From the NCBI RefSeq assembly GCF_003086695.1, contig NZ_CP025999.1, forward strand, positions 3,308,199 to 3,372,198: a stretch of DNA of 64,000 nt. Reading direction: 5' to 3'. This document shows, in pieces, positions 1 to 64,000 of the stretch (positions are counted from its first letter, which is position 1; the number at the start of each line of letters is the position of its first letter). The notes under the pieces were generated by a model that saw only the letters and a program-made list of their open reading frames with translations, made no database searches and was not told the origin of the DNA. A program made the position numbers and the translations under genes. This stretch comes from Stenotrophomonas sp. SAU14A_NAIMI4_8 (GTDB lineage Bacteria > Pseudomonadota > Gammaproteobacteria > Xanthomonadales > Xanthomonadaceae).

Positions 1-605
1 TCCAGGCCGCCGGTGGCCAGGCCATCGTGCACCGCGCCGACGTGACCGACGCCGCTGCGGTGGCCGGCCTGGTGGCCGCCACCCAGGCCGCGTTCGGTGA
101 GCGCATCGACCTGCTGGTGAACGTGGCCGGCGGCATGGTGCAGCGCCGCCCGCTGGCCGACATCGACCCGGCGTTCTTCCACACCGTGATGGACCTGAAC
201 CTCACCTCCACCTACCTGACCACCCACGCGGTGGTGCCGCACATGGGCGAAGGCGCGGCCATCGTGAACTTTGCCTCGCAGGCAGGGCGCGATGGCGGCG
301 GCCCGGGCGCTTCGATCTATGCCACGGCCAAGGCGGCGGTGATGACCTTCACCCGCGCCATGGCCAAGGAACTGGGGCCGAAGGGCATCCGCGTGAATGC
401 GCTGTGCTGCGGCATGATCGCCACCCGCTTCCACGATGAATTCACCAAGCCGGAAGTGCGCACGGCGGTAGCCGGTGCGACCCCGCTGCGCCGCCAGGGC
501 GTGCCGGAAGAGGCGGCGGATGCGGCGGTGTTCCTGGCCTCGGACGCAGCGGCCTTCATCACCGGTGCGAACCTGGATGTGAACGGCGGCACCTACTTCT
601 CCTGA
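1..605 (+). CDS. SDR-family oxidoreductase (5' end outside window)
   Basis: Only the C-terminal ~200 residues lie in the window; the reading frame is open from base 3, so the start and the N-terminal GxxxGxG cofactor motif are upstream. Seen: the NxAG-like element NVAGG near base 120, and a YATAK element at about 318-332 that supplies the Tyr and Lys of the classical short-chain dehydrogenase Ser-Tyr-Lys set. The C-terminal part carries the family's RVNALCCG and ASDAAAFITG segments and ends in the usual DVNGGTYFS-like tail. Family knowledge: NAD(P)-dependent oxidation or reduction of an alcohol or carbonyl, normally cytoplasmic and tetrameric. The substrate cannot be inferred. The SGNH hydrolase follows after 18 bp on the same strand, so co-transcription is likely. 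Confidence 0.9.
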   Translation, partial: QAAGGQAIVHRADVTDAAAVAGLVAATQAAFGERIDLLVNVAGGMVQRRPLADIDPAFFHTVMDLNLTSTYLTTHAVVPHMGEGAAIVNFASQAGRDGGGPGASIYATAKAAVMTFTRAMAKELGPKGIRVNALCCGMIATRFHDEFTKPEVRTAVAGATPLRRQGVPEEAADAAVFLASDAAAFITGANLDVNGGTYFS

Positions 606-623
606 CCTGAGCGGACCCTTCCC

Positions 624-1811
624 ATGCAGCGCTGGATCACCCTGCTTTCGCTGGCTCTCGGCGCTGCCGTGGCCGCCCCCACCACCCAGGCCGCACCGGT
701 CTGGGTGACCGCCTGGACCGCGTCACCTGCACCGGACCGCAAGGACGGCACGGCCGAGGCGCCGGTGCAGTTCGCCGCGCAGACGGTGCGCCAGGACATG
801 CGCGTGGGCAGCCGTGGCGAAGCACTGCGGCTGCGCATCAGCAACGAACTGGGCACCACGCCGCTGCGCGTGGAAGATGTGCGCGTGCAATTGAAGGGTG
901 GAAAGGCTGCGCCGCTGGCGGTGACGGTGGATGGACGCAGCGCGATCGAGGTGCCGGTGGGCGCAGCGCTGTTGAGCGATCCGCTGCCGCTGCGGCTGGG
1001 CGCGCTGCAGGAAATCAGCGTGACCGCGTGGTTCCCGCAGCCGACACGGCCGGCCGTGCGCCGCACGGTGGTGCGGGTAGTGGATGGCCCGCAGGCCAGT
1101 GTGGCCGATGCGGTGAAGGTGAGTTACCAGCAGAACGTGTTTTCCGCGGTACTGGTGCAACGCGCCGACCGACCGCAGGTGATCGTGGCCCTGGGCGATT
1201 CGATCACCGAAGGGGCCACCGCCCGGCGCGGCTCGTTCAACCAATGGCCCGAGCGGCTGGGCGAGCGCCTGCAACAGGCCTGCCCCGACCGTTTCGTGGT
1301 GCTCAACCAGGGCATCAGCGGCAACAAACTGCTGGACCACGGCCGCAGCCATAGCGCGCTGTCACGACTGGATCGCGACGTGATCGCGGTGGCCGATGCC
1401 GATCAGGTGATCCTGTTCGAAGGCATCAATGACATCCGCAACGGCGGGGGCGCCAAGCCGCTGCCAGGTCGCAACGCAGCGGACATGCTGCTGGGTTACC
1501 GGCAGGTGGCGGCGCGGCTGCAGGCACACGGCATCCGCGCATGGCTGGGCACGCTCACCCCGTTTGGTGGTTCCGAGCGCTACGAGCCGGTGTCGGCAGC
1601 GACACGCACGGCCATCAACCAGTGGGCGCGCGGCAAGGACACCGGCTTCGATGGCGTGGTCGATTTCGACGCGGCGCTGCGTGACCCGGCGGCGCCGGAA
1701 GCCTTGCCGGCGGACATCACCCGCGACCACCTGCATCCCAATGATGAGGGCTACCGGCGCATGGCCGAAGCGATCGACCTGGGCATGCTGGGCTGCCAGC
1801 CCCCGCGTTGA
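624..1811 (+). CDS. Secreted SGNH/GDSL hydrolase
   Basis: 395 residues. The first ~23 residues form a signal peptide (hydrophobic core, then TTQAAP), so the protein is probably periplasmic or secreted. The four SGNH blocks are visible: GDSITEG with the nucleophile Ser near residue 193, GISGN near 229, GIND near 266 and DHLHPND near 367-373 with the catalytic Asp and His. Residues ~25-180 form an extra N-terminal domain typical of the larger SGNH esterases acting on acylated carbohydrates. Inferred role: ester hydrolysis, possibly deacetylation of a polysaccharide. It follows the SDR gene by 18 bp and is followed by a REP cluster, which likely marks the end of the transcription unit. The exact substrate is unknown. 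Confidence 0.88.
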   Translation: MQRWITLLSLALGAAVAAPTTQAAPVWVTAWTASPAPDRKDGTAEAPVQFAAQTVRQDMRVGSRGEALRLRISNELGTTPLRVEDVRVQLKGGKAAPLAVTVDGRSAIEVPVGAALLSDPLPLRLGALQEISVTAWFPQPTRPAVRRTVVRVVDGPQASVADAVKVSYQQNVFSAVLVQRADRPQVIVALGDSITEGATARRGSFNQWPERLGERLQQACPDRFVVLNQGISGNKLLDHGRSHSALSRLDRDVIAVADADQVILFEGINDIRNGGGAKPLPGRNAADMLLGYRQVAARLQAHGIRAWLGTLTPFGGSERYEPVSAATRTAINQWARGKDTGFDGVVDFDAALRDPAAPEALPADITRDHLHPNDEGYRRMAEAIDLGMLGCQPPR

Positions 1812-1846
1812 ACCGCTGTTGCCTGCTCGACTGCTTCAACGCTTCG

Positions 1847-2010
1847 GTAGAGTCGAGCTTGCTCGACTGCTTCAACGCTTTGGTAGAGTCGAGCTTGCTC
1901 GACTGCCCCTGCATTGTAGAGTCGAGCTTGCTCGACTGATTCCAGCAAGAGCAGTCGAGCAAGCTCGACTCTACGGAAGAGCAGAGGCAGTCGAGCAAGC
2001 TCGACTCTAC
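1847..2010. repeat. Cluster of five SMAG-type GTAG palindromes
   Basis: Five copies of a 23-bp REP that starts GTAGAGTCGAGC and folds around TTG: plus orientation at 1847-1869, 1883-1905 and 1916-1938, minus at 1952-1974 and 1988-2010. The first two also share the flank CTGCTTCAACGCTT, so they form a 36-bp direct repeat. The cluster fills the gap between the convergent SGNH hydrolase and ynfA genes. The GTAG terminus plus palindrome is the hallmark of the known Stenotrophomonas SMAG family, mobilised elsewhere by REP-associated tyrosine transposases; no such transposase is in this window. Head-to-head copies could form a longer hairpin in RNA and protect the 3' ends of both messages (inference). 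Confidence 0.9.
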
Positions 2011-2013
2011 CGT

Positions 2014-2343
2014 TCACGGGGCGGCGGCGCGCGGGCCGAACATGATCACGGCCATGCCGGCCAGGCACAGGGCGGCGCCCAGCAGATCCCAGCGGCTGGG
2101 GCGGATGCCGTCGACCAGCCACAGCCAGAACAGCGCGGTGCCGATGTACACGCCACCATAGGCGGCGTACACGCGCCCGCTGGCGGTGGGGTGCAGGGTC
2201 AGCAGCCAGGCGAACAGGGCCAGGCTGGCCGCCGCCGGCAGCAGCAGCCATGCGCTGCCGCCCTTGCGCAGCCACAGCCACGGCAGATAGCAGCCGACAA
2301 TCTCGGCCAGCGCGGTCAGCAGGAACAGACCCAGCGTTTTCAC
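2014..2343 (-). CDS. ynfA: YnfA-family small membrane protein
   Basis: 109 residues and almost entirely hydrophobic, with four membrane segments, matching the YnfA/UPF0060 family in length and pattern (for example [12 protein letters not shown] in the third segment and the RPSRWDLLG loop before the last). The family is related in fold to small multidrug resistance transporters; a role in efflux of cationic compounds is reported for some members, but the native substrate is not settled. The start chosen is a GTG at 2343 overlapping the mazG stop in a GTGA junction, which implies translational coupling. A longer upstream reading frame exists but would run inside mazG and would not suit this family. 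Confidence 0.88.
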
Positions 2344-3173
2344 GCTTTTTCCGCGGCCTTGGCGTGCTGCCAGAGGGCTTCCTGCGCATCCAGGTCCAAC
2401 CCCGCCAGCGCTTCCCCCTGTGCCTCGGCCTGCGCTTCCATGGCGCGGAAGCGTCGCTCGAACTTGTGGTTGGCCCCACGCAGTGCCGCGCCCAGGTCGA
2501 TGTCGGCATGGCGGGCCAGGTTGGCGCAGACGAACAGCAGGTCGCCCAGTTCCTCCTGCAGCCGTGCCTTGTTGCCGGCAACATCGCCGCGCTCGAATTC
2601 CTCGCGCAGTTCCTGCAGTTCCTCGGCGGCCTTGTCCAGCACCGGCAACGGGCCCGGCCAATCGAAGCCGACCCGCGCGGCACGTGCCTGCAGTTTCACC
2701 GCACGCTGCCATTCGGGCAGGCCGCGCGAGATGCCGGCCAGGGCCGAGCCATCCTGGTCACCCTTGGCCGCACGTTCGGCACGCTTGATCGCGTCCCAGT
2801 TGCGCATCACGCCATCGGCGTCGTCCACGTCCACATCGGCGAACACGTGCGGGTGGCGGCGCTGCATCTTGTCACTGATCGCGCGGGCGACATCGGCGAA
2901 GGCGAAGCTGCCCTGCTCTTCGGCCATGCGCGCATGGAACACCACCTGCAGCAGCAGGTCGCCCAGTTCATCGCACAGATCATCGAAGTCGCCGCGATCG
3001 ATGGCATCGGCTACTTCATAGGCCTCTTCGATGGTGTACGGCGCAATGGTGCTGAAATCCTGCTGCAGATCCCACGGGCAGCCGCCCTGCGGATCGCGCA
3101 GGCGCGCCATGATGCCCAGCAGGCGCTCCAGTTCGGTGCTGGCGGCACTGCCGACGGTGGGGGTATCGCTCAT
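2340..3173 (-). CDS. mazG: Nucleoside triphosphate pyrophosphohydrolase MazG
   Basis: 277 residues, close to E. coli MazG (263). Two MazG all-alpha repeats are visible, each with a metal-binding acidic helix: [16 protein letters not shown] in the N-terminal half and [15 protein letters not shown] in the C-terminal half. The N-terminal [20 protein letters not shown] segment is diagnostic. The enzyme hydrolyses (d)NTPs to the monophosphate and pyrophosphate and cleans the nucleotide pool; in E. coli it also modulates ppGpp. It lies in a tight minus-strand run nudE-cysQ-mazG-ynfA; nudE, cysQ and mazG all hydrolyse nucleotide phosphates, which suggests a shared metabolite-cleansing operon. Confidence 0.95.
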
Positions 3174-3186
3174 GCAGCCTCCAGGT

Positions 3187-3990
3187 TCAGTCGGTCAACC
3201 AGTCGCGCCACGGCAGGCTGGTGTCGCCCAGGGCGATGAAATCGCCATTGAGCAGCGTGCTGCGGCGGTTGTAGCGGAAGGGCTTGCCGGTACGCGCCGA
3301 CAGCACGGCACCGCCGGCGGCGTGCAGCACGCACTGGCCGGCGGCGGTGTCCCATTCCGAGGTGGGCCCCAGCCGCGGGTAGACGTCGAGCCCGCCTTCG
3401 GCAATGCGGCAGAATTTCAGCGACGAGCCCTGCACCACGGTTTCGATGTCGCCCATGCGCTGCAGCAGCGCAAGGGTTTCCGGCGAGCGGTGCGAACGGC
3501 TGGCCGCCACCCGCAGCGGCGTGGTCGCCGGGCTGCGCGTGCGCAGCACGGTGTCGTGCAGGCCCTGGCGGCGGTAGGCCAGTTCGCCGCGCATGGCGTG
3601 CCAGACGATGCCGGTCACCGGCGCCTGCACCACGCCGAACGCCGGTGCGCCCTGGTAGATCAGCGCGATGTTGACGCTGAACTCGCCGTTGCGCTTGACG
3701 AAATCGCGGGTGCCGTCCAGCGGATCGACCAGCCAGTAAGCGCCCCAGTGCTGGCGTTGTTCCCAGGGCACCAGCGCCGATTCTTCGGAAAGGATGGGCA
3801 GATCCGGGGTGAGCTGGCGCAGGCCCTGCTGGATGACACGGTCGGCGGCCAGGTCGGCCGCGGTGACCGGGCTGTCGTCGGCCTTCAGGGTCACGTCGAA
3901 ACCGCTGCTGTAGACCTGCATGATCGCCTGCCCGGCTTCCTGGGCAATGGCAATGGCGGTCTCGCGCAGTTCGGTGGTCAGCTTGATCAT
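3187..3990 (-). CDS. cysQ: 3'(2'),5'-bisphosphate nucleotidase CysQ
   Basis: 267 residues; inositol monophosphatase superfamily. Metal-binding and catalytic motifs seen: SEES (about residue 67), DPLDGTRDF (about residues 85-95) and WDTAAGQ near the C terminus. CysQ removes the 3' phosphate of PAP and related nucleotides, by-products of sulfate assimilation and acyl-carrier protein loading. The ATG at 3990 overlaps the nudE stop (ATGA), which fixes this start over a longer upstream frame that would run through nudE. Position in a nudE-cysQ-mazG run supports a nucleotide-salvage role. The protein is expected in the cytoplasm, peripheral to the membrane. Confidence 0.94.
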   Translation of the reverse strand: MIKLTTELRETAIAIAQEAGQAIMQVYSSGFDVTLKADDSPVTAADLAADRVIQQGLRQLTPDLPILSEESALVPWEQRQHWGAYWLVDPLDGTRDFVKRNGEFSVNIALIYQGAPAFGVVQAPVTGIVWHAMRGELAYRRQGLHDTVLRTRSPATTPLRVAASRSHRSPETLALLQRMGDIETVVQGSSLKFCRIAEGGLDVYPRLGPTSEWDTAAGQCVLHAAGGAVLSARTGKPFRYNRRSTLLNGDFIALGDTSLPWRDWLTD

Positions 3991-4550
3991 CGCGCCGCCT
4001 GCAGCCACTGCCGCGCGATGAACAGCGCGGCCAGCGAACGGCCTTCGGAAAAGTCTTCGCGCAGCATCAACTGGTCCAGCTCGGCCAGCTTCCACGGCAC
4101 CACTTCCAACTCTTCGGGCTCATCACCGGCCAGCTTTTCCGGGTACAGATCGCGTGCCACCACCAGCCAGGACTGGTGGCTCATGTAGGTCGGCGCCAGG
4201 GTCATCGCGCGCAGCACATCCACGCGCCGCGCACCGTAACCGGCCTCTTCCTTCAGCTCGCGGTCGGCAGCCTGTTCCGGGGTTTCGCCCGCATCGATGC
4301 GGCCCTTCACCAGGCCCAGCTCGTAGCGGTGTACGCCGGCGGCGTATTCACGCACCAGCAGTACGGTCTGGTCATCCAGCATCGGCACCACCACCACCGC
4401 GCCATGGCCGCGGCTGACCAGGCGCTCGAAGCGCCGGTGTTCGCCATTGGAAAACTCCAGGTCCAGGTGCTGGCGCTGGAACGGGCCGTTTTCCTCGTCG
4501 GTGATCCGATGGATGATCGGCAGGCGACGGCTGGCGCGGTCATCGGTCAT
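3987..4550 (-). CDS. nudE: ADP compounds hydrolase NudE
   Basis: 187 residues, matching E. coli NudE (186). The Nudix box is intact: G-R-I-D-A-G-E, then seven residues, then RELKEEAGYG. NudE hydrolyses ADP-ribose, NADH and diadenosine polyphosphates in a Mg-dependent reaction. The ATG at 4550 is preferred because the upstream in-frame extension is arginine- and proline-rich and runs into the bioA leader. The gene is divergent from bioA with 77 bp between starts, and its stop overlaps the cysQ start by 4 bp, so the two are probably translationally coupled. Confidence 0.92.
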   Translation of the reverse strand: MTDDRASRRLPIIHRITDEENGPFQRQHLDLEFSNGEHRRFERLVSRGHGAVVVVPMLDDQTVLLVREYAAGVHRYELGLVKGRIDAGETPEQAADRELKEEAGYGARRVDVLRAMTLAPTYMSHQSWLVVARDLYPEKLAGDEPEELEVVPWKLAELDQLMLREDFSEGRSLAALFIARQWLQAAR

Positions 4551-4627
4551 TCGGACTCTCCACGGCGGGCGGCGCGCGCGCCGGGGCCGATAGAATGGGC
4601 AGGCAGCAACATGTTCATGAGCCCGAA

Positions 4628-6019
4628 ATGCTAGCAGACCCAACCCCTTCCCCGCTGGCCCGGCAGTGGCGGCAACGCGACCTGCAGGTGCTCTGGCACC
4701 CCTGCACGCAGATGCGCGAGCACCCGGACACCCTGCCGCTGGTGCCGATCGCGCGCGGCCAGGGCGCCTGGCTGATCGATCACGACGGCAACCGCTACCT
4801 GGATGCGGTCAGCAGCTGGTGGACAAACCTGTTCGGTCACGCCGAACCGCGCATCGGCGGCGCCATTGCCGCACAGGCCGGGCAGCTGGAACAGGTGATG
4901 CTGGCCGGGTTCAGCCATGAACCGGCGATCAGCCTGGCCGAGCGCCTGCTGGCGCTGGCGCCGCGCCAGGCCGGGCGCGACCCGCTCGCCAAGGTGTTCT
5001 TCGCCGACAACGGCTCGGCCGGGGTGGAAGTGGCGCTGAAGATGGCCTTCCAGTATTTCCAGAACCGCGGCGAGCGCCGGCGCACGCGCTTCATCGCGCT
5101 GGAGAACGGCTACCACGGCGAAACCCTGGGCGCACTGGCGCTGGGCGATATCCCGCTGTACCGCCGCGTGTATGCGCCGCTGCTGGCCGAGGGCCTGTTC
5201 GCGCCCTCGCCCGATGCCTACCTGGCCGAGCCCGGGCAGAGCGCCACTGAGCGCGCCCTGCAGGCCGCCGACGGCCTGGCCACGCTGTTCGACCAGCACC
5301 CGGGCGAAATCTGCGCGGTGATCCTGGAACCGCGCCTGCAGTGCGCCGGCGGCATGCGCATGCACGACCCGATCTATCTGAAACGGGTGCGCGAGCTGTG
5401 CGACGCGCACGGTGCGTTCATGATCGCCGATGAGATCGCCACCGGCTTTGGCCGCACCGGCACCCTGTTCGCCTGCGAACAGGCCGGGGTGATGCCCGAC
5501 CTGATGTGCCTGTCCAAGGGCCTGACCGGCGGCTTCCTGCCGCTGGCCGCGGTGCTGGCCACGCAGGCGCTGTACGACGCCTTCCTGGACGATTCACGCG
5601 AGCGCGCGTTCCTGCACTCGCACAGCTATACCGGCAACCCGCTGGCCTGCGCGGCCGCCCTGGCCACGCTGGACATCTTCCGCGACGAGGACGTGATTGC
5701 GCGCAACCGCGGCATCGCCTCGGTGATGGGCGCCCTGGCCGCGCCGCTGGCCGACCATGCGCACGTGGCCGACGTACGCCAGGCCGGCATGGTGGTGGCG
5801 TTTGAACTGTCGCGCAACGGCGATCGCCGCACGCCGTTCGAGCCGGCATTGCGGCTGGGCCTGCACGCCTACAAGGCGGCGCTGAAGCGCGGCGTGGTGC
5901 TGCGCCCGCTGGGCGATGTGCTGTACTGGATGCCACCGTATTGTGTGGACGACGAACAACTGGAACTGCTGGCCCACACCACGCTGGCAGCCATCGACGA
6001 GGCAATTGCATGCGCGTGA
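4628..6019 (+). CDS. bioA: Adenosylmethionine-8-amino-7-oxononanoate aminotransferase
   Basis: 463 residues; class III PLP-dependent aminotransferase. BioA transfers the amino group of S-adenosylmethionine to KAPA, making DAPA for biotin. Seen: the N-terminal LWHPCTQM signature of BioA, the substrate-region SSWWTNLFGHAEPRI, the PLP-binding IADEIATGFGRTG (Asp near 267) and the Schiff-base Lys in LSKGLTGG near residue 296. The start is taken at ATG 4628; an upstream in-frame ATG at 4595 would add 11 unconserved residues. The gene overlaps rsmE by 10 bp. No other biotin gene is in the window. Confidence 0.95.
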   Translation: MLADPTPSPLARQWRQRDLQVLWHPCTQMREHPDTLPLVPIARGQGAWLIDHDGNRYLDAVSSWWTNLFGHAEPRIGGAIAAQAGQLEQVMLAGFSHEPAISLAERLLALAPRQAGRDPLAKVFFADNGSAGVEVALKMAFQYFQNRGERRRTRFIALENGYHGETLGALALGDIPLYRRVYAPLLAEGLFAPSPDAYLAEPGQSATERALQAADGLATLFDQHPGEICAVILEPRLQCAGGMRMHDPIYLKRVRELCDAHGAFMIADEIATGFGRTGTLFACEQAGVMPDLMCLSKGLTGGFLPLAAVLATQALYDAFLDDSRERAFLHSHSYTGNPLACAAALATLDIFRDEDVIARNRGIASVMGALAAPLADHAHVADVRQAGMVVAFELSRNGDRRTPFEPALRLGLHAYKAALKRGVVLRPLGDVLYWMPPYCVDDEQLELLAHTTLAAIDEAIACA

Positions 6020-6747
6020 CCCGCTGTCCCATCGACCTGCCGCTGCACAGCGGCCAGACCCTGACGCTGCCCGAAGACACCGCCAACCACCTGGTACGGG
6101 TGATGCGACTGCACGAAGGCGATACCTGCGTGCTGTTCAATGGCGATGGCCACGACTACAGCGCCGTGCTGACCGTGGCCGGCAAGCGTGAGGTGCAGGT
6201 GCGCATCGACAGCGTGCAGGCCGTCGGCAACGAATCGCCGCTGGCCATCACCCTGCTGCAGGGCGTGGCGCGCGGCGAGAAGATGGACCTGATCCTGCAG
6301 AAGGCCACCGAACTGGGCGTGGCCGCCATCGTGCCGGTCAATGCCGAGCGTACCGAGGTGAAGCTGGACGCCGCCCGCGCGGAAAAGCGCGTGGCGCACT
6401 GGAACAACGTGGTGACCTCGGCCTGTGGCCAGTCCGGGCGTGCACGCATTCCGGCGGTGGGCACGCCGCTGTCGCTGGCACAGGCAACGGCAGCGTTGCC
6501 GACCGACACCCTGCGCTTGACCCTGGACCCGCTGGGCAGCCACCGCCTGTCCACGCTGCAGGCCGCACCGGCGGGGGGCGTGGTGATCGCCATCGGGCCC
6601 GAAGGCGGCTGGTCGCCGCGTGACCGCGATCAGCTGGCCCAGGCCGGTTTCCAGGGTCTGCAGCTGGGGCCGCGGATCCTGCGCACGGAAACCGCCGGCC
6701 TGGCCGCGATTGCGGCATTGCAGGCGCGGTTGGGGGATCTGGGGTAA
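6010..6747 (+). CDS. rsmE: 16S rRNA (uracil-1498-N3)-methyltransferase RsmE
   Basis: 245 residues, the typical RsmE length. It methylates N3 of U1498 in 16S rRNA with SAM after 30S assembly. The SPOUT-fold knot motifs are present: IGPEGGWSPRD and LGPRILRTETAGLAAIAAL near the C terminus, preceded by a PUA-like N-terminal domain (HSGQTLTLPEDTANHLVRVMR). The ATG at 6010 lies inside the 3' end of bioA, giving a 10-bp overlap; this start leaves the family N terminus (RCPIDLPL) intact. Transcription is probably shared with bioA. A REP pair directly follows. Confidence 0.95.
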   Translation: MRVTRCPIDLPLHSGQTLTLPEDTANHLVRVMRLHEGDTCVLFNGDGHDYSAVLTVAGKREVQVRIDSVQAVGNESPLAITLLQGVARGEKMDLILQKATELGVAAIVPVNAERTEVKLDAARAEKRVAHWNNVVTSACGQSGRARIPAVGTPLSLAQATAALPTDTLRLTLDPLGSHRLSTLQAAPAGGVVIAIGPEGGWSPRDRDQLAQAGFQGLQLGPRILRTETAGLAAIAALQARLGDLG

Positions 6748-6768
6748 GGGGCGCGTTCCGCGAGCGAA

Positions 6769-6832
6769 GTGCCGACCAAGGTCGGCACCTACCAAGGGCG
6801 GCGAAGCAGTGCCGACCAAGGTCGGCACCTAC
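6769..6832 (-). repeat. Two SMAG palindromes, CCGACC subtype
   Basis: Two direct copies of a 24-bp palindrome at 6769-6792 and 6809-6832. Read on the minus strand each starts GTAGGTGCCGACC and pairs through GGTCGGCAC. They sit between the convergent rsmE and chpC-like genes. The subtype differs in stem sequence from the 1.8-kb cluster but keeps the GTAG end and the TTGG turn. Confidence 0.85.
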
Positions 6833-6853
6833 CGAGCGCGCGCAGCCGCCGGA

Positions 6854-7318
6854 TCAGGCGGCCAGCGAATCCAGCGCGCTTTCCAGCGCATCCAGGTTCG
6901 GCAGCAGGGCGCTCTTTTCGCCCAGCAGCACCCGCATGTGCACGATGTCGGGCAGCGTTTCTTCCGAGGCGTCGGCCAGCAGACCGTCGCGCGGCACCGA
7001 GATCAGCTGCGGGAAGTTCTGGGTCAGCAGCGCGTAGTACGGGCGCTGGGCGTTGCCGCTCAGTGCCTTCAGCACCACCACCTTGTTGTGCGCACCCACC
7101 ACTTCATCGCCCAGGCCGGTCAGGCGCGCGAACGACAGCAGCGGCACCTGCCAGCCGTGCCAGGCAATCTGCCCCAGCAGCCAGCGCGGTGCGTCGGCAA
7201 CCGGTTCGATCGCCACGCGCGACATCATTTCGGCCACGGTGGCGTTGGGCAGCAGCACGCGCTCGCCACCGGCCTGGATCAGGACGCCGCGGATCTCGTC
7301 ATTGCTGGCGTAACTCAT
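6854..7318 (-). CDS. chpC: CheW-like adaptor ending the pil-chp cluster (ChpC-like)
   Basis: 154 residues, a single CheW-type domain with no signal peptide or membrane segment. It is the last gene of the type IV pilus chemosensory operon and its start overlaps the CheB-like gene by 4 bp. In Pseudomonas the same position is held by chpC, a second CheW homologue beside pilI; the symbol is assigned by position and domain. Expected role: coupling of receptor and kinase, or linking a further input to the ChpA array at the cell pole. Low sequence similarity to PilI in this operon fits separate partners. Confidence 0.8.
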   Translation of the reverse strand: MSYASNDEIRGVLIQAGGERVLLPNATVAEMMSRVAIEPVADAPRWLLGQIAWHGWQVPLLSFARLTGLGDEVVGAHNKVVVLKALSGNAQRPYYALLTQNFPQLISVPRDGLLADASEETLPDIVHMRVLLGEKSALLPNLDALESALDSLAA

Positions 7319-8652
7319 GCTGCGTCTCCGTCATCTTCGTGCCGGCCCCAGCGCGCGGCAATCGCCTGCGCCAGCTCCTGCGGTTCACCGGCGACCATGC
7401 CGGCGGCCACCACGGCCGTGGCCGCAGCCGGGTCGTAACAGCCTTCGCCCACCTGCCCTGCCACCCAGGCGCCGGCGGCGGCCAGGTCCAGCGCCGGCCC
7501 CACATGGGCCAGGTCGGCGCCGCTGAGCAGCACCACCGCGGTGTGCGCCGGCGGCAGGGCGTCGATCGCGATGCCCTGCGCACGGGTCTGGAAGTACAGC
7601 CCGTCCGTGGCCGCCTGCACGCCCAGATCATCAGCCAGCACGTGCACTTCACCGGGTACGGCGCGCTGGCCCGGTTCGGCCAGTTGCACCGGCAGCGGCG
7701 AAACGCGCGCCATCTGCTTGACCAGGTTGCCGTAGCGGCCACCGTCCAGGCGCATGTGTACCAGCACCGGCACGCTCAGGTCGGCCGGCAGCGCGCCCAG
7801 CAGGCGACGCAGCGCATCGGGACCGCCGATACCGGCCAGCACCAGCAGCGCACCGGCGCGGGCGCCGGCGGGCAGTGCTGCATCCAGGTCCACCAGGCTC
7901 AGGTGGTCGGTATCGAAGGTGGTCGGTGATGCAGCGTCGGCCGCCGGAGTGGTCGGGGCCGGCGCGCTGGCAGGCTCATCCACCAGCGACCAGGCGGTGT
8001 GATCGCCCAGCGCAGCCGACGGCACCGGCGGCGGTTCGATCACCGGCGCAGCGATGTCTTCTACAGCCTCGGCCGACGGCGGCGGCTCGGGCAGCACCGG
8101 CTGCAGCGCGGCCAGCGCCTGTTCCAGCGCGATGGGTTCATGCAGGTCGGCCGGAGGCGAGTACAGGCCATCGGCCGGCACGTCGTCGGCCCACGACAGC
8201 GCCTGGTCCAGGTGCGGCTGCAGCGCGGCATCCTGCGGCTGCGGCGGCGTGGACGGCAGGCCTGGTTGCAGCTGCAGGCTGGGCTCGTCTTCGGCACCGG
8301 GCGGCAATACCTGCTGGTGGCCGTGCAGCTTGGCCGCCAGGTGGCGGCCCCAGCGCTGAGCTTCCCAGCCGTCACGGCGCGCGGCCAGTTCGGCCTCGTC
8401 GAACACCAGGGTCAGCCCCGGCGCGGACAAGGCCGGCTCCAGGCGCTCCAGGGCGTCCTCGATGGCCGCCTCAAGGGCGATCACCACGAACTGCGGCTGT
8501 GCATCGGCCAGCGCCTGCGGTTCCAGGCCGCTGGGATCATCTTCCAGCACGATCTGCACATCGGCATGGGCCAGGGCTTCGCGCAGGCGTTCGCGCGCCG
8601 CGCCCGGACGGGCCAGCAGGGCAACGGCCGGAACCGGATTCACATCACTCAC
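7315..8652 (-). CDS. CheB-like protein with degenerate methylesterase domain
   Basis: About 445 residues from a GTG at 8652 that overlaps the chpA stop by 8 bp; GTG 8658 is an alternative. Three regions: an N-terminal ~100 residues that look like a receiver domain without its phospho-acceptor, an acidic proline- and alanine-rich linker (~100-260), and a C-terminal CheB methylesterase-like domain. Compared with CheB, the catalytic Ser motif (GASTGG) reads LAGIGG, the His segment is kept (LVHMR), and the catalytic Asp motif (TGMGxDG) reads SGADLAH. Ser and Asp are therefore missing, and the protein is unlikely to demethylate receptors. Position matches chpB of Pseudomonas. No CheR/PilK methyltransferase gene is present in the cluster, in line with loss of methylation-based adaptation. 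A scaffold role is an inference. Confidence 0.75.
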   Translation of the reverse strand: MSDVNPVPAVALLARPGAARERLREALAHADVQIVLEDDPSGLEPQALADAQPQFVVIALEAAIEDALERLEPALSAPGLTLVFDEAELAARRDGWEAQRWGRHLAAKLHGHQQVLPPGAEDEPSLQLQPGLPSTPPQPQDAALQPHLDQALSWADDVPADGLYSPPADLHEPIALEQALAALQPVLPEPPPSAEAVEDIAAPVIEPPPVPSAALGDHTAWSLVDEPASAPAPTTPAADAASPTTFDTDHLSLVDLDAALPAGARAGALLVLAGIGGPDALRRLLGALPADLSVPVLVHMRLDGGRYGNLVKQMARVSPLPVQLAEPGQRAVPGEVHVLADDLGVQAATDGLYFQTRAQGIAIDALPPAHTAVVLLSGADLAHVGPALDLAAAGAWVAGQVGEGCYDPAAATAVVAAGMVAGEPQELAQAIAARWGRHEDDGDAA

Positions 8653-11600
8653 GGACACGGGCGATCCCCAGCAGGTCATACACGTTGCGCATCAGGTCCA
8701 GCTCCTGGTACGGCTTGCCCAGGTAGCGCTGCACGCCGATCTCGAAGGCGCGCTGGCGATGCTTGTCACCGCTGCGCGAGGTGATCATCACGATCGGCAC
8801 GTCCTTGTAGCGCGGGTCGGCACGCATCGCGGTGGCCAGCTCGTAGCCATCCATGCGCGGCATTTCGATGTCCAGCAGCATCAGGTCGGGCACGCGCTCT
8901 TCCAGCTGCTCCAGTGCTTCCACGCCGTCGCGGGCCACGCTTACTTCGAAGTTGTGGCGTTCCAGGATGCGGCCGGTCACCTTGCGCATGGTCAGCGAGT
9001 CGTCGACCACCATCACCAGCGGCACCTGCCGTTCCTGGCGCGGTGCGTTGTCCTGCACCGGCACGATCGGGTTGGCCAGGTAACGGCGCACCAGCGGCGC
9101 CACGTCCAGGATGACCACCACGCGGCCATCGCCGGTGATGGTTGCACCGTAGATGCCCGGTACCGAGGCGATCTGCAGGCCCACCGGCTTGACCACGATT
9201 TCGCGGTTGCCCAGCACCTGGTCGATCGCCACGGCCGCGCGCAGGTCGCCGGCGCGCACCAGCAGCAGCGGCACCTGGTCCTGGCCATCTGCACGGGCCG
9301 GTGCCTGGCCGACCAGGCTGCCCAGGTCGTACAGCGGGAATTCTTCGCCGCTGTAGCGGTAGCTGCTGTCGGCCGCTTCGAAACGATCGCGCGACAGGCG
9401 GCCGATACCACTGACCGAAGCCACCGGCACGGCGAAGGTGGTTTCGCCGATCTGCACGAACACCGCCTGGGTGACGGCCAGCGTCTGCGGCAGGCGCAGG
9501 GTGAAGCGCACGCCCTGGCCACGCACCGACTGGATGTCGACCGAGCCGCCGAGCTGGCGCACTTCGTTGCGCACCACGTCCATGCCCACGCCACGGCCGG
9601 CCAGCTGGCTGACCTGGTCGGCGGTGGAGAAGCCGGAGGCAAAGATCAGGTTGTCCAGTTCCTGCTCGTTGGGCTGCGCATCGGCGCCCAGCAGGCCACG
9701 GTCGATGGCGCGGCGGCGGATCGCTTCGCGGTCCAGGCCGGCACCGTCATCGGCCACTTCCAGCACGATTTCCGAACCTTCGCGGTGCAGGCGGATGGCA
9801 ACCTCGCCTTCCTCCGGCTTGCCGGCGCTGCGGCGCTGCTCCGGCGCTTCCAGGCCGTGGGCCACCGAATTGCGCAACATGTGTTCCAGAGGCGCGACCA
9901 TGCGGTCGAGCACGTTGCGGTCCAGTTCGCCGTGGGTGCCTTCCAGGGTCAGGTGCACCTGCTTGCCGGTATCGATGCCGGCCTGGCGCACCACACGGCG
10001 CAGGCGTGGCACCAGGCCGTCGAACGGCACCATGCGCGCGCGCATCAGGCCATCCTGCAGTTCCGAGCTGACGCGCGACTGCTGCTGCAGCAGCGAATCG
10101 TACTGGCGCGACAGATCGTCCAGCACGCCCTGCAGGCCGCCAAGGTCGGCTGCCGATTCGTTCAGCGCGCGGCTGAGCTGCTGCAGGGTGGAGAAGCGGT
10201 CCAGTTCCAGCGGATCGAACTTCTGATCGGCCTGGTCCTGTTCACGCTGGTAACGCGCGACGATCTGCGCTTCGGTTTCCAGGTCCAGTCGGCGCAGCTG
10301 GTCGCGCAGTCGCGCATTGGTGCGCTCCAGTTCGCCCATCGCACCGCGGAACGCCCCGAGCTGCTGCTCCAGGCGCGAACGGTAGATCGCCACTTCACCG
10401 GCATGGTTGACCAGGCGGTCCAGCAGATCGGCGCGTACGCGCACCTGCTCCTGCTGCGGGCGGGCGAGCGGATCTTCGTCCGGCGTGCCTTCCAGCGGCA
10501 GCGGTGCCGACAGCGGTGCATCGGCCAGGGCGAGCGGCGCCACGGGTACGACGGTCGATTCCGCGTCGTTGCTGGCAGCAACAACGGCGCTGCCGGCATC
10601 CACGCGGGTGCGGGCTTCGAACGCGTCCAGCAGGTCCTGCGCCGGCTCCACCGTGCGGTGTTCGCCGGTACGGGTCAGCAGCTGGTGCAGGCGGTCGAAG
10701 CCACGCTCCAGCAGGTGGACGTCGGGGCGTTCGATCTCGGTGCGGCCGGCGGCCACGGCTTCCAGCAGCGATTCGATGCTGTGGCCGAGATCGCCGATCG
10801 CGTTGATGCCGGCCATGCGTGCGCCGCCCTTGAGCGTGTGCAGATCGCGCTGCAGGCCGGCCAAGGCCTCGCGGTCCTGCGGCGCTTCGCGCAGCTCGCT
10901 GATCAGGCCGTCGCAATGGTCGAGCAGGTCGTTGCCTTCTTCCACGAAGATATCGACCAGCTCGCGGTCGTACACGCTGAAGTCGAGCTGGTCGCTGGGG
11001 GCGTCTTCCTGCCCGTTGCCGTCGGCGGCAGCCACGGCAGCGGTGACATCTGCGCCGGTCTCGGCAACGGCTTCAACGGCCGAAGCCACGTACGCGCCCT
11101 GCCCCGGTGCGTCTTCCAGCTCGAACAACGGTGCCGGTGCGACCGAAACTGCTTCGGTCACGTCTGCATCCACCGTCGCCGGGGACGGCAGGTCGGCGCT
11201 CTCTCCTTCACCGACCGCCGCCTCCCCGCCGACGTCCGCAGCCTCGGCGAAGGCATCTGCCTCACCAGGCGCGAGTTCGCTGGCCTGCAGGCCGAGCACG
11301 GGCCAGTCGGCCTGCTCGTCCTGCGCCGGTTCCGGCTCGATCACATGCAGGCCGGCTTCAAGCGCCGCCTCCAGGGTGACCGGCTCGGCAAAGCCGGGCG
11401 CAGCCATATCATCGTGCAGGCTCGCCAGCGTGCTGTCGAGCGCCTGTTCATCTTCTTCGTCGTACAGCGCGGTGTCGTCGTGCGCCTGCGCCGCTACCGG
11501 CGTGTCGATCGCGTCAATCGACGCCGGTTCGACCACGTCTTCAACATCGCTGTCGTCCACCGGCAACGCGCTGGCGTCCAGATAGGGCGACAGATCATCG

Positions 11601-14600
11601 GCACCGGTCAGATCGGCGTCCTCGGCGTCGGCCGGGACATCGGGCAGCGTTTCGGTTACTTCTGAACCAACCGCGGCTTCCGCCTCCGCCTCCGCTTCCG
11701 CTGGCAGCGCAGCGTCGGCTTCCGTGCGGGCTTCGCGCTCGGGTTCGACCACATCGGTGCCTTCCCCGCCCTGCGGCAGCGCGGGCCAGCCGGCATCGAA
11801 GAACGGCGAAAGATCTTCGCCACCGGTCAGTTCAACGCGTTCCAGCTCGCTTTCGACCGGCGGTACCGGTTCGATGTCGCCCAGCGCATCGGCCGACGCG
11901 GCGTCGGCGTGCACGGTTGCCGCTTCGTCTGCATCGATGGCCAGATCGTCGGCGTCGTCATCGTCCATTTCCAGCACCGGCCAGCGCGCTTCGGGCAGCG
12001 CGCCAGCCAGCGCCTGCAGGCGCTGCGCCAGCGCATCGTGCGGCACGATGCGCGGCTGCTCGGCCTGCAGCGCGGTCATGGTGCCGGCAATGGCCGACGC
12101 GGTGTCCAGCAACGCCGACACGCCCTCTTCCGCCGGCACGGCCTGCGCGGCCAGGGCGCGCTTGATGTACGACTCGGCCGCCCCGGTGACGGCGGTGATT
12201 TCCGGCACCTCGGTCATCGCGAACGCACCGTTCATGGTGTGCACCGCGCGCAGCAGCGCGTCGGTCACCGCGTGCGGTGCCTGCTGTGCGTCCTGCAGCC
12301 ACGCCTGCAGCGTGGCCAGGTGCAGCTCCACTTCGGCTTCCAGGATTTCCTGCAGCACGCTGTCGATCTGCGCGGGGGTGCCTACCGGCTCGACCACCTC
12401 GGCGACCGGTTCAGCGGCCTGCTCGGCAACGTCGCTGTGGAGCGCGTCCACCGGCACGGCGATGTCTTCGCTGGCCACGTCCGCCACCGGCGCTTCGGCG
12501 ACCGGCGCTGCTGCGCCCGGCAACGGCACGTAGAAGGTTTCTTCACCGGCGCCGACGCGGTCGGCGATGGCCTGCATGGCCTGCAGATCGACGGTGATGC
12601 GCTGGCCGTGGCGCAGCGCGGCGTTCAACTGCGGCAGCGCGGCGTGCGCGTGGTCGACCATGGCCAGCACCGCCGGCGTGGCCGGGCGGGTGCCGTCCAG
12701 TACGCGGTTGAGCAGGCTCTCGATCTTCCAGGCGAATTCGCCCAGCGTACGTGCACCGACCAGACGGCCGCTGCCCTTGAGCGTGTGGAAGATGCGGCGG
12801 ATCGGCCGCAGCCGGTCCATGTTGTCCGGCTGCATGCGCCAGGGCGGCAGCAGCGTGCCCAGGTTCTGCAGTTCATCGTCGAACTCTTCCAGGAACACCT
12901 CGCGGATGTCCTGGTCGATGTTCTCGGCATCGTCTTCGAAGCCGCCTTCGATGCCGACCTCGGCAGCGCCGGTGGCAACGGCCACCGGTTCAACGGCCTG
13001 GGCCGCTTCCGGGTGCGGATTGAACTCCGCCGCCGCCGCACTCAGTTCGGCCAGGAACTGCGCATCGGCCTCGCTGAAATCGATCGGCGCAATGGTGTCC
13101 ACGTCGATGGTGGCCACGGCGACCGGTTCAGCGTCGGCGAGCACCGGTGCTTCGGCTTCGGCTTCGATCAGCGCTTCGACGACTGCCGGCTCGGCTTCCT
13201 CGGCCTGCACGGTGGCGTCGGCCAGCGGCGCGGCATCGACGATGTCCAGCGTTGCGTCCAGGCGGGGCGCTTCGTCCAGCGACAGCGTCTCCATCGCATC
13301 CAGCGACAGCACGTGCTCGGCATTGTCCAGTTCGCTGGCGTCGAAGTGGAACACCACGTCGTCGCCTGCCACGGCCAGGCCGTCCTGTTCTGCGGCCACC
13401 GGGTCGAACGACGACGCCACCGAGGACGACACCGCCGGGGCGTCGTCCCACTCGGCCACGGCCACGCTGTCCTCGGCATCACCGTGGACGTGCGCAGCGC
13501 CGTCGGCCACCTGCAGCGATGCGGCCGTCAGCGACCAGTGCGACGCGATGGATGCATCGCCTGCATCCGCATCGGCTTCATAACTGACCGGATCGAAGCT
13601 GGCGAAGGTCGGCGCACGCGCGTCCTCTTCGACCATCGGCTCGGCGGGCACGCTGTCCGCTGCGTGGTCCAGGCTGCCCAGCTCCCACTGCGGCACTGCC
13701 GGCGGCGGTGCGCTGGATGCGGCGAACAGCAGCGGGGCGCTGTCGGCAGGCGCAGCGGCAGGCACGGCATCGGTATCGGCCAGTTCCAGCGCGCCGAATA
13801 CCAGCGACTGCGCATCGGCTTCCGCAACCGGCTGCGCCGGCGGCGGATCGAAGGTGAAATCAGGCAACGGCACCGGCACGTCGCCCGGTGCCGGTGCGGC
13901 GGGCTGCACCGGAATCTGCACCGGCTCGACCTGCAGGGCGGCCGCGGGCAGCGCGACCGCCTCACGCAGCACCGGGTCGGGCTGGGCGTCAGCGGCCTCG
14001 GCAGCGGCCGGCGCAGTGCGCTCGGGCAGCGGCCAGTAACGCAGCGCCTCCAGGCTGCTGCGAGTAATGTCCAGAATGTCTTCGCGGCCCGGACGGCGGT
14101 CGCGCAGCGCTTCCAGGTAGTACTCCAGGCTGGCCATGGCATCGGCCAGGGTATCGAGCTGGCGCCCGCTGGGCACACGCTGGCGGCCGATCAGTTCGGC
14201 TTCGATGTACTGCTGCACACCGCGCAGGTAGTCGGCGGCAGTGCCCAGGTCGAGCATGCGCAGCGCACCGGACACGTCGCCCAGCAGGCGCGGCACGTCC
14301 TGCAGTTCGCCGTGGTTCCAGCTGGTCTCGATGAAGGCAACGAAATGCTCGCGCGCGGCCGCGAAGTTGGCGATGGCTTCGTGCGCCAGGATTTCCACCG
14401 TGCGGCGGTTTTCCACGGCGCTGGGATCGTCTTCGCCACTGCCACCGGCGCCCAGATGGGCGACCTGGTCGTCCAGCGATGCATCCACGTACAGCAGGGC
14501 ACCGGCAATATCCAGCAGCAGGTCTTCATCGATCTGCTGGCGGCCTTCAACCACGCCCAGCAGCGCATCGCGCTGCTGCACGACCACGCCACGCGCGGCG

Positions 14601-15268
14601 CCCAGGCCCATCATGCCCAGGGTATCGGCCACGGCACCCAGCTTGGTCACCTGTTCCTGCAACTGCTGCGGCGCGCCGCCGGTGCGCAGGTGCAGGTCCA
14701 GTGCATCCTTCACCTGCAGCAGCTCTTCCTTCACCGCGCTGCCCACCGTATCCAGCAGTTCGCGGTTGCGCCCGCTCAGGCTGCCGCGGGCGTGGTCCAG
14801 CTCGGCCTCGGTGGCGGTCACGCTCTCGGGCGCGAAGGCGAACAGCACGCTGTCATTGACGCCTTCTTCGCCACGTGCAGCGCGGATTTCGTTCAGCAGC
14901 GGCATCAGCACGATCGGAATATCGCGATGGCCGTTCTGCAGGCGCTCCAGGTAGTCGGGCAGCAGTACGCTGCCACGCATCAGGGTGGCGCAGGCTTCGT
15001 CGCGGTCGGCAACGCGGCCTTCGCCCACGGCCACGGCCAGCTGCTCCAGTTCCTCGGCCACCATCGCCGGTGCATACAGTTCGACCATGCGCAGGGTGCC
15101 CTGCACCTGGTGCAGGTAACCGGCGCAGATGCGCATGCGGCTGCCATCGGCCGGGTCTTCCACGAAGTACTCGACCTCGTTGCGCACCAGGCGCAGGGTC
15201 TCGTCCAGCTCGGGCTTGACCCAGCCCAGGGCTGCATGGCTCATGGCGTCGCGCAGACTGCTGCTCAT
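8645..15268 (-). CDS. chpA: Hybrid chemosensory histidine kinase ChpA/PilL
   Basis: 2,207 residues, very large, as for ChpA. Domain order: N-terminal degenerate HPt-like helical domains (residue ~53 in YLHQVQGTLRM and another near 300), a canonical HPt with FHTLKGSGRL (His ~827), a degenerate one with VHTMNGAF (~1009), a second canonical HPt with LHTLKGGARM (His ~1476), dimerisation helices, a CheA-type ATPase (HMLRNSVAHGLE near 1796, DDGAG near 1841, GRGVGMDVV near 1889), a CheW domain (~1930-2060) and a C-terminal receiver (~2083-2200; phospho-Asp in LMLLDIEMPRMDG near 2131). Acidic alanine-rich linkers separate the HPt units. It phosphorylates PilG and PilH and controls twitching motility and surface sensing. 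GGAG lies 7 bp before the start. Confidence 0.95.
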   Translation of the reverse strand: MSSSLRDAMSHAALGWVKPELDETLRLVRNEVEYFVEDPADGSRMRICAGYLHQVQGTLRMVELYAPAMVAEELEQLAVAVGEGRVADRDEACATLMRGSVLLPDYLERLQNGHRDIPIVLMPLLNEIRAARGEEGVNDSVLFAFAPESVTATEAELDHARGSLSGRNRELLDTVGSAVKEELLQVKDALDLHLRTGGAPQQLQEQVTKLGAVADTLGMMGLGAARGVVVQQRDALLGVVEGRQQIDEDLLLDIAGALLYVDASLDDQVAHLGAGGSGEDDPSAVENRRTVEILAHEAIANFAAAREHFVAFIETSWNHGELQDVPRLLGDVSGALRMLDLGTAADYLRGVQQYIEAELIGRQRVPSGRQLDTLADAMASLEYYLEALRDRRPGREDILDITRSSLEALRYWPLPERTAPAAAEAADAQPDPVLREAVALPAAALQVEPVQIPVQPAAPAPGDVPVPLPDFTFDPPPAQPVAEADAQSLVFGALELADTDAVPAAAPADSAPLLFAASSAPPPAVPQWELGSLDHAADSVPAEPMVEEDARAPTFASFDPVSYEADADAGDASIASHWSLTAASLQVADGAAHVHGDAEDSVAVAEWDDAPAVSSSVASSFDPVAAEQDGLAVAGDDVVFHFDASELDNAEHVLSLDAMETLSLDEAPRLDATLDIVDAAPLADATVQAEEAEPAVVEALIEAEAEAPVLADAEPVAVATIDVDTIAPIDFSEADAQFLAELSAAAAEFNPHPEAAQAVEPVAVATGAAEVGIEGGFEDDAENIDQDIREVFLEEFDDELQNLGTLLPPWRMQPDNMDRLRPIRRIFHTLKGSGRLVGARTLGEFAWKIESLLNRVLDGTRPATPAVLAMVDHAHAALPQLNAALRHGQRITVDLQAMQAIADRVGAGEETFYVPLPGAAAPVAEAPVADVASEDIAVPVDALHSDVAEQAAEPVAEVVEPVGTPAQIDSVLQEILEAEVELHLATLQAWLQDAQQAPHAVTDALLRAVHTMNGAFAMTEVPEITAVTGAAESYIKRALAAQAVPAEEGVSALLDTASAIAGTMTALQAEQPRIVPHDALAQRLQALAGALPEARWPVLEMDDDDADDLAIDADEAATVHADAASADALGDIEPVPPVESELERVELTGGEDLSPFFDAGWPALPQGGEGTDVVEPEREARTEADAALPAEAEAEAEAAVGSEVTETLPDVPADAEDADLTGADDLSPYLDASALPVDDSDVEDVVEPASIDAIDTPVAAQAHDDTALYDEEDEQALDSTLASLHDDMAAPGFAEPVTLEAALEAGLHVIEPEPAQDEQADWPVLGLQASELAPGEADAFAEAADVGGEAAVGEGESADLPSPATVDADVTEAVSVAPAPLFELEDAPGQGAYVASAVEAVAETGADVTAAVAAADGNGQEDAPSDQLDFSVYDRELVDIFVEEGNDLLDHCDGLISELREAPQDREALAGLQRDLHTLKGGARMAGINAIGDLGHSIESLLEAVAAGRTEIERPDVHLLERGFDRLHQLLTRTGEHRTVEPAQDLLDAFEARTRVDAGSAVVAASNDAESTVVPVAPLALADAPLSAPLPLEGTPDEDPLARPQQEQVRVRADLLDRLVNHAGEVAIYRSRLEQQLGAFRGAMGELERTNARLRDQLRRLDLETEAQIVARYQREQDQADQKFDPLELDRFSTLQQLSRALNESAADLGGLQGVLDDLSRQYDSLLQQQSRVSSELQDGLMRARMVPFDGLVPRLRRVVRQAGIDTGKQVHLTLEGTHGELDRNVLDRMVAPLEHMLRNSVAHGLEAPEQRRSAGKPEEGEVAIRLHREGSEIVLEVADDGAGLDREAIRRRAIDRGLLGADAQPNEQELDNLIFASGFSTADQVSQLAGRGVGMDVVRNEVRQLGGSVDIQSVRGQGVRFTLRLPQTLAVTQAVFVQIGETTFAVPVASVSGIGRLSRDRFEAADSSYRYSGEEFPLYDLGSLVGQAPARADGQDQVPLLLVRAGDLRAAVAIDQVLGNREIVVKPVGLQIASVPGIYGATITGDGRVVVILDVAPLVRRYLANPIVPVQDNAPRQERQVPLVMVVDDSLTMRKVTGRILERHNFEVSVARDGVEALEQLEERVPDLMLLDIEMPRMDGYELATAMRADPRYKDVPIVMITSRSGDKHRQRAFEIGVQRYLGKPYQELDLMRNVYDLLGIARVRE

Positions 15269-15368
15269 CGGTGCGCTCCGGTCGCCGCCGCGCGCTTACC
15301 GCGCGGACCGTGGCCTGGGGAATGGAAATGCTTCATCGACTGGTTCCTTGCTCGCCGCCCTGCCGCGG

Positions 15369-17405
15369 TCACGCCGGCAGCTTGAAGTCGGCCACCGAAC
15401 GACGCAGATCGGCGGCCAGCTGTGCCAGGTGGCCGATCGATTCGGCGGTCTGGCCGGCGCCCTGCGAGGTCTGGCCGGTAATCTGCCGGATCACGCCCAT
15501 GGTGCGGGTGATGTCCGAGGCCGCAGCGGACTGCTGCTGGGCGGCGATCGAGATGTTCTTGATCAGGGTGTTCAGCGCGTTGGACACGCGCTCGATTTCG
15601 GTCAGGGCCGTACCGGCGTCTTCGGCCAGGCGCGCACCGGATACCACTTCAGCGGTGGTCTGTTCCATCGAGGTGACCGCTTCGTTGGTATCGGCCTGAA
15701 TGGCCTGCACCAGGTTTTCGATGCGTCGGGTCGCGCCCGAGGTACGTTCTGCCAGGCGCTGCACTTCGTCGGCCACGACCGCGAAACCGCGGCCGGCTTC
15801 ACCGGCCGACGCAGCCTGCACGGCGGCATTCAACGCCAGGATGTTGGTCTGTTCGGAAATGTCGTTGATCAGTTCCACGATCGAGCCGATTTCCTGCGAC
15901 GACTCGCCCAGGCGCTTGATGCGCTTGGACGTTTCCTGGATCTGGTCGCGGATCTGGTCCATGCCCTGGATGGTTTCGCGCACCACGCCGGCACCTTCGG
16001 CGGCGATCACCACCGAGCGCTGTGCCACGTCGGCCGACTCGGCCGAGTTGCGCGACACCTGCTCGATGCTGGCAGCGATTTCGCCAATGCGGTCCGAGGC
16101 CGAGGTGATCTGGTTGGCCTGGTGGCCGGCCGCTTCGGCCAGCTGCATGGCCGTGGCCTGGGTTTCCTGGGTGGACACGGCCACCTTGGCCGAGGTGTCG
16201 TTGATGGTGGTCACCAGGTGGCGCAGTTCATCCACGGCGTAGTTGATTGCGTCTGCAATCGCGCCGGTCATGTCCTCGGTCACCGACGCCTTCACGGTCA
16301 GGTCGCCCTCACCGAGCGAACTGATTTCGTCCAGCAGCCGCATGATCGCCTGCTGGTTGCGGCTGTTGAACTCCACCTGGGTCTGGTAGCGCAGTTCCTG
16401 TTCACGCGAACGGCTGCGCACGTTGGTGGAGACGAAGCCGATGATCGCGATCAGCGACAGCGCACCGGATACCACGCCGATCCAGAAATTCGGGAACAGG
16501 CGGGTGTCGGACACCGAGCCGAACGAGGAGAACGCTTCGAACAGCTTGCGGCTGTCGTCGAGCATGCGCACCGAGCCCTGGCCCAGGGCCGTGGCGGCCG
16601 ACTGCGCGGCGAACAGCTGGCGCGAGCTGGCCAGGATCGCGTCGGCGTCCTGCTTCATCGCCTCCCACTTCTGCTGCGACTGTTCCAGCGCAGCCACCGC
16701 GCCGGCGCCGCGCACAGCGGTGATTCCCAGTTCTTCGTTGCCGTTGCGCAGGCCGTCGAGCACCTGCGAGAACACGGTGATATCGCGGGCCAGCGCATCG
16801 CCGGCCGTGGCTGCGCCACTGCCACCGGCGCGCATTTCGGTCACGCGGCGGGCCATGGTGCCGGCCACCACCACCTGCTGCAGGGCGCTGTACACCTGCG
16901 AAGCCGGTGCGCCCGAGGCGGACATCGCCCGCACCAGTTCATTCAGCTGCGCCTGCAGGCCCGGCACGGCGCCGGTGAAGTTGTTGGCGTTGCCGGCCAG
17001 GGCCAGCACCGCCGGTTCGCTGGCCACCAGCTGGCCGGCCTGCTTGCCCAGCGGCGCCCACGTCTCGGCCAGGGTGCCGATGGCCTTGGACACGCCCGGC
17101 TCGCTGCCGTAGCGGCCCTGAAGGGTGGACACGTTCTGTTCGATCGCGTTGCGGGTGGCCTTGAAGGCGGTGAACGCCTGGGCGTTGCCGCCCACGGCAT
17201 CACGTCCCTGGTTGGCCAGCTGCTGTGACAGCACCTGCAGGTCGGCGGCCTTGGAGCCGGCATCGGCCAGGCGGCTGCCCTGCCAGGTGGCCACACCCGT
17301 GTTCAGGCCGAACAGGACCATGGACAGCAACAGCAGGGCCAGCCACAGGTTGCTGCCGCCCAGCCGCAGCTTGCCGGTCTTGGTGGCGTCCGAAGCAGTA
17401 CTCAT
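15369..17405 (-). CDS. pilJ: Type IV pilus methyl-accepting chemotaxis receptor PilJ
   Basis: 678 residues. Layout: short cytoplasmic N terminus, membrane segment ~21-41, periplasmic PilJ-type sensory region (~45-305), second membrane segment ~305-330 ([19 protein letters not shown]), HAMP, then the long signalling helices. The hairpin tip is highly conserved ([15 protein letters not shown] and [18 protein letters not shown], near 525-555). PilJ senses surface contact or pilus retraction and feeds ChpA through PilI. Start ATG 17405 has GAGGT about 7 bp upstream. The gene sits between pilI and chpA, as in Pseudomonas except that the methyltransferase gene pilK, normally after pilJ, is missing here; only 100 bp separate pilJ from chpA. 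Confidence 0.95.
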
Positions 17406-17446
17406 CGTTCAACCTCGAGGTTCAATACAGGGGGCGTTGCCCGGCC

Positions 17447-17977
17447 TCAGGCCGCGGCTTGCCGGAATTCAGGAGTGCGCGACAGCAACGAGAGCGAGAA
17501 CACGCCCCATTCGTGGCCGTCGGCGTGGAAGGCGCGATCTACGAAGTGGCCATAGCGGCCCTCGGCCAGGCGACCGGCATCGATCTGCTGGGCCAGCTCG
17601 AAGCTGCGCTGGCCGAACAGTTCATCGATGGTCAGGGCCACGTCGCCGCCGGCCTGGCGCATGATCAGCACGCGCTGGCCTTCCTGCTGCACGGTGCGCG
17701 CACCTTCCAGGAAGTACTTCAGATCGACCACCGGGAACAGGTTGCCGCGCAGGTTGCCCACGCCCAGCAGCCACGGCTGTGCGCATGGCACCGGGGTGAC
17801 CGGCGGCATCGGCACGATTTCCACCACTTCGCGGAAATCGGACACCAGCCGGCGCTGGCCGACCCGGTAGCCCACGCCGCGCCACAGGTCCTGGGCGAAC
17901 TGGCGTTCGGGCAGCTGCACCGCATGGGCCAGGCTGCGCCGTTCGTAGGCTTCAAGAATGTCGAAAGGCGAACGCAT
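17447..17977 (-). CDS. pilI: CheW-like adaptor PilI
   Basis: 176 residues forming one CheW domain (WRGVGYRVGQRRLVSDFREV and LLGVGNLRGNLFPVVDLKYFL segments). It couples PilJ to ChpA in the polar type IV pilus array. The ATG overlaps the pilH stop by one base (TGATG), so translation is probably coupled. No signal or membrane segment. Confidence 0.93.
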   Translation of the reverse strand: MRSPFDILEAYERRSLAHAVQLPERQFAQDLWRGVGYRVGQRRLVSDFREVVEIVPMPPVTPVPCAQPWLLGVGNLRGNLFPVVDLKYFLEGARTVQQEGQRVLIMRQAGGDVALTIDELFGQRSFELAQQIDAGRLAEGRYGHFVDRAFHADGHEWGVFSLSLLSRTPEFRQAAA

Positions 17978-18339
17978 CAGGCCACCAGTTCGTTGATCCG
18001 CGCGATCAGTTCTTCTTCGCGCGGCGGCTTGACGATGTAATCGGCTGCGCCCTGGCGCAGGCCCCAGGCCTTGTCGGTTTCCATCGCCTTGGTGCTGACG
18101 ATGATCACCGGGATGTGCTTGGTCGCCGCATCACGGGCCATCGCCCGGGTTGCCTGGAAACCACTCATGCCCGGCAGCACCACGTCCATCAGCACCAGCT
18201 GCGGCACCTGGTCGCGGACCAGCTGCAGGCCATCTTCGGCGTTGTCCGCTTCCAGCACCTCGTGGCCGGCACGGCGCAGCCACTGGGTGAACACCGCGCG
18301 GTCGGTCGGTGAATCCTCGATCAGAACGATACGAGCCAT
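17977..18339 (-). CDS. pilH: Twitching motility response regulator PilH
   Basis: 120 residues, a stand-alone receiver domain. Acidic pocket (IEDSPTD) at residues ~7-13, phospho-acceptor Asp near 51 in LVLMDVVLPGMSG, Thr/Ser switch in IIVST and Lys in the KPPREEEL segment. PilH opposes or buffers PilG in controlling pilus extension and retraction, receiving phosphate from ChpA. AAAGG lies ~5 bp before the start. The gene follows pilG by 18 bp and overlaps pilI. Confidence 0.93.
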   Translation of the reverse strand: MARIVLIEDSPTDRAVFTQWLRRAGHEVLEADNAEDGLQLVRDQVPQLVLMDVVLPGMSGFQATRAMARDAATKHIPVIIVSTKAMETDKAWGLRQGAADYIVKPPREEELIARINELVA

Positions 18340-18357
18340 TGTGCCTTTCCCCCCTGG

Positions 18358-18759
18358 TCAGGCGTTGACGTATGTGCGGATGGCACCCAGCAGTTCTTCA
18401 CGCGTGAAAGGCTTGGTCAGGTACTGCTCCGAGCCGACGATGCGCCCGCGCGCCTTGTCGAACAGGCCATCCTTGGAGGACAGCATGATGACCGGGGTGG
18501 ACTTGAACAGCTGGTTGCCCTTGATCAGGGCACAGGTCTGGTAGCCGTCCAGCCGCGGCATCATGATGTCGACGAAGATGATCTGCGGCTGCTGGTCGGC
18601 GATCTTGGCCAGTGCTTCGAAGCCATCGGTCGCCGTCACCACCTCGCAGCCTTCGCGCTTGAGCAGTGTTTCCGCGGTCCGGCGGATGGTCTTCGAGTCA
18701 TCGATGACCATCACCCGGAGTCCTGCGAGTTCCCCGCCCGCAGTCATGTTTTCAGTCAT
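18358..18759 (-). CDS. pilG: Twitching motility response regulator PilG
   Basis: 133 residues, single receiver domain: VIDDSKTIRRTAE acidic pocket, phospho-acceptor Asp near 63 in IIFVDIMMPRLDGYQ, and Lys in YLTKPF. It is the first gene of the pilGHIJ-chpA operon and the output regulator that promotes pilus extension. Of two nearby ATGs, 18759 is chosen because GGGGA sits 6 bases upstream; ATG 18765 would leave only 2 bases. The 254 bp to the divergent gshB start must carry both promoters, but I see no clear consensus boxes there. Confidence 0.93.
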   Translation of the reverse strand: MTENMTAGGELAGLRVMVIDDSKTIRRTAETLLKREGCEVVTATDGFEALAKIADQQPQIIFVDIMMPRLDGYQTCALIKGNQLFKSTPVIMLSSKDGLFDKARGRIVGSEQYLTKPFTREELLGAIRTYVNA

Positions 18760-19013
18760 TGCCATTCCCCAAGCGCGCGGCCCTTCTAGGTTGGGTGCCG
18801 CTGCGAAAGCGTATCTATATCGCACTTTCCGCGCCCGCTTCAAGGCCGTCCCACCGGGCTTGGCGTGGCGCCCGGCTGAACGTGACCGGTTTGGCAGACA
18901 TTGCGCAGAACCGGGCCCGGCCGCCGCTTCGGGGACGCAGCGTTGCAGGCCACGGGGCAGGCACGGGGCGGGCGTTGCCGCTACCATCAGCGCCTTGCCT
19001 TGAAGGTGCGCCC

Positions 19014-19960
<947 letters not shown>

Positions 19961-19961
<1 letters not shown>

Positions 19962-20845
19962 TGGAAGCCGTATCCGCCGTGCTGCCCCCGCCGCCGCGCG
20001 AAGCACAGCGGCTGGCCGCCACCCTGGCCCTGTCGGTGCTGCTGCACGTGCTGCTGGTCCTGGGCGTGGGCTTTGCGGTGAAGGGGGATGCACCGCTGGT
20101 GCCCACCCTGGAAGTGATCTTCAGCCAGACCCGCACGGCACTGACGCCCAAGCAGGCCGATTTCCTGGCCGCCGCCAACCAGGAGGGGGGCGGCGAGCAT
20201 GACCGCGCCCAGCGCCCGCGCGATAACCAGACCGGCGTGGTGCCGCAGGCGCAGGCGGGCGTGAGCCCGGTGCCGCAGCAGCAGCAATCGGCCGCAGCGG
20301 TGCCGCCGCCGCAGGCGCGGGTGGTCAGCAGCCGCAACGGCCAGGACCAGGTGGCGCAGGCGCAGGCCCGCCCCACCCCACTGGAACCGACCCCGGACGC
20401 GCCGATGACCGCGCGCGAGCAGCGCGATGCGGAAATGGCCCGGCTGGCTGCCGAGGTCCATCTGCGCTCGGCGCAGTATGCGAAGCGGCCGAACCGCAAG
20501 TTCGTTTCGGCCAGCACCCGCGAGTACGCCTACGCCAATTACCTGCGCGCCTGGGTGGACCGGGCCGAGCAGGTCGGCAACCTGAATTATCCCGACGAGG
20601 CGCGGCAGCGTCGGCTGGGTGGCCAGGTGGTGATCAGCGTGGGCGTGCGTCGCGACGGCAGCGTGGAAAGCAGCCGCATCCTCAAATCCAGCGGCACGCC
20701 GCTGCTGGATGAGGCGGCGCTGCGGGTGGTGAAGCTGGCGCAGCCGTTCCCGGCGTTGCCGAAGACCGATGACGGCGTGGATATCCTGCAGGTAACCCGC
20801 ACGTGGGTGTTCCTGCCCGGCGGCGAACTGCGCGACGACCGGTAG
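19961..20845 (+). CDS. TonB-family energy transducer-like protein
   Basis: 294 residues. One N-terminal membrane helix at ~19-41 (ending LVLGVGFAVKG), a Gln-, Ala- and Pro-rich periplasmic linker (~60-145), and a C-terminal TonB-like domain (~205-290) with YPDEARQRRLGGQVVISVGV and SSGTPLLDEAALRVVK. TonB proteins transmit proton-motive force from ExbB/ExbD to outer-membrane receptors. The linker is Gln-rich, not the usual Pro-Lys/Pro-Glu type, and no exbB/exbD lies nearby, so the partner is unknown. The start overlaps the gshB stop by one base, so it is translated with gshB. Confidence 0.85.
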
Positions 20846-20938
20846 GTTTTTCTGCCCGGGCCTGCGGCCCGGGACCCGCTGCAGAGCCAGAGCCAGCGCA
20901 ACAGCAACAGCCAGAGCAGCGGTAGAGAGTCTGGGCTT

Positions 20939-21042
20939 GGCGGGGCGGTGTGGGCGTGCAGGACACGCCGTGAATCCATCCCTGGAGGCTCGTAGGCGCC
21001 ATCCATGGCGCCTGCGGTCCTGCAAGCCCACACCGCCCCACC
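20939..21042 (-). repeat. Long-hairpin element H1 (104 bp)
   Basis: Outer stem arms 20939-20964 and 21017-21042 pair at 24 of 26 positions. An inner palindrome at 20992-21015 contains CGCCATCCATGGCG. The conserved box (ACACGCCGTGAATCC) lies just inside the left arm, and CTGTC (as GACAG) sits just outside the right arm, which sets the orientation to minus relative to copies H2 and H6. It lies in the gap between the convergent tonB-like and tsaB genes. Family described under Findings. Confidence 0.85.
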
Positions 21043-21073
21043 TCTGACAGATCGCGGCGCTTCTTCTCCTCTG

Positions 21074-21123
21074 GTAGGTGTCGACCTTGGTCGACACGGT
21101 GGATCCACGCCATGCGTGGATGC
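21074..21123 (+). repeat. SMAG palindrome plus GGATCCACGC palindrome
   Basis: At 21074-21097 a GTAGGTGTCGACC palindrome (TCGACC...GGTCGA stem). It is followed at 21101-21123 by a second palindrome, GGATCCACGCCATGCGTGGA, the same stem type as the 48.3-kb pair but with GGTG where GTAG is expected. The rest of the 20846-21354 gap holds H1, H2 and no recognisable gene. Confidence 0.8.
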
Positions 21124-21205
21124 GAGCGAAGCGATCGGCTCTTGACTTTGATTTTGATTTTTCTTTTTTGATTTTCCGTGGCGGACGCGCACGGAAACTG
21201 TCAAA

Positions 21206-21309
21206 GGCCGGGCGGGTGGGTTGCGCAGGGGCGCAGGCGCCATGGATGGCGCCTACGAGCTTACATGGACGTACTTGCAGCGTCCCCTGCGCAACCCACC
21301 CGCCCGGCC
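21206..21309 (+). repeat. Long-hairpin element H2 (104 bp)
   Basis: Outer arms 21206-21231 and 21284-21309 are perfect reverse complements over 26 bp. Inner palindrome 21236-21253 (GGCGCCATGGATGGCGCC), then the conserved box GGACGTACTTGCAGCGTCC at 21267-21285, overlapping the right arm by two bases. CTGTC lies just outside the left arm. The same plan as H6 with a different stem sequence. Confidence 0.88.
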
Positions 21310-21354
21310 AAGCACGGCATTGGATTTGCGCGCCACGCCCCCGCCACGAGGGGC

Positions 21355-22068
21355 TCAGCCGTTGGCTTTCGCCTTCGCCTCGCGGGCGGCCTGCTGCTCG
21401 ACCAGGGTCAGCGCTACGTTGTCGCGCAGGTACGCCGGTTCAACGCGTTCGGCGGCAATCGCTTCGCCACGCGCGAAGGCGGGGACCGCCAGGGTCAGCA
21501 CATCGGACGCACGCGGCAATGCCGTTGCATCGAATCCGCGCAAGCCAGCTCCCAGCTGCGCCACCAGCGCCCCGTCGGCAGCAGCGAAACCACTGCCCAC
21601 ACCGTACGCCTGCAGCCCATCCGGCAGCACCACGGCAGCCGGCGCGCACACGCGCTCGGCGTCGCAGGCCACCGGCAGGCCAGCCACGCGCTCGAAGCGT
21701 GCGGCGTACACCTCGCCCATCCGTGCATCGATCACCGACAGAATCTGCGCTTCATCGGCCGGCGCGCGCAGCGCCAGCACCTGCAGCGTCGATACCGGCA
21801 GCAACGGGCGGTCCAGCGCCAACGCAATGCCCTGCGCAATGGCGATGGCCAGGCGCACACCGGTGAAGGCGCCAGGACCGCGACTGAGCGCGATGCCATC
21901 CAGCTGGCGGCGGCTGATGCCCGCCTCGGCCAGCAGTGCCTCGGCCCAGGGCAGGCTCAGCTCGGCATGCCGGCGCGGGGCGATCTCGAAGCGTTCCAGC
22001 ACCTGCCCATCCACATGCAGGGCAACGGAACAGGCTTCGGTGGCGGTTTCAAAGGCGAGCAGTTTCAT
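21355..22068 (-). CDS. tsaB: tRNA threonylcarbamoyladenosine biosynthesis protein TsaB
   Basis: 237 residues; ASKHA-fold, TsaB/YeaZ family. Seen: N-terminal LLAFETATEACSVAL, the RRHAELSLPW segment and GPGAFTGVRLAIAIAQGIA, all characteristic. TsaB is the non-catalytic partner of TsaD in forming t6A37 on ANN-decoding tRNAs; it has the fold but not the metal-binding histidines of TsaD. It starts 9 bp after the yoaA stop, so the two are likely one transcript. Downstream lies repeat H2. Confidence 0.93.
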   Translation of the reverse strand: MKLLAFETATEACSVALHVDGQVLERFEIAPRRHAELSLPWAEALLAEAGISRRQLDGIALSRGPGAFTGVRLAIAIAQGIALALDRPLLPVSTLQVLALRAPADEAQILSVIDARMGEVYAARFERVAGLPVACDAERVCAPAAVVLPDGLQAYGVGSGFAAADGALVAQLGAGLRGFDATALPRASDVLTLAVPAFARGEAIAAERVEPAYLRDNVALTLVEQQAAREAKAKANG

Positions 22069-22077
22069 CGGGTCAGG

Positions 22078-24144
22078 TCAGAACAAGGGGAACGTGGCAC
22101 CGGGGGCCGGCAGTGGGCCCGCAGCAGGCTCGGGCGCCGCTGCGCCCGGCGCCGGCGGGGCAGCGTCCTCGGCCACGGGCGTCCATTGTGGCGCAAAGAA
22201 GGCCTGGACATCGGCCAGCGCGCGGGTCTGCCGGAACGGCGGCAGCGAAGACAGGAACACCCGGCCGTAGCCCCGGTTCAGCAGGCGCGGGTCGCACAGC
22301 ACCAGCACGCCGCGATCGGTCTCGCTGCGGATCAGCCGGCCCACGCCCTGCTTCAACGCGATCACCGCCTGCGGCAACTGCTCGTCGCGGAACGGATTGC
22401 CCCCCTGGCTGCGGATCGCTTCCAGGCGGGCCTCGTACACCGGGTCATCGGGGGCGGCGAAGGGGAGCTTGTCGATCACCACCACGCTCAGCGCCTCGCC
22501 CACCACATCCACGCCTTCGCGGAAACTGGCCGAGCCCAGCAGCACGCCGTTGCCCGATTCGCGGAAGCGCTGCAGCAGGGTCGCACGCGGTGCCTCGCCC
22601 TGCACGAACAAGGGCCACGGCCCATCGCGCAGCGCTTCGGCGGCCTCGCGCAACGCGCGGTGCGACGCAAACAACAGGAACGCCCGGCCCTGCGAAGCGC
22701 GCAGCACCGGCTGCAGGGCCTGGATCAAGGCGGTACCGAAGCCCCGCGCGGCTGGATCGGGCAGGCCCTCGGGCAGGTAGCACAGCGCCTGCTCGGGCCA
22801 GTTGAACGGACTGGGCTGGACCAGCGTATGCGGATCATCCAGCCCCAGCCGCGTGGCGATATGGTCGAACCCCCCGCCCACGGTCAGCGTGGCCGAGGTG
22901 AAGATCCATGCGGCGCGGCTGCGCTCGCGGTGCTCGCGCAACGGGCCGGATACATCCATCGGCGTGCGCTGGCAGCGGAAGCCGCGCGGGGTCAGCTCGT
23001 ACCAGAGCACATCGGCCGCCGCCGGTGCATCGTTCGGGTCCGCGTCGAAATCGAGCACCGGCTCGTCCTCGCCCAGCCAGCGCGCAAGACGCGAAACCGC
23101 TTCACGTGCCCGTGCATGGCAGGCATCCAGGCCCGCCGCAGCATCGCGCAACGGCTGCAGCGTCTGCTCCAGGGCCACCAGGCAGCGCATCACGGTGTCG
23201 AAGCCGTCGCGCACCTGCGGCATCGCCAGCGCGCGCCACTGCGTGCCCCGTTGCGGCAACCCTTCCATGGCCAGGCGCAGGGCCAGCAGTGCCTGCTGCA
23301 ACTGATCGACGCCGTCCTGCAGGCTGGCCTGCGCCCCGCCCACACCGCGCGCTTCGGCCAGACAGTCGCGCCCCAGTTCCTGCCAGGGGCGCATGCCGAA
23401 GCCTTCGCCGAAGAACTGCGCAGCCAGTTCAGGCAACTGATGGGCCTCATCAATGACGAAGGCCTGCGCCCCCGGCAGCAGCTCGCCGAAACCATCCTGC
23501 TTCAGCGCAAGGTCGGCCAGCAGCAGATGATGGTTGACCACCACCACATCGGCGGCCTGCGCGCGTTGCCGCGCGCGCACCACGAAACAGTCCTCCCAGA
23601 ACGGGCAGTCGGTGCCCAGGCAGTTGTCCACGGTGGAGGTGACCATGGGCAACAGCGGTGAATCGTCGGCCAGGCCATCCAGCTCGGCGATATCGCCGAA
23701 TTCCGAGCGACCGGACCAGGCCAGGATGCGCTGGAACTGCGCGGCCTGTTCCGGGCTGGAAAAGCGCGGCTCGCCGCGCGCCTGCTGCAGGCGGTAGCGG
23801 CACAGGTAATTGGCACGCCCCTTCAGCAGCGCACTGCGCAGGCCCACGCCCAGCGCCTGGCGCACGCGCGGCAGATCGCGGTGGTAGAGCTGGTCCTGCA
23901 GCGCGCGGGTACCGGTGGAAATGATGGTGCGCAGCCCGGACAGCAGCACCGGCACCAGATAGGCGAAGGTCTTGCCGGTGCCGGTACCGGCCTCGGCCAG
24001 CAGCAGATCGCGCTGCTGCAGCGCATCGGCGATGGCCTCGGTCAGGCGCAGCTGCGCAGGGCGCGGCACGAACGCATCCAGGTGCGAGGCGAGCGCGCCG
24101 CCGTCGCTGAGGGCCTCGCGGCTGGCGTGGACAAGGTCGGACAT
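22078..24144 (-). CDS. yoaA: ATP-dependent DNA helicase YoaA (DinG/XPD-like)
   Basis: 688 residues; superfamily 2 Fe-S helicase. Walker A GTGTGKTFAYLVP near residues 50-60, Fe-S cysteines in CLGTDCPFWEDC near 175-187, DEAHQLPE near 233, and C-terminal helicase motifs FREGVDVVGEALSVV and QGVGRLIRSETDRG. YoaA unwinds DNA 5'-3' and in E. coli pairs with the polymerase III chi subunit to repair blocked replication forks. Start at ATG 24144, because the longer upstream frame runs through repeat H3 and is not family-like. Downstream tsaB follows after 9 bp. Confidence 0.92.
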   Translation of the reverse strand: MSDLVHASREALSDGGALASHLDAFVPRPAQLRLTEAIADALQQRDLLLAEAGTGTGKTFAYLVPVLLSGLRTIISTGTRALQDQLYHRDLPRVRQALGVGLRSALLKGRANYLCRYRLQQARGEPRFSSPEQAAQFQRILAWSGRSEFGDIAELDGLADDSPLLPMVTSTVDNCLGTDCPFWEDCFVVRARQRAQAADVVVVNHHLLLADLALKQDGFGELLPGAQAFVIDEAHQLPELAAQFFGEGFGMRPWQELGRDCLAEARGVGGAQASLQDGVDQLQQALLALRLAMEGLPQRGTQWRALAMPQVRDGFDTVMRCLVALEQTLQPLRDAAAGLDACHARAREAVSRLARWLGEDEPVLDFDADPNDAPAAADVLWYELTPRGFRCQRTPMDVSGPLREHRERSRAAWIFTSATLTVGGGFDHIATRLGLDDPHTLVQPSPFNWPEQALCYLPEGLPDPAARGFGTALIQALQPVLRASQGRAFLLFASHRALREAAEALRDGPWPLFVQGEAPRATLLQRFRESGNGVLLGSASFREGVDVVGEALSVVVIDKLPFAAPDDPVYEARLEAIRSQGGNPFRDEQLPQAVIALKQGVGRLIRSETDRGVLVLCDPRLLNRGYGRVFLSSLPPFRQTRALADVQAFFAPQWTPVAEDAAPPAPGAAAPEPAAGPLPAPGATFPLF

Positions 24145-24250
24145 CAGAGGGAAAGGATACCGGGCCGGGCGCTGCCCGGCACCCGTTTCAAGCCAGGGCA
24201 ACGGCAACAGCAACGACGTGCGTTCATGGCTCAGGGTTTCACCGAGGGAT

Positions 24251-24352
24251 GGCGGGGGGCTGTGGATTTGCGGGGACGCCGTAAACCCGTCCATGGGGGC
24301 TTGGTCGCCGCATCCATGCGGCTCACACCCCGCAAACCCACAGCCCCCCGCC
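24251..24352 (-). repeat. Long-hairpin element H3 (102 bp)
   Basis: Outer arms 24251-24275 and 24328-24352 pair at 24 of 25 positions. Inner palindrome 24307-24322 (GCCGCATCCATGCGGC). Conserved box GGACGCCGTAAACCC just inside the left arm at 24274-24288. Same orientation as H1 and H5. It lies 107 bp upstream of the yoaA start. Confidence 0.85.
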
Positions 24353-24387
24353 CTCGACGGGTTCCTGGTGACGGACGGACAGGCTTC

Positions 24388-24410
24388 GTAGAGTCAAGCT
24401 TGCTCGACTG
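24388..24410 (+). repeat. SMAG palindrome with one stem mismatch
   Basis: GTAGAGTCAAGCTTGCTCGA: same subtype as the 1.8-kb cluster, with A in place of G in the left half of the stem, so the palindrome is imperfect and probably older. Confidence 0.8.
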
Positions 24411-24443
24411 GATCCAGTAGCGGTGTGAGTAACGGAACAAGAA

Positions 24444-24484
24444 GGGGTCGGATCCGTTTTCCTGCGGAAAACGGATCCGACCCC
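24444..24484. repeat. 41-bp perfect palindrome (GGGGTCGGATCC)
   Basis: A 19-bp stem (GGGGTCGGATCCGTTTTCC) closes on a TGC loop. A second copy of the same family is at 40362-40402 with GAGCC in place of GATCC and the matching change on the other arm. It has no GTAG end and is distinct from SMAG elements. A T-tract is not directly adjacent, so a terminator role is not supported for this copy. Confidence 0.85.
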
Positions 24485-24624
24485 CTGGCGAGTGCGCGCA
24501 GCGCGCGACCCGCTTTTGATTCTGATTTTGTTCTTGCCTGCGGCCCGCGCAATGTGTGGCGGGCCGGGTGGGTGGGGCGTGCAGGACCGCAGGCGCCATG
24601 GATGGCGCCTACGAGCCCCCATGG

Positions 24625-24853
24625 TGAAGTGACCCCCGGGAGTTGGACACCTAATCCGACCCCGAGGTTTGCATGAATAGATATGAGGTTTGTTTCAAAT
24701 TGCAGGTCGCCGAAGAGGCCTGTAACACCTTCCGGTACTACAACGAGAATCGTATCCGCTTGAAACTAAAGGGCTTGAGCCCCGTACAGTACCGGGAGCA
24801 GGCCGCGCTGGCCGCCTGATCCCCCACCTGTCCAACTTCAGGGGGTCACTTCA
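24625..24853 (+). mobile_element. 229-bp internally deleted IS3-family element (MITE-like)
   Basis: The ends are inverted repeats beginning TGAAGTGACCCC and sharing AGTTGGACA after a short offset; a 3-bp TGG at 24622-24624 and 24854-24856 is a plausible target duplication, as IS3-family elements make 3-4 bp. Inside is a 48-codon frame joining the first ~15 residues of an OrfA-like protein to the last ~30 residues of an OrfB transposase. The element cannot transpose alone but retains both ends, so it could be moved by a full-length relative elsewhere. The insertion lies in the loop side of H4. Confidence 0.88.
24673..24819 (+). pseudogene. IS3 transposase OrfA/OrfB fusion remnant, 48 aa
   Basis: Starts MNRYEVCFKLQVAEEA, typical of the OrfA N terminus, and passes directly into YYNENRIRLKLKGLSPVQYR, the conserved C-terminal end of IS3-family OrfB (the Asn-Arg-Ile and Leu-Ser-Pro-x-x-Tyr-Arg elements). 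Everything between, including the helix-turn-helix body and the DDE catalytic core, has been deleted. The frame has stayed open across the junction. It is not expected to have transposase activity. Confidence 0.85.
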
Positions 24854-24962
24854 TGGATGGGTTTACGGCGTGTCCTGCACGCCCCACCCACCCGGCCCAT
24901 CACGACCCACCATCGGTGAGCGCGCGCCGCAGAGGGGGCAGCGCCCGATGGAGGGGAATGAC

Positions 24963-25496
24963 TCAGTACCGCTTGATCCCCGGCACGGTGCAGCCTTCCA
25001 GCTGCGCATGCGCCGATACCGCGTTTTCCTTCTCGCCACGCGCCAGCCGTGCCTGTTCGATGGTCGCCCAGTGGCGCCGGCACAGCGGCCCGGTCTTCGA
25101 ACCCAGGTCCACCGCCTTGCGCGCGAACGCCTCAGCCTCGCCCCACTGGCCCTGCAGCAACGCGATCTCGGCACGTTCCTGCAGCACCGACGGGTCGCCG
25201 GCCACGATCTGCAGCGCTTGGTCCAGGCTGCCGGCCGCAGCGGCCAGATCATTGCCCTGGCGCTGTGCCAACGCCGCCTGGCGCAGGTCTTCCACCTGCG
25301 AATCACGCAGCGGCTGCACCGACAGTTCCTTGTCGTCCGGGCCCGCAGCCGCATCAACGGCGGCCAGGCGCTGTGCCGGGGTGGTGGTGTCCACCGGCTT
25401 GACCACCTGCGGCGCACTGCTCATGCAGGCCGCCAGGGCAAGGCTGAGGGTGGCCACGGCCACCGGCGCATACAGGGTTCGAAGGTTCATCGGCAT
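24963..25496 (-). CDS. Small TPR-like lipoprotein
   Basis: About 177 residues. N-terminal signal with lipobox LALAAC (Cys near 22-24), so it is probably lipid-anchored. Residues ~70-150 carry two TPR-like helical pairs (LRQAALAQRQGNDLAAAAGS, LQERAEIALLQGQWGEAEAF). The start ATG 25496 overlaps the mrcB stop in TGATG; ATG 25490 is almost equally good. Directly following mrcB, it may be an outer-membrane partner of PBP1b, comparable in position and anchoring to LpoB of E. coli, but there is no clear sequence match to LpoB; that role is inference only. Confidence 0.75.
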   Translation of the reverse strand: MPMNLRTLYAPVAVATLSLALAACMSSAPQVVKPVDTTTPAQRLAAVDAAAGPDDKELSVQPLRDSQVEDLRQAALAQRQGNDLAAAAGSLDQALQIVAGDPSVLQERAEIALLQGQWGEAEAFARKAVDLGSKTGPLCRRHWATIEQARLARGEKENAVSAHAQLEGCTVPGIKRY

Positions 25497-27934
25497 CACC
25501 GGCTGGGGGAAGGGGTCGTGGCGGCCGGGGCAGCGGCCGGTTCGGCGGGCGGATCGGGCTTGCGGTCCAGGCCGAACCAGCTGCGCCAGCCGCCACCTTC
25601 GCTTTCGCCGCCCTGCTCTTCGGGCACGCTGGCCGGCGCACAGGGCGCGTAAGCCGGGGCATAGCCCACCACGAACGGGAAACGACGCGCGCCGGGGCAG
25701 CCTTCATCGGTGCTGTTGGTGCCGGTGGCGGCCACCGGCTGCCAGTCCAGACCCTTGTTGCTGACCTTCAGCGGGGCACTGGGCAGGCGCTGGAAGATGC
25801 CCGACCACACCCGCATGGCGCCGGTGGCACCGTACAGGCCGGCCTGCTCGTTCTTGTCGTTGCCCATCCAGATCACCGCCAGGTGGTCACCGGTGTAACC
25901 GGCATACCAGCTGTCGCGGCCATCGTTGGTGGTGCCGGTCTTGCCGGCCGGCTGCAGGCGGCCCAGGCCATCGGCATTCAGGCGCTGCGCGGTGCCGCTG
26001 GCCACCACCTGCTGCAGGCCGATGCTGATCAGGTTGGCGGCAATCGAATCGCCTTCCTGCGCCGGCGCCGGGGTCTTGTCATAGCGCTTGAGCAGCTTGC
26101 CCTGTGGGTCCAGCACGCCACGCACGGCGTGCAGCGGCTGGATCTCGCCACCCGAAGCCAGGAACTGGTACAGCTGGGCCATGGCGTAGGGGCTCTGGTC
26201 GGTCGAGCCCAGGATGACCGCCGGGTTGGCCTCGGCCTTCAGGCCGGCCAGCACGTGGATCAGCTGGGTCACCCGCTCCGGCCCCACCTGCATGCCCACG
26301 CGCACCGTGGCCTGGTTGTAGGAATGGGCCAGCGCGTCGATCAGGCGCACCGTGCCATGGCTGCGGTTGTCAGCGTTGCCGGGGCTCCAGTTGCGGCCAC
26401 GGCCCAGCTGCACCGTCACCGGTGAATCATCCACCCAGGTCGCCAGCGAATAGCGGTCCGGCTGGGCCAGCGCCAGCAGATAGACGAACGGCTTCAGCAA
26501 CGAACCCACCGGACGCTGTGCCTCGATGGCACGGTTGAAGCCGACCTCGGACACCTCGCGGCTGCCGATCACGGCCAGCACGTCGCCGTTGTGCACGTCG
26601 GTCAGCACCATGCCGGCCTGCAGTTCCGGGCGGCGCTTGCTTTCCAGCGACTTGATGGTGCGCGTCACTGCGCCCTCGGCATAGGCCTGGGCCGACGGTG
26701 ACATGCCGGTCATCACGCTCAGCCCGGCGCCCTGCAGGGCGGCTTCGGGGTAATCGTGGCCCAGCTGGCGGCGCACCAGATCCACGTACGCCGGGAAGCG
26801 GTTGGCCGCCACCAGGCCGGGCGTCTTCGGCACGCCCAGCGGCGCCTTCAGCGCACGCTGGTACTCGGCATCGTCGATCAGCGCCGCCTCGTGCAGCTTG
26901 CCCAGCACGAAGTTGCGGCGGTCCAGCGCGCGTTCCGGGTTGCGACGCGGGTCGTAGTACGACGGCCCCTTCACCAGACCGATCAGCAGCGCGACCTGTT
27001 CGGTTTCCAGCGACGACAGATCGCGGCCGAACCAGAATTCCGCGCCCGAGGACATGCCGTGGATCGCCTGGCTGCCGCGCTGGCCCAGGTACACCTGGTT
27101 CAGGTAGGCCTCGAAGATGGTGCGCTTGTCGTAGCGCGCTTCCATGATGAGCGCGTACAGCACTTCATTGAACTTGCGGGTGACGGTCTGTTCCTTGCCG
27201 ATGCCCAGCAGGCCGCTGCGGGCCAGCTGCTGGGTAAGCGTGGAAGCACCCTGGCGGCTCTGCCCGCCGGAACGGATCGTGACCCACACGGCGCGGGCAA
27301 TGCCGGAAAGATCGATGCCGTGGTGGCGGTTGAAGTCCTTGTCCTCCACCGCCTGCAGGCCGGTCACCAGCAGGTCGGGCGCTTCATCCATGCGCACCAG
27401 GCGCCGCTCTTCCTGCTTCTGCCCGTACAGGGTGGCGATTCGCGCCGGATCCAGGCGCGCGGCCTTCAGTGCCTTGCGGCTGTCGGCGTCGCGCAGGGAG
27501 GCGATGCTGCCGCCGGACAGGGTCAGTTCCACCCGGCGCGGCGCCACCCGGCCATCCACATCGTTGTAGCCGCGGCTGGAAATGGTGAAGCGACCGCCCT
27601 GCACCGCGTAGGTGGCCGGCTCCTTGCCCTGGCCGTCATCGCGGTAGGCCGAGGCCGCCAGTTCGGTCTTCAGGGTGGCCGCGTCCATCGCCTTGCCGGG
27701 CACCACGACCAGCGGGCGCGCATAGACCCGCGTCGGAATCTGCCAGCGCAGTTCACCGAAACGCTGGGTCACCTGTTGGTTCAGGTACAGCGTGTACGGA
27801 ATCAGGAAGCCCAGGCCCAGCGCGAAGGCGGCCATGCTCCAGGTGATCAGGCGGCTGCGCCAGGAGGGGCCGTCACCGGTCGGGGTGTCGTCGTCGAGAT
27901 CGTCGATGTCGTCGGAATCGTAGCGTCGGGGCAC
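25496..27934 (-). CDS. mrcB: Penicillin-binding protein 1B (bifunctional)
   Basis: 812 residues. Short acidic cytoplasmic tail (SDDIDDLDDDTPTGDG), one membrane helix (~30-50), UB2H-like region, GT51 glycosyltransferase with the catalytic Glu in VEDKDFNRHHG near 196 and the ARSGLLGIGKEQTVTRKFNE segment, then the transpeptidase with SLLKPF (active Ser near 478) and KTGTTNDGRDSW near 663. It polymerises lipid II and cross-links peptidoglycan in the periplasm. A Pro- and Ala-rich tail follows. It is divergent from the glycosyltransferase gene by 95 bp, and the downstream lipoprotein overlaps its stop. Confidence 0.96.
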   Translation of the reverse strand: MPRRYDSDDIDDLDDDTPTGDGPSWRSRLITWSMAAFALGLGFLIPYTLYLNQQVTQRFGELRWQIPTRVYARPLVVVPGKAMDAATLKTELAASAYRDDGQGKEPATYAVQGGRFTISSRGYNDVDGRVAPRRVELTLSGGSIASLRDADSRKALKAARLDPARIATLYGQKQEERRLVRMDEAPDLLVTGLQAVEDKDFNRHHGIDLSGIARAVWVTIRSGGQSRQGASTLTQQLARSGLLGIGKEQTVTRKFNEVLYALIMEARYDKRTIFEAYLNQVYLGQRGSQAIHGMSSGAEFWFGRDLSSLETEQVALLIGLVKGPSYYDPRRNPERALDRRNFVLGKLHEAALIDDAEYQRALKAPLGVPKTPGLVAANRFPAYVDLVRRQLGHDYPEAALQGAGLSVMTGMSPSAQAYAEGAVTRTIKSLESKRRPELQAGMVLTDVHNGDVLAVIGSREVSEVGFNRAIEAQRPVGSLLKPFVYLLALAQPDRYSLATWVDDSPVTVQLGRGRNWSPGNADNRSHGTVRLIDALAHSYNQATVRVGMQVGPERVTQLIHVLAGLKAEANPAVILGSTDQSPYAMAQLYQFLASGGEIQPLHAVRGVLDPQGKLLKRYDKTPAPAQEGDSIAANLISIGLQQVVASGTAQRLNADGLGRLQPAGKTGTTNDGRDSWYAGYTGDHLAVIWMGNDKNEQAGLYGATGAMRVWSGIFQRLPSAPLKVSNKGLDWQPVAATGTNSTDEGCPGARRFPFVVGYAPAYAPCAPASVPEEQGGESEGGGWRSWFGLDRKPDPPAEPAAAPAATTPSPSR

Positions 27935-28029
27935 GGGAATGCGACAATGTAGGGTCTGGCGAGTCTACCCCAGCCGCTGTGGCTGGCGAATTCCCGCCGA
28001 TTCCCTGCTTAAGCTGGAGTTGTTACCGG

Positions 28030-30129
28030 ATGGCGATGTCCCTGGCCGAATGGCGCTACCTGCTGAACCGCCTGACCGGCCTGGCGCAGCGCAGCCTGGC
28101 CAGTCTGCGTACCCGCGGCTGGCGGGCCACCTGGCAGCGCATCCGCGTGCACACCCAGCGCGCCGTGCCGGCACCGCGCACGCCCCTGTACCTGCCCGCG
28201 GCGCAGGCCTTCGCGCCGTTCAGCGTTCCCAGCAGCGATGCGCCGCAGGTCAGCATCGTCATTCCCGTCTACAACCATGTGCAGCACACGCTGGCCTGCC
28301 TGCGCGCACTAGCGGCGCACCCACCGGCGGTGCCCTGCGAGATCCTGGTGGTCGATGACGGCAGCAGCGACCAGACCACGCAGTGGATGCCCCGCATCAG
28401 CGGCCTGCGCTACGAAGTGCGCGCGCAGAACGGCGGCTTCATCGAAGCCTGCAACGACGGCGTGTCGCGTGCGCGCGGCGACCATGTGGTGCTGCTGAAC
28501 AACGACACGGTGCCGCAGCCCGGCTGGCTGGACGCACTGCTGGACACCTTCCACAGCGTGCCTGACGCGGGCCTGGTGGGCAGCCAGCTGCTCTACCCGG
28601 ATGGCCGCCTGCAGGAATCGGGCGGGGTGATCTTCCGCGACGGCAGTGGCTGGAGCTACGGCCGTTTCGAAGCCGCCGACGATCCGCGCTACGCCAGCCT
28701 GCGCGATGTCGACTACTGTTCGGGTGCCGCGCTGATGCTGCCGCGCGCCCTGTGGCAGCAGCTGGGCGGCTTCGATACCCGCTACAAGCCGGCCTACTAC
28801 GAAGACACCGACCTGGCCTTCCGCGTGCGTGCGCAGGGCCTGCGCGTGCTGGTGCAACCGGCCAGCCGCGTGGTGCATGACGAAGGCACCAGCAACGGCA
28901 CCGACACCGGCAGCGGGGTGAAGGCCTACCAGGTGCGCAACCAGGGCATTTTTGCCAGCAAGTGGGCCGCTGAACTGGCCACGCACCCGGCGGTGGGCGA
29001 GGTGCCCTCGCCGGCCCTGCTGCTGCGCGGTCGCCGCCAGGTGCTGATCCTGGATGAGGAAGTGCCCCGCCCCGAGCGCGATTCCGGCTCGCTGCGGCAG
29101 ATGAACCTGATCCGCCTGCTGCTGCAGGGCGGCGCCCACGTGGTGTTCGTACCGACCCGCCGCGAGCATGCCGGCGAGGCCACCGAAGCCCTGCAGCGGA
29201 TGGGCGTGGAAGTCTGGTATGCACCGTTCCTGGACGGCGTGGCCGGCTGGCTGCGTACCCACGGCGCACGATTCGATGTGGTGATGCTGGTGCGCCACCA
29301 CGTCGCCAACGCCTGCCTGCCGCTGGTCAAGCGCTACGCGCCGCAGGCACGCACCGTGTTCGACACGGTCGATCTGCACTACCTGCGCGAACGCCGCGGT
29401 GCCGAAGTGGCCGGTGATGCCGGCCTGTTGCGCAACGCCGAACGCACCCGCGCCAGCGAACTGGCGGTGATGGACCAGTGTGACGTGACGGTGCTGGTCA
29501 GCGCCGCCGAGCGCGAGCAGCTGCAGGCCGATGCGCCGCAGGTGCAGGTCGAATTGATTTCCAACCTGCACGAAGTCGCAGGTGCCGGCGCGCCCTGGGC
29601 CCAGCGCCACGATCTGGTGTTCGTGGGCGGGTTCGGCCATCCGCCGAACCTGGATGCGATGGCGTGGTTCATCGGTGACGTGTTTGCCATTCTGCGCGCG
29701 CGGTTGCCGCAGGTGCAGCTGCACGTGATCGGTGCCGGCGCCCCGGACAGCCTGAAGGCGCTGGCGGCCACCCAGCCGGGCGTGCAGATGCACGGCTTCG
29801 TCGAAGACATCACCCCGTACATGGACGGCGCGCGCATCGCCATCGCGCCGCTGCGCTTCGGCGCCGGGGTGAAGGGCAAGATCAACCTGAGCATGGCCCA
29901 CGGCCAGCCCGTGGTCGGCACCACCTGCGCGGTGGAAGGCATGCACCTGCAGGCCGGTCGCGACGTGCTGGTGGCCGACACCGCCGAAGCCTTTGCCGAC
30001 GCCGTCGCGCGCCTGTACCAGGACCCGCAGCTGTGGCAGCAGTTGTCCGACGCGGGGCTGGACAATGTCGCCCGGCATTTTTCGCTGGATGCCGCACGCG
30101 CCACCGTGCAGCGCGTGTTCTTCCGCTAG
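28030..30129 (+). CDS. Two-domain glycosyltransferase (GT2 + GT4-like)
   Basis: 699 residues. The N-terminal half is a GT2 enzyme: VSIVIPVYNH near 74, VVDDGSSDQ near 108, LLNNDTVPQPGWL near 157 and YYEDTDLAFRVRAQG near 257, the usual nucleotide-sugar and Asp motifs. The C-terminal half (~330-699) resembles a GT-B enzyme: VFVGGFGHPPN near 533 and the APLRFGAGVKGKINLSMAHG donor site near 615. The fusion suggests two consecutive sugar additions to one acceptor, as in O-antigen or glycan synthesis; the acceptor is unknown and no other sugar genes surround it. GGAG 11 bp before ATG 28030 supports that start. No membrane segment. It converges on the next gene with overlapping stops. Confidence 0.88.
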   Translation: MAMSLAEWRYLLNRLTGLAQRSLASLRTRGWRATWQRIRVHTQRAVPAPRTPLYLPAAQAFAPFSVPSSDAPQVSIVIPVYNHVQHTLACLRALAAHPPAVPCEILVVDDGSSDQTTQWMPRISGLRYEVRAQNGGFIEACNDGVSRARGDHVVLLNNDTVPQPGWLDALLDTFHSVPDAGLVGSQLLYPDGRLQESGGVIFRDGSGWSYGRFEAADDPRYASLRDVDYCSGAALMLPRALWQQLGGFDTRYKPAYYEDTDLAFRVRAQGLRVLVQPASRVVHDEGTSNGTDTGSGVKAYQVRNQGIFASKWAAELATHPAVGEVPSPALLLRGRRQVLILDEEVPRPERDSGSLRQMNLIRLLLQGGAHVVFVPTRREHAGEATEALQRMGVEVWYAPFLDGVAGWLRTHGARFDVVMLVRHHVANACLPLVKRYAPQARTVFDTVDLHYLRERRGAEVAGDAGLLRNAERTRASELAVMDQCDVTVLVSAAEREQLQADAPQVQVELISNLHEVAGAGAPWAQRHDLVFVGGFGHPPNLDAMAWFIGDVFAILRARLPQVQLHVIGAGAPDSLKALAATQPGVQMHGFVEDITPYMDGARIAIAPLRFGAGVKGKINLSMAHGQPVVGTTCAVEGMHLQAGRDVLVADTAEAFADAVARLYQDPQLWQQLSDAGLDNVARHFSLDAARATVQRVFFR

Positions 30130-31691
30130 TCCGCCTGGCCACCGGCCTGGCGCAGCCGCTGTTCGAAGGCGGCCAGTTCAGGCAGGTCCGGTTGCAGCCG
30201 CCGCACCTGCTCGACCGCGCCGGCAGCGAACTGCACATCGCCGCGCCCCAGGCGTTCGCTGCCGATCGCCAGCCAGCGCTGGGCCAAGCGCACCCGCGCG
30301 CCGGGCAAGGCCGATGCGGTGGGCGCCAGGGTCTGCCACGCCTGCAGGCAGGCCCCGGCAGCCTGCACGCGGTTCTGCCGCAGGTTGTCGTCGAAGCAGC
30401 GCTGGCTGGCCGGCAGCAGCCGTGCCGCCGCCGCTCGCACCCGGGGGTCGCGCGGCGCCAGTGACTGCGCCTCGCGCAATGCATCGTAGGCACTGTGCCC
30501 CGGCGGGCTGATCCACTGCTGCGCACGTTCAGCGCGTTCGATCCGGGCCAGATGCCCACGCAGCAGTCGCTCGCGCTGCGCACGCCCCTGCCCCGGCAGC
30601 TGCAGCGCCTGTTCGGCCTGGCGGGCGCGCTGCACGCGTTGCAGGTCCTGCTGCAGGGCCAGTGGCGAAGCGCCCAGCGCGGTGGCCAGGCCGCGATCAT
30701 GTTCGGCGGCCTGGAACTGGAAATCTTCGGCATGGCGCTGGCTTCGCAGCAGCAGCGCCTGCAGGGTCTGCTCGCGGCCACGGATCGCCGCAGCATCATC
30801 AGCGGTCACCGCCAGCACGGCCAGGAATCCCTCGGCAGCGGCATCCAGCTGATGCCGCTGCAGCGCACGCTGGGCCTGCCGCAGGCGTTGTTCGGTGGCC
30901 TGGGCCAGTGCCTCCTGGGTGGCTGGCAGGTCCGAATGCCCGGGATCGAAACGGCGCGCCCGCTGCACGGTCTCCGACGCGGCGGCCAACGCGCCCTGCC
31001 CGGCCTGCACGCGCGCTTCCTGCAACAGATCGCTCAGCGCGTCTTCGCGCCCTTCCAGCGCCGACAGATTGTCCGGCTGCAAGGCCAACACCCGCTGGAA
31101 CAGCGGCAGCGCGCTGTTTTCTCCCTCGTCCAGGCGCCCCGCCGCGAAGGCATTGCGGGCCTGCGCCAGCAGCGCGCCGACGCCGGCCCCGGCACGCCGC
31201 CGCGCCAGCAGCTGCTGCGCCACGGCATCGGTCTGTGCCTGTGGCACCTGCAGTTCGCGGGCCAGCGCCAGCCGCTGCGCACAGCCGTCCAGATCACCAG
31301 CCTGCAGTCGCTCGCGGGCCTGCTGCAAGGCGGCCGCACCGGTCTGCGCCAGCCCCTGGCGCGCCAACGGGCGGTCGCCATCGAGTGCCAACACCGCTTG
31401 GTAGCGCTCGCGTGCACCGCTGCCGTCGGCCGCTGTCAGGCGTCCGGCAGCCAGCGCGCGGTCGCCCTCGGCCAGCAACTGCTCGATCTGCGAATCATCC
31501 CAGAACCAGTCGGCCAACGGCCTGCGTACCAGCACCAGCAGCAGGAACACCGCTACTGCGGCGAGCAGCGCCCAGCGCCACACCCGGCGTGCATGCCGGG
31601 CCTGCAGCCACCACCAGCGGCCCTCGCGACGGACACGGTCCAGCGCCGGGTGCGCCGTGCCGTGTGCGGGGTGCGGGGGCTCGCGTTCCAT
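30126..31691 (-). CDS. Membrane-anchored TPR-like protein of unknown function
   Basis: 521 residues. A Trp/Arg-rich N terminus (RREGRWWWLQARHARRVWRW) precedes one membrane helix (~40-57); the remainder is outside the cytoplasm by the positive-inside rule. It is built of repeated alpha-helical pairs rich in Ala, Leu, Gln and Arg, such as RERYQAVLALDGDRPLARQG and LFQRVLALQPDNLSALEGRE, which follow a TPR spacing. I do not recognise a specific family. It sits 30 bp after relA on the same strand and its stop overlaps the convergent glycosyltransferase stop. A scaffold function in the envelope is likely; partners are unknown. Confidence 0.7.
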   Translation of the reverse strand: MEREPPHPAHGTAHPALDRVRREGRWWWLQARHARRVWRWALLAAVAVFLLLVLVRRPLADWFWDDSQIEQLLAEGDRALAAGRLTAADGSGARERYQAVLALDGDRPLARQGLAQTGAAALQQARERLQAGDLDGCAQRLALARELQVPQAQTDAVAQQLLARRRAGAGVGALLAQARNAFAAGRLDEGENSALPLFQRVLALQPDNLSALEGREDALSDLLQEARVQAGQGALAAASETVQRARRFDPGHSDLPATQEALAQATEQRLRQAQRALQRHQLDAAAEGFLAVLAVTADDAAAIRGREQTLQALLLRSQRHAEDFQFQAAEHDRGLATALGASPLALQQDLQRVQRARQAEQALQLPGQGRAQRERLLRGHLARIERAERAQQWISPPGHSAYDALREAQSLAPRDPRVRAAAARLLPASQRCFDDNLRQNRVQAAGACLQAWQTLAPTASALPGARVRLAQRWLAIGSERLGRGDVQFAAGAVEQVRRLQPDLPELAAFEQRLRQAGGQAD

Positions 31692-31721
31692 GCGTGCAGG
31701 GTAGCCGGGGCAGCGTGAAGC

Positions 31722-33878
31722 TCAGCCCAGACGACGCGCCTCGCTCACGCCCGGCAGCGCATCCAGCTTGCCCAGCAGATTGGACAGCTGACCATAGTCG
31801 GTCACCTTCAGGCGCAGCCGCAGATGCGCGCGGCCGCTGTTGCGCACGTTGTCGCTGTGGATATCCAGCACGTAGGCATCTTCCTGCGCGATCAGGTTGG
31901 TGATGTCCTTCAGCAGCCAGCGGCGGTCCACCGCATCGACCACCACGTCCACCTCGTAGCCACCGCCGGCCTGGCCCCATTCCACCGGCAGGATCCGCTG
32001 CGGACTGGTCGCGGCCAGTCGGGCCAGCGCCGCGCAGTCGGCGCGGTGCACGGTCACGCCACGGCTGCGGGTCAGGTAACCGACGATGGGTTCGCCGGCC
32101 ACCGGCTGGCAGCAGCGCGCCAGCTGCACCAGCAGGTTGCCCACGCCCTGCACGGTGAACTTGGATTTTCCCAGGTTTTCCCGGCGCGCGGTCGGCCGCG
32201 GCAGGGCCGGCGCCGGGGCCGGCTGGCTGGCCGCACGTTCGGCTTCCAGCAATGCACGGCTGACCTGGTTGGGCCCGGTATCGCCCAGCGCCACCTGGAT
32301 GTACAGATCATCCACGCTGTCGGCATGGAATTTCTTCGCCGCGCCGGCCAGGTCGGCATGCTGCAGGCCCAGCCGCTTCAGTTCGCGTTCCAGCAGCTCG
32401 CGCCCGGCATGCACGTTGCGCGCCCGGTCCAGCTTGTGGAACCAGCTGCGCACCTTTTCGCGCGAGCGGTTGCTGGCCAGGAAGCCCAGCGCGGGCATCA
32501 GCCAGTCACGGCGCGGGTCGGCCTCCTTGCCGGTGAGGATCTCGACACGGTCACCGCTGCGCAGCCGGTAGGTCAGCGGCACGATGCGCCCGTTGACCTT
32601 CGCGCCACGGCAGCGGTGCCCGACCATGGTGTGCACTTGGTAGGCGAAATCCAGCGGCGTGGCGCCCTGCGGCAGGTCCAGCACTTCATCCTTCGGGCTG
32701 AGCGCATAGACCCGGTCTTCGGTCAATTCGGCATCCAGCGCCCCGGCCAGTTCATTGCCCTGGCCGTCCTGCGCCTGCTCCAGCAACTGGCGCATCCAGG
32801 TGATCTTGCGGTCGAAGGCCTTTTCCGCACCCTTGCCGCCTTCCTTGTACTTCCAGTGCGCGGCCACGCCCAGTTCGGCCTGGGCGTGCATGTCGTGGGT
32901 GCGGATCTGCACTTCGATCGTGCGCCCTTCCGGGCCGACCACGGCGGTATGCAGCGAACGGTAGTCGTTGGCCTTGGGCCGGGCGATGTAATCGTCGAAC
33001 TCGCTGGGCACCGGTGCCCACAGCGCGTGCACCACGCCCAGCGCGGCGTAGCAGGCGGCCACGTCGTCCACCATCACCCGCACCGCGCGGATGTCGTACA
33101 ACTGGTCGAAGGCCAGCCGCTTCTTCTGCATCTTCCGCCAGATGCTGTAGATGTGCTTCGGGCGGCCGCTGACTTCGGCCTGCAGGCCCTGCGCCGCCAG
33201 TTCGCGCGACAGCACCTTCTTCACGTTTTCCACGTAGCGCTCGCGGGCGATACGGGTCTCGTCCACCTCGCGCGCAATGCGGCGGTAGGTGTCCGGCTCC
33301 AGATGGCGGAACGCCAGGTCTTCCAGTTCCCACTTCAACTGCCAGATGCCCAGCCGGTTGGCCAGCGGCGCATGGATGTCGCGGGTCAGCTGGGCCAGCG
33401 CACGGCGCTGCGGTTCGTCCAGCTTGTCGGCCGCGCGCATGCGCGCCAGTTGCCGGGCCAGCAGGATCGGCACCACCCGCAGGTCGCGGATGATGGCCAG
33501 CAGCAGACGGCGCAGGCCTTCGCTGTTGCGGCCCGCTTCGCGGCCGGCGTGCAGCGCCCAGACCGGATCGGCCGCGTCCTGGCCGTCCAGCAGACCGGCC
33601 ACGGCCGTTGCATGGTTGCCCAGCGGCAATGCGTCCAGGTGCTCGCGCAGGGCCGGCAGATCGAACAACAGCGCGGCCAGCACCACGCTCTCATCCGAAG
33701 TGAGCATGGCCAGCGCATCCAGGGTGTCACCCAGCACCGACCAGTTCGCGCGCATGGACGGCTCTGCGTCCGCGCCCGGCCATCGCTCGCGCAGGGCCTG
33801 GCGCAGCGGGGCCGGCAGCACCGCTGCCGAAGGTCGGTTCAACAAGGCATCCAGGCCGGGGACGGAAGCGCGGTTCAC
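31722..33878 (-). CDS. relA: GTP pyrophosphokinase RelA
   Basis: 718 residues. N-terminal pseudo-hydrolase domain without the HD metal motif, synthetase domain (~230-345) with the EFDD signature (the ExDD motif of monofunctional RelA, near 291), RPKANDYRSLHTAV and VQIRTHDMHAQAE, then TGS (~395-455), helical and zinc-finger region, and a C-terminal ACT domain (~645-715). It makes (p)ppGpp on stalled ribosomes during amino-acid starvation. Translation starts with GTG at 33878; no in-frame ATG is close upstream. A second, unrelated RelA/SpoT-domain gene is at 57.4 kb. Confidence 0.95.
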   Translation of the reverse strand: MNRASVPGLDALLNRPSAAVLPAPLRQALRERWPGADAEPSMRANWSVLGDTLDALAMLTSDESVVLAALLFDLPALREHLDALPLGNHATAVAGLLDGQDAADPVWALHAGREAGRNSEGLRRLLLAIIRDLRVVPILLARQLARMRAADKLDEPQRRALAQLTRDIHAPLANRLGIWQLKWELEDLAFRHLEPDTYRRIAREVDETRIARERYVENVKKVLSRELAAQGLQAEVSGRPKHIYSIWRKMQKKRLAFDQLYDIRAVRVMVDDVAACYAALGVVHALWAPVPSEFDDYIARPKANDYRSLHTAVVGPEGRTIEVQIRTHDMHAQAELGVAAHWKYKEGGKGAEKAFDRKITWMRQLLEQAQDGQGNELAGALDAELTEDRVYALSPKDEVLDLPQGATPLDFAYQVHTMVGHRCRGAKVNGRIVPLTYRLRSGDRVEILTGKEADPRRDWLMPALGFLASNRSREKVRSWFHKLDRARNVHAGRELLERELKRLGLQHADLAGAAKKFHADSVDDLYIQVALGDTGPNQVSRALLEAERAASQPAPAPALPRPTARRENLGKSKFTVQGVGNLLVQLARCCQPVAGEPIVGYLTRSRGVTVHRADCAALARLAATSPQRILPVEWGQAGGGYEVDVVVDAVDRRWLLKDITNLIAQEDAYVLDIHSDNVRNSGRAHLRLRLKVTDYGQLSNLLGKLDALPGVSEARRLG

Positions 33879-34010
33879 AGCATCGAACGTTGGACAATGA
33901 GTCCACTACACTAGCGCCAGCACCGTTCAGGAACAATCGCCGCGCTGCGCATGACCGGGCATGAACACATGCCGTTACACTCGCGGTCATCCAAAACGAG
34001 AGTCCCGCCC

Positions 34011-34550
34011 ATGGTTTCCCGCCCTCTTCCCCGTGCACGGCTGCATCTGTTGGCCAGCGCTGCGCTGCTGCTGGCCCTGTCCACCCCTGCGCTGGCCCAG
34101 CGCGTGGTGGAAGGCGACCTGCAGCAGCAGATGAGCCCGGCCGAGTTCCAGGCCGCCGGCCTGGACAAGCTGTCCGCCACCGAACTGGCGTCGCTGAACC
34201 GCTGGCTGCAGGGCAAGGTGGAGGCGGCCACCACCCAGGCCGTGGCCGCCGTGCGCGAAGAGGCCCGCGAGGAAGGCCGCCAGGAAGTGATCGTGAAGAA
34301 CCGTGGGTTCTTCGATTTCGGCAGCAAGGAGCCGATCAACGCGATCCTGCAGGGCGAGTTCCGTGGCTTCGGCAAGGGCCGGGTCTACGCGCTGGACAAC
34401 GGCCAGCAGTGGGAACAGATCGATGCCAGCAGCGTGAGCGGCGTGCGCAAGCAGAACCCGAACGTCAGCATCAGCCCCGGCATGATGGGCGTGTGGTACA
34501 TGAAGGTCGAAGGCGTGAACACCCAGCCCAAGGTGCGCCGTACCAAGTAA
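34011..34550 (+). CDS. Periplasmic protein of unknown function
   Basis: 179 residues. Clear signal peptide ending LSTPALAQ (cleavage near 30), so exported. Residues 34-90 are helical and charged (QQQMSPAEFQAAGLDKLS, then EEAREEGRQE), resembling a short coiled coil. The C-terminal half (FFDFGSKEPINAILQGEFRG, RVYALDNGQQWEQID) is a small beta-rich domain that recurs in Xanthomonadaceae exported proteins; I know no function. It lies between the divergent relA start and the convergent hrpA stop, so it is transcribed alone. A longer frame upstream starts at 33951 but lacks a signal. Confidence 0.8.
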   Translation: MVSRPLPRARLHLLASAALLLALSTPALAQRVVEGDLQQQMSPAEFQAAGLDKLSATELASLNRWLQGKVEAATTQAVAAVREEAREEGRQEVIVKNRGFFDFGSKEPINAILQGEFRGFGKGRVYALDNGQQWEQIDASSVSGVRKQNPNVSISPGMMGVWYMKVEGVNTQPKVRRTK

Positions 34551-34583
34551 CGGCGGCGCCGGGCCTGGCACGGCGCTGTCCGA

Positions 34584-37500
34584 TTACAGCTGGCGCAATG
34601 CGGTTACCCGCTGCGCCAGCTTCTTGGCTGAAATGCCGGTGCGTGCGCCCAGCTCCTGGGCGAACAGGGAAACACGCAGCTCTTCCAGGTCCCAGCGCAG
34701 GGCCTGCCATTGCGGGCGCTCGCGCAGTCCCTGCTCCTCGCCGGTGCGCAACGCATCCAGGAACGGATGCAATTCCAGCATGCGCGCCTGGTCGCGCGGC
34801 GGATCGCGCTTGGCGCGTTCGGTGCGCAGAATCATCGCCTTCAGGTAACGCGGGTACTGGGCCAGTGCATCGGCCGGCGTATCGCGCAGGAAGCCGGGGT
34901 GGATCAGGCCCACCAGCTGCGCTTCCATGTCATCCAGGTTGCCGCGCGCCCAGCCCATCAACGGCGCTTCCAGCAGCGGCTTCAGTTCTCCCACCAGGCC
35001 CAGGATGGTCTCGGCCAGTTTCAGCCGCTGCATAGCCTCGCCGAACAGCGCCTTGGCCACCTGCTCGCGTCGCTGCTCGAACGCGCCGGCATCGCGGATG
35101 TCGCCCAGACCGTCGGCCAACACCGCGTTCATCGCCGCATCCACCAGATCGCCACGCAGGCGTTCCTGCGATTCAATGGCCGCGTACAGCAGGCCGGTCT
35201 TGGCGCCCACCGGCAACTGCTTGCGGGCCTGCTTCACCTTGTCCGACAGGGCGATTTCCAGCAAGCGGCGCACGCCCAGCGGATGCGCTTCCTCGGCCTG
35301 CTGGCGGTCGGCGAAGATGCGCAGCGCCACGCTGTCCCCTTCATCCAGCAGCGCCGGGTAGGCCGGCACGCCGGCTTCACCGGGCACCTGCAAGGGAATC
35401 GGCGTGGACGGGAAGCTGCGCAGGCCGTCGGCCGCCATCTCGCGGCCGGCGCGTGCAGCAAAGGCATCGCCGGCACGGCTGCCGAACTTCGCGCGCAGCG
35501 CGTCCAGATCGCGCGAACTGGCCAGCACCTTGCCGTGCTCATCGCGCAGCCGCAGGTTCATGTGCAGGTGCGGCTCGATCGAGGTGGGCTCGAAATCGGT
35601 GGCCGCCACCTGCGCGCCGGTGGCACGCGACAGGAAGCGCGCCAGCTCGCCGGTGATCGCGTCGGCGCTGGGTTGTGGGAAGGCCTCGAAGAATGCCCGG
35701 GCGAAATCCGGTGCGGGCACGTAGTTGCGGCGCATGGCCTTGGGCAGGCTGCGGATCAGCGCCGCGGCCTTGTCGGCCACGAAGCCCGGCGCCAGCCAGC
35801 CCAACTGCACCGGATCCAGCGCGTTCAACAGGTGCAGCGGCACGTCCAGGGTTACGCCGTCGTCGTCGCTGCCCGGCTCGAAGCGGTAGTGCAGCGGCAG
35901 CCGCGCCTGGCCCAGCGCCAGATACTTGGGGTAGCGCTCCTGCTCGCTGCCTTCGCCGGGCAACAGGTCGACCAGCGACCAGTGCAGGCCCTTGCGCTGT
36001 TCCGGCGGCAGGGTCTTCCACCACGCATCCAGGCCCGATGCCGAATGGATCTGCGGCGGTACGCGGTCCAGGTACCAGCGCGCCTGCCAATCCTCGTCGG
36101 CCACGATACCGGCGCGGCGCAGCTTGGCCTCTTCCTCGCGGGCCTGTTCCAGCACCTTGTGGTTGTCGGCCACGAAACTGGCGCGGGTGTTGATTTCGCC
36201 GGTCACCAGCGCCTGGCGCACGAAGATGTCATGCGCCTCGCCCGGTTCGATGCGGCCGTAGTGCACCGGCTTCTTCGGGGCCAGCACCAGGCCGAACAGG
36301 CTGATCTGTTCCGAGGCCAGCACCTGGCCCTGCGCGCGCGACCAGTGCGGGTCGAAGTGCTTGCGCAGCAGCAGGTGCGGCAGTTCGGCAATCACCCAGT
36401 CCGGCTCGATGGCCGCCAGAGTCATGCCCCAGACCTTCTGCGTGTCCAGCAGGTTGGCCGCCAGCAGCCACGGCGGCGGGCGCTTGGACAGCGCCGAACC
36501 CGGGAACGGCAGGAAGCGGCGCTGGCGCGGCGCCTGGAAATCGCCCTTGTCGGTGCGGTGGCCCACCTGCGTGGGCAGGCCGGCGATCAACGCACGGTGC
36601 AGGGTCTGGTAGGCGGCCGCGCGCACACGCTCGCTGAAGCCACCCCCGGCAGGCACTTCGTCCTTCTGCGCACGCGCCGCCACCGGTGCCGGCACGGCCT
36701 CGGTCTTGCCTTCGCGGGCCAGGCGCGCAGCGCGGTGCAACTGGCCACGGGTGGCCTTCACCGCGGCCGCGTCGTCACGCGCTGGGGCCGGCGCACTGCT
36801 GCCGGCCAGCAGCGGTGCCATCGCCGCATCGCTGGCTTCTTCCTTCCAGCCCAGCTCTTCGCACAGCAAGCGCAGCTGGCGGTGCAGCTCGCGCCATTCG
36901 CGCATGCGCAGGAAGCCCAGGAAATGGCGGCCGCACCAGTCGCGCAGTTTCGATTGGGTCAGGTCTTCGTGGGCCGTGCGATAGCCATCCCACAGGCGCA
37001 GCACGCCCACGAGTTCAGAGCGCCCATCGGCGAACTGCGCATGCGCACTGTCAGCCGCACCACGCGCTTCGGGCGGACGTTCGCGCGGGTCCTGGATGCC
37101 CAGGAACGAGGCGATCACCAGCATCGGCCGCAGGCAACCTGCCGCCTGCGCGGCCACCAGCATGCGCGCCAGCTTCACGTCCACCGGCAGGCGTGCCATC
37201 TGCTTGCCGATGGTGGTCATGCGCCGCTCGGCATCGATCGCGCCCAGTTCGGTCAGCTGCTGCCAACCATCGGCCACCGCGCGCTCGTCCGGCGCTTCCA
37301 GGAACGGGAAGTCCTCGATGCGGCCCAGGCCCAGCTGCAGCATGCGCAGGATCACCCCGGCCAGGCTGGAGCGGCGGATTTCCGGATCGGTGAACTCCGG
37401 CCGCGCCTGGAAATCGGCTTCGGCATACAGGCGGTAGCAGATGCCCTCGGCAATACGGCCGCAGCGGCCCTTGCGCTGGTTGGCACTGGCCTGCGAGATC

Positions 37501-38666
37501 GGCTCGATATGCAGGCGGTCCAGCTTGTTGCGCGGGCTGTAGCGCTTGACGCGGGCGAAGCCCGGATCGACCACGTAGCGGATGCGCGGCACCGTCAGCG
37601 AGGTCTCGGCCACGTTGGTGGCCAGCACGATGCGCCGGTTCGGGCCCGGGTTGAACACCCGGTCCTGGTCCTGGTTGGACAGCCGCGCGTACAGCGGCAG
37701 CACCTCGGTATTGCGGTACTTGCGGCGCTCCAGCGACTGGTGCGCATCGCGGATCTCGCGTTCACCGGGCAGGAAGATCAGCACGTCGCCCCGCGCATCC
37801 AGGCGGGTGATTTCATCGATGGCCGACACGATGGCATCGTTCACCGTGCGCTCGCCCTCCTGTTCGCCCTCGCCTTCCAGCGCGCGGTAGCGCACTTCCA
37901 CCGGGAAGGTGCGCCCTTCCACGCTGATCACCGGCGCATTGTCGAAATGCTGGGCGAAGCGCTCGGTATCGATGGTGGCCGAGGTGACGATCAGCTTCAG
38001 GTCCGGGCGCTTGCGCAGCAGCTGCTTCAGGTAGCCCAGCAGGAAGTCGATGTTGAGGCTGCGTTCGTGCGCCTCGTCCACGATGATCGTGTCGTAGTTC
38101 GACAGCCAGCGGTCGCTGGCGATCTCCGCCAGCAGGATGCCGTCGGTCATGAACTTGATGCGGCTGTCGTCGCTGACCTTGTCGTTGAAACGCACCTGGT
38201 AGCCGACCAGCTGGCCCAGTTCGCTGTGCAGTTCCTGCGCCACGCGGCTGGCCACCGCACGTGCAGCAATCCGTCGCGGCTGGGTGCAGCCGATCATGCC
38301 GGCCTGGCCACGGCCCGCAGCCAGGCACAGCTTCGGCAGCTGGGTGGTCTTGCCCGAACCGGTTTCGCCGGCGATCACCACCACCTGGTGGTCGCGGATC
38401 AGGCCGATGATCGCCTCGGCTTCACGCGCAATCGGCAGCAGCGGGTCCAGAGTAATGGATGGCTGCTGCTGCGCCCGCTGCTGGCGGCGCTGCACCGATG
38501 CCTGCAGGGCCTGCTCGAACGTGGCGGCCAGGGCCGCATCTTCGGGCTTGGCCTGGCAACGCGACAGCATGCCCAGCAGACGGCCCCGGTCGCGGCTCAT
38601 GGCGCCATTGATGGCGGCGCGCTGTTGGCGCAGGCGGGACGGCATATTTTTATTGATAGCGTTCAT
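34584..38666 (-). CDS. hrpA: ATP-dependent RNA helicase HrpA
   Basis: 1,360 residues, slightly longer than E. coli HrpA (1,300). DEAH/RHA helicase core: GETGSGKTTQLPK near 97, DEAHERSLN near 197, ATNVAETSLTV and QRKGRCGR in the second RecA domain, followed by helicase-associated, OB and the long HrpA-specific C-terminal region. HrpA removes stalled ribosomes in E. coli. ATG 38666 is chosen; a TTG is directly upstream. The minus-strand gene is divergent from dps with 86 bp between starts. The plus-strand frame antisense to it is only a shadow of GC bias. Confidence 0.95.
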   Translation of the reverse strand: MNAINKNMPSRLRQQRAAINGAMSRDRGRLLGMLSRCQAKPEDAALAATFEQALQASVQRRQQRAQQQPSITLDPLLPIAREAEAIIGLIRDHQVVVIAGETGSGKTTQLPKLCLAAGRGQAGMIGCTQPRRIAARAVASRVAQELHSELGQLVGYQVRFNDKVSDDSRIKFMTDGILLAEIASDRWLSNYDTIIVDEAHERSLNIDFLLGYLKQLLRKRPDLKLIVTSATIDTERFAQHFDNAPVISVEGRTFPVEVRYRALEGEGEQEGERTVNDAIVSAIDEITRLDARGDVLIFLPGEREIRDAHQSLERRKYRNTEVLPLYARLSNQDQDRVFNPGPNRRIVLATNVAETSLTVPRIRYVVDPGFARVKRYSPRNKLDRLHIEPISQASANQRKGRCGRIAEGICYRLYAEADFQARPEFTDPEIRRSSLAGVILRMLQLGLGRIEDFPFLEAPDERAVADGWQQLTELGAIDAERRMTTIGKQMARLPVDVKLARMLVAAQAAGCLRPMLVIASFLGIQDPRERPPEARGAADSAHAQFADGRSELVGVLRLWDGYRTAHEDLTQSKLRDWCGRHFLGFLRMREWRELHRQLRLLCEELGWKEEASDAAMAPLLAGSSAPAPARDDAAAVKATRGQLHRAARLAREGKTEAVPAPVAARAQKDEVPAGGGFSERVRAAAYQTLHRALIAGLPTQVGHRTDKGDFQAPRQRRFLPFPGSALSKRPPPWLLAANLLDTQKVWGMTLAAIEPDWVIAELPHLLLRKHFDPHWSRAQGQVLASEQISLFGLVLAPKKPVHYGRIEPGEAHDIFVRQALVTGEINTRASFVADNHKVLEQAREEEAKLRRAGIVADEDWQARWYLDRVPPQIHSASGLDAWWKTLPPEQRKGLHWSLVDLLPGEGSEQERYPKYLALGQARLPLHYRFEPGSDDDGVTLDVPLHLLNALDPVQLGWLAPGFVADKAAALIRSLPKAMRRNYVPAPDFARAFFEAFPQPSADAITGELARFLSRATGAQVAATDFEPTSIEPHLHMNLRLRDEHGKVLASSRDLDALRAKFGSRAGDAFAARAGREMAADGLRSFPSTPIPLQVPGEAGVPAYPALLDEGDSVALRIFADRQQAEEAHPLGVRRLLEIALSDKVKQARKQLPVGAKTGLLYAAIESQERLRGDLVDAAMNAVLADGLGDIRDAGAFEQRREQVAKALFGEAMQRLKLAETILGLVGELKPLLEAPLMGWARGNLDDMEAQLVGLIHPGFLRDTPADALAQYPRYLKAMILRTERAKRDPPRDQARMLELHPFLDALRTGEEQGLRERPQWQALRWDLEELRVSLFAQELGARTGISAKKLAQRVTALRQL

Positions 38667-38752
38667 CAATCGGTTCGTTCAAAACTTTGAAAGCGACCAG
38701 TCATCACGACTGATTTACTGTGAAGGCCAACGATTCCACAAGGAGGAACCCC

Positions 38753-39301
38753 ATGGCGAAGACCAAGAGCACGACCAAGCCCAAGACCGGTAAGCAGAAG
38801 CTTGCGGCGGCGGCGCCGTCGGCACCCAACATCGATATCGGGATCACCCAGGGCAACCGCAAGAAGATCGCCGACGGTCTGTCGCGGTTCCAGGCCGATG
38901 CGTTCACGCTCTACCTGAAGACCCACAACTTCCACTGGAACGTGACCGGGTCGATGTTCAATTCGCTGCACACCATGTTCGAGACCCAGTACACCGAGCA
39001 GTGGGCAGCCCTGGACGATGTGGCCGAGCGCATCCGCGCCCTGGGGTTCAATGCCCCGGGCTCCTACCGGGAATTCGCTGCGCTGACCTCGATTGCCGAG
39101 GAGCCGGGCCTGACCGACAGCGCGGACTGGCGGGAAATGGTACGCCAGTTGGTGGTCGCCAACGAAGCGGTGTGCCGTACGGCACGTGAAGTGCTGGACG
39201 TGGCCGACGATGCCGACGACGCCCCGACCGAGGATCTGATGACCCAGCGCCTGCAGACCCACGAGAAGTACGCCTGGATGCTGCGCTCCCTCCTCCAGTA
39301 A
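38753..39301 (+). CDS. dps: DNA-binding ferritin-like protein Dps
   Basis: 182 residues. A Lys-rich tail (MAKTKSTTKPKTGKQK) is the DNA-binding extension of E. coli-type Dps. The ferritin-like body carries the intersubunit ferroxidase site: THNFHWNVTG (His) and FETQYTEQWAALDDVAERIR (Asp, Glu). Dps stores iron, uses H2O2 and protects DNA in stationary phase. AAGGAGG ends 6 bp before the ATG, a strong ribosome-binding site. In gamma-proteobacteria OxyR often controls dps; no OxyR site was recognisable in the 86 bp to hrpA. It is followed by a 1.4-kb repeat field. Confidence 0.95.
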   Translation: MAKTKSTTKPKTGKQKLAAAAPSAPNIDIGITQGNRKKIADGLSRFQADAFTLYLKTHNFHWNVTGSMFNSLHTMFETQYTEQWAALDDVAERIRALGFNAPGSYREFAALTSIAEEPGLTDSADWREMVRQLVVANEAVCRTAREVLDVADDADDAPTEDLMTQRLQTHEKYAWMLRSLLQ

Positions 39302-39391
39302 GGGTTTGGGGGGGTTTCGGCAGGGCTTGCAGCCCTGCACCTGCTTCAAGCCGAAGCCAGGGCAACAGCAGAAGCTGGTTTGCTGAGGGTT

Positions 39392-39567
39392 GGCGGGGTG
39401 GGTCCGGTTTAGGGGGACGTCGTAAACCCCCAGTCCGGCCCAGCCGCTGGCGGCTGTGCGTTCGGGCGCTTGCGAAGCAGTGCTTCGCAAGCAAAGCGCC
39501 CTCACCCATGGGGGCTTAGCCGCGCCATCCATGGCGCGGATACCCCCTCAACCGGACCCACCCCGCC
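39392..39567 (-). repeat. Long-hairpin element H5, enlarged (176 bp)
   Basis: Outer arms 39392-39416 and 39543-39567 pair at 24 of 25 positions. Conserved box GGACGTCGTAAACCC at 39415-39429 and inner palindrome CGCGCCATCCATGGCGCG at 39521-39538. It is about 74 bp longer than its relatives because of extra DNA at ~39430-39510 that includes another hairpin (GGGCGCTTGCGAAG...CTTCGCAAGC, 39464-39502). Its right half is part of the first unit of the tandem array that follows. Confidence 0.82.
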
Positions 39568-40335
39568 TTCGACAGACCACCGCGATCTGCCGGAACGGCC
39601 CAATGCTCTGGCAGGTGTCGACCTTGGTCGACACAGTAGAGCCACGCCACGCGTGGATGATTCATTCGATGTCTGACAGATGTGTCGACCAAGGTCGACA
39701 CCTACCCACAGCCGCCATCCATGGCGCGGATACCCCCTCAACCGGACCCACCCCGCCTTCGACAGACCTCCGCGATCTGCCGGAACGGCCCAATGCTCTG
39801 GCAGGTGTCGACCTTGGTCGACACAGTAGAGCCACGCCACGCGTGGATGATTCATTCGATGTCTGACAGATGTGTCGACCAAGGTCGACACCTACCCACA
39901 GCCGCCATCCATGGCGCGGATACCCCCTCAACCGGACCCACCCCGCCTTCGACAGACCTCCGCGATCTGCCGGAACGGCCCAATGCTCTGGCAGGTGTCG
40001 ACCTTGGTCGACACAGTAGAGCCACGCCACGCGTGGATGATTCATTCGATGTCTGACAGATGTGTCGACCAAGGTCGACACCTACCCACAGCCGCCATCC
40101 ATGGCGCGGATACCCCCTCAACCGGACCCACCCCGCCTTCGACAGACCTCCGCGATCTGCCGGAACGGCCCAATGCTCTGGCAGGTGTCGACCTTGGTCG
40201 ACACAGTAGAGCCACGCCACGCGTGGATGATTCATTCGATGTCTGACAGATGTGTCGACCAAGGTCGACACCTACCCACAGCCGCCATCCATGGCGCGGA
40301 TACCCCCTCAACCGGACCCACCCCGCCTTCGACAG
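39524..40335 (+). repeat. 190-bp tandem repeat, four full units plus partial
   Basis: Units start at 39524, 39714, 39904 and 40094, each exactly 190 bp; a fifth partial unit runs 40284-40335. Unit 1 differs at one base (GACCACCGCG for GACCTCCGCG); the others appear identical. Each unit contains the right half of H5, then two SMAG palindromes of the TCGACC subtype in opposite orientations (for unit 1 at about 39615-39640 and 39683-39706) separated by a CCACGCCACGCGTGG palindrome. Near identity implies recent amplification or gene conversion. No start codon with a plausible ribosome site and no coding bias were found, so the array is non-coding. Confidence 0.93.
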
Positions 40336-40361
40336 TTTCCCGCCATCTGTCGGCAAAGCTT

Positions 40362-40402
40362 GGGGTCGGAGCCGTTTTCCGCAGGAAAACGGCTCCGACC
40401 CC
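40362..40402. repeat. 41-bp perfect palindrome (GGGGTCGGAGCC), terminator-like
   Basis: Second member of the family at 24444-24484, with a compensated change in the stem (GAGCC/GGCTC against GATCC/GGATC). Here ATTTTGTT follows, so the plus-strand copy could act as a rho-independent terminator. It is followed at about 40435-40455 by another TCGACC-type SMAG in minus orientation. Confidence 0.8.
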
Positions 40403-40477
40403 ATTTTGTTCATTCGATATCTGAAAGATGTGTCGACCAAGGTCGACACCTACCCACAGCCGCGTGAACCTGTCAGA

Positions 40478-40579
40478 GGCGGGGCGGTGTCGGATTGCGG
40501 GGTGTCCGCGGCATGGATGCCGCGGCCAAGCCTACACGGACGTACTTGCGGCGTCCCCGCAATCCGACACCGCCCCGCC
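40478..40579 (+). repeat. Long-hairpin element H6 (102 bp)
   Basis: Outer arms 40478-40502 and 40555-40579 are perfect reverse complements over 25 bp. Inner palindrome 40506-40525 (CCGCGGCATGGATGCCGCGG) and conserved box GGACGTACTTGCGGCGTCC at 40538-40556. CTGTCAGAGG overlaps the outside of the left arm. This is the cleanest copy. It ends 107 bp before the recQ start; the remaining space holds no other feature I can name. Confidence 0.9.
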
Positions 40580-40686
40580 ATCCCACGCAGAGCCCGCTCT
40601 GGACGTTGACGTTGACGTTGCTCCAAGCAGGTGCAGGGCGCAGCCCTGCCGAACCCCTACCACCCCCGCCGGGGTAAACTAGGCGG

Positions 40687-42492
<1,806 letters not shown>

Positions 42493-42519
42493 GCGTTCGG
42501 CGTTGGCGCGCATCGCGCT

Positions 42520-42542
42520 CGCCGGGCGTGGCCCGGCGCTAC
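42520..42542 (-). repeat. SMAG palindrome, GCCGGGC subtype
   Basis: GCCGGGCGTGGCCCGGCGCTAC; on the minus strand it begins GTAGCGCCGGGCC. Same subtype as the 61.1-kb copies. It separates recQ from the copper operon. Confidence 0.8.
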
Positions 42543-42637
42543 CCTCGCCGCGGTGCTCGACGCCACCCTCGCCCTGCTCCAACCTTGAACACGCCATTCA
42601 GCAAGAAGTGCATCGCGCCCCGCTTGCCGTTAGATTG

Positions 42638-43024
42638 ATGCCCATGTCCGTCGCCTCCACCCTGCTGCGTGTCGTGCTCATGCTCAGCCTGTTGCTCAAC
42701 GGGGTGAACGCGGCCATGGCCAGTGGGCACGCGCAGATGGGCCCGATGGCGCATGACAGCGCCAGCGCGGCGGCAGATGAACCCGACTGCCACCACCATG
42801 CGGGCATGCAGGCCGAACCGGCCCCGGAAGCCCAGGCCCCGGCCCACGACAGCCACTGCCAGATGAAGGACTGCGTGCGCAGCTGTGCCCAGCAGCCCCT
42901 TCTGGCCGTGCAGCCGCTGGCCCTGCCGGTCGGCCCGGCCTGGTCGCTGGCACCGCCGCCGGTGCACGCCAGCGGCCGTCCCGCGCCGCCGCTGCCGCCC
43001 CTCTCACGCCCTCCCATCGGCTGA
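42638..43024 (+). CDS. copL: CopL-family copper regulatory protein
   Basis: 128 residues. Hydrophobic N-terminal segment (LLRVVLMLSLLLNGVNAAMA) resembling a signal peptide, then many Met, His and Cys residues (CHHHAGM, HDSHCQMKDCVRSC) suited to copper binding, then a Pro-rich tail. CopL is known from Xanthomonas, where it precedes copAB and is needed for copper-induced expression. ATG 42638 is chosen; ATG 42644 is close by. The gene lies 74 bp before copA, the classical copLAB order. Confidence 0.88.
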   Translation: MPMSVASTLLRVVLMLSLLLNGVNAAMASGHAQMGPMAHDSASAAADEPDCHHHAGMQAEPAPEAQAPAHDSHCQMKDCVRSCAQQPLLAVQPLALPVGPAWSLAPPPVHASGRPAPPLPPLSRPPIG

Positions 43025-43098
43025 TTCCGCGCGCCTGCGGGCGCATCGCGCTTCGCTGCCGGCCCCGTGCCGGTCGTACCCGTGTTCCGGAGTCACCC

Positions 43099-44901
43099 AT
43101 GAATACCCGTATTCCCCCCGGCCCGGGCGCCCTGCCCATGCCGTCGCGCCGCCTGTTCGTACAGGGCCTGGCCGCTGGCGGCGTGGTCGCTGGCGCCACC
43201 GCCATCGGCGTGCCGCAGCGCGCGCTTGCCGCTGCCAGCGCCACGCCGCGCCTGGCCGGCGCACCGGCCGTGCTCACCGACACCCGCGTCGAACTGGCCA
43301 TCGGCGAATCGCTGGCCAACTTCACCGGCCGCACCCGCCCGGCGATCACCGTGAACGGCTCGCTGCCGGCGCCGATCCTGCGCTGGCGCGAAGGCCAGAC
43401 CGTGGACCTGTTCGTGCGCAACACGCTGGAGCGCCACCCCACCTCCATCCACTGGCACGGCATCCTGCTGCCGGCCAACATGGACGGCGTGCCTGGCCTG
43501 AGCTTCAACGGCATCGGCCCCGGCGAGACCTACCACTACCACTTCCAGCTGAAGCAGTCGGGCACCTACTGGTACCACAGCCATTCGATGTTCCAGGAAC
43601 AGGCCGGCCTGTACGGCGCGCTGATCATTGACCCGGCCGAACCGGCGCCCTACCAGCACGACCGCGAGCACGTGATCCTGCTCTCGGACTGGACCGACAT
43701 GGACCCGGGCGCGCTGTTCCGGCGCATGAAGAAGCTGGCCGAGCATGACAACTACTACAAGCGCACCCTGCCCGACTTCGTGCGCGACGTGCGCCGCGAC
43801 GGCTGGTCGGCGGCGCTGTCCGACCGCGGCATGTGGGGCCGCATGCGCATGACCCCCACTGACATTTCCGACGTCAATGCGCACACCTACACCTACCTGA
43901 TGAACGGCACGGCGCCGGCCGGCAACTGGACCGGGCTGTTCCGCAGTGGCGAAAAGGTGCTGCTGCGCTTCATCAACGGCGCCTCGATGACCTATTTCGA
44001 CGTGCGCATTCCCGGCCTGAAGATGACCGTGGTGGCCGCCGATGGCCAGTACATCCACCCGGTCAGCATCGATGAATTCCGCATTGCCCCGGCCGAGACC
44101 TACGACGTGCTGGTGGAACCCAGCGGCCAGGACGCCTTCACCATTTTCTGCCAGGACATGGGCCGCACCGGCTTTGCCGCCGGCACCCTGGCCGTGCGTC
44201 ATGGCCTGCAGGCGCCAATTCCGCAGCGCGACCCGCGCCCGCTGCTGACGATGAGCGACATGGGGCATGACATGGCGGGCCACGACGGGCATGACATGGC
44301 GGCCATGAAAAGCATGGAAGGCGGCTGCGGCGCCCACATGGACCACAGCGCGCATGGCACCGCTGCGGCGAGCAAGGCGCCGAAGCATTCGGCCAGCGAA
44401 CTGGCCAGCCCGCTGGTGGACATGCGCAGCGGCGCCACCGAACCCAAGCTGGATGACCCTGGCATCGGCCTGCGCGACAACGGCCGCCAGGTACTGACCT
44501 ACGGTGCAATGCACAGCCTGTTCGACGACCCGGATGGCCGCGAGCCCGGCCGCGAGATCGAGCTGCACCTGACCGGGCACATGGAGAAATTCGCCTGGTC
44601 GTTCGACGGCGTTCCCTTCGCCAGTGCCGAACCGCTGCGGCTGAACTACGGCGAGCGCATGCGCATCGTGCTGGTGAACGACACCATGATGCAGCACCCG
44701 ATCCACCTGCACGGTGTGTGGAGCGATGTGGAAAACGCCGCCGGTGAGTTCCAGGTGCGCAAGCACACCGTGGACATGCCGCCTGGCACCCGCCGCAGCT
44801 ACCGCGTCCGTGCCGATGCACTGGGCCGCTGGGCCTACCACTGCCATCTGCTGTACCACATGGAAGCGGGCATGATGCGCGAAGTGAGGATCGAAGAATG
44901 A
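43099..44901 (+). CDS. copA: Copper resistance multicopper oxidase CopA
   Basis: 600 residues. Tat signal with SRRLFVQGLA (Arg 17-18), so it is folded in the cytoplasm and exported. Four copper motifs: IHWHG near 117, WYHSHS near 160, HPIHLHG near 533, HCHLLYHMEAGM near 580 (type 1 site with Met). A Met/His-rich loop (SDMGHDMAGHDGHDM) at ~390-420 binds extra copper as in PcoA/CopA. It oxidises Cu(I) in the periplasm and gives copper tolerance. The copB start overlaps its stop by 4 bp (ATGA). Confidence 0.96.
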   Translation: MNTRIPPGPGALPMPSRRLFVQGLAAGGVVAGATAIGVPQRALAAASATPRLAGAPAVLTDTRVELAIGESLANFTGRTRPAITVNGSLPAPILRWREGQTVDLFVRNTLERHPTSIHWHGILLPANMDGVPGLSFNGIGPGETYHYHFQLKQSGTYWYHSHSMFQEQAGLYGALIIDPAEPAPYQHDREHVILLSDWTDMDPGALFRRMKKLAEHDNYYKRTLPDFVRDVRRDGWSAALSDRGMWGRMRMTPTDISDVNAHTYTYLMNGTAPAGNWTGLFRSGEKVLLRFINGASMTYFDVRIPGLKMTVVAADGQYIHPVSIDEFRIAPAETYDVLVEPSGQDAFTIFCQDMGRTGFAAGTLAVRHGLQAPIPQRDPRPLLTMSDMGHDMAGHDGHDMAAMKSMEGGCGAHMDHSAHGTAAASKAPKHSASELASPLVDMRSGATEPKLDDPGIGLRDNGRQVLTYGAMHSLFDDPDGREPGREIELHLTGHMEKFAWSFDGVPFASAEPLRLNYGERMRIVLVNDTMMQHPIHLHGVWSDVENAAGEFQVRKHTVDMPPGTRRSYRVRADALGRWAYHCHLLYHMEAGMMREVRIEE

Positions 44902-45818
44902 GCCGCCTCGTCTCCCGCAGTCTGTTGGCCGTGGGCCTGGCCACTGCCCTGCCCGCCTTCGCGCAGTCGCACGCCGGTCATGACATGGCCATGCCCGCAA
45001 CGGCACCGGTCGATCATTCGAAGATGGACCATTCAAAAATGGACCATTCGAAGATGGACCACGCGCAGATGGACCACGCCGCGATGGGCCACGCCATGCC
45101 TGCGCCCAGCGAACCCCGCGACCCCATCCCGGTGCCGACCGACGCTGACCGCGCCGCGGCCTTCCCGGCCATCAATCACGATGCGATGGAACATGCGCCG
45201 CAGATCAACAGCCTGCTGCTGATCGACCGCCTGGAACATTGGGATGGCCAGGACGGCAAGGGCCAGGCCTGGGAAGCCAGTGGCTGGATCGGCGGCGACA
45301 TCAACCGCCTGTGGCTGCGCAGCGATGGTGAACGCAGTGGCGGCCGCACCGAATCCTCATCGCTGGAAGCACTGTACGGCCGCAGCGTCTCGCCGTGGTG
45401 GGACGTGCTGGTCGGCGTCCGCCAGGATTTCCGCCCCGCCGATTCGCGCACCTGGGCGGCGATCGGCATCCAGGGCCTGGCGCCGTACAAGTTCGAAAGC
45501 TCGGCCACGCTGTACCTGGGTTCCGGCGGGCAAGTGCTGGCCAAGGCCGAAGTGGAGTACGACGTACTGCTGACCAACCGGCTGATCCTGCAACCGCTGG
45601 TGGAAGCCACGCTGGCGGCCAAGGACGAACCGGAGCACGGCATCGGCCAGGGCCTGAACAAGGTCGAGGCCGGCCTGCGCCTGCGCTACGAGTTCAACCG
45701 CCGCTTCGCGCCGTACATCGGCATCAGCCACGAGCGCAGCTTCGGTGATGCCGCCGACCATGCCGGCGACCATGCGCGCGACACGCGCTGGGTCGCCGGC
45801 GTGCGCATGTGGTTCTAA
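44898..45818 (+). CDS. copB: Copper resistance outer-membrane protein CopB
   Basis: 306 residues. Signal peptide (~1-22, ending LPAFAQ), then a copper-binding repeat region (~35-65) where MDHSK occurs three times in tandem followed by MDHAQ and MDHAA, and a C-terminal CopB/PcoB beta-barrel domain (~85-306) ending in Phe, as expected for outer-membrane insertion. It acts with CopA in sequestering or exporting copper. The repeat is also visible in DNA at 45012-45075, with an AT-rich middle unit (TCAAAAATG), and could change length by slippage. Translation is coupled to copA. Confidence 0.94.
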   Translation: MSRLVSRSLLAVGLATALPAFAQSHAGHDMAMPATAPVDHSKMDHSKMDHSKMDHAQMDHAAMGHAMPAPSEPRDPIPVPTDADRAAAFPAINHDAMEHAPQINSLLLIDRLEHWDGQDGKGQAWEASGWIGGDINRLWLRSDGERSGGRTESSSLEALYGRSVSPWWDVLVGVRQDFRPADSRTWAAIGIQGLAPYKFESSATLYLGSGGQVLAKAEVEYDVLLTNRLILQPLVEATLAAKDEPEHGIGQGLNKVEAGLRLRYEFNRRFAPYIGISHERSFGDAADHAGDHARDTRWVAGVRMWF

Positions 45819-45886
45819 GGCACTGCAAGGCCCCGGTTCGCGCCGGGGCCGGCTACACTGCGCCACGCTTGAACACTGCCACCACC

Positions 45887-46399
45887 ATGTCCCTGCAGAT
45901 CCGCCGCGCCACCCTGGCCGATGCCGAAGCGCTTTCGGCCATTGCCATTGCCACGTACACCGAAACCTGGGGCGACTCGTACCCGCCGCAGGAACTGGAC
46001 GTCTTCCTGCAGGAACACTACGGCCTGGCGCCGCAGCGCGAGGAACTGTGCGACCCGCGCAGCGCCGTCTGGTTGCTGCTGGACGGCGAACAGGTGGTCG
46101 GCTATCTGGCGGCCGGCGCCAACACCCTGCCGCACGCCGAAGCGCGCGATGGCGATATTGAACTGAAGCGCCTGTACATCCTGGCCGCGCACCACAACCA
46201 CGGCCACGGCGCGCGCCTGATGGACGCCTTCATCGCCTGGCTGGACCAGCCGCAACGCCGCACCCTGTGGGTAGGCGTGTGGGAAGAAAACCTCGCCGCC
46301 CAGCGCTTCTACGCACGCTACGGCTGCGAAAAAGCCGGCGAGTACGACTTCATCGTCGGCAGCACCCACGACCGCGAACACATCCTGCGCCGCCCGTAA
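45887..46399 (+). CDS. GNAT-family N-acetyltransferase
   Basis: 170 residues, one GNAT domain. Seen: N-terminal beta strand IRRATLADAEALSAIA, central strand LKRLYILAAHHNHGHGARLM which contains the Q/R-x-x-G-x-G/A acetyl-CoA loop (HNHGHGA), and the C-terminal VWEENLAAQRFYARYGCEK typical of RimI/PhinO-like subfamilies. The acceptor is unknown. Start ATG 45887. It lies 68 bp after copB, but a role in copper resistance is not indicated. Confidence 0.85.
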   Translation: MSLQIRRATLADAEALSAIAIATYTETWGDSYPPQELDVFLQEHYGLAPQREELCDPRSAVWLLLDGEQVVGYLAAGANTLPHAEARDGDIELKRLYILAAHHNHGHGARLMDAFIAWLDQPQRRTLWVGVWEENLAAQRFYARYGCEKAGEYDFIVGSTHDREHILRRP

Positions 46400-46417
46400 C
46401 GCCGACCGCGTGCTCTC

Positions 46418-46516
46418 GTAGAGTCGAGCTTGCTCGACTGCTTCTCGCCTTTCCGCTCTTTGTAGAGTCGAGCTTGCTCGACTGCTTTCCCTGCAGTCGA
46501 GCAAGCTCGACTCTAC
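46418..46516. repeat. Three SMAG palindromes
   Basis: GTAGAGTCGAGC subtype at 46418-46440 and 46462-46484 (plus) and 46494-46516 (minus). They fill the gap between the convergent acetyltransferase and zinc-ribbon genes; the last two are head to head, 9 bp apart, and can form a longer hairpin. Confidence 0.88.
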
Positions 46517-46525
46517 CCAGCATTC

Positions 46526-46846
46526 TCAGAAATCAAACAGCTCCGACAGGAAGCTTTCCTTCTTCTTTTTCTTGTAACCCTGGCCATGCTGCCCGCGGCT
46601 GTCTTCATAGCGCTGGCCCAGATGGCGGGTATCACGATGCACCACCTGCGCGGCCACCTGCGGCTGCGCCTGCACCGGTGCCGGCGGCGGCACGGCAGCG
46701 CCCGCAGCAGCGCCGGCCCGCTCGATGATCTTGTCCAGTTCACCACGGTCCAGCCACACGCCGCGGCAACTGGGGCAGTAGTCGATTTCAATGCCATGGC
46801 GCTCGGCCATCTGCAGGGTCTGGGTGGTACACACGGGGCACTGCAT
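46526..46846 (-). CDS. Zinc-ribbon (TFIIB-type) protein
   Basis: 106 residues. Residues 1-42 carry two cysteine pairs, CPVC and CPSC, followed by GVWLDRGELDKII, the signature of the zf-TFIIB-like family of small proteins. The middle is Pro/Gln/Val-rich and the tail is basic (YKKKKKESFL) then FDF. The family is widespread, cytoplasmic and of unknown function. Start ATG 46846 with GGAGCGACGCC upstream. The gene stands alone between SMAG repeats and the CPBP gene. Confidence 0.85.
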   Translation of the reverse strand: MQCPVCTTQTLQMAERHGIEIDYCPSCRGVWLDRGELDKIIERAGAAAGAAVPPPAPVQAQPQVAAQVVHRDTRHLGQRYEDSRGQHGQGYKKKKKESFLSELFDF

Positions 46847-46993
46847 GGGCGTCGCTCCTTTCAGTCTGTCCTTGACTGTACCTGTCTATCGATGACTGTT
46901 CGGCAACATGACCGATGGCACAGGGACTAACGGGGCGCGCGCACGCGTGGCTGGCCACACACACTGCAGGTTCATCCCGCAAGGAGCGCGCGC

Positions 46994-47764
46994 ATGAACC
47001 CCGCTTTCCACCTGCCCGCAGCCGGCCGCCTGTTGCTGGTGCTGCTGGGCGTCGGCCTCGGCCTGAACCTGCGTGACCTCAGTGCGGCAGCGGGCCTTCC
47101 CATCCCCGCCTTGCCCATTCCGTATGGCGGCAGCCTGCTCGACAACGCCTTGGCGGTGCTGGTGGCGCTGCTGCTGGCGGCCCTGCTGCGCCCCCGTGGC
47201 ATGGGGCTGGCGGCCAGCCTGGGCCTGCGCTGGAACGGCGGGCGCGGCCCGCTCTGGGTGTTGCTGGCCAGTCTCACGTGCTGGCTGGGTCTGGGCGCAC
47301 TGGGCACACCCAACACCGCGCTGACCGCAGTGGACGCCACGATGCTGGCCGTGTTGTTTCCGCTGGCCGAGGAAGTGCTGTTCCGCGGGCTCGGCTTCGT
47401 GCTGCTGGTAAAGATCGTGCGCGGCCCTTGGGCGCTGCTGGCGCTGCCGCAGGCGCTGCTGTTCGGGCTGGTGCACTGGCTGGGGTTCGGCGGTTTCGGC
47501 GGCGGCACCACCGCCGTGTTCGTCGGGGTGGTCATCGCGTTCGGCGGGTTCATCTTCGCCTGGCTCGACCATCTGGACGGCAACACCCTGTGGTGCGGTC
47601 TGGCCCTGCACGTTTCGATGAACCTGGCCTGGAATGTGTTCAGCCTGGACGATGCGATGGCGCTGGGCTGGCAGGCCACCAGCCTGCGCGTCGGCACCGC
47701 CCTGCTGGCCGTGGCCGTATTGGGCCTGCACGCACGCCGCAGACGCGCTGTAACGTTGTCTTAG
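46994..47764 (+). CDS. CPBP-family intramembrane glutamic endopeptidase
   Basis: 256 residues with about seven or eight hydrophobic helices. CPBP (Abi) motifs: EEVLFRG near 126-132 with the catalytic Glu pair, LVHWLGFGG near 163, and ALHVSMNLAWN near 204. Family members are Rce1-like membrane proteases; in bacteria some act in peptide maturation or self-immunity and many are orphans. AAGGAG 8 bp before the ATG fixes the start. The gene has no peptide-biosynthesis neighbour, so the substrate is unknown. Confidence 0.88.
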   Translation: MNPAFHLPAAGRLLLVLLGVGLGLNLRDLSAAAGLPIPALPIPYGGSLLDNALAVLVALLLAALLRPRGMGLAASLGLRWNGGRGPLWVLLASLTCWLGLGALGTPNTALTAVDATMLAVLFPLAEEVLFRGLGFVLLVKIVRGPWALLALPQALLFGLVHWLGFGGFGGGTTAVFVGVVIAFGGFIFAWLDHLDGNTLWCGLALHVSMNLAWNVFSLDDAMALGWQATSLRVGTALLAVAVLGLHARRRRAVTLS

Positions 47765-47845
47765 CCCGTCCTGCACATGGATATCACCCTACGGTCGAGC
47801 ATACTTGCGCGCCTTTTCACCGCTGCTGTCCGGAGTTGTCGCGTC

Positions 47846-48268
47846 ATGTTGCTGTCCAAGCGCCACGTTGAACCGCGCGTCCTGCTGATCGAGGATGCCG
47901 AAGAAACCCGCGAGCTGAGCCGCATGGCGCTGGAAAGCCAGGCCTGCCACGTGGTGGGCGTCAGCAGCGCCGAGGCCGCGCTGGGCCTGCTCGCCGCCGG
48001 TGAACGCTTCGATCTGCTGTTCACCGACGTCAACCTGGGCCGGGTCAGTGGCATCGAGGCCGCCAACCAGGTGCGCGGGCTGTACCCGCAGCTGCCGATC
48101 CTGGTCACCTCAGGCATGGACCAGCACAGCGTGCTGCCGCAGCTGCGCGCAGGCATTCATTTCCTGCCCAAGCCGTACAACATGAGCGAGCTGCTGGACG
48201 CGATCCGGCTGTGCTTCCGCCACGCCGATGCCGGCGTGCTGACCGGGCCGGACGCGCAGGCGGCGTAA
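47846..48268 (+). CDS. Orphan single-domain response regulator
   Basis: 140 residues, one receiver domain: VLLIEDAEETRE acidic pocket, phospho-Asp near 60 in LLFTDVNLG, Ser in LVTSG and Lys in FLPKPYN. There is no output domain. GGAG about 10 bp before ATG 47846 supports this start; an earlier in-frame ATG at 47777 would add a non-conserved 23-residue leader. No kinase is adjacent. It ends just before a SMAG pair. Confidence 0.85.
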   Translation: MLLSKRHVEPRVLLIEDAEETRELSRMALESQACHVVGVSSAEAALGLLAAGERFDLLFTDVNLGRVSGIEAANQVRGLYPQLPILVTSGMDQHSVLPQLRAGIHFLPKPYNMSELLDAIRLCFRHADAGVLTGPDAQAA

Positions 48269-48274
48269 GGCATT

Positions 48275-48350
48275 CATCCACGCATGGCGTGGATCTACCT
48301 GCATCCACGCCACGGCTCCGCCGTCAGTAGATCCACGCCATGCGTGGATG
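48275..48350. repeat. SMAG pair, GATCCACGCC subtype, inverted
   Basis: Minus copy at 48275-48298 and plus copy at 48327-48350 (GTAGATCCACGCCATGCGTG). Between them is a half palindrome (GCATCCACGCCACGG). The pair sits between the convergent response regulator and esterase genes. Confidence 0.85.
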
Positions 48351-48360
48351 GCGGCAACCG

Positions 48361-50055
48361 TCAGCCACCGGTGTAAGGCCCCTCCCCCGGCAGCACGTCC
48401 AACAGCGCACGGGTGATCACCCGCGGGTACACGGTCAGATGGTCTTCACCATCGATCACCACGTTATCCACCTGCAGGTTGCGGCCAGGGCGCTGCAGCT
48501 GGGTGGTGAAATCGGCCGCCTGCCGCAGCATGTCATTGCCGGTGGAATAGCGCGGGCCAGGCTTGATGGTTTCGTAGCCGCCGACCGACAGCAGCACGCG
48601 GGTCGGTCGCGCGGGTATGACAGCGGCGTCCTGCAGGCGCGGCAGCAGCCCCTGGTCGAACCACAGCGAGGGGCTGGACAGGATGTAGGTGCTGAACAGG
48701 TCCGGCTGGGTGGTCAGCACATAGGCGCCGAACAGGGCGCCATAGGAATGGCCGGCGAACGTGCGTCGGGCCGCATCGGTGCGGTAGCGCGCATCGACCA
48801 GCGGCAGCACCTGCCTGGCCAGGAAATCGCGGTAATGCAGGGCGCCGCCGTAGGTCACATCACTGCTGTAGTAGTCGGCAGGAATGCGCGCCGGGTTGCT
48901 GGGTGTGTAGTCGCGCGAGCGGCTCTGCTTGGACGTCAGGCCTTCCTGCGGCGGCAACCCGACCAGGATGAAGTCCTCGATGTTTTGCCCCTGCTGCCCC
49001 ACCAGGTTGCGCACGCTGCGCACCAGCGGGAAGCTGTACAGCGCATCGGTCACGTACAGCACCGGATAGCGCTTCTGCGGGTGTTCGGCATAGCCGGCCG
49101 GCAGAGCCACCCAGATGGGATAATCGCGGCCCGCCGGATCGTGCACACGCAGCGTCTGGGTATCGGGCAGCGCTACATACGGCTGCGCCGGCGCGGCTTC
49201 GGCAACGGCCGGCGCTGCGGCGGGCAGCGGGAACAAGGTGCGCAGTGCCTGCAGCGCGGCCGGGTGGTACATCGTGGCGTGGGTTTCATCCGGCAGCGGC
49301 TGGTACCTCACCAGCAGCGACGGCGAGGCCTGCTGCAGCAGCGCGGCGAGTTTGGCGCTGGCATCGGCCAGTTCCGGCTGGCCACTGCTGGCCAGGAACA
49401 CGCGCGGGCCCGTCTTGGCCACGGCCGGCAAGCGCTTCGGCGCCGCCGCCAGCAACGCGCCCTTGTTCCACCACAGGCTGGGGTCCAGCGCGATATAGCT
49501 GTTGAACAGCCCCGGCTCCTGCAGCAGCGTTTCGACCACGAACAGGCCGGCCAGCGATTCACCCATCAGCGCGCGTTCGTCGGTGGTGGCGTAGCGCTGG
49601 CGCACCTGCGGCATCAGTTCGTCGCGCAGGAAGCTGCGGTAGGCCGCAGAACCGCCAATGCGCGGGGCAATCTTCTGGTCCTGCGGGTCGCTGCTGGGGC
49701 CGGTCATGTCGCGGCGGCGCTCGGTGTTTTCGATGCCCACCAACAGGAACGGGCGCATGCTGCCGTTGCCGGTCAGCACCTGCACCAGCCCCGCCACGTG
49801 CAGGAAGTCTTCGCCGATGCCACCGTCGGGCATGTACAACACCGGCAGCGGCGTCTTCGGGTCCAGCCCCCAGGGCTGCGGCCGGTAGACGTTGATGCGG
49901 CGGGTTTCGCCCAGCGCCTTCGATTCGATCGTGAAAGTTTCGCCGATGGCCAACGGCGCGGCGGCGGCCGACTGCGCGGGCGCCGCCGGTTCGGCCGCGT
50001 GCAGCGGTGCGGCACAGGCGGCCAGAAGCAGGAACGGAAGCACGAACAACCGCAT
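48361..50055 (-). CDS. Tandem-duplicated alpha/beta-hydrolase esterase
   Basis: 564 residues, two esterase-D/enterochelin-esterase-like domains in one chain. First domain (~30-270): LPVLYMPDGG, nucleophile in MGESLAG near 166, DPSLWWNKG and His in DETHATMYHP. Second (~290-564): YPVLYVTDALY, AGHSYGALFG near 434, SPSLWFDQG and His in DGEDHLTVYP. Both halves keep a Ser, the PSLWW/F element and a His, so both may be active. The N terminus has a signal with LLLAAC, a possible lipobox; cleavage at LHAA is also possible. The family hydrolyses esters including siderophore trilactones. Divergent from the dienelactone hydrolase gene by 93 bp. Confidence 0.86.
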   Translation of the reverse strand: MRLFVLPFLLLAACAAPLHAAEPAAPAQSAAAAPLAIGETFTIESKALGETRRINVYRPQPWGLDPKTPLPVLYMPDGGIGEDFLHVAGLVQVLTGNGSMRPFLLVGIENTERRRDMTGPSSDPQDQKIAPRIGGSAAYRSFLRDELMPQVRQRYATTDERALMGESLAGLFVVETLLQEPGLFNSYIALDPSLWWNKGALLAAAPKRLPAVAKTGPRVFLASSGQPELADASAKLAALLQQASPSLLVRYQPLPDETHATMYHPAALQALRTLFPLPAAAPAVAEAAPAQPYVALPDTQTLRVHDPAGRDYPIWVALPAGYAEHPQKRYPVLYVTDALYSFPLVRSVRNLVGQQGQNIEDFILVGLPPQEGLTSKQSRSRDYTPSNPARIPADYYSSDVTYGGALHYRDFLARQVLPLVDARYRTDAARRTFAGHSYGALFGAYVLTTQPDLFSTYILSSPSLWFDQGLLPRLQDAAVIPARPTRVLLSVGGYETIKPGPRYSTGNDMLRQAADFTTQLQRPGRNLQVDNVVIDGEDHLTVYPRVITRALLDVLPGEGPYTGG

Positions 50056-50148
50056 GGTGGAATCCTTCACCGGAAATTCTTCGAGCATAACGGCCTGCGG
50101 CAGGACAGTGCTAGATTCGGCGTTCGCCCCTGCGCCTGGAGTGCCCGC

Positions 50149-51036
50149 ATGACCCGACTGACCGCCAAGGACTTTCCCGCCGAACTGCTGGAGCTGTACG
50201 ACGGTTACGTCCATGGGCGCATGAGCCGACGCGATTTCCTGGATCGCGCCGCGGCCTTCGCCGTGGCTGGTGTCACCGCCGGCACGCTGCTGGCCGCGCT
50301 CACGCCCGACTACGCGCTGGCGCAGCAGGTGTCCTTCACCGATCCCGATATCCACGCCGAATACCTCAGCTACCCCTCGCCCAACGGGCATGGCCAGGTG
50401 CGCGGCTATTTCGTGCGCCCGGCCAAGCTGGAAAAGCGCCTGCCCGCGGTGGTGGTGGTGCACGAGAACCGTGGCTTGAACCCCTATGTCGAAGACGTGG
50501 CGCGCCGCGTGGCCAAGGCCGGCTATATCGCACTGGCACCGGATGGCCTGAGTTCGGTTGGCGGTTATCCGGGCAATGATGATCGCGGCCGCGAACTGCA
50601 GAAGCAGGTTGATCCGCAGAAACTGATGAACGATTTCTTCGCGGCCATCGAATATCTGCGCGCGCATGCACAGGCCAGCGGCAAGGTCGGCATTACCGGT
50701 TTCTGCTATGGCGGCGGCGTCAGCAATGCGGCGGCGGTGGCCTACCCGGAACTGGACGCGGCGGTGCCGTTCTACGGGCGCCAGGCCGACCCGAAGGACG
50801 TGCCACGCATCAAGGCGCCGCTGCTGCTGCACTTCGCCGAGAAGGATGACAACGTCAATGCCACGTGGCCGGCGTACGAGGCCGCACTGAAACAGGCCGG
50901 CACGCATTACCAGGCGTATGTGTACCCGGGCACCAACCACGGCTTCCACAACGATTCGACACCGCGCTACGACAAGGCTGCGGCAGATCTGGCATGGGAG
51001 CGCACGCTGGCGTGGTTCCAGCGTTATCTGGCGTGA
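50149..51036 (+). CDS. Tat-exported dienelactone hydrolase-family protein
   Basis: 295 residues. A Tat-type signal with MSRRDFLDRAAAF (Arg 26-27) and a hydrophobic stretch, cleaved after YALAQ. Hydrolase body: VVVVHENRGLNPYVEDVARR, nucleophile Cys in GFCYGGG near 185, Asp in EKDDN near 232 and His in TNHGFHND near 264. The Cys-Asp-His triad is that of dienelactone hydrolases. The unusual ~25-residue tail before the RR motif is common in this exported subgroup. Substrate unknown. Transcribed alone. Confidence 0.88.
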   Translation: MTRLTAKDFPAELLELYDGYVHGRMSRRDFLDRAAAFAVAGVTAGTLLAALTPDYALAQQVSFTDPDIHAEYLSYPSPNGHGQVRGYFVRPAKLEKRLPAVVVVHENRGLNPYVEDVARRVAKAGYIALAPDGLSSVGGYPGNDDRGRELQKQVDPQKLMNDFFAAIEYLRAHAQASGKVGITGFCYGGGVSNAAAVAYPELDAAVPFYGRQADPKDVPRIKAPLLLHFAEKDDNVNATWPAYEAALKQAGTHYQAYVYPGTNHGFHNDSTPRYDKAAADLAWERTLAWFQRYLA

Positions 51037-51060
51037 GCGGGTGAGTGACCGGCAGGCGTG

Positions 51061-52113
51061 TCAGCCTGTCGGGTTTGGCGCCCGCGCCCGCCAGTGCGTG
51101 GCCAGCCGCATCAGCGGCCGTTCCAGAACCCAATGGGCCAGCACGCCCACCAGCGTGGCGCACGCCGTTGCCGCCAGGATGATGGCGTCGGGGCTGAGCG
51201 TGCCGAACAGGTCGAGCCGGTGCACCAGCAGGTCCAGCACGTGCATGTGGAACAGGTAGATCGAATAGGACGCATCGCCCAGCAGGGTCATCGGTTTGCC
51301 GGTGCCCTGCGGGACCGGCGCACGCAGGGCGGCGGAACACACTATCAGGCCGGCATACAGCCCCCACATGCGGAAACGCTGCCAGCTCAGGCTGGCATCC
51401 AGCGTCGATTCGGCCTTCCAGTCCCAGTACATGCCATGCATCGCATCGCGCAGGATGAAGAAGGTGCCCGCCGCGAACATCGCGGTGGCCAGCCAGGCAG
51501 GCAGCCGGTAGCCGCTGGCCCACACCCTGCCGATCAGGACGCCCAGCAGGAACTCCAGCATGATCGGGTTGCCCACGATGTTCAGCGGCCGGCTGAAGCC
51601 GTACGCCGAACCGAGCAGCACCAGCAGCACGATGGCGATGGCAATGCGTTCGTGCAGCGGGCGCGCCGAGCGCCAGCATAGGGCCAGTGCGATCACGGCA
51701 TAGAACGCGGCCTCGAACAGCAACGTCCAGCCCGGCGGCAGCGTCGGCACGGTCGTGGCGCTGCCCAGCGGCTGCACGAACAGCAGGGACAATGCCAGAG
51801 CGCCGGGGTCCAGGCGATCCGGCCGGACCAGCAGGTACAGCAGTGTGGCGATGGCATAGAGCGGCCAGATTCGCCAGAACCGGTTGCCAATGAACGCGCG
51901 GACGCTCCGTGCCCGGGTGGCCGAGATCGAGACGATGAAACCGCTGATGACGAAGAACACGTCCACGCCGATGGCGCCGATCTGGCGGATATCGCCGTAC
52001 TGGACCTGATAGGCCTGCAGCCCGTTGTTCGACACCAGGAACATGGCGTGGAACCACACCACGGCGACCGCAGCCGCTCCCCGCAGCCACTGAATGCTGA
52101 CCAGCTTGTCCAT
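51061..52113 (-). CDS. Acyltransferase 3 family membrane protein
   Basis: 350 residues, about ten membrane helices. Starts with the family sequence SIQWLRGAAAVAVVWFHAMF (Arg and His conserved), then GVDVFFVISGF and RFWRIWPLY in the following helices. Family members acetylate sugars of O-antigen, exopolysaccharide or peptidoglycan using cytoplasmic acyl donors. GGAGGGCGGG immediately before ATG 52113 supports this start. Nothing nearby indicates the acceptor. It converges on the dienelactone hydrolase gene with 24 bp between them. Confidence 0.9.
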   Translation of the reverse strand: MDKLVSIQWLRGAAAVAVVWFHAMFLVSNNGLQAYQVQYGDIRQIGAIGVDVFFVISGFIVSISATRARSVRAFIGNRFWRIWPLYAIATLLYLLVRPDRLDPGALALSLLFVQPLGSATTVPTLPPGWTLLFEAAFYAVIALALCWRSARPLHERIAIAIVLLVLLGSAYGFSRPLNIVGNPIMLEFLLGVLIGRVWASGYRLPAWLATAMFAAGTFFILRDAMHGMYWDWKAESTLDASLSWQRFRMWGLYAGLIVCSAALRAPVPQGTGKPMTLLGDASYSIYLFHMHVLDLLVHRLDLFGTLSPDAIILAATACATLVGVLAHWVLERPLMRLATHWRARAPNPTG

Positions 52114-52752
52114 CCCGCCCTCCCCGGCGTTCGGGGCATGGTAGCAACGCGCGAGCGCCGCGGATTTCCAGTGCTTCTCTTTGTGATTTGGGTCACAGGC
52201 CGGGCCCTGTGAATGCCGCTGTCGCGTTTGGCGAGCGCTCAATGTCGCATCTGCACCGAACTTCGGCGTGGGGCGCAGGCACGCGTTCCGTGTTGATGGT
52301 GGAAGTCGCTCACAGCAGACGCAGGCGACTTCGCGCTTTGCGACAGGTTTGGGCGTGTTCCGCCAGACGTTGGAGCAGATACGTCCCGTGCTGTCGTGTG
52401 CTGCGCCGCCTGCAGTGGTGACAATGCAGGTGCGCCTTGGGGTTGGAAGGCTGTTTCAGACAATTCTGATTGAAACCCAAGCGCAGGCGTAACCAACATG
52501 CAGCGCCACCGACAACGGGTGGCACCGGGCCTGCAAGCCCGGAATGACAATCACGCTGTTGTTTACGCTCGCCCGTCGGCACCGTCTGTGGATGGTGCCG
52601 GCGGGTGATCCGTCGGCCTTCATGGTGGGCGGTGCGTGGGGGTTTTCGAACCCGCCGGTTACTAGCGTGATGTCATTCCGGCTTGCAGCCACGCACCGCC
52701 CGCCACCCGCCCTGCGCGGTGGCACGCCTGCGCTTTTGCCGAGGACGCCGAC
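52114..52752. other. Gene-poor region with a nested inverted-repeat element
   Basis: No reading frame here has a plausible ribosome site with family similarity. The one structured part is an inverted repeat: 52528-52557 pairs with 52664-52690 (GGCTTGCAAGCC-like arms, AGCGTGAT/ATCACGCT ends), and a second overlapping pair, 52624-52639 with 52689-52707 (GGTGCGTGG/CCACGCACC). A small hairpin GGCACC...GGTGCC lies between at 52579-52600. The remaining ~400 bp show nothing I can name. Confidence 0.6.
52528..52707. repeat. Nested, mutually exclusive inverted repeats
   Basis: Two long-range stems interlock (arms given in the region entry), so the sequence could switch between two folds. GGGTTTTCGAACCC-like GGTTTTCGAACC at 52641-52652 lies in the shared loop. 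Function unknown. Possibly a degraded mobile element end. Confidence 0.5.
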
Positions 52753-53115
52753 ATGACCCTACCTCCGCCGCATCCGCTGTACGCCCACCACGACAGCGTG
52801 AATGACGATGACAACCCCGCCCCCGAACTCAGCACCGTCTGGGGATGCTTGAAGGGCATTCGCCGTGGCGATGCCGCAGATGGACAGCCGTGGCCGGAAA
52901 CCGGATTGCCGCCCGGTCGACAGCAGGCGCTGGCGCGGACAGAACGTGCCGCCGTTGGGTTGCTGACGGTCGCGGAAGTACTGCATGCTGCCGAGCGTTG
53001 TCGGCAGAGCGGTACGCCTGCGCAGCATCTGGATGAGGGTGTGGTGGACGGCTTGTTCCTGGCCCTGCGCGGCTTGGCGGAGAAGGTGTGTGGAGAGATC
53101 CGGCCGCCCGCGTAG
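52753..53115 (+). CDS. Hypothetical protein, 120 aa
   Basis: No signal or membrane segment. N-terminal His/Asp/Pro-rich part (PPPHPLYAHHDSVNDDD), then two amphipathic helices (ERAAVGLLTVAEVLHAAERC and GLFLALRGLAEKVCGEI). GAGGA 7 bp before the ATG supports translation. I do not recognise the family. A 31-codon sequence at 53987-54082 repeats its C-terminal GLAEKVCGEI motif, showing it belongs to a local duplicated family. Confidence 0.6.
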   Translation: MTLPPPHPLYAHHDSVNDDDNPAPELSTVWGCLKGIRRGDAADGQPWPETGLPPGRQQALARTERAAVGLLTVAEVLHAAERCRQSGTPAQHLDEGVVDGLFLALRGLAEKVCGEIRPPA

Positions 53116-53147
53116 TGCTCGCGTATCGCCGCAACCTTGGAGCCCCC

Positions 53148-53300
53148 ATGGAGCTCGAAGGCCACATGTGTAGCTCGACAGAATGCGAGGCAATGGAAGG
53201 GTGCAGACGCGAAAAAGGCCGCGCCACATTGGTGATCTACCAGGCCGGATGGGTCTGTGCCACGATGACCGTGCGGACATCATGGCGGGCCTTGAACTGA
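53148..53300 (+). CDS. Possible small Cys-containing protein, 50 aa
   Basis: Frame beginning MELEGHMCSSTECEAMEGCR and ending RTSWRALN, with four Cys. TTGGAG lies 5 bp before the ATG. It follows the 120-residue gene by 32 bp and is followed by a 12-bp perfect stem at 53310. Composition is not clearly shadow-like, but there is no known homologue I can name. Translation is uncertain. Confidence 0.35.
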   Translation: MELEGHMCSSTECEAMEGCRREKGRATLVIYQAGWVCATMTVRTSWRALN

Positions 53301-53309
53301 TCTTGAGCG

Positions 53310-53338
53310 GCGTTGCGCGGCGGCTTGCCGCGCAACGC
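53310..53338. repeat. 12-bp perfect hairpin between convergent genes
   Basis: GCGTTGCGCGGC pairs with GCCGCGCAACGC around a 5-base loop. It is placed where both the plus-strand small gene and the minus-strand adhesin-like gene end. No T-tract follows on either strand, so a rho-independent terminator is possible but not standard. Confidence 0.55.
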
Positions 53339-53355
53339 TGAAGCCTGGCGCGGAC

Positions 53356-53841
53356 TCAACCCGCCGAGCAGGCAACGTCCAATACCGCAGCATTCAGTGT
53401 ACCCGGATGCACCGGCACAGGATCGAGCGGCCTGGGTTCGCCCCCGAGATACTCGTTGTCTGCGCTGAGTTCCAGACTCGAGAGATGGGCCACGGTGTGC
53501 TTCTTGCAGTCATAGCGTGATCGCACATCCATGTAGCGGGTCCGGGGGTGAACCTTGAGATCGTCGGGTACGTCATCAAGCACCTGGCGGATCGACAGCG
53601 TGACAGTGTCACCCTCACGTTGCAGCTTCTGCTGCCTGTCGATATAGGTCTTGGATGACGCACTGCTGCCCAGGTAATACCAGCGCTCGGGTGATTTGAC
53701 TCCGTCTGCCCTGGCTGATGCCTGCGTGCCTGCATTCCCCTGCGTTGCGCCCGCTTTCTCGGCTGCCTGGACCGAAGTACTGCCCAGGGCCACCGTGGCG
53801 AGAAGAATGGCGCCAACGCGTTTCAATTCAACAAACGTCAT
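53356..53841 (-). CDS. Exported surface-adhesin E-like protein
   Basis: 161 residues. Signal peptide (~1-27, GSTSVQAAE). The mature part has WYYLGSSASSKTYIDRQQ, a QREGDTVTLSIRQVLDD strand and a YMDVRSRYDCKK segment with an aromatic-Cys pattern, which is the layout of the surface-adhesin protein E family (originally named from Haemophilus, but found widely in proteobacteria without proven adhesion). Two further Cys (KKHT region, VACSAG) could form a disulfide. GGAG lies about 8 bp before ATG 53841. A run of nine C on its coding strand lies 26-34 bp upstream of the start. Confidence 0.65.
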   Translation of the reverse strand: MTFVELKRVGAILLATVALGSTSVQAAEKAGATQGNAGTQASARADGVKSPERWYYLGSSASSKTYIDRQQKLQREGDTVTLSIRQVLDDVPDDLKVHPRTRYMDVRSRYDCKKHTVAHLSSLELSADNEYLGGEPRPLDPVPVHPGTLNAAVLDVACSAG

Positions 53842-53867
53842 GTAATTTCTGCTCCTTGCTACGACAT

Positions 53868-53876
53868 GGGGGGGGG
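53868..53876. other. Homopolymer of nine G/C in a 5' leader
   Basis: Nine consecutive G on the plus strand, so nine C on the message of the adhesin-like gene, upstream of its ribosome site. Such tracts change length by slippage and can alter promoter spacing. A sequencing artefact cannot be excluded. Confidence 0.6.
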
Positions 53877-53986
53877 ACAAGTATGCCGTTCGATCACGCC
53901 TCGATTTCCACTCTTGCCTGAATAGGCTGACTATCGACTTCGCGGCGCCGTAGATTCAATCTGCGCAGAGGCAGGTCAACGCACGC

Positions 53987-54082
53987 ATGGCATCTGGGCT
54001 GCGCATCTTTGAACCGTTCGACGGAAATGACTCAGAGCGCGGGTTGGCGGAGAAGGTGTGTGCGGAGATCCAGCCGACGTAG
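53987..54082 (+). pseudogene. 31-codon fragment related to the 120-aa gene
   Basis: MASGLRIFEPFDGNDSERG followed by LAEKVCAEIQPT; the last 13 residues match GLAEKVCGEIRPP at the end of the protein encoded at 52753-53115. The upstream portion is unrelated. It is probably the leftover 3' end of a second copy, with the region between them (adhesin-like gene) either inserted later or rearranged. Confidence 0.5.
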
Positions 54083-54158
54083 CCGCATGCGCCGCAAAGC
54101 GGGCCATACTTCGGCCGGGCCGTAACGCGCTCTATCTGCACCCTACAAGGAGGTACAC

Positions 54159-54488
54159 ATGTTGAATGTCTTGATCATGGCCGCGCTGGCCGCTGCTTCG
54201 TCCCCTTCCGCGCCCTACGGCGACTGCCTGCTCGGCAACATCCAGCCCGGCCTGTCCGATCGCGCGGTGAATCTGGTGCAGCAGGCCTGCGCCGCCAAGC
54301 ACCCGGGGAGCTTCGCGGCTTCGCTGGAACTGGAGCGTCGCCAGGCTGCGCAGCGCCAAGTGCAGTTCGATGCTGCGCGCATGGCTGTCCAGCGCGCAGC
54401 GGAAGCTGCGGCCAGGGCGGCCGACGTCGCTGCTCACGCGGCGGCGGAGCGCGAGGCCGCGCGGGCCAAGCGCGCTGAGGCGAAGTAG
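54159..54488 (+). CDS. Small exported protein, 109 aa
   Basis: Short hydrophobic start (MLNVLIMAALAAASSPSA) likely to be a signal peptide; then YGDCLLGNIQPGLSDRAVNL, QQACAAKHPG, with two Cys spaced like those of small proteobacterial cysteine proteins, followed by a long Ala/Arg/Glu-rich helix (~60-109) that should be a coiled coil. AAGGAGGT ends 6 bp before the ATG, a very strong ribosome site, so it is probably well expressed. Function unknown. Confidence 0.65.
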   Translation: MLNVLIMAALAAASSPSAPYGDCLLGNIQPGLSDRAVNLVQQACAAKHPGSFAASLELERRQAAQRQVQFDAARMAVQRAAEAAARAADVAAHAAAEREAARAKRAEAK

Positions 54489-54598
54489 GCGAATTAGGCG
54501 AAAAGTACGCTGTACGTGCCCGGGCCTACCGGGCACTGCGGCGCGGCGCTTGGGCTTGGTGCTGGAAGTCGGTTGCAGGACTTTTCTCATTACCATTG

Positions 54599-54620
54599 AA
54601 AAAGGCGCCCATCGGGCGCC
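54599..54620 (-). terminator. Rho-independent terminator beside tRNA remnant
   Basis: On the minus strand GGCGCCCGATGGGCGCC followed by TTTTT. It has the same relation to the tRNA 3' end at 54637-54665 as the terminator at 59292-59314 has to tRNA-Lys. Confidence 0.75.
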
Positions 54621-54636
54621 TGAGTCTTTGATGCAA

Positions 54637-54665
54637 TGGCGGGCCATGAAGGATTCGAACCTTCG
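54637..54665 (-). pseudogene. tRNA 3'-end remnant (T arm and acceptor)
   Basis: Minus strand: T arm GAAGGTTCGAATCCTTC, then ATGGCCCGCCA with CCA. It aligns with the tRNA-Lys 3' end (59331-59357) including the downstream TGCATCAA-like spacer and terminator, but the T-stem differs by a compensated pair and the acceptor by G:C to A:T. No D arm or anticodon stem is present upstream, so it is not a functional tRNA. It looks like an old integration-site copy; the gap 54489-54794 contains nothing else. Confidence 0.7.
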
Positions 54666-54794
54666 GCTAGAGGATAAAAATAGACTCGGATCCAGCCTAA
54701 TAATCAATAGCTTATCAGACTGAATTTTTCCTGTCAGCGCCCGTGAAACCATTGGTATCATCGGTTCACGCCTGAAATTTCTCCGGAGCTTGGA

Positions 54795-55559
54795 ATGGAG
54801 CTAGCCTTACGTCCTCGCACTGTGGTCGTACTGCTTTTGATCTTGCTCGTCAGCACTGCGGTTGCCCTGGTGATCCCCGATTCAGCCCCCCTACTTCGCA
54901 CCATCGCGGCGACACCTGCAGTGTGCTCTGTTCTCGGCGCAGTACTTTTGGTGCTTCGCGATGAGATCGCTCACCAGTCTCAAATGGAGCGAGATCGCGT
55001 GCGGGAATCCCTAGCGCACGAGCGCCAGCTCCAGCGTGATGAGAGTGCCAACAGCTTCCATGTTGCTGCTCAATCACACATGGCTAAGGTTCTATTCGAC
55101 AGGCACGTCTCGTTCGCGGAGGCATACGCCGCCGCTGCCCGCGTGGTCGTCGGGCGCCTTTTTACCGAAGGTCCAACGCCGGCGACGAGGAACATCGCGG
55201 ACATAACGCAAGTCCGCCTGGATCACGGACTGTGGGTTGCGCGTGACTTGGCAGAGCAGCTAGACAAGTTCGAGATGAAGTTCGTCCGCATCGGGAACCT
55301 CATGGCCATGTGGGAGAACAAGGCTCTAAGGCAGCGGCTGCCCGAGAACTACATCGACGAGGTATTTGATCTATTCCACGAAATCACCGGTCTGACTCAA
55401 GAAGAATTGGCTGCCAAGCGGCAGGCCGGAGACGATACGAATCACAGTATCCAGAAGGTGATGACGCAGCTGCAGGCTTTGCTTGGAGTAGAGCAGCTTA
55501 CCGCTGCAAGGGGCCTGGCAGTTGCCGGCCCCCGACAGGCGCCTACTCCAACCAGCTGA
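54795..55559 (+). CDS. Membrane-anchored helical protein, islet gene 1
   Basis: 254 residues. Two closely spaced hydrophobic helices at ~6-26 and ~32-54, then a charged coiled-coil segment (DEIAHQSQMERDRVRESLAH, ~55-85) and an all-helical cytoplasmic domain with FDRHVSFAEAYAAAARV and LAEQLDKFEMKFVRIGNL. I do not recognise the family. GGAG 6 bp before the ATG. Codon usage is less GC-biased than in the flanking housekeeping genes, consistent with acquisition. The general plan (membrane anchor plus helical domain) is shared with islet gene 2 at 56584. Confidence 0.72.
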   Translation: MELALRPRTVVVLLLILLVSTAVALVIPDSAPLLRTIAATPAVCSVLGAVLLVLRDEIAHQSQMERDRVRESLAHERQLQRDESANSFHVAAQSHMAKVLFDRHVSFAEAYAAAARVVVGRLFTEGPTPATRNIADITQVRLDHGLWVARDLAEQLDKFEMKFVRIGNLMAMWENKALRQRLPENYIDEVFDLFHEITGLTQEELAAKRQAGDDTNHSIQKVMTQLQALLGVEQLTAARGLAVAGPRQAPTPTS

Positions 55560-55690
55560 AAGGCGGGCGCAGGTCGGCCTTAGCCAACCGGCTGGCCCGG
55601 ACCGAATCGAGCCAAGCTCTGATTGCGACGACGTCAGCTTTGTGGCGATCGGCCGGCCTGGTCACCCACAGCTCGGCGCCGGCGTCCCCC
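55543..55690 (-). pseudogene. Possible LysR-type regulator C-terminal scrap
   Basis: The frame ends with GAELWVTRPADRHKADVVAI, then RAWLDSVR, which resembles the last strand and helix of LysR substrate-binding domains (LW...H/R..L....V.A...WL). No N-terminal helix-turn-helix is present anywhere nearby. Similarity is short and the call is tentative. Confidence 0.3.
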
Positions 55691-55702
55691 TGCTCGCAGC
55701 TG

Positions 55703-55984
55703 CTACAGCGGGGAGCAGGCCCCACCTGGACCGTTCGGGTGCCGATCCAGTAGACCCCAGGTGCCATCGTCCACGCGCTGAAACAGGGCAAGCCCCCTCT
55801 CGCCACCGCAGGCGACGACGGTCGGCGCCTCTTCGGCCGGCTGGCCGTGTGTGTTGTCCAGAAGAAGGCGAGAGGGAGCGACGTGGGCGGCAGGATACGG
55901 CTGGGCGTCGCGAGGGGTACGATCGGCGGGCGGATGCCAGCGTGCAGCAAGGGCTGCAAGAGGGGTATCGGGGAGCCCAAAGCG
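55703..55984 (-). pseudogene. C-terminal gene fragment of unknown family
   Basis: An open frame of 93 codons between an upstream TAA (55985-55987) and a TAG at 55703, without an ATG. It reads as protein: RWHPPADRTPRDAQPYPAAH, then SRLLLDNTHGQPAEEAPTVV, then ERGLALFQRVDDGTWGLLD. I do not recognise the family. The lost start and the adjoining LysR-like scrap suggest a site of repeated insertion and deletion. Confidence 0.45.
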
Positions 55985-56583
55985 TTAATAGTTAGAATTC
56001 TTGAGGTCCCACGGGAAAGAGGAAAAAAGGAAACGCCCCCAAAATCGCCATTCACACCATGAAAATCACATGCCTACATAAATTACAGAAAGGTAACATC
56101 CGGAGAATATTGAGGAACCCTCACTACCTTGCTCAGAGGAAACTCAGGCCCGTAGAAAACGGCTCATAAATCAATCACAGTGCCTTTCGACAGAGCAAGA
56201 ATCACCTCAAATCACCCAGAAAGGCAACTCAACTTTTCCACTTAACTTCGAATACCCACTAAATTTTCTCAAGCTGGGGCTACCTGTTTCCTGTAGTTAC
56301 TTTAAAATTTCGGGCTTGGACACCTCGCCGCGTGGCCGCCCGAGCCGACCTGCGGTTGCCCCGTCCGCGCGGGGGGGGGAATCGCAGGGCGAACCTGGGC
56401 CCGATCGCCCCTGAAATCTCCGTACAGCGTCTGGGCTGGCGTGCTTTGCCGGGGTACAGGAAAAGCACTCCATGAAGTACGCAGGCGTGTCGGGGAGACG
56501 AGTGCGCGCGAACGGGGCCGGCCACGATTTGACATCCATCGGCCAAACGCCTCCAATGCCGCAGAGCCAACAAGGGGAAATGC
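55985..56583. other. Gene-free AT-rich stretch in the islet
   Basis: 56040-56300 is markedly AT-rich (long runs of A/T-containing words such as AAATTTTCTCAAG) compared with the GC-rich genome. No gene, RNA or repeat is evident. 56371-56379 is a run of nine G. The promoter of islet gene 2 should lie here. Confidence 0.6.
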
Positions 56584-57318
56584 ATGGCGCTGGATCACCA
56601 GGCAGTAATGGCGGTGCTATCGAGTACGGCAGCCTCAACCAACTCCATTCCCTGGTTGAGCCAAGCCATCCCCGAGGTCGGCAAGGTGGTCGTAGCCATT
56701 ATAACGGTGGGCGGGGCCCTTGGCGGTGTCCTGCTGGGCTCACGCCTCACGGGCGGGAGGGAGCGTCTCGCACGCGAAGCGAAGCAACGCGAAGATCTGC
56801 TCTTTTTAGCAGTAACTGTCTCTGCGGTACTGGAGACATTCGTATCGAACTGTGCCTCTGTCAGTAGTGACGATGGCACATCCATGGGGCAACTTAGCCG
56901 TACTGAGGACGGTGAGGAGTACCGATCTGCTCAGGTTGAAGCCCCAAAGCTGGACTTTTCGGACCTGCAGGTTGCTTGGACTGCTCTGCCAGCCGAGATG
57001 CTCGATCGCCTGCACGCGCTCCCAGCGAAGCTCCGCAACGTTGAATCCGCCCTGTCAGATCTCGCGGAACACGACTGGTCGCCATACGATGAGTACTTTG
57101 AACACAGGCAATTGAAATACGCAAAGCTCGGCGTGAACGCCGGGCAGCTTTCGCGCGAGATTCGTATTGCGGCTGGCCTTTCGCCCGAACTTGACGAGGA
57201 ACAGACAGTGTTCCAATGGTTGTCCGAGCGAGAGGTTCTCCTTGGAAAACAGAACATGCAGCGTGACCAACGCCAATCGGAGGCGAATGCGCGAATGTTC
57301 ACAACCTCCACTCAGTAA
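56584..57318 (+). CDS. Membrane-anchored helical protein, islet gene 2
   Basis: 244 residues. One membrane helix at ~34-53 (VGKVVVAIITVGGALGGVLL) followed by a basic stop-transfer (GSRLTGGRERLAREAKQRED) and a ~170-residue, mostly helical, acidic domain with VAWTALPAEMLDRLHALPAK and EQTVFQWLSEREVLL. I do not recognise it. AGGGGAAATGC before ATG 56584. It ends 33 bp before the RelA/SpoT-domain gene, so the two probably form an operon. Possible role: membrane effector or sensor partner of the nucleotide synthetase-like protein (inference). Confidence 0.72.
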   Translation: MALDHQAVMAVLSSTAASTNSIPWLSQAIPEVGKVVVAIITVGGALGGVLLGSRLTGGRERLAREAKQREDLLFLAVTVSAVLETFVSNCASVSSDDGTSMGQLSRTEDGEEYRSAQVEAPKLDFSDLQVAWTALPAEMLDRLHALPAKLRNVESALSDLAEHDWSPYDEYFEHRQLKYAKLGVNAGQLSREIRIAAGLSPELDEEQTVFQWLSEREVLLGKQNMQRDQRQSEANARMFTTSTQ

Positions 57319-57351
57319 TTCCCCAGCACCGATCACCAGTGAGGGACATTT

Positions 57352-58416
57352 ATGGCATTTGTCGTACCTCAGTTCAGTAGAAAGCAAGTGGAGCGCGCGG
57401 GCGATGTCCTGCGCCAAGACCCGGCTGTCGGCAAGGACATCGTCACAGCCATGCCAGTGATAACGAATTGGCGCGCGGCTCATGCCTACCCACTCAATAC
57501 TTTCCAAGCAGCACTTCGCAAGAAGCTGAAAGCGCAAGGGCTGGACGCGACCGACGCTGCGGTCGGACAGCGTTTGAAACGACTCCCATCTATCGCCTCT
57601 AAGCTGCAACGATTTGGCGATATGTCTCTATCCCGCATGCAGGATATCGCCGGACTTCGCGCGGTCGTCCCAAATCCCAAGGTTCTAGATGCGCTCCACC
57701 GATCCTATGTTCACAGCGCCCGCTTTCCTCATGAGCTGAGAAAGGTGGACAACTACGTTGCTGCGCCTAAAGCCGATGGCTATCGCAGCATTCACCTTGT
57801 CTACCGTTACCAGAATTCACGTGCACCTGCCTACGATGGTCTGCACGTCGAATTGCAGCTTCGCACGCGCCTTCAGCATGCCTGGGCTACCGCTGTTGAG
57901 ACCGTTGACGTGTTTGAGAACCTCGCGATCAAGGCCGGGCGCCCCACCCCTCTCTGGCGCGAGTTTTTCCTCCTCGCTAGCGCAGCGTTCGCCGTGCAGG
58001 AGAAGACGGCACTCCCGGACGAGCTAGCGAGCCTTGCATTCAGCGAGATTGTCCGCCGCCTCCAGGATGTCGAGCGCCGACTCAACGTGTTGGCTCTTCT
58101 CCGTGGATTCAGCGTTGCGGCAGACAAGATCCATCAGAGCGGGCGCTCCTCGTCCGCCTATCACTTGGTTATTCTCAATACCGAGCGCTCGGTGCTCACA
58201 ATCAAATCGTTTGCCGAGCGAGATCTTGAACACGCGACGGCTGCATATGCTGAAGCCGAGTTCCGAACGGCTCGCGGAGAGCCGATCGACGCCGTCTTGG
58301 TCGCGGGCGGTGGCGTCGACCAATTGCGCAAGACTTACCCAAACTACTTCTTGGACGCCGGCGTCTTTGTACAGCGCATCACCGCCCTTTGCAGGATGAA
58401 CATAGGGGTGCCCTAG
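57352..58416 (+). CDS. Standalone RelA/SpoT-domain (small alarmone synthetase-like) protein
   Basis: 354 residues. Synthetase motifs: RLKRLPSIASKLQRFG (the ATP-binding R-x-K...SI..K loop, ~76-91), MQDIAGLRAVV, VDNYVAAPKADGYRSIHLVY (GTP-contacting K-x-D-G-Y-R-S-x-H) and HVELQLRTRLQHAWATAVE (catalytic Glu, Gln-x-R-T, then W-A). No HD hydrolase, TGS or ACT domain. The C-terminal ~125 residues (SSAYHLVILNTERSV, PNYFLDAGVFVQRI) are a separate domain of unknown function. Relatives include ppGpp synthetases and toxSAS toxins that make other pyrophosphorylated products or modify tRNA. The upstream membrane-protein gene is 33 bp away. Product untested. Confidence 0.85.
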   Translation: MAFVVPQFSRKQVERAGDVLRQDPAVGKDIVTAMPVITNWRAAHAYPLNTFQAALRKKLKAQGLDATDAAVGQRLKRLPSIASKLQRFGDMSLSRMQDIAGLRAVVPNPKVLDALHRSYVHSARFPHELRKVDNYVAAPKADGYRSIHLVYRYQNSRAPAYDGLHVELQLRTRLQHAWATAVETVDVFENLAIKAGRPTPLWREFFLLASAAFAVQEKTALPDELASLAFSEIVRRLQDVERRLNVLALLRGFSVAADKIHQSGRSSSAYHLVILNTERSVLTIKSFAERDLEHATAAYAEAEFRTARGEPIDAVLVAGGGVDQLRKTYPNYFLDAGVFVQRITALCRMNIGVP

Positions 58417-58460
58417 CGCCCTCACTTGTTTCACAGCGTGCTCAATCTCTCCTTTGCAAC

Positions 58461-59204
58461 TCACCAATGGTGACGCGTTGCTTCGCCGCCGCCCCATTGA
58501 TAGCCCTCAAGCCGGGCCGCAACCACTGTGATTCTGGAGCCTGGGAACGGGTCAAGGATGCAGCCGCCTGCCTCGCAGATCCTCATCAGTTGTCGCATGA
58601 AGTCGGTGGACTTTCCGGTCATGTGGTGTCTGTCAGCCTTGCGGACGCTCTCACGAATTGCGCTAGGCAGAACGGATGCGCGGCGATCGAGCGGCGTGTT
58701 GCTCTTGCTGCCCCATACCACGTACGCGGTCTGGTTACGGAATCGCCCCAACTGAGGACGCCCCCCTTCCGTCGTGTCCCATACAGCCACACCGCGCCAG
58801 GTGAAACCGGCGGACTGCATCGCATCTCTGATGGCTGGCAGCTGTCGCCAGTCGGTGACCAGCAACACCATGGCGCTCTGCTTCAACACTCGACTGCATT
58901 CGGCCAGCCACAGCGGTATCCATGCCAAGTGCGAGCACTGTTCGCGTTCGTCGCGCACAAAGTCTCCATGCACGTCGCTGCGCAGGTACTTGCTTGATGC
59001 CGGCTGCTGGCGAGAGGCAGCGTGCACGCTGCCGCCTAAGATACTGCTTGGTAGCGCTGGATATGAGAAGCAGTTCGCGTTGGGATGATATGCAAGAGCG
59101 AGCGCTTCACACTGCACGGCCTCAAGCATCAGGGCTTCACGGACGGCGACAACAGGGCTGCAGGCGGCCACGTTACCGAAGCGATGCGACAGCACTACGA
59201 CCAT
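58461..59204 (-). pseudogene. Degraded phage-type DNA methyltransferase
   Basis: The C-terminal two-thirds match the phage/prophage N4/N6 DNA methylase pattern: WLAECSRVLKQSAMVLLVTD, RGVAVWDTTEGGRPQLGRFR, KADRHHMTGKSTDFMRQLM and LDPFPGSRITVVAARLEGY. Two essential motifs are damaged: motif I, normally DPFAGSG, reads DPFPGSR, and the catalytic DPPY motif expected before KYLRSD is replaced by ALPSSILGG. The N-terminal ~45 residues show no similarity. It is therefore probably inactive, although the frame is still open. It converges on the RelA/SpoT-domain gene. Confidence 0.65.
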
Positions 59205-59291
59205 GAACTACCGGTGGTCCAACCACCTGGCATGAGGAGCCCGCTTGAGCGTGGAACCACTTAACTTTTTCGGAAATTTCTCCGAACGCAC

Positions 59292-59314
59292 AAAAAAGGC
59301 GCCGTAATGGCGCC
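59292..59314 (-). terminator. Rho-independent terminator of tRNA-Lys
   Basis: Minus strand GGCGCCATTACGGCGCC followed by TTTTTT, 16 bp after the CCA end of the tRNA. Confidence 0.88.
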
Positions 59315-59330
59315 TAAATCGTTGATGCAT

Positions 59331-59406
59331 TGGTGGGCCGTGATGGATTCGAACCATCGACCAAAAGATTAAAAGTCTTCTGCTCTACCGACTGAGCTAA
59401 CGGCCC
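59331..59406 (-). tRNA. tRNA-Lys (anticodon UUU)
   Basis: 76 nt on the minus strand. Acceptor GGGCCGT pairs with ACGGCCC; discriminator A and encoded CCA. D arm TAGCTCAGTCGGTAGAGCA, anticodon loop CTTTTAA with UUU, T arm GATGGTTCGAATCCATC. All four stems pair. It is the classical target type for integrative elements, and its 3' end faces the islet. Confidence 0.97.
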
Positions 59407-59476
59407 ATGCATGCCCAACCTTTCGGCGGGGTCGGCATTTTACCCTACTTTGATGGCTTGGTGGGAAGGCAAAAGC

Positions 59477-59553
59477 GTGCGAACCAACGGTTCGCACCCA
59501 CCATTCGGGTGGTCGCCCCCACCAGAGCAGTGCGAACCAAGGTTCGCACCTAC
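59477..59553 (-). repeat. Two SMAG-like palindromes, GCGAACC subtype
   Basis: At 59530-59553 minus-strand GTAGGTGCGAACCTTGGTTC; at 59477-59497 a related copy whose loop has one extra base and whose GTAG is altered to GTGG. They lie between the tRNA promoter region and the queC stop. Confidence 0.8.
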
Positions 59554-59566
59554 CAAAGCAAGCCGG

Positions 59567-60232
59567 TCAGGCGTAGAGGGTCGGGTCGGCTACGCCGGCG
59601 TCGGCGAAGCCTTGGGCGCGCAGGCGGCAGGCATCGCAGTGGCCGCAGGCGGCGCCGTTGGCATCGGCGTTGTAGCAGGACACGGTCAGGCCGAAATCCA
59701 CGCCCAGGCGCACGCCTTCGCTCACGATCTGCGCCTTGCTGAGGAACTGCAGCGGTGCGTGCACGCGGATGCCCGCGCCTTCCACGCCGGCCTTGGTGGC
59801 CAGGTTGGCCAGCGCCTGGAAGGCGGCGATGAACTCAGGCCGGCAGTCCGGGTAGCCCGAGTAGTCCACGGCGTTCACGCCACAGAACAGGTCGTTGGCG
59901 CCCAGCACTTCGGCCCAGCCCAGGGCCAGCGACAGCATGATGGTGTTGCGTGCCGGCACGTAGGTGACCGGGATGCCCTCGCCGCCCGCTTCGGGCACGT
60001 CGATATCGTCGGTCAGTGCCGAACCGCCGATGCTGCGCAGGTCCACGTCCACGGTCTTGTGCGCGACCACGCCCATGGCCTTGGCCACGCGTGCGGCGGC
60101 GTCCAGTTCAGAGGTATGGCGCTGGCCGTAGCGCACGCTCAGGGCGTGTACGGCGAAGCCCTGTTCCTGGGCCATGGCGATGACGGCGGCTGAATCCATG
60201 CCGCCGGAGAGAAGCACGACTGCCTTCTTCAT
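59567..60232 (-). CDS. queC: 7-cyano-7-deazaguanine synthase QueC
   Basis: 221 residues. ATP-binding P-loop SGGMDSAAV at residues 9-17 and the zinc site with cysteines in [18 protein letters not shown] (~188-205). It converts CDG to preQ0 with ATP and ammonia in queuosine biosynthesis. Start ATG 60232, as the P-loop begins a few residues later and upstream extension is not conserved. It follows queE by 78 bp. Confidence 0.96.
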
Positions 60233-60310
60233 GGGGAAATCTTCCGGTTGGGAGGGGAAAGCCAGCACGCTGTCCCGCGCCGGAACTACATCAGGGCACC
60301 ACGCCCGGGC

Positions 60311-61012
60311 TCATCGGCCCGGTTCGTCGTTCCACAGGATTTTATGCAACTGCATCTGGAAGCGCACCGGCAGGCGGTCTTCCACGATCCAGTCGGCCAG
60401 TTGGCGGGCGGTGATCTCGCCCTTGCTGGGCGAGAAGAACACGGTGCAGCGCTTCACAAGATCGTGCTCGGCCAGCAGGCCCTTGGCCCAGTCGTAATCT
60501 TCGCGGCTGCAGATGACGAACTTGATCTGGTCGCGGCGGGTCAGCAGCGGAAGGTTTTCCCAGCGGTTGCGCGCCACTTCGGCCGAACCGGGGGTCTTGA
60601 TGTCGACCACGCGGGACACGCGCGGATCGACCGCGCTCACATCCAGCGCGCCGGAGGTTTCCAGCGAGACGTCCAGGCCGGCGTCGCAGAGTTTTTCCAG
60701 CAGGATCAGGCAGCGCTTCTGCGCCAGCGGCTCGCCGCCGGTCACGCAGACGTGGTGCACGCCCTGGGCCAGCACCTCGGCCACGATGTCGTCGATATCC
60801 CACCAGGTGCCGCCGTGGAAGGCGTAGGCCGTGTCGCAGTACTGGCAGCGCAGCGGGCAGCCGGTCAGGCGCACGAACACGGTCGGCCAACCGGCGGTAT
60901 CGGCTTCACCCTGCAGCGAGGTGAAGATCTCGGTGATCTTCAGCCGGGGCAAGGGTGACTGCACGATCTCGCTGGGCGTGGCGACGGCGGCGGACAGGGG
61001 GACGGCGGTCAT
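60311..61012 (-). CDS. queE: 7-carboxy-7-deazaguanine synthase QueE
   Basis: 233 residues. Radical SAM motif with C-x3-C-x2-C in LTGCPLRCQYCDTAYAF (~60-75), preceded by the ITEIFTSLQGEA substrate region, and VCVTGGEPLAQ. It rearranges 6-carboxytetrahydropterin to CDG. ATG 61012 is chosen over an upstream in-frame ATG at 61096, which would extend into SMAG repeats. It probably shares a transcript with queC; the tol-pal genes are upstream on the same strand but separated by a repeat cluster. Confidence 0.94.
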   Translation of the reverse strand: MTAVPLSAAVATPSEIVQSPLPRLKITEIFTSLQGEADTAGWPTVFVRLTGCPLRCQYCDTAYAFHGGTWWDIDDIVAEVLAQGVHHVCVTGGEPLAQKRCLILLEKLCDAGLDVSLETSGALDVSAVDPRVSRVVDIKTPGSAEVARNRWENLPLLTRRDQIKFVICSREDYDWAKGLLAEHDLVKRCTVFFSPSKGEITARQLADWIVEDRLPVRFQMQLHKILWNDEPGR

Positions 61013-61053
61013 GGCAGGAACTTCTTGGGGGACACGTGGCGGTGGGGAACGCA

Positions 61054-61169
61054 GCCGGGCATGGCTCGGCTCTACAGAAAGAAGGTCGCCGGGCATGGCC
61101 CGGCGCTACCGTATCGCGGCGGGTCGAGCGTGCCGGAAACGACAGCAGCCGAGCTGGGCTCGGCGCTAG
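61054..61169 (-). repeat. Three SMAG-type palindromes, GCCGGGC and GCCGAGC subtypes
   Basis: 61054-61074 (minus-strand GTAGAGCCGAGCC, closing on GCCCGGC with one G:T-type mismatch), 61087-61109 (GTAGCGCCGGGCC, perfect) and 61148-61169 (GCCGAGC...GCTCGGC with CTAG in place of CTAC). They mark the boundary between cpoB and queE. Confidence 0.82.
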
Positions 61170-61191
61170 GGGACCCGTATTGTACGCCGGC

Positions 61192-62019
61192 TCAGCGGAT
61201 CTGCTGGCCCAGGCGGATGGACTGCAGGCGGTCCTGGGCGGTGCGCGCGGCATCCGAACCCGGGTACTGCGCCACGACGGTTTCCAGGGTCTGCTGGGCC
61301 TGGTCAACCTTGCCCTCGCCATACTGCGAGAGGCCGACCTTCAGCAGGCCGCCAGACGCCTTGTCGTGGGTGGGATAGCGCGAGAGCAGTTCGCGGAACT
61401 GGGACTCGGCCATCGGGAAATTGCGGGTGGCGTAATAGCTTTCGCCCAGCCAATACAAGGCATTGGGGGCGTAGACGCCATTGGGGTACAGCTCGAGGAA
61501 GCTGAGGAACAGCTGCGCCGAATCGTCGTACTTGCCGGCCTTCAACGCATCGAAAGCGACGTTGTAGGCGGTACGTTCATCGCCGGTGGCGGCCAGGCTG
61601 CCCGGATCGCCATGCACCGAAGGCGGCCGCTCGGAAGTGGCCGCTGCAGTGGGCTTGGCCGGGGCCGCGGGGGCCTTGGGCGCGGTGGAAGCACCAGCCG
61701 GAACGGGCGGCAGGGCCGGGGCGGCAGAGCCCCCTTCCAACCGGTTCAGGCGGCTGTCCAGATCCAGGTACTGGTCCTGGGCGGACTGCTTCAGCTGGGC
61801 ATTGTCGTGCTGCAGTTGCTCGATGGAAGCCTGCAGGCTGGTGACCTGCTGGCGCAGCTGATTGATCTGGTTCAACAGGTCCTGGTTGGCACTGTTGTTG
61901 TACATCTGCTGCTCGAGCGCGCCGACACGATCGGCCAGGCTCTGTCGCTGTGCCTGCGCCGGTGCGGCAGCCACGAGGGCTGCCGCAACGACCAGCATCA
62001 GTTTGATGCCGATGCGCAT
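61192..62019 (-). CDS. cpoB: Tol-Pal system protein CpoB (YbgF)
   Basis: 275 residues. Signal peptide (1-23, APAQAQ), trimerising coiled coil (~27-95, with repeated LxxxLxxLxxQ heptads), Pro/Ala linker (~98-130) and C-terminal TPRs (~150-270: YNVAFDALKAGKYDDSAQLF, YWLGESYYATRNFPMAE). CpoB links PBP1b and Tol-Pal during division in E. coli; mrcB is also present in this window. It starts 3 bp after pal. Confidence 0.95.
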   Translation of the reverse strand: MRIGIKLMLVVAAALVAAAPAQAQRQSLADRVGALEQQMYNNSANQDLLNQINQLRQQVTSLQASIEQLQHDNAQLKQSAQDQYLDLDSRLNRLEGGSAAPALPPVPAGASTAPKAPAAPAKPTAAATSERPPSVHGDPGSLAATGDERTAYNVAFDALKAGKYDDSAQLFLSFLELYPNGVYAPNALYWLGESYYATRNFPMAESQFRELLSRYPTHDKASGGLLKVGLSQYGEGKVDQAQQTLETVVAQYPGSDAARTAQDRLQSIRLGQQIR

Positions 62020-62022
62020 GGA

Positions 62023-62538
62023 TTACTGCGCGGTGTAGACGATTTCGACGCGACGGTTCTGCGACCAGCAGGACTCGTTCGACTCGGTGCAGACCGGACG
62101 CTCTTCACCGTAGGACACGACGGTCAGCTGCGAAGCCGAGCCACCGTTGGCCTGCAGGGCCGAGTTCACGCCGTTGCCACGACGCTCGCCCAGGGCCTGG
62201 TTGTACGCGCGCGAACCGCGCTCGTCGGTGTGGCCCTGCAGGGTGATGCGCGAGGACGGACGGTCACGCAGGTACTTGGCGTGGCAAGCCATGATGGCCT
62301 GGAATTCCGGCTTCACGTCTTCCTTGTCCAGGTCGAAGTAGACAACGCGCTGGCGCAGGCAAGCATCGGTGTCCAGGTCGCCCGGGCCGTACAGGCCGGA
62401 GGTAGCCGGGCCGGTCGGCTGGGTGGTCGAACCGGTGTCGACCGGGGCTGCCGGCTCTTCCTTCACCTTCTTCGAGCAACCGGCCAGGACGGCCACAGAC
62501 AGCAGGGAAACAAGCAGAACGCGGGTGGTCTTGTTCAT
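62023..62538 (-). CDS. pal: Peptidoglycan-associated lipoprotein Pal
   Basis: 171 residues. Lipoprotein signal with LAGC (Cys 21) followed by SKK, then a short linker and an OmpA-like peptidoglycan-binding domain with ITLQGHTDERGSRAYNQALG and RR near 125, the residues that hold diaminopimelate. It anchors the outer membrane to the wall and interacts with TolB. AAGG about 8 bp before the ATG. Order tolB-pal-cpoB is standard. Confidence 0.97.
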   Translation of the reverse strand: MNKTTRVLLVSLLSVAVLAGCSKKVKEEPAAPVDTGSTTQPTGPATSGLYGPGDLDTDACLRQRVVYFDLDKEDVKPEFQAIMACHAKYLRDRPSSRITLQGHTDERGSRAYNQALGERRGNGVNSALQANGGSASQLTVVSYGEERPVCTESNESCWSQNRRVEIVYTAQ

Positions 62539-62602
62539 GGCAATACCTTTGTGGCTCCTAGGCCGATGAGGGGTTCAAAACAGCGGAAATATTAACACTC
62601 TT

Positions 62603-63922
62603 TTAGCGCTGGGTACGGTAGGGGGACCATGCCGGTTCGCGCACATCACCGTCAGCCAGGACCAGGCGCTGGCGCACCCGTGCATCGGCCGAAACGGCGT
62701 ACAGCACACCACGGCCACCCTCGCGGGCGGCGTACAACACCATGCTGGCGTTCGGGGCGAAGCTGGGCGATTCGTCCAGCGAGCCCGGGGACAGGGTGCT
62801 CCAGCGCGGCGAGCCCAGCGAGCTGTCCATCATGGCGATCTTGTAGCTGTTGCCCGAACCCTGCGCCACCACGATCTTCTTGCCGTCGTAGGACACCGAG
62901 GGCTTGGCGTTGTAGTTGCCCTGGAAGGTGACGCGCTCGGCGCTGCCGCCGCCGGCACCGACCTTGTAGACCTGCGGGCGACCGCCACGGTCGGAGGTGA
63001 AGTACACCGCGCTGCCATCGGCGGCCCAGGTCGGCTCGGTATCGATGGCGAAGTGGTTGGTCAGCTGGGTCAGCTGCTTGCTGCCCAGGTCCATCACGTA
63101 GATTTCCGGATTACCCGAACGCGACAGGGTCAGGGCCAGCTTGCGGCCGTCCGGCGAGAACGCCGGGGCGCTGTTGATGCCACGGAAGCTGGTGACCAGC
63201 TCGCGCGCGCCGGTGGAAATGTTCTGGATGTAGATGGCCGAATTGCCACGCTCGAAGCTGACGTAGGCCAGCTTGCCGCCGTCCGGGCTCCACGAGGGCG
63301 ACAGCAGCGGCTCGGCCGAACGCACGATGGTCTGCGGGTTGTAGCCATCCGAATCGGCCACCATCAGCGCATAGCGCATGGCGTCGCCCTTGCCGCTGGC
63401 GGTGATGTAGGCGATGCGGGTCCAGAAGGCGCCGCGTACACCGGTGATCTTTTCATAGATGGCATCGGCCATCTGGTGGGCCACATCGCGCATGGCGTTG
63501 CCACGGGCGGTCATGGCCAGGCCCAGCAGGCGCTCGCCCTTGGGCACGTCGAACAGTTCGTATTCCACGCGGTAGGCGCCGGCACCGGCGTCCATCACCC
63601 GGCCGACCACGATGTAGTTCTGCTTCAGCGCGCGCCAGGTGGCGAACTGGATGTCACCGCCACGGGTGGGCTTTTCCACGATCTGCGCTTCGGGCAGCGT
63701 GCGGAACTGGCCCGAACGCTCCAGATCGGCGCGGACCACGCCGGCCACGTCGGTCTGCGGGGCACCGGCCGAACCCTGGTAAGGCATGGGCACGATGGTG
63801 ATCGGCAGCGCGGAGGCATTGCCGCCGATGATTTCAAGGTCAAGGCTCCTCTGCTGCGCGAAGGCAGCGAAGGGCAGCAACAGGGCCGCAAACACGGCAA
63901 GCCAGCGAGGCATCTTCTTCAT
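62603..63922 (-). CDS. tolB: Tol-Pal translocation protein TolB
   Basis: 439 residues. Signal peptide (1-22, FAAFAQ), N-terminal domain that binds TolA, and a six-bladed beta-propeller seen as repeats of the type SWSPDGGKLAYVS, AFSPDGRKLALT, TWAADGSAVYFTSDRGG and SVSYDGKKIVV. Periplasmic; it binds Pal and TolA. Start ATG 63922. The upstream 78 bp reach the window edge, where tolA is expected. Confidence 0.96.
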   Translation of the reverse strand: MKKMPRWLAVFAALLLPFAAFAQQRSLDLEIIGGNASALPITIVPMPYQGSAGAPQTDVAGVVRADLERSGQFRTLPEAQIVEKPTRGGDIQFATWRALKQNYIVVGRVMDAGAGAYRVEYELFDVPKGERLLGLAMTARGNAMRDVAHQMADAIYEKITGVRGAFWTRIAYITASGKGDAMRYALMVADSDGYNPQTIVRSAEPLLSPSWSPDGGKLAYVSFERGNSAIYIQNISTGARELVTSFRGINSAPAFSPDGRKLALTLSRSGNPEIYVMDLGSKQLTQLTNHFAIDTEPTWAADGSAVYFTSDRGGRPQVYKVGAGGGSAERVTFQGNYNAKPSVSYDGKKIVVAQGSGNSYKIAMMDSSLGSPRWSTLSPGSLDESPSFAPNASMVLYAAREGGRGVLYAVSADARVRQRLVLADGDVREPAWSPYRTQR

Positions 63923-64000
63923 GGAGCGCTCAATGAGGGGAAACCGGTACGAGGGATAGCAAACGGCGAGTGAACCGCTTCGCAATCATGAACCAAGGGT

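Follow-up and report, generated by a model that had tools for sequence, protein, structure and literature searches.

The window, that is, the whole 64,000-nucleotide stretch of Stenotrophomonas sp. SAU14A_NAIMI4_8 DNA that was analyzed, contains six copies of a palindromic element, at the coordinates at which they had been predicted, arranged in three convergent pairs. H1 (20939..21042, 104 bp, orientation A on the plus strand; 113.2 bits, E 6.5e-21) faces H2 (21206..21309, orientation A on the minus strand; 120 bits, E 2.7e-22); H3 (24251..24352, 102 bp, plus; 96.5 bits, E 1.7e-17) faces H4 (24561..24898, minus); and H5 (39392..39567, 176 bp, plus; 76.4 bits, E 2.1e-13) faces H6 (40478..40579, 102 bp, minus; 106.9 bits, E 1.3e-19). 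Covariance model R1, which is partly built from these copies, its training set including H1, H2, H3, and H6, scores H1, H2, H3, H5, and H6 at E ≤ 2.1e-13.

The element folds into a three-way junction that consists of a 26-bp outer stem, P1, and two hairpins, P2 and P3. In orientation A, the layout is P1 (26 bp), 2 nt, P2, a single T, P3, and P1', where P2 reads GCY, a 5-nt bulge, NNN, the loop RTCCNT, NNN, and RGC, and P3 is a 10-bp stem with the loop ATCCAT. Typical copies are 102–106 bp long, and P1 extends to the ends of the element. In the structure model of H1, P2 occupies 20967..20989 (loop 20978-20983) and P3 occupies 20991..21016 (loop 21001-21006), both on the plus strand, and the pairs of both hairpins were counted in the covariation analysis. 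Orientation A of H2 lies on the minus strand, so that strand B of this copy is the plus strand, with the loops ATGGAT (21242-21247) and ATGGAC (21265-21270). Two flanking features originally described as a box beside one arm and a CTGTC outside the other are indeed present, but the box is itself the second hairpin, P2, with its 5-nt bulge, and CTGTC/GACAG belongs to a longer flank that is conserved in this genome. No T-run of the kind relevant to a terminator was seen behind the stem in the copies read by eye.

Two copies in the window depart from this layout. The P2 loop of H4 is split by an IS3-like remnant of 229 bp (24625..24853, no strand assigned) with the ends TGAAGTGACCCCC and GGGGGTCACTTCA and TGG on either side; what had been taken for a 232-bp insertion is this remnant plus a 3-bp repeat, and only two weak pieces of H4 match model R1 (E 0.0005 and 0.6). 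H5 is longer because extra hairpins extend its P2 loop; long copies of this kind are present elsewhere too, and some copies lose the hexaloop through loop extensions. The 3' part of H5 (the P3 remnant and the right P1 arm), as read directly from the sequence, recurs on the plus strand within 39714..40327 as four partial copies, at approximately 39714-39757, 39904-39947, 40094-40137, and 40284-40327, all set within a ~190-bp tandem repeat.

The strong covariation that was originally claimed is borne out. Among 35 copies from the same genome, 30 of the 42 pairs are altered on both sides, and the covariation score was reached by none of 500 shuffles, with all slid controls far lower. Covariation is observed also in 74 copies from two genomes of another family (f7) and in 46 copies spanning three families, and the folding z-scores of 11 strands, each folded singly, range from −6.3 to −12.0. 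The notion that the fold rather than the sequence is conserved holds for P1 and the hairpin stems but fails for the loops, the sequence of which is nearly invariant. The host-like composition of P1 hints that it may be a copy of the target site; in the one orthologous pair L099/L084, the arms still align, so that compensatory change fits as well as target copying.

The genome-wide family anticipated from the six copies exists. It comprises 112 places in this genome, or 118 when extended copies are counted, that is, about 110 copies in all, and none of 111 lies inside a called ORF, as befits a dispersed intergenic repeat. Where two copies are no more than 1.5 kb apart, they face each other convergently in 42 of the 44 instances. 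The core model matches 70 of 369 gammaproteobacterial genomes, from many genera, and all 29 positives in a phylum-wide sample of 398 genomes are gammaproteobacteria; within the genus, 19 of 25 genomes are positive. Near-identical copies occupy different places, and at one orthologous gap the presence of the element varies; at the G030 and G040 gaps, the relatives are too diverged for the junctions to be read. For tsaB, 80 further loci were gathered, of which 15 were searched.

The two strands of the element are not equivalent. Mismatches in P1 are accommodated as G-U on strand B much more often than on strand A: 47 vs 8 events in f7, 19 vs 4 in 29 copies from 28 other genomes, and 16 vs 9 in the own genome, the latter difference alone not being significant; the pooled ratio, which mixes events and raw counts, is 82 vs 21 (p about 1e-9). 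Thus, stem mismatches favor the folding of strand B, the opposite of the usual 3'-UTR sense strand, a preference that is new. The original suggestion of a cruciform recognized by a protein therefore needs amending: a protein-recognized structure is still the best reading, but the mismatches point to one folded strand. Two details speak against the strand-B reading favored below: the third P3 pair is U-G on strand A in the commonest type of the own genome, and P2 is missing from the predicted strand-B optimum in two of five folded copies (H6 and L075).

In these copies, which are not independent and might share loop letters, closing pairs, and spacing by descent, the strand-B loops read A-N-G-G-A, with the second position free, in 72/72 six-nt P2 loops and 74/74 P3 loops of f7, in 104/108 six-nt P2 loops and 111/111 P3 loops of the own genome, and in 28/29 loops of each hairpin in the other genomes; the closing pair is C-G in 45/46 P2 and 46/46 P3 hairpins (46 copies from three families), and the distance between the GGAs is 19–22 nt in the 201 copies that have exactly two sites. 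The motif CANGGANG occurs at least twice on strand B in 104 of 111 own, 71 of 74 f7, and 27 of 29 other-genome copies; on strand A, it occurs at all in 8, 0, and 2 copies, respectively. The exact SELEX site RUACARGGAUGU is found in 15 of the 74 f7 copies and in 3 of the 29 copies from other genomes, and was absent from all 5136 control windows even with one mismatch allowed; no copy in the own genome carries the exact site, the best strand-B copies there having two mismatches.

These two GGA hairpin loops of strand B match the published RsmA/CsrA consensus, including the six-nt loops, and are spaced for one dimer, given the bridging distance described in two studies (PMC7652899, PMC6849547); in the second of these, mutation of CATGGATG mattered for Rsm control of cfcR. 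Most SELEX hairpins have no more than four contiguous pairs (PMC7652899), unlike P3 of the element, which is a long, stable hairpin. Our best explanation, in which we place slightly less than even confidence, is that the repeat is a candidate dispersed RsmA-binding RNA element related to YPAL. Strand B would be kept foldable as a 26-bp handle bearing two short hairpins, each with a C-G-closed hexaloop A-N-G-G-A-N, an arrangement with the geometry expected of a two-site ligand that a single RsmA/CsrA dimer could occupy. RsmA/CsrA would bind those copies that are transcribed in the B direction, and the approximately 110 copies together might act as a dispersed sponge; alternatively, the role could be local, with the element serving as the RsmA-binding part of its host transcript. 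A read-through RNA over a convergent pair would hold one A-form and one B-form copy, and the predicted A:B duplex could mask the loops and so provide a switch. All 22 genomes that bear the element have csrA, but so do 17 of the 19 that lack it. The orientation of neighboring genes does not favor strand-B transcription: the sense strand of the upstream gene is strand A in 26 of 32 callable f7/f4 copies and in 20 of 27 others, so that outside the own genome the mRNA more often carries strand A, and the own genome has no orientation preference (61/111, 61 vs 50).

A different use of the same fold, which we regard as rather unlikely, is that of a mobile single-stranded DNA element, in which the loops of the folded strand B are recognized by some nuclease or recombinase that copies or moves the element. 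Integron attC sites have conserved core boxes and a cassette setting, and it is their bottom strand that folds; integrases acting on this folded strand, as well as RAYTs, which are thought to act on REPs, would be the analogies, and the convergent pairs resemble REPIN dimers. The patchy presence within the genus, the near-identical copies at different places, the presence/absence variation at one orthologous gap, and the absence of any tendency for strand B to be the transcribed one all fit this scenario, as does the mobility of YPAL, described with target duplications of 3-26 bp (Delihas 2007; PMC2229807). However, of 76 Y1 matches, 44 transposase loci were examined, and none has a convincing copy of the element close by (the highest score being 20.4 bits, E 0.084); if base 1 is taken as the origin, there is no leading/lagging bias, 14 of 33 single copies being on the leading strand; and the stems seem to retain their pairing as they change in situ, which would be needless for a spent insertion.

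The gene orientations in f7 and f4 fit an RNA element of 3' untranslated regions that acts on strand A, the very stable junction stabilizing the mRNA or setting a stop for decay or termination, like REP, ERIC, and NEMIS RNAs. Sixteen of the 26 f7/f4 copies in the sense of the upstream gene begin 14-21 nt past the stop codon, copies in the own genome avoid called ORFs, and, at the L079/L243 site, a different hairpin takes the place of the left copy in the genome that lacks it. We nevertheless consider this reading improbable, given that mismatches disrupt strand A more than strand B, that the invariant loops are left unexplained, and that the own genome shows no orientation preference. Very unlikely, finally, is a mostly mutational origin of the covariation, with palindromes corrected by replication template switching and inter-copy conversion such that pairing is no proof of selection: P1 is indeed nearly perfect, often unique, and fast-changing, and P1, P2, and P3 types recur in varied combinations, but this process predicts no strand preference and does not account for the loops, bulge, and C-G closing pairs conserved in many families.

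Under the preferred RsmA/CsrA-binding interpretation, a broader generalization, which we put forward with somewhat greater reserve, is that these are class-wide, genome-amplified modules, up to about 100 two-site modules per genome, that would be foldable in place on one strand and titrate or recruit the regulator, with convergent pairs acting as A:B switches; in Xanthomonadales, they may be the missing antagonist, RsmB-type sponges not having been identified in Xanthomonas. The RsmA antagonist of Xanthomonas is noted as unknown (PMC3937308). If RsmA binds the element, the Csr/Rsm network extends to repeat DNA, and the element is a testable candidate for that antagonist; if it does not, the strand-resolved model is still of use in the search for the protein by which YPAL-type elements are used or moved. 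A repeat described mainly from Yersinia is thereby seen to occur widely among gammaproteobacteria, where it has a conserved three-way junction and a clear strand preference.

The original prediction recognized no described family, which does not stand. YPAL, the Yersinia palindromic sequence, was reportedly described by De Gregorio in 2006, and, judging by its homologous core, YPAL/RU-2 is the closest described relative of the element. In the strand-B sense, H6 is identical to the printed RU-2 sequence in 44 of 53 columns and folds into the same two hairpins, which carry CAAGGATG and CATGGATG; both repeats are intergenic, present in many copies, and stably folded. YPAL/RU-2 differs in that it is described as about 167-168 bp long with internal inverted repeats, whereas P1 of the 102-106-bp element reaches the ends, and in that the convergent pairs are a feature of the element here; YPAL has been described from Yersinia and Erwinia carotovora, whereas the element occurs in many gammaproteobacterial genera. 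The Yersinia core matches 5 of 5426 E. coli genomes and 15 of 72,556 plasmid records, with no match in phage records; the four matching regions that were read all represent the same locus, on the 3' side of an alcohol dehydrogenase gene, and hence contain no polymorphic site. No Rfam family matches the elements at the gathering threshold: Ysr224 (RF02770, Yersinia sRNA 224) scores 23.4-29.2 bits against a cut-off of 70, on strand A (L078, 29.2 bits; H2, 28 bits). Ysr224 is a reported Yersinia sRNA that is modeled on strand A, whereas the strand proposed to bind RsmA is B. The low-scoring hits to miRNA families in Rfam seem to reflect generic long hairpins.

The REP/SMAG, REPIN, and TIRYT repeats share with the element intergenic palindromes, inverted dimers, and the same spacers, according to the respective reports (PMC3733652, PMC3686654, PMC2817692). 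As originally proposed for the GTAG palindromes, the element is distinct from REP/SMAG, lacking a conserved GTAG/GTGG tag by a single short hairpin (in the alignments, GTAG is found in one P3 type only) and forming a three-way junction. A terminal repeat of a tyrosine transposase (TIRYT) was rejected on the strength of the 44 Y1 loci; whether the element is identical to the self-complementary '1152' TIR of K279a was tested only indirectly. The Y1 gene at L029 does have a self-complementary repeat on its flanks, but a different one. Of the hallmarks of MITEs, the long inverted arms are present, no parent gene was found among the 44 Y1 loci, and an empty site with clean junctions was not seen, the relatives being too diverged. 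With CsrB/RsmZ-type RNAs and the Xanthomonas sponge RsmU, the element shares GGA in the apical loops of several hairpins, but those are dedicated or 3'-UTR-derived sRNAs (for RsmU, see PMC7694677), whereas the element is a dispersed repeat known from sequence.

All six copies of the element in the window were recovered as originally predicted (H1-H6; positions 20939-21042, 21206-21309, 24251-24352, 24561-24898, 39392-39567 and 40478-40579), and they form three convergent pairs, H1/H2, H3/H4 and H5/H6. The architecture was derived from 37 copies anchored on one internal hairpin, P2. In the reference orientation (strand A), the element consists of a 26-nt outer arm, two bases, P2, a T, a second hairpin (P3), and the complementary outer arm, which closes the outer stem, P1. 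P2 comprises GCY, a 5-nt bulge, a triplet, the loop RTCCNT, the complementary triplet and RGC; P3 is a 10-bp hairpin with the loop ATCCAT. The "box" that the original prediction placed next to one arm is present, but it is the hairpin P2, and a covarying one, because its triplets come in three types, TCC/GGA, CCC/GGG and TAC/GTA.

Several other repeats accompany the copies in the window. H4 contains a 229-bp IS3-like deletion remnant (24625-24853); its ends are 13-bp inverted repeats, and a short segment of it resembles the end of a transposase. Self-complementary GGGGTCGGA.. hairpins lie between the pairs at 24448-24484 and 40364-40402, and a similar repeat flanks a Y1 transposase gene at locus L029. 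At 39700-40340, a tandem repeat of ~190 bp multiplies REP-like palindromes together with the 3' part of H5.

A BLAST search of the same genome with H1 listed 50 matches at ~41 distinct places. The proposed family was borne out genome-wide by a search with a covariance model of the element (R1), which gave 119 matches among 150 candidates scored, some of them the reverse strand of an already listed copy; we count 112 places, or 118 when six extended or interrupted copies are added. Among the 118 places, neighbors within 1.5 kb are convergent in 42 cases, divergent in one (at the junction of a tandemly duplicated pair) and on the same strand in one (both members of which score equally). The 112-place list yields 37 convergent, no divergent and two same-strand neighbors, with a median gap of 177 bp. 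A long-inverted-repeat scan of 20 fetched regions and the window likewise showed many copies to have an inverted counterpart at a distance of a few hundred bases, and in the pairs that were read, P1 types differ between partners. Locus L366 (1032-2246; genome G581) carries a tandem array with a period of ~227 bp and six same-strand copies, each unit including a REP-like GTAGGAGCGGCTTC palindrome.

R1 matches 22 of 41 genomes, namely, 19 of the 25 of the genus (all except G004, G007, G015, G017, G023 and G024) and three of the 16 others, in which closer inspection gave 39 (G030), 3 (G038) and 46 (G040) matches. When a core model (R2) was used, 70 of the 369 class members searched had matches, in 62 of 271 genera, and the copy numbers are lower bounds because only 12 candidates were scored per genome. 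A sample drawn across the phylum gave 29 positive genomes out of 398, all of them within the class. Conservation of the core is high in 28 loci of 28 further genomes from 24 families; the outer arms of these loci are mostly paired over 23-33 bp, differ from one another and track host base composition. At four loci (L278-L281; three plasmids and one Escherichia coli chromosome), a copy lies 3' of a gene for an iron-containing alcohol dehydrogenase, with IS26 or ISKpn26 nearby. Near a G038 copy, the stretch L078 2563-2816 matches a group I intron in Rfam (67.5 bits). In the window, an Rfam C4 antisense RNA (52618-52710, 64.3 bits) is possibly part of a P4-like prophage.

The predicted covariation was upheld statistically: in 35 copies from the same genome (34 distinct), 96.5% of the stem cells pair vs 76.7% in shuffles, both sides change in 30 of 42 pairs, and the covariation score of 0.480 (0.139 shuffled; slid controls at most 0.086) was reached by none of 500 shuffles. 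For two genomes of another family (f7: G030 and G040; 74 copies), the values are 94.5% vs 66.1%, 35 of 42 pairs, and a score of 0.637 vs 0.130; in a three-family set of 46 copies, both sides vary in 23 of 29 pairs and the score is 0.644 vs 0.160. Alignments A2-A4, A6 and A7 were model-fitted, which tilts them toward the structure; A1 and A5 were not. Further pair types exceed shuffles in the own-genome alignment (3/500) but not in f7 (160/500) or the three-family alignment (414/500). The element is thus a real, large and strongly covarying family.

Orthologous gaps suggest that the element changes in place. The tsaB-side gap was matched in 22 of 24 genomes of the genus, with strong R1 copies (at least 84.9 bits) in seven of the 22 loci (L181, L183-L188); the copy in L180 is truncated and that in L195 is weak. 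Direct reading of the gaps, which left out L183, L192, L193 and L199, revealed a copy with two loop extensions in L182. In ten more distant loci, the gaps span 20-179 bp (eight loci), 386 bp and 969 bp. Multi-hairpin extensions of two different kinds occur across L180-L188, one kind seen in the P2 loop and the other in the P3 loop, and L182 and L184 carry both. At five of ten other loci, the tsaB-side copy differs from that of the window in both P1 arms, at five positions, and P2 and P3 are changed too (three rows of this comparison are out of register or broken-armed); these changes fit inter-copy conversion as well as compensatory change. Between G030 and G040, the P1 arms of orthologous copies differ considerably, and the adjoining coding sequence is largely 80-88% identical. 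TsaB of the window shares 92-93% identity with Stenotrophomonas maltophilia complex proteins; L292, a record titled Bacillus subtilis that encodes a TsaB 78% identical to it, is probably mislabeled or contaminated.

Both strands of single copies fold strongly (z -6.3 to -12.0), and the predicted optimum of strand B, the opposite strand, lacks P2 in two of five copies folded. If one strand is kept folded, its G-U pairs should persist and its A-C mispairs be lost. In P1 of f7 (74 copies), mismatches that form G-U on B number 47 events against 8 for A (p = 8e-8); the corresponding counts are 19 and 4 in 29 copies of 28 other genomes (p = 0.0026) and 16 and 9 in the own genome (p = 0.23), giving 82 vs 21 altogether. 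Against folding of B, 22 of the 34 distinct own-genome copies have U-G on A as the third pair of P3; the three G038 copies have adjacent P3 mismatches that read G-A/A-G on B. A coding-strand deamination bias would, we reason, run in the opposite direction where A is the sense strand.

Gene context was assessed with uncurated ORF calls based on codon scores. None of 111 own-genome copies lies within a called ORF; relative to strand A, the upstream gene is sense for 61 and antisense for 50, the sense copies mostly lying 57-92 nt past the upstream stop, and the downstream gene is convergent for 63. Among 33 copies of f7 and family f4, the upstream gene is sense for 26 (16 begin 14-21 nt past the stop), antisense for six and uncallable for one; other genomes, read with a cruder caller that flagged six of 29 copies inside ORFs, gave 20, seven and two, respectively. 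Thus, outside this genus the neighboring message more often carries A, yet it is B whose folding is preserved. B RNA could come from convergent genes, the far pair member or antisense promoters, or B could act as single-stranded DNA. Because the best predicted fold of the H1-H2 stretch pairs H1 with H2, one may speculate that a convergent pair would act as an RNA switch through this pairing.

Read on B, the six-nt loops conform to A-N-G-G-A-N almost without exception: 72/72 for P2 (two further loops are one letter short) and 74/74 for P3 in f7, 104/108 (three more are extended) and 111/111 in the own genome, and 28/29 for each hairpin in other genomes. The second letter of the f7 P2 loop is free (6 A, 7 C, 34 G, 25 T), and a C-G pair closes P2 in 45 and P3 in 46 of 46 copies. 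The CsrA SELEX consensus is RUACARGGAUGU, mostly with six-nt loops and paired AC and GU, and bridging of two sites spans 10-63 nt, being optimal above 18 nt (PMC7652899); an alternative consensus is A/UCANGGANGU/A (PMC6849547). In the element, GGA-to-GGA spacing is 19-22 nt. CANGGANG occurs at least twice on B in 104/111 own, 71/74 f7 and 27/29 other copies, and on A in 8, 0 and 2, respectively; exact SELEX sites are found in 0/111, 15/74 and 3/29, and none of 5136 control windows has a site with up to one mismatch. Binding by RsmA/CsrA, the global RNA-binding regulator, is tentatively the best single explanation of the element, because it would cover the loop letters, the free second position, the closing pairs, the spacing and the strand; the orientation of neighboring genes speaks against simple 3'-UTR use. 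For the Xanthomonas sponge RsmU, alteration of the GGA motifs is reported not to abolish its effect (PMC7694677).

The element is hardly a terminal repeat of Y1 transposases, two S. maltophilia families of which flank such genes (PMC3733652): there was no convincing element at any of the 44 Y1 loci examined, out of 76 Y1 matches, only three weak matches of at most 20.4 bits nearby. We found no report of the family in Stenotrophomonas, nor a link of the Yersinia palindromic repeat YPAL to CsrA, among the best-matching open-licence papers. The original prediction recognized no described family, and Rfam at its cut-offs indeed has no match over the elements; a permissive search, however, aligns the Yersinia sRNA Ysr224, which ranks in the top 20 of annotated sRNAs by prevalence (PMC9029176), to strand A at 23-29 bits, and the YPAL core aligns with H6. 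YPAL is described as having internal inverted repeats, 3-26 bp duplications and targets near dyad symmetry (PMC2229807), and has been counted in Yersinia species, with three copies in E. coli (PMC2847712). The RU-2/YPAL sequence (table in PMC2759123) is identical to H6 in 44 of 53 columns and shares both hairpins; the element is a new, class-wide, YPAL-related variant that differs from YPAL in length and layout.
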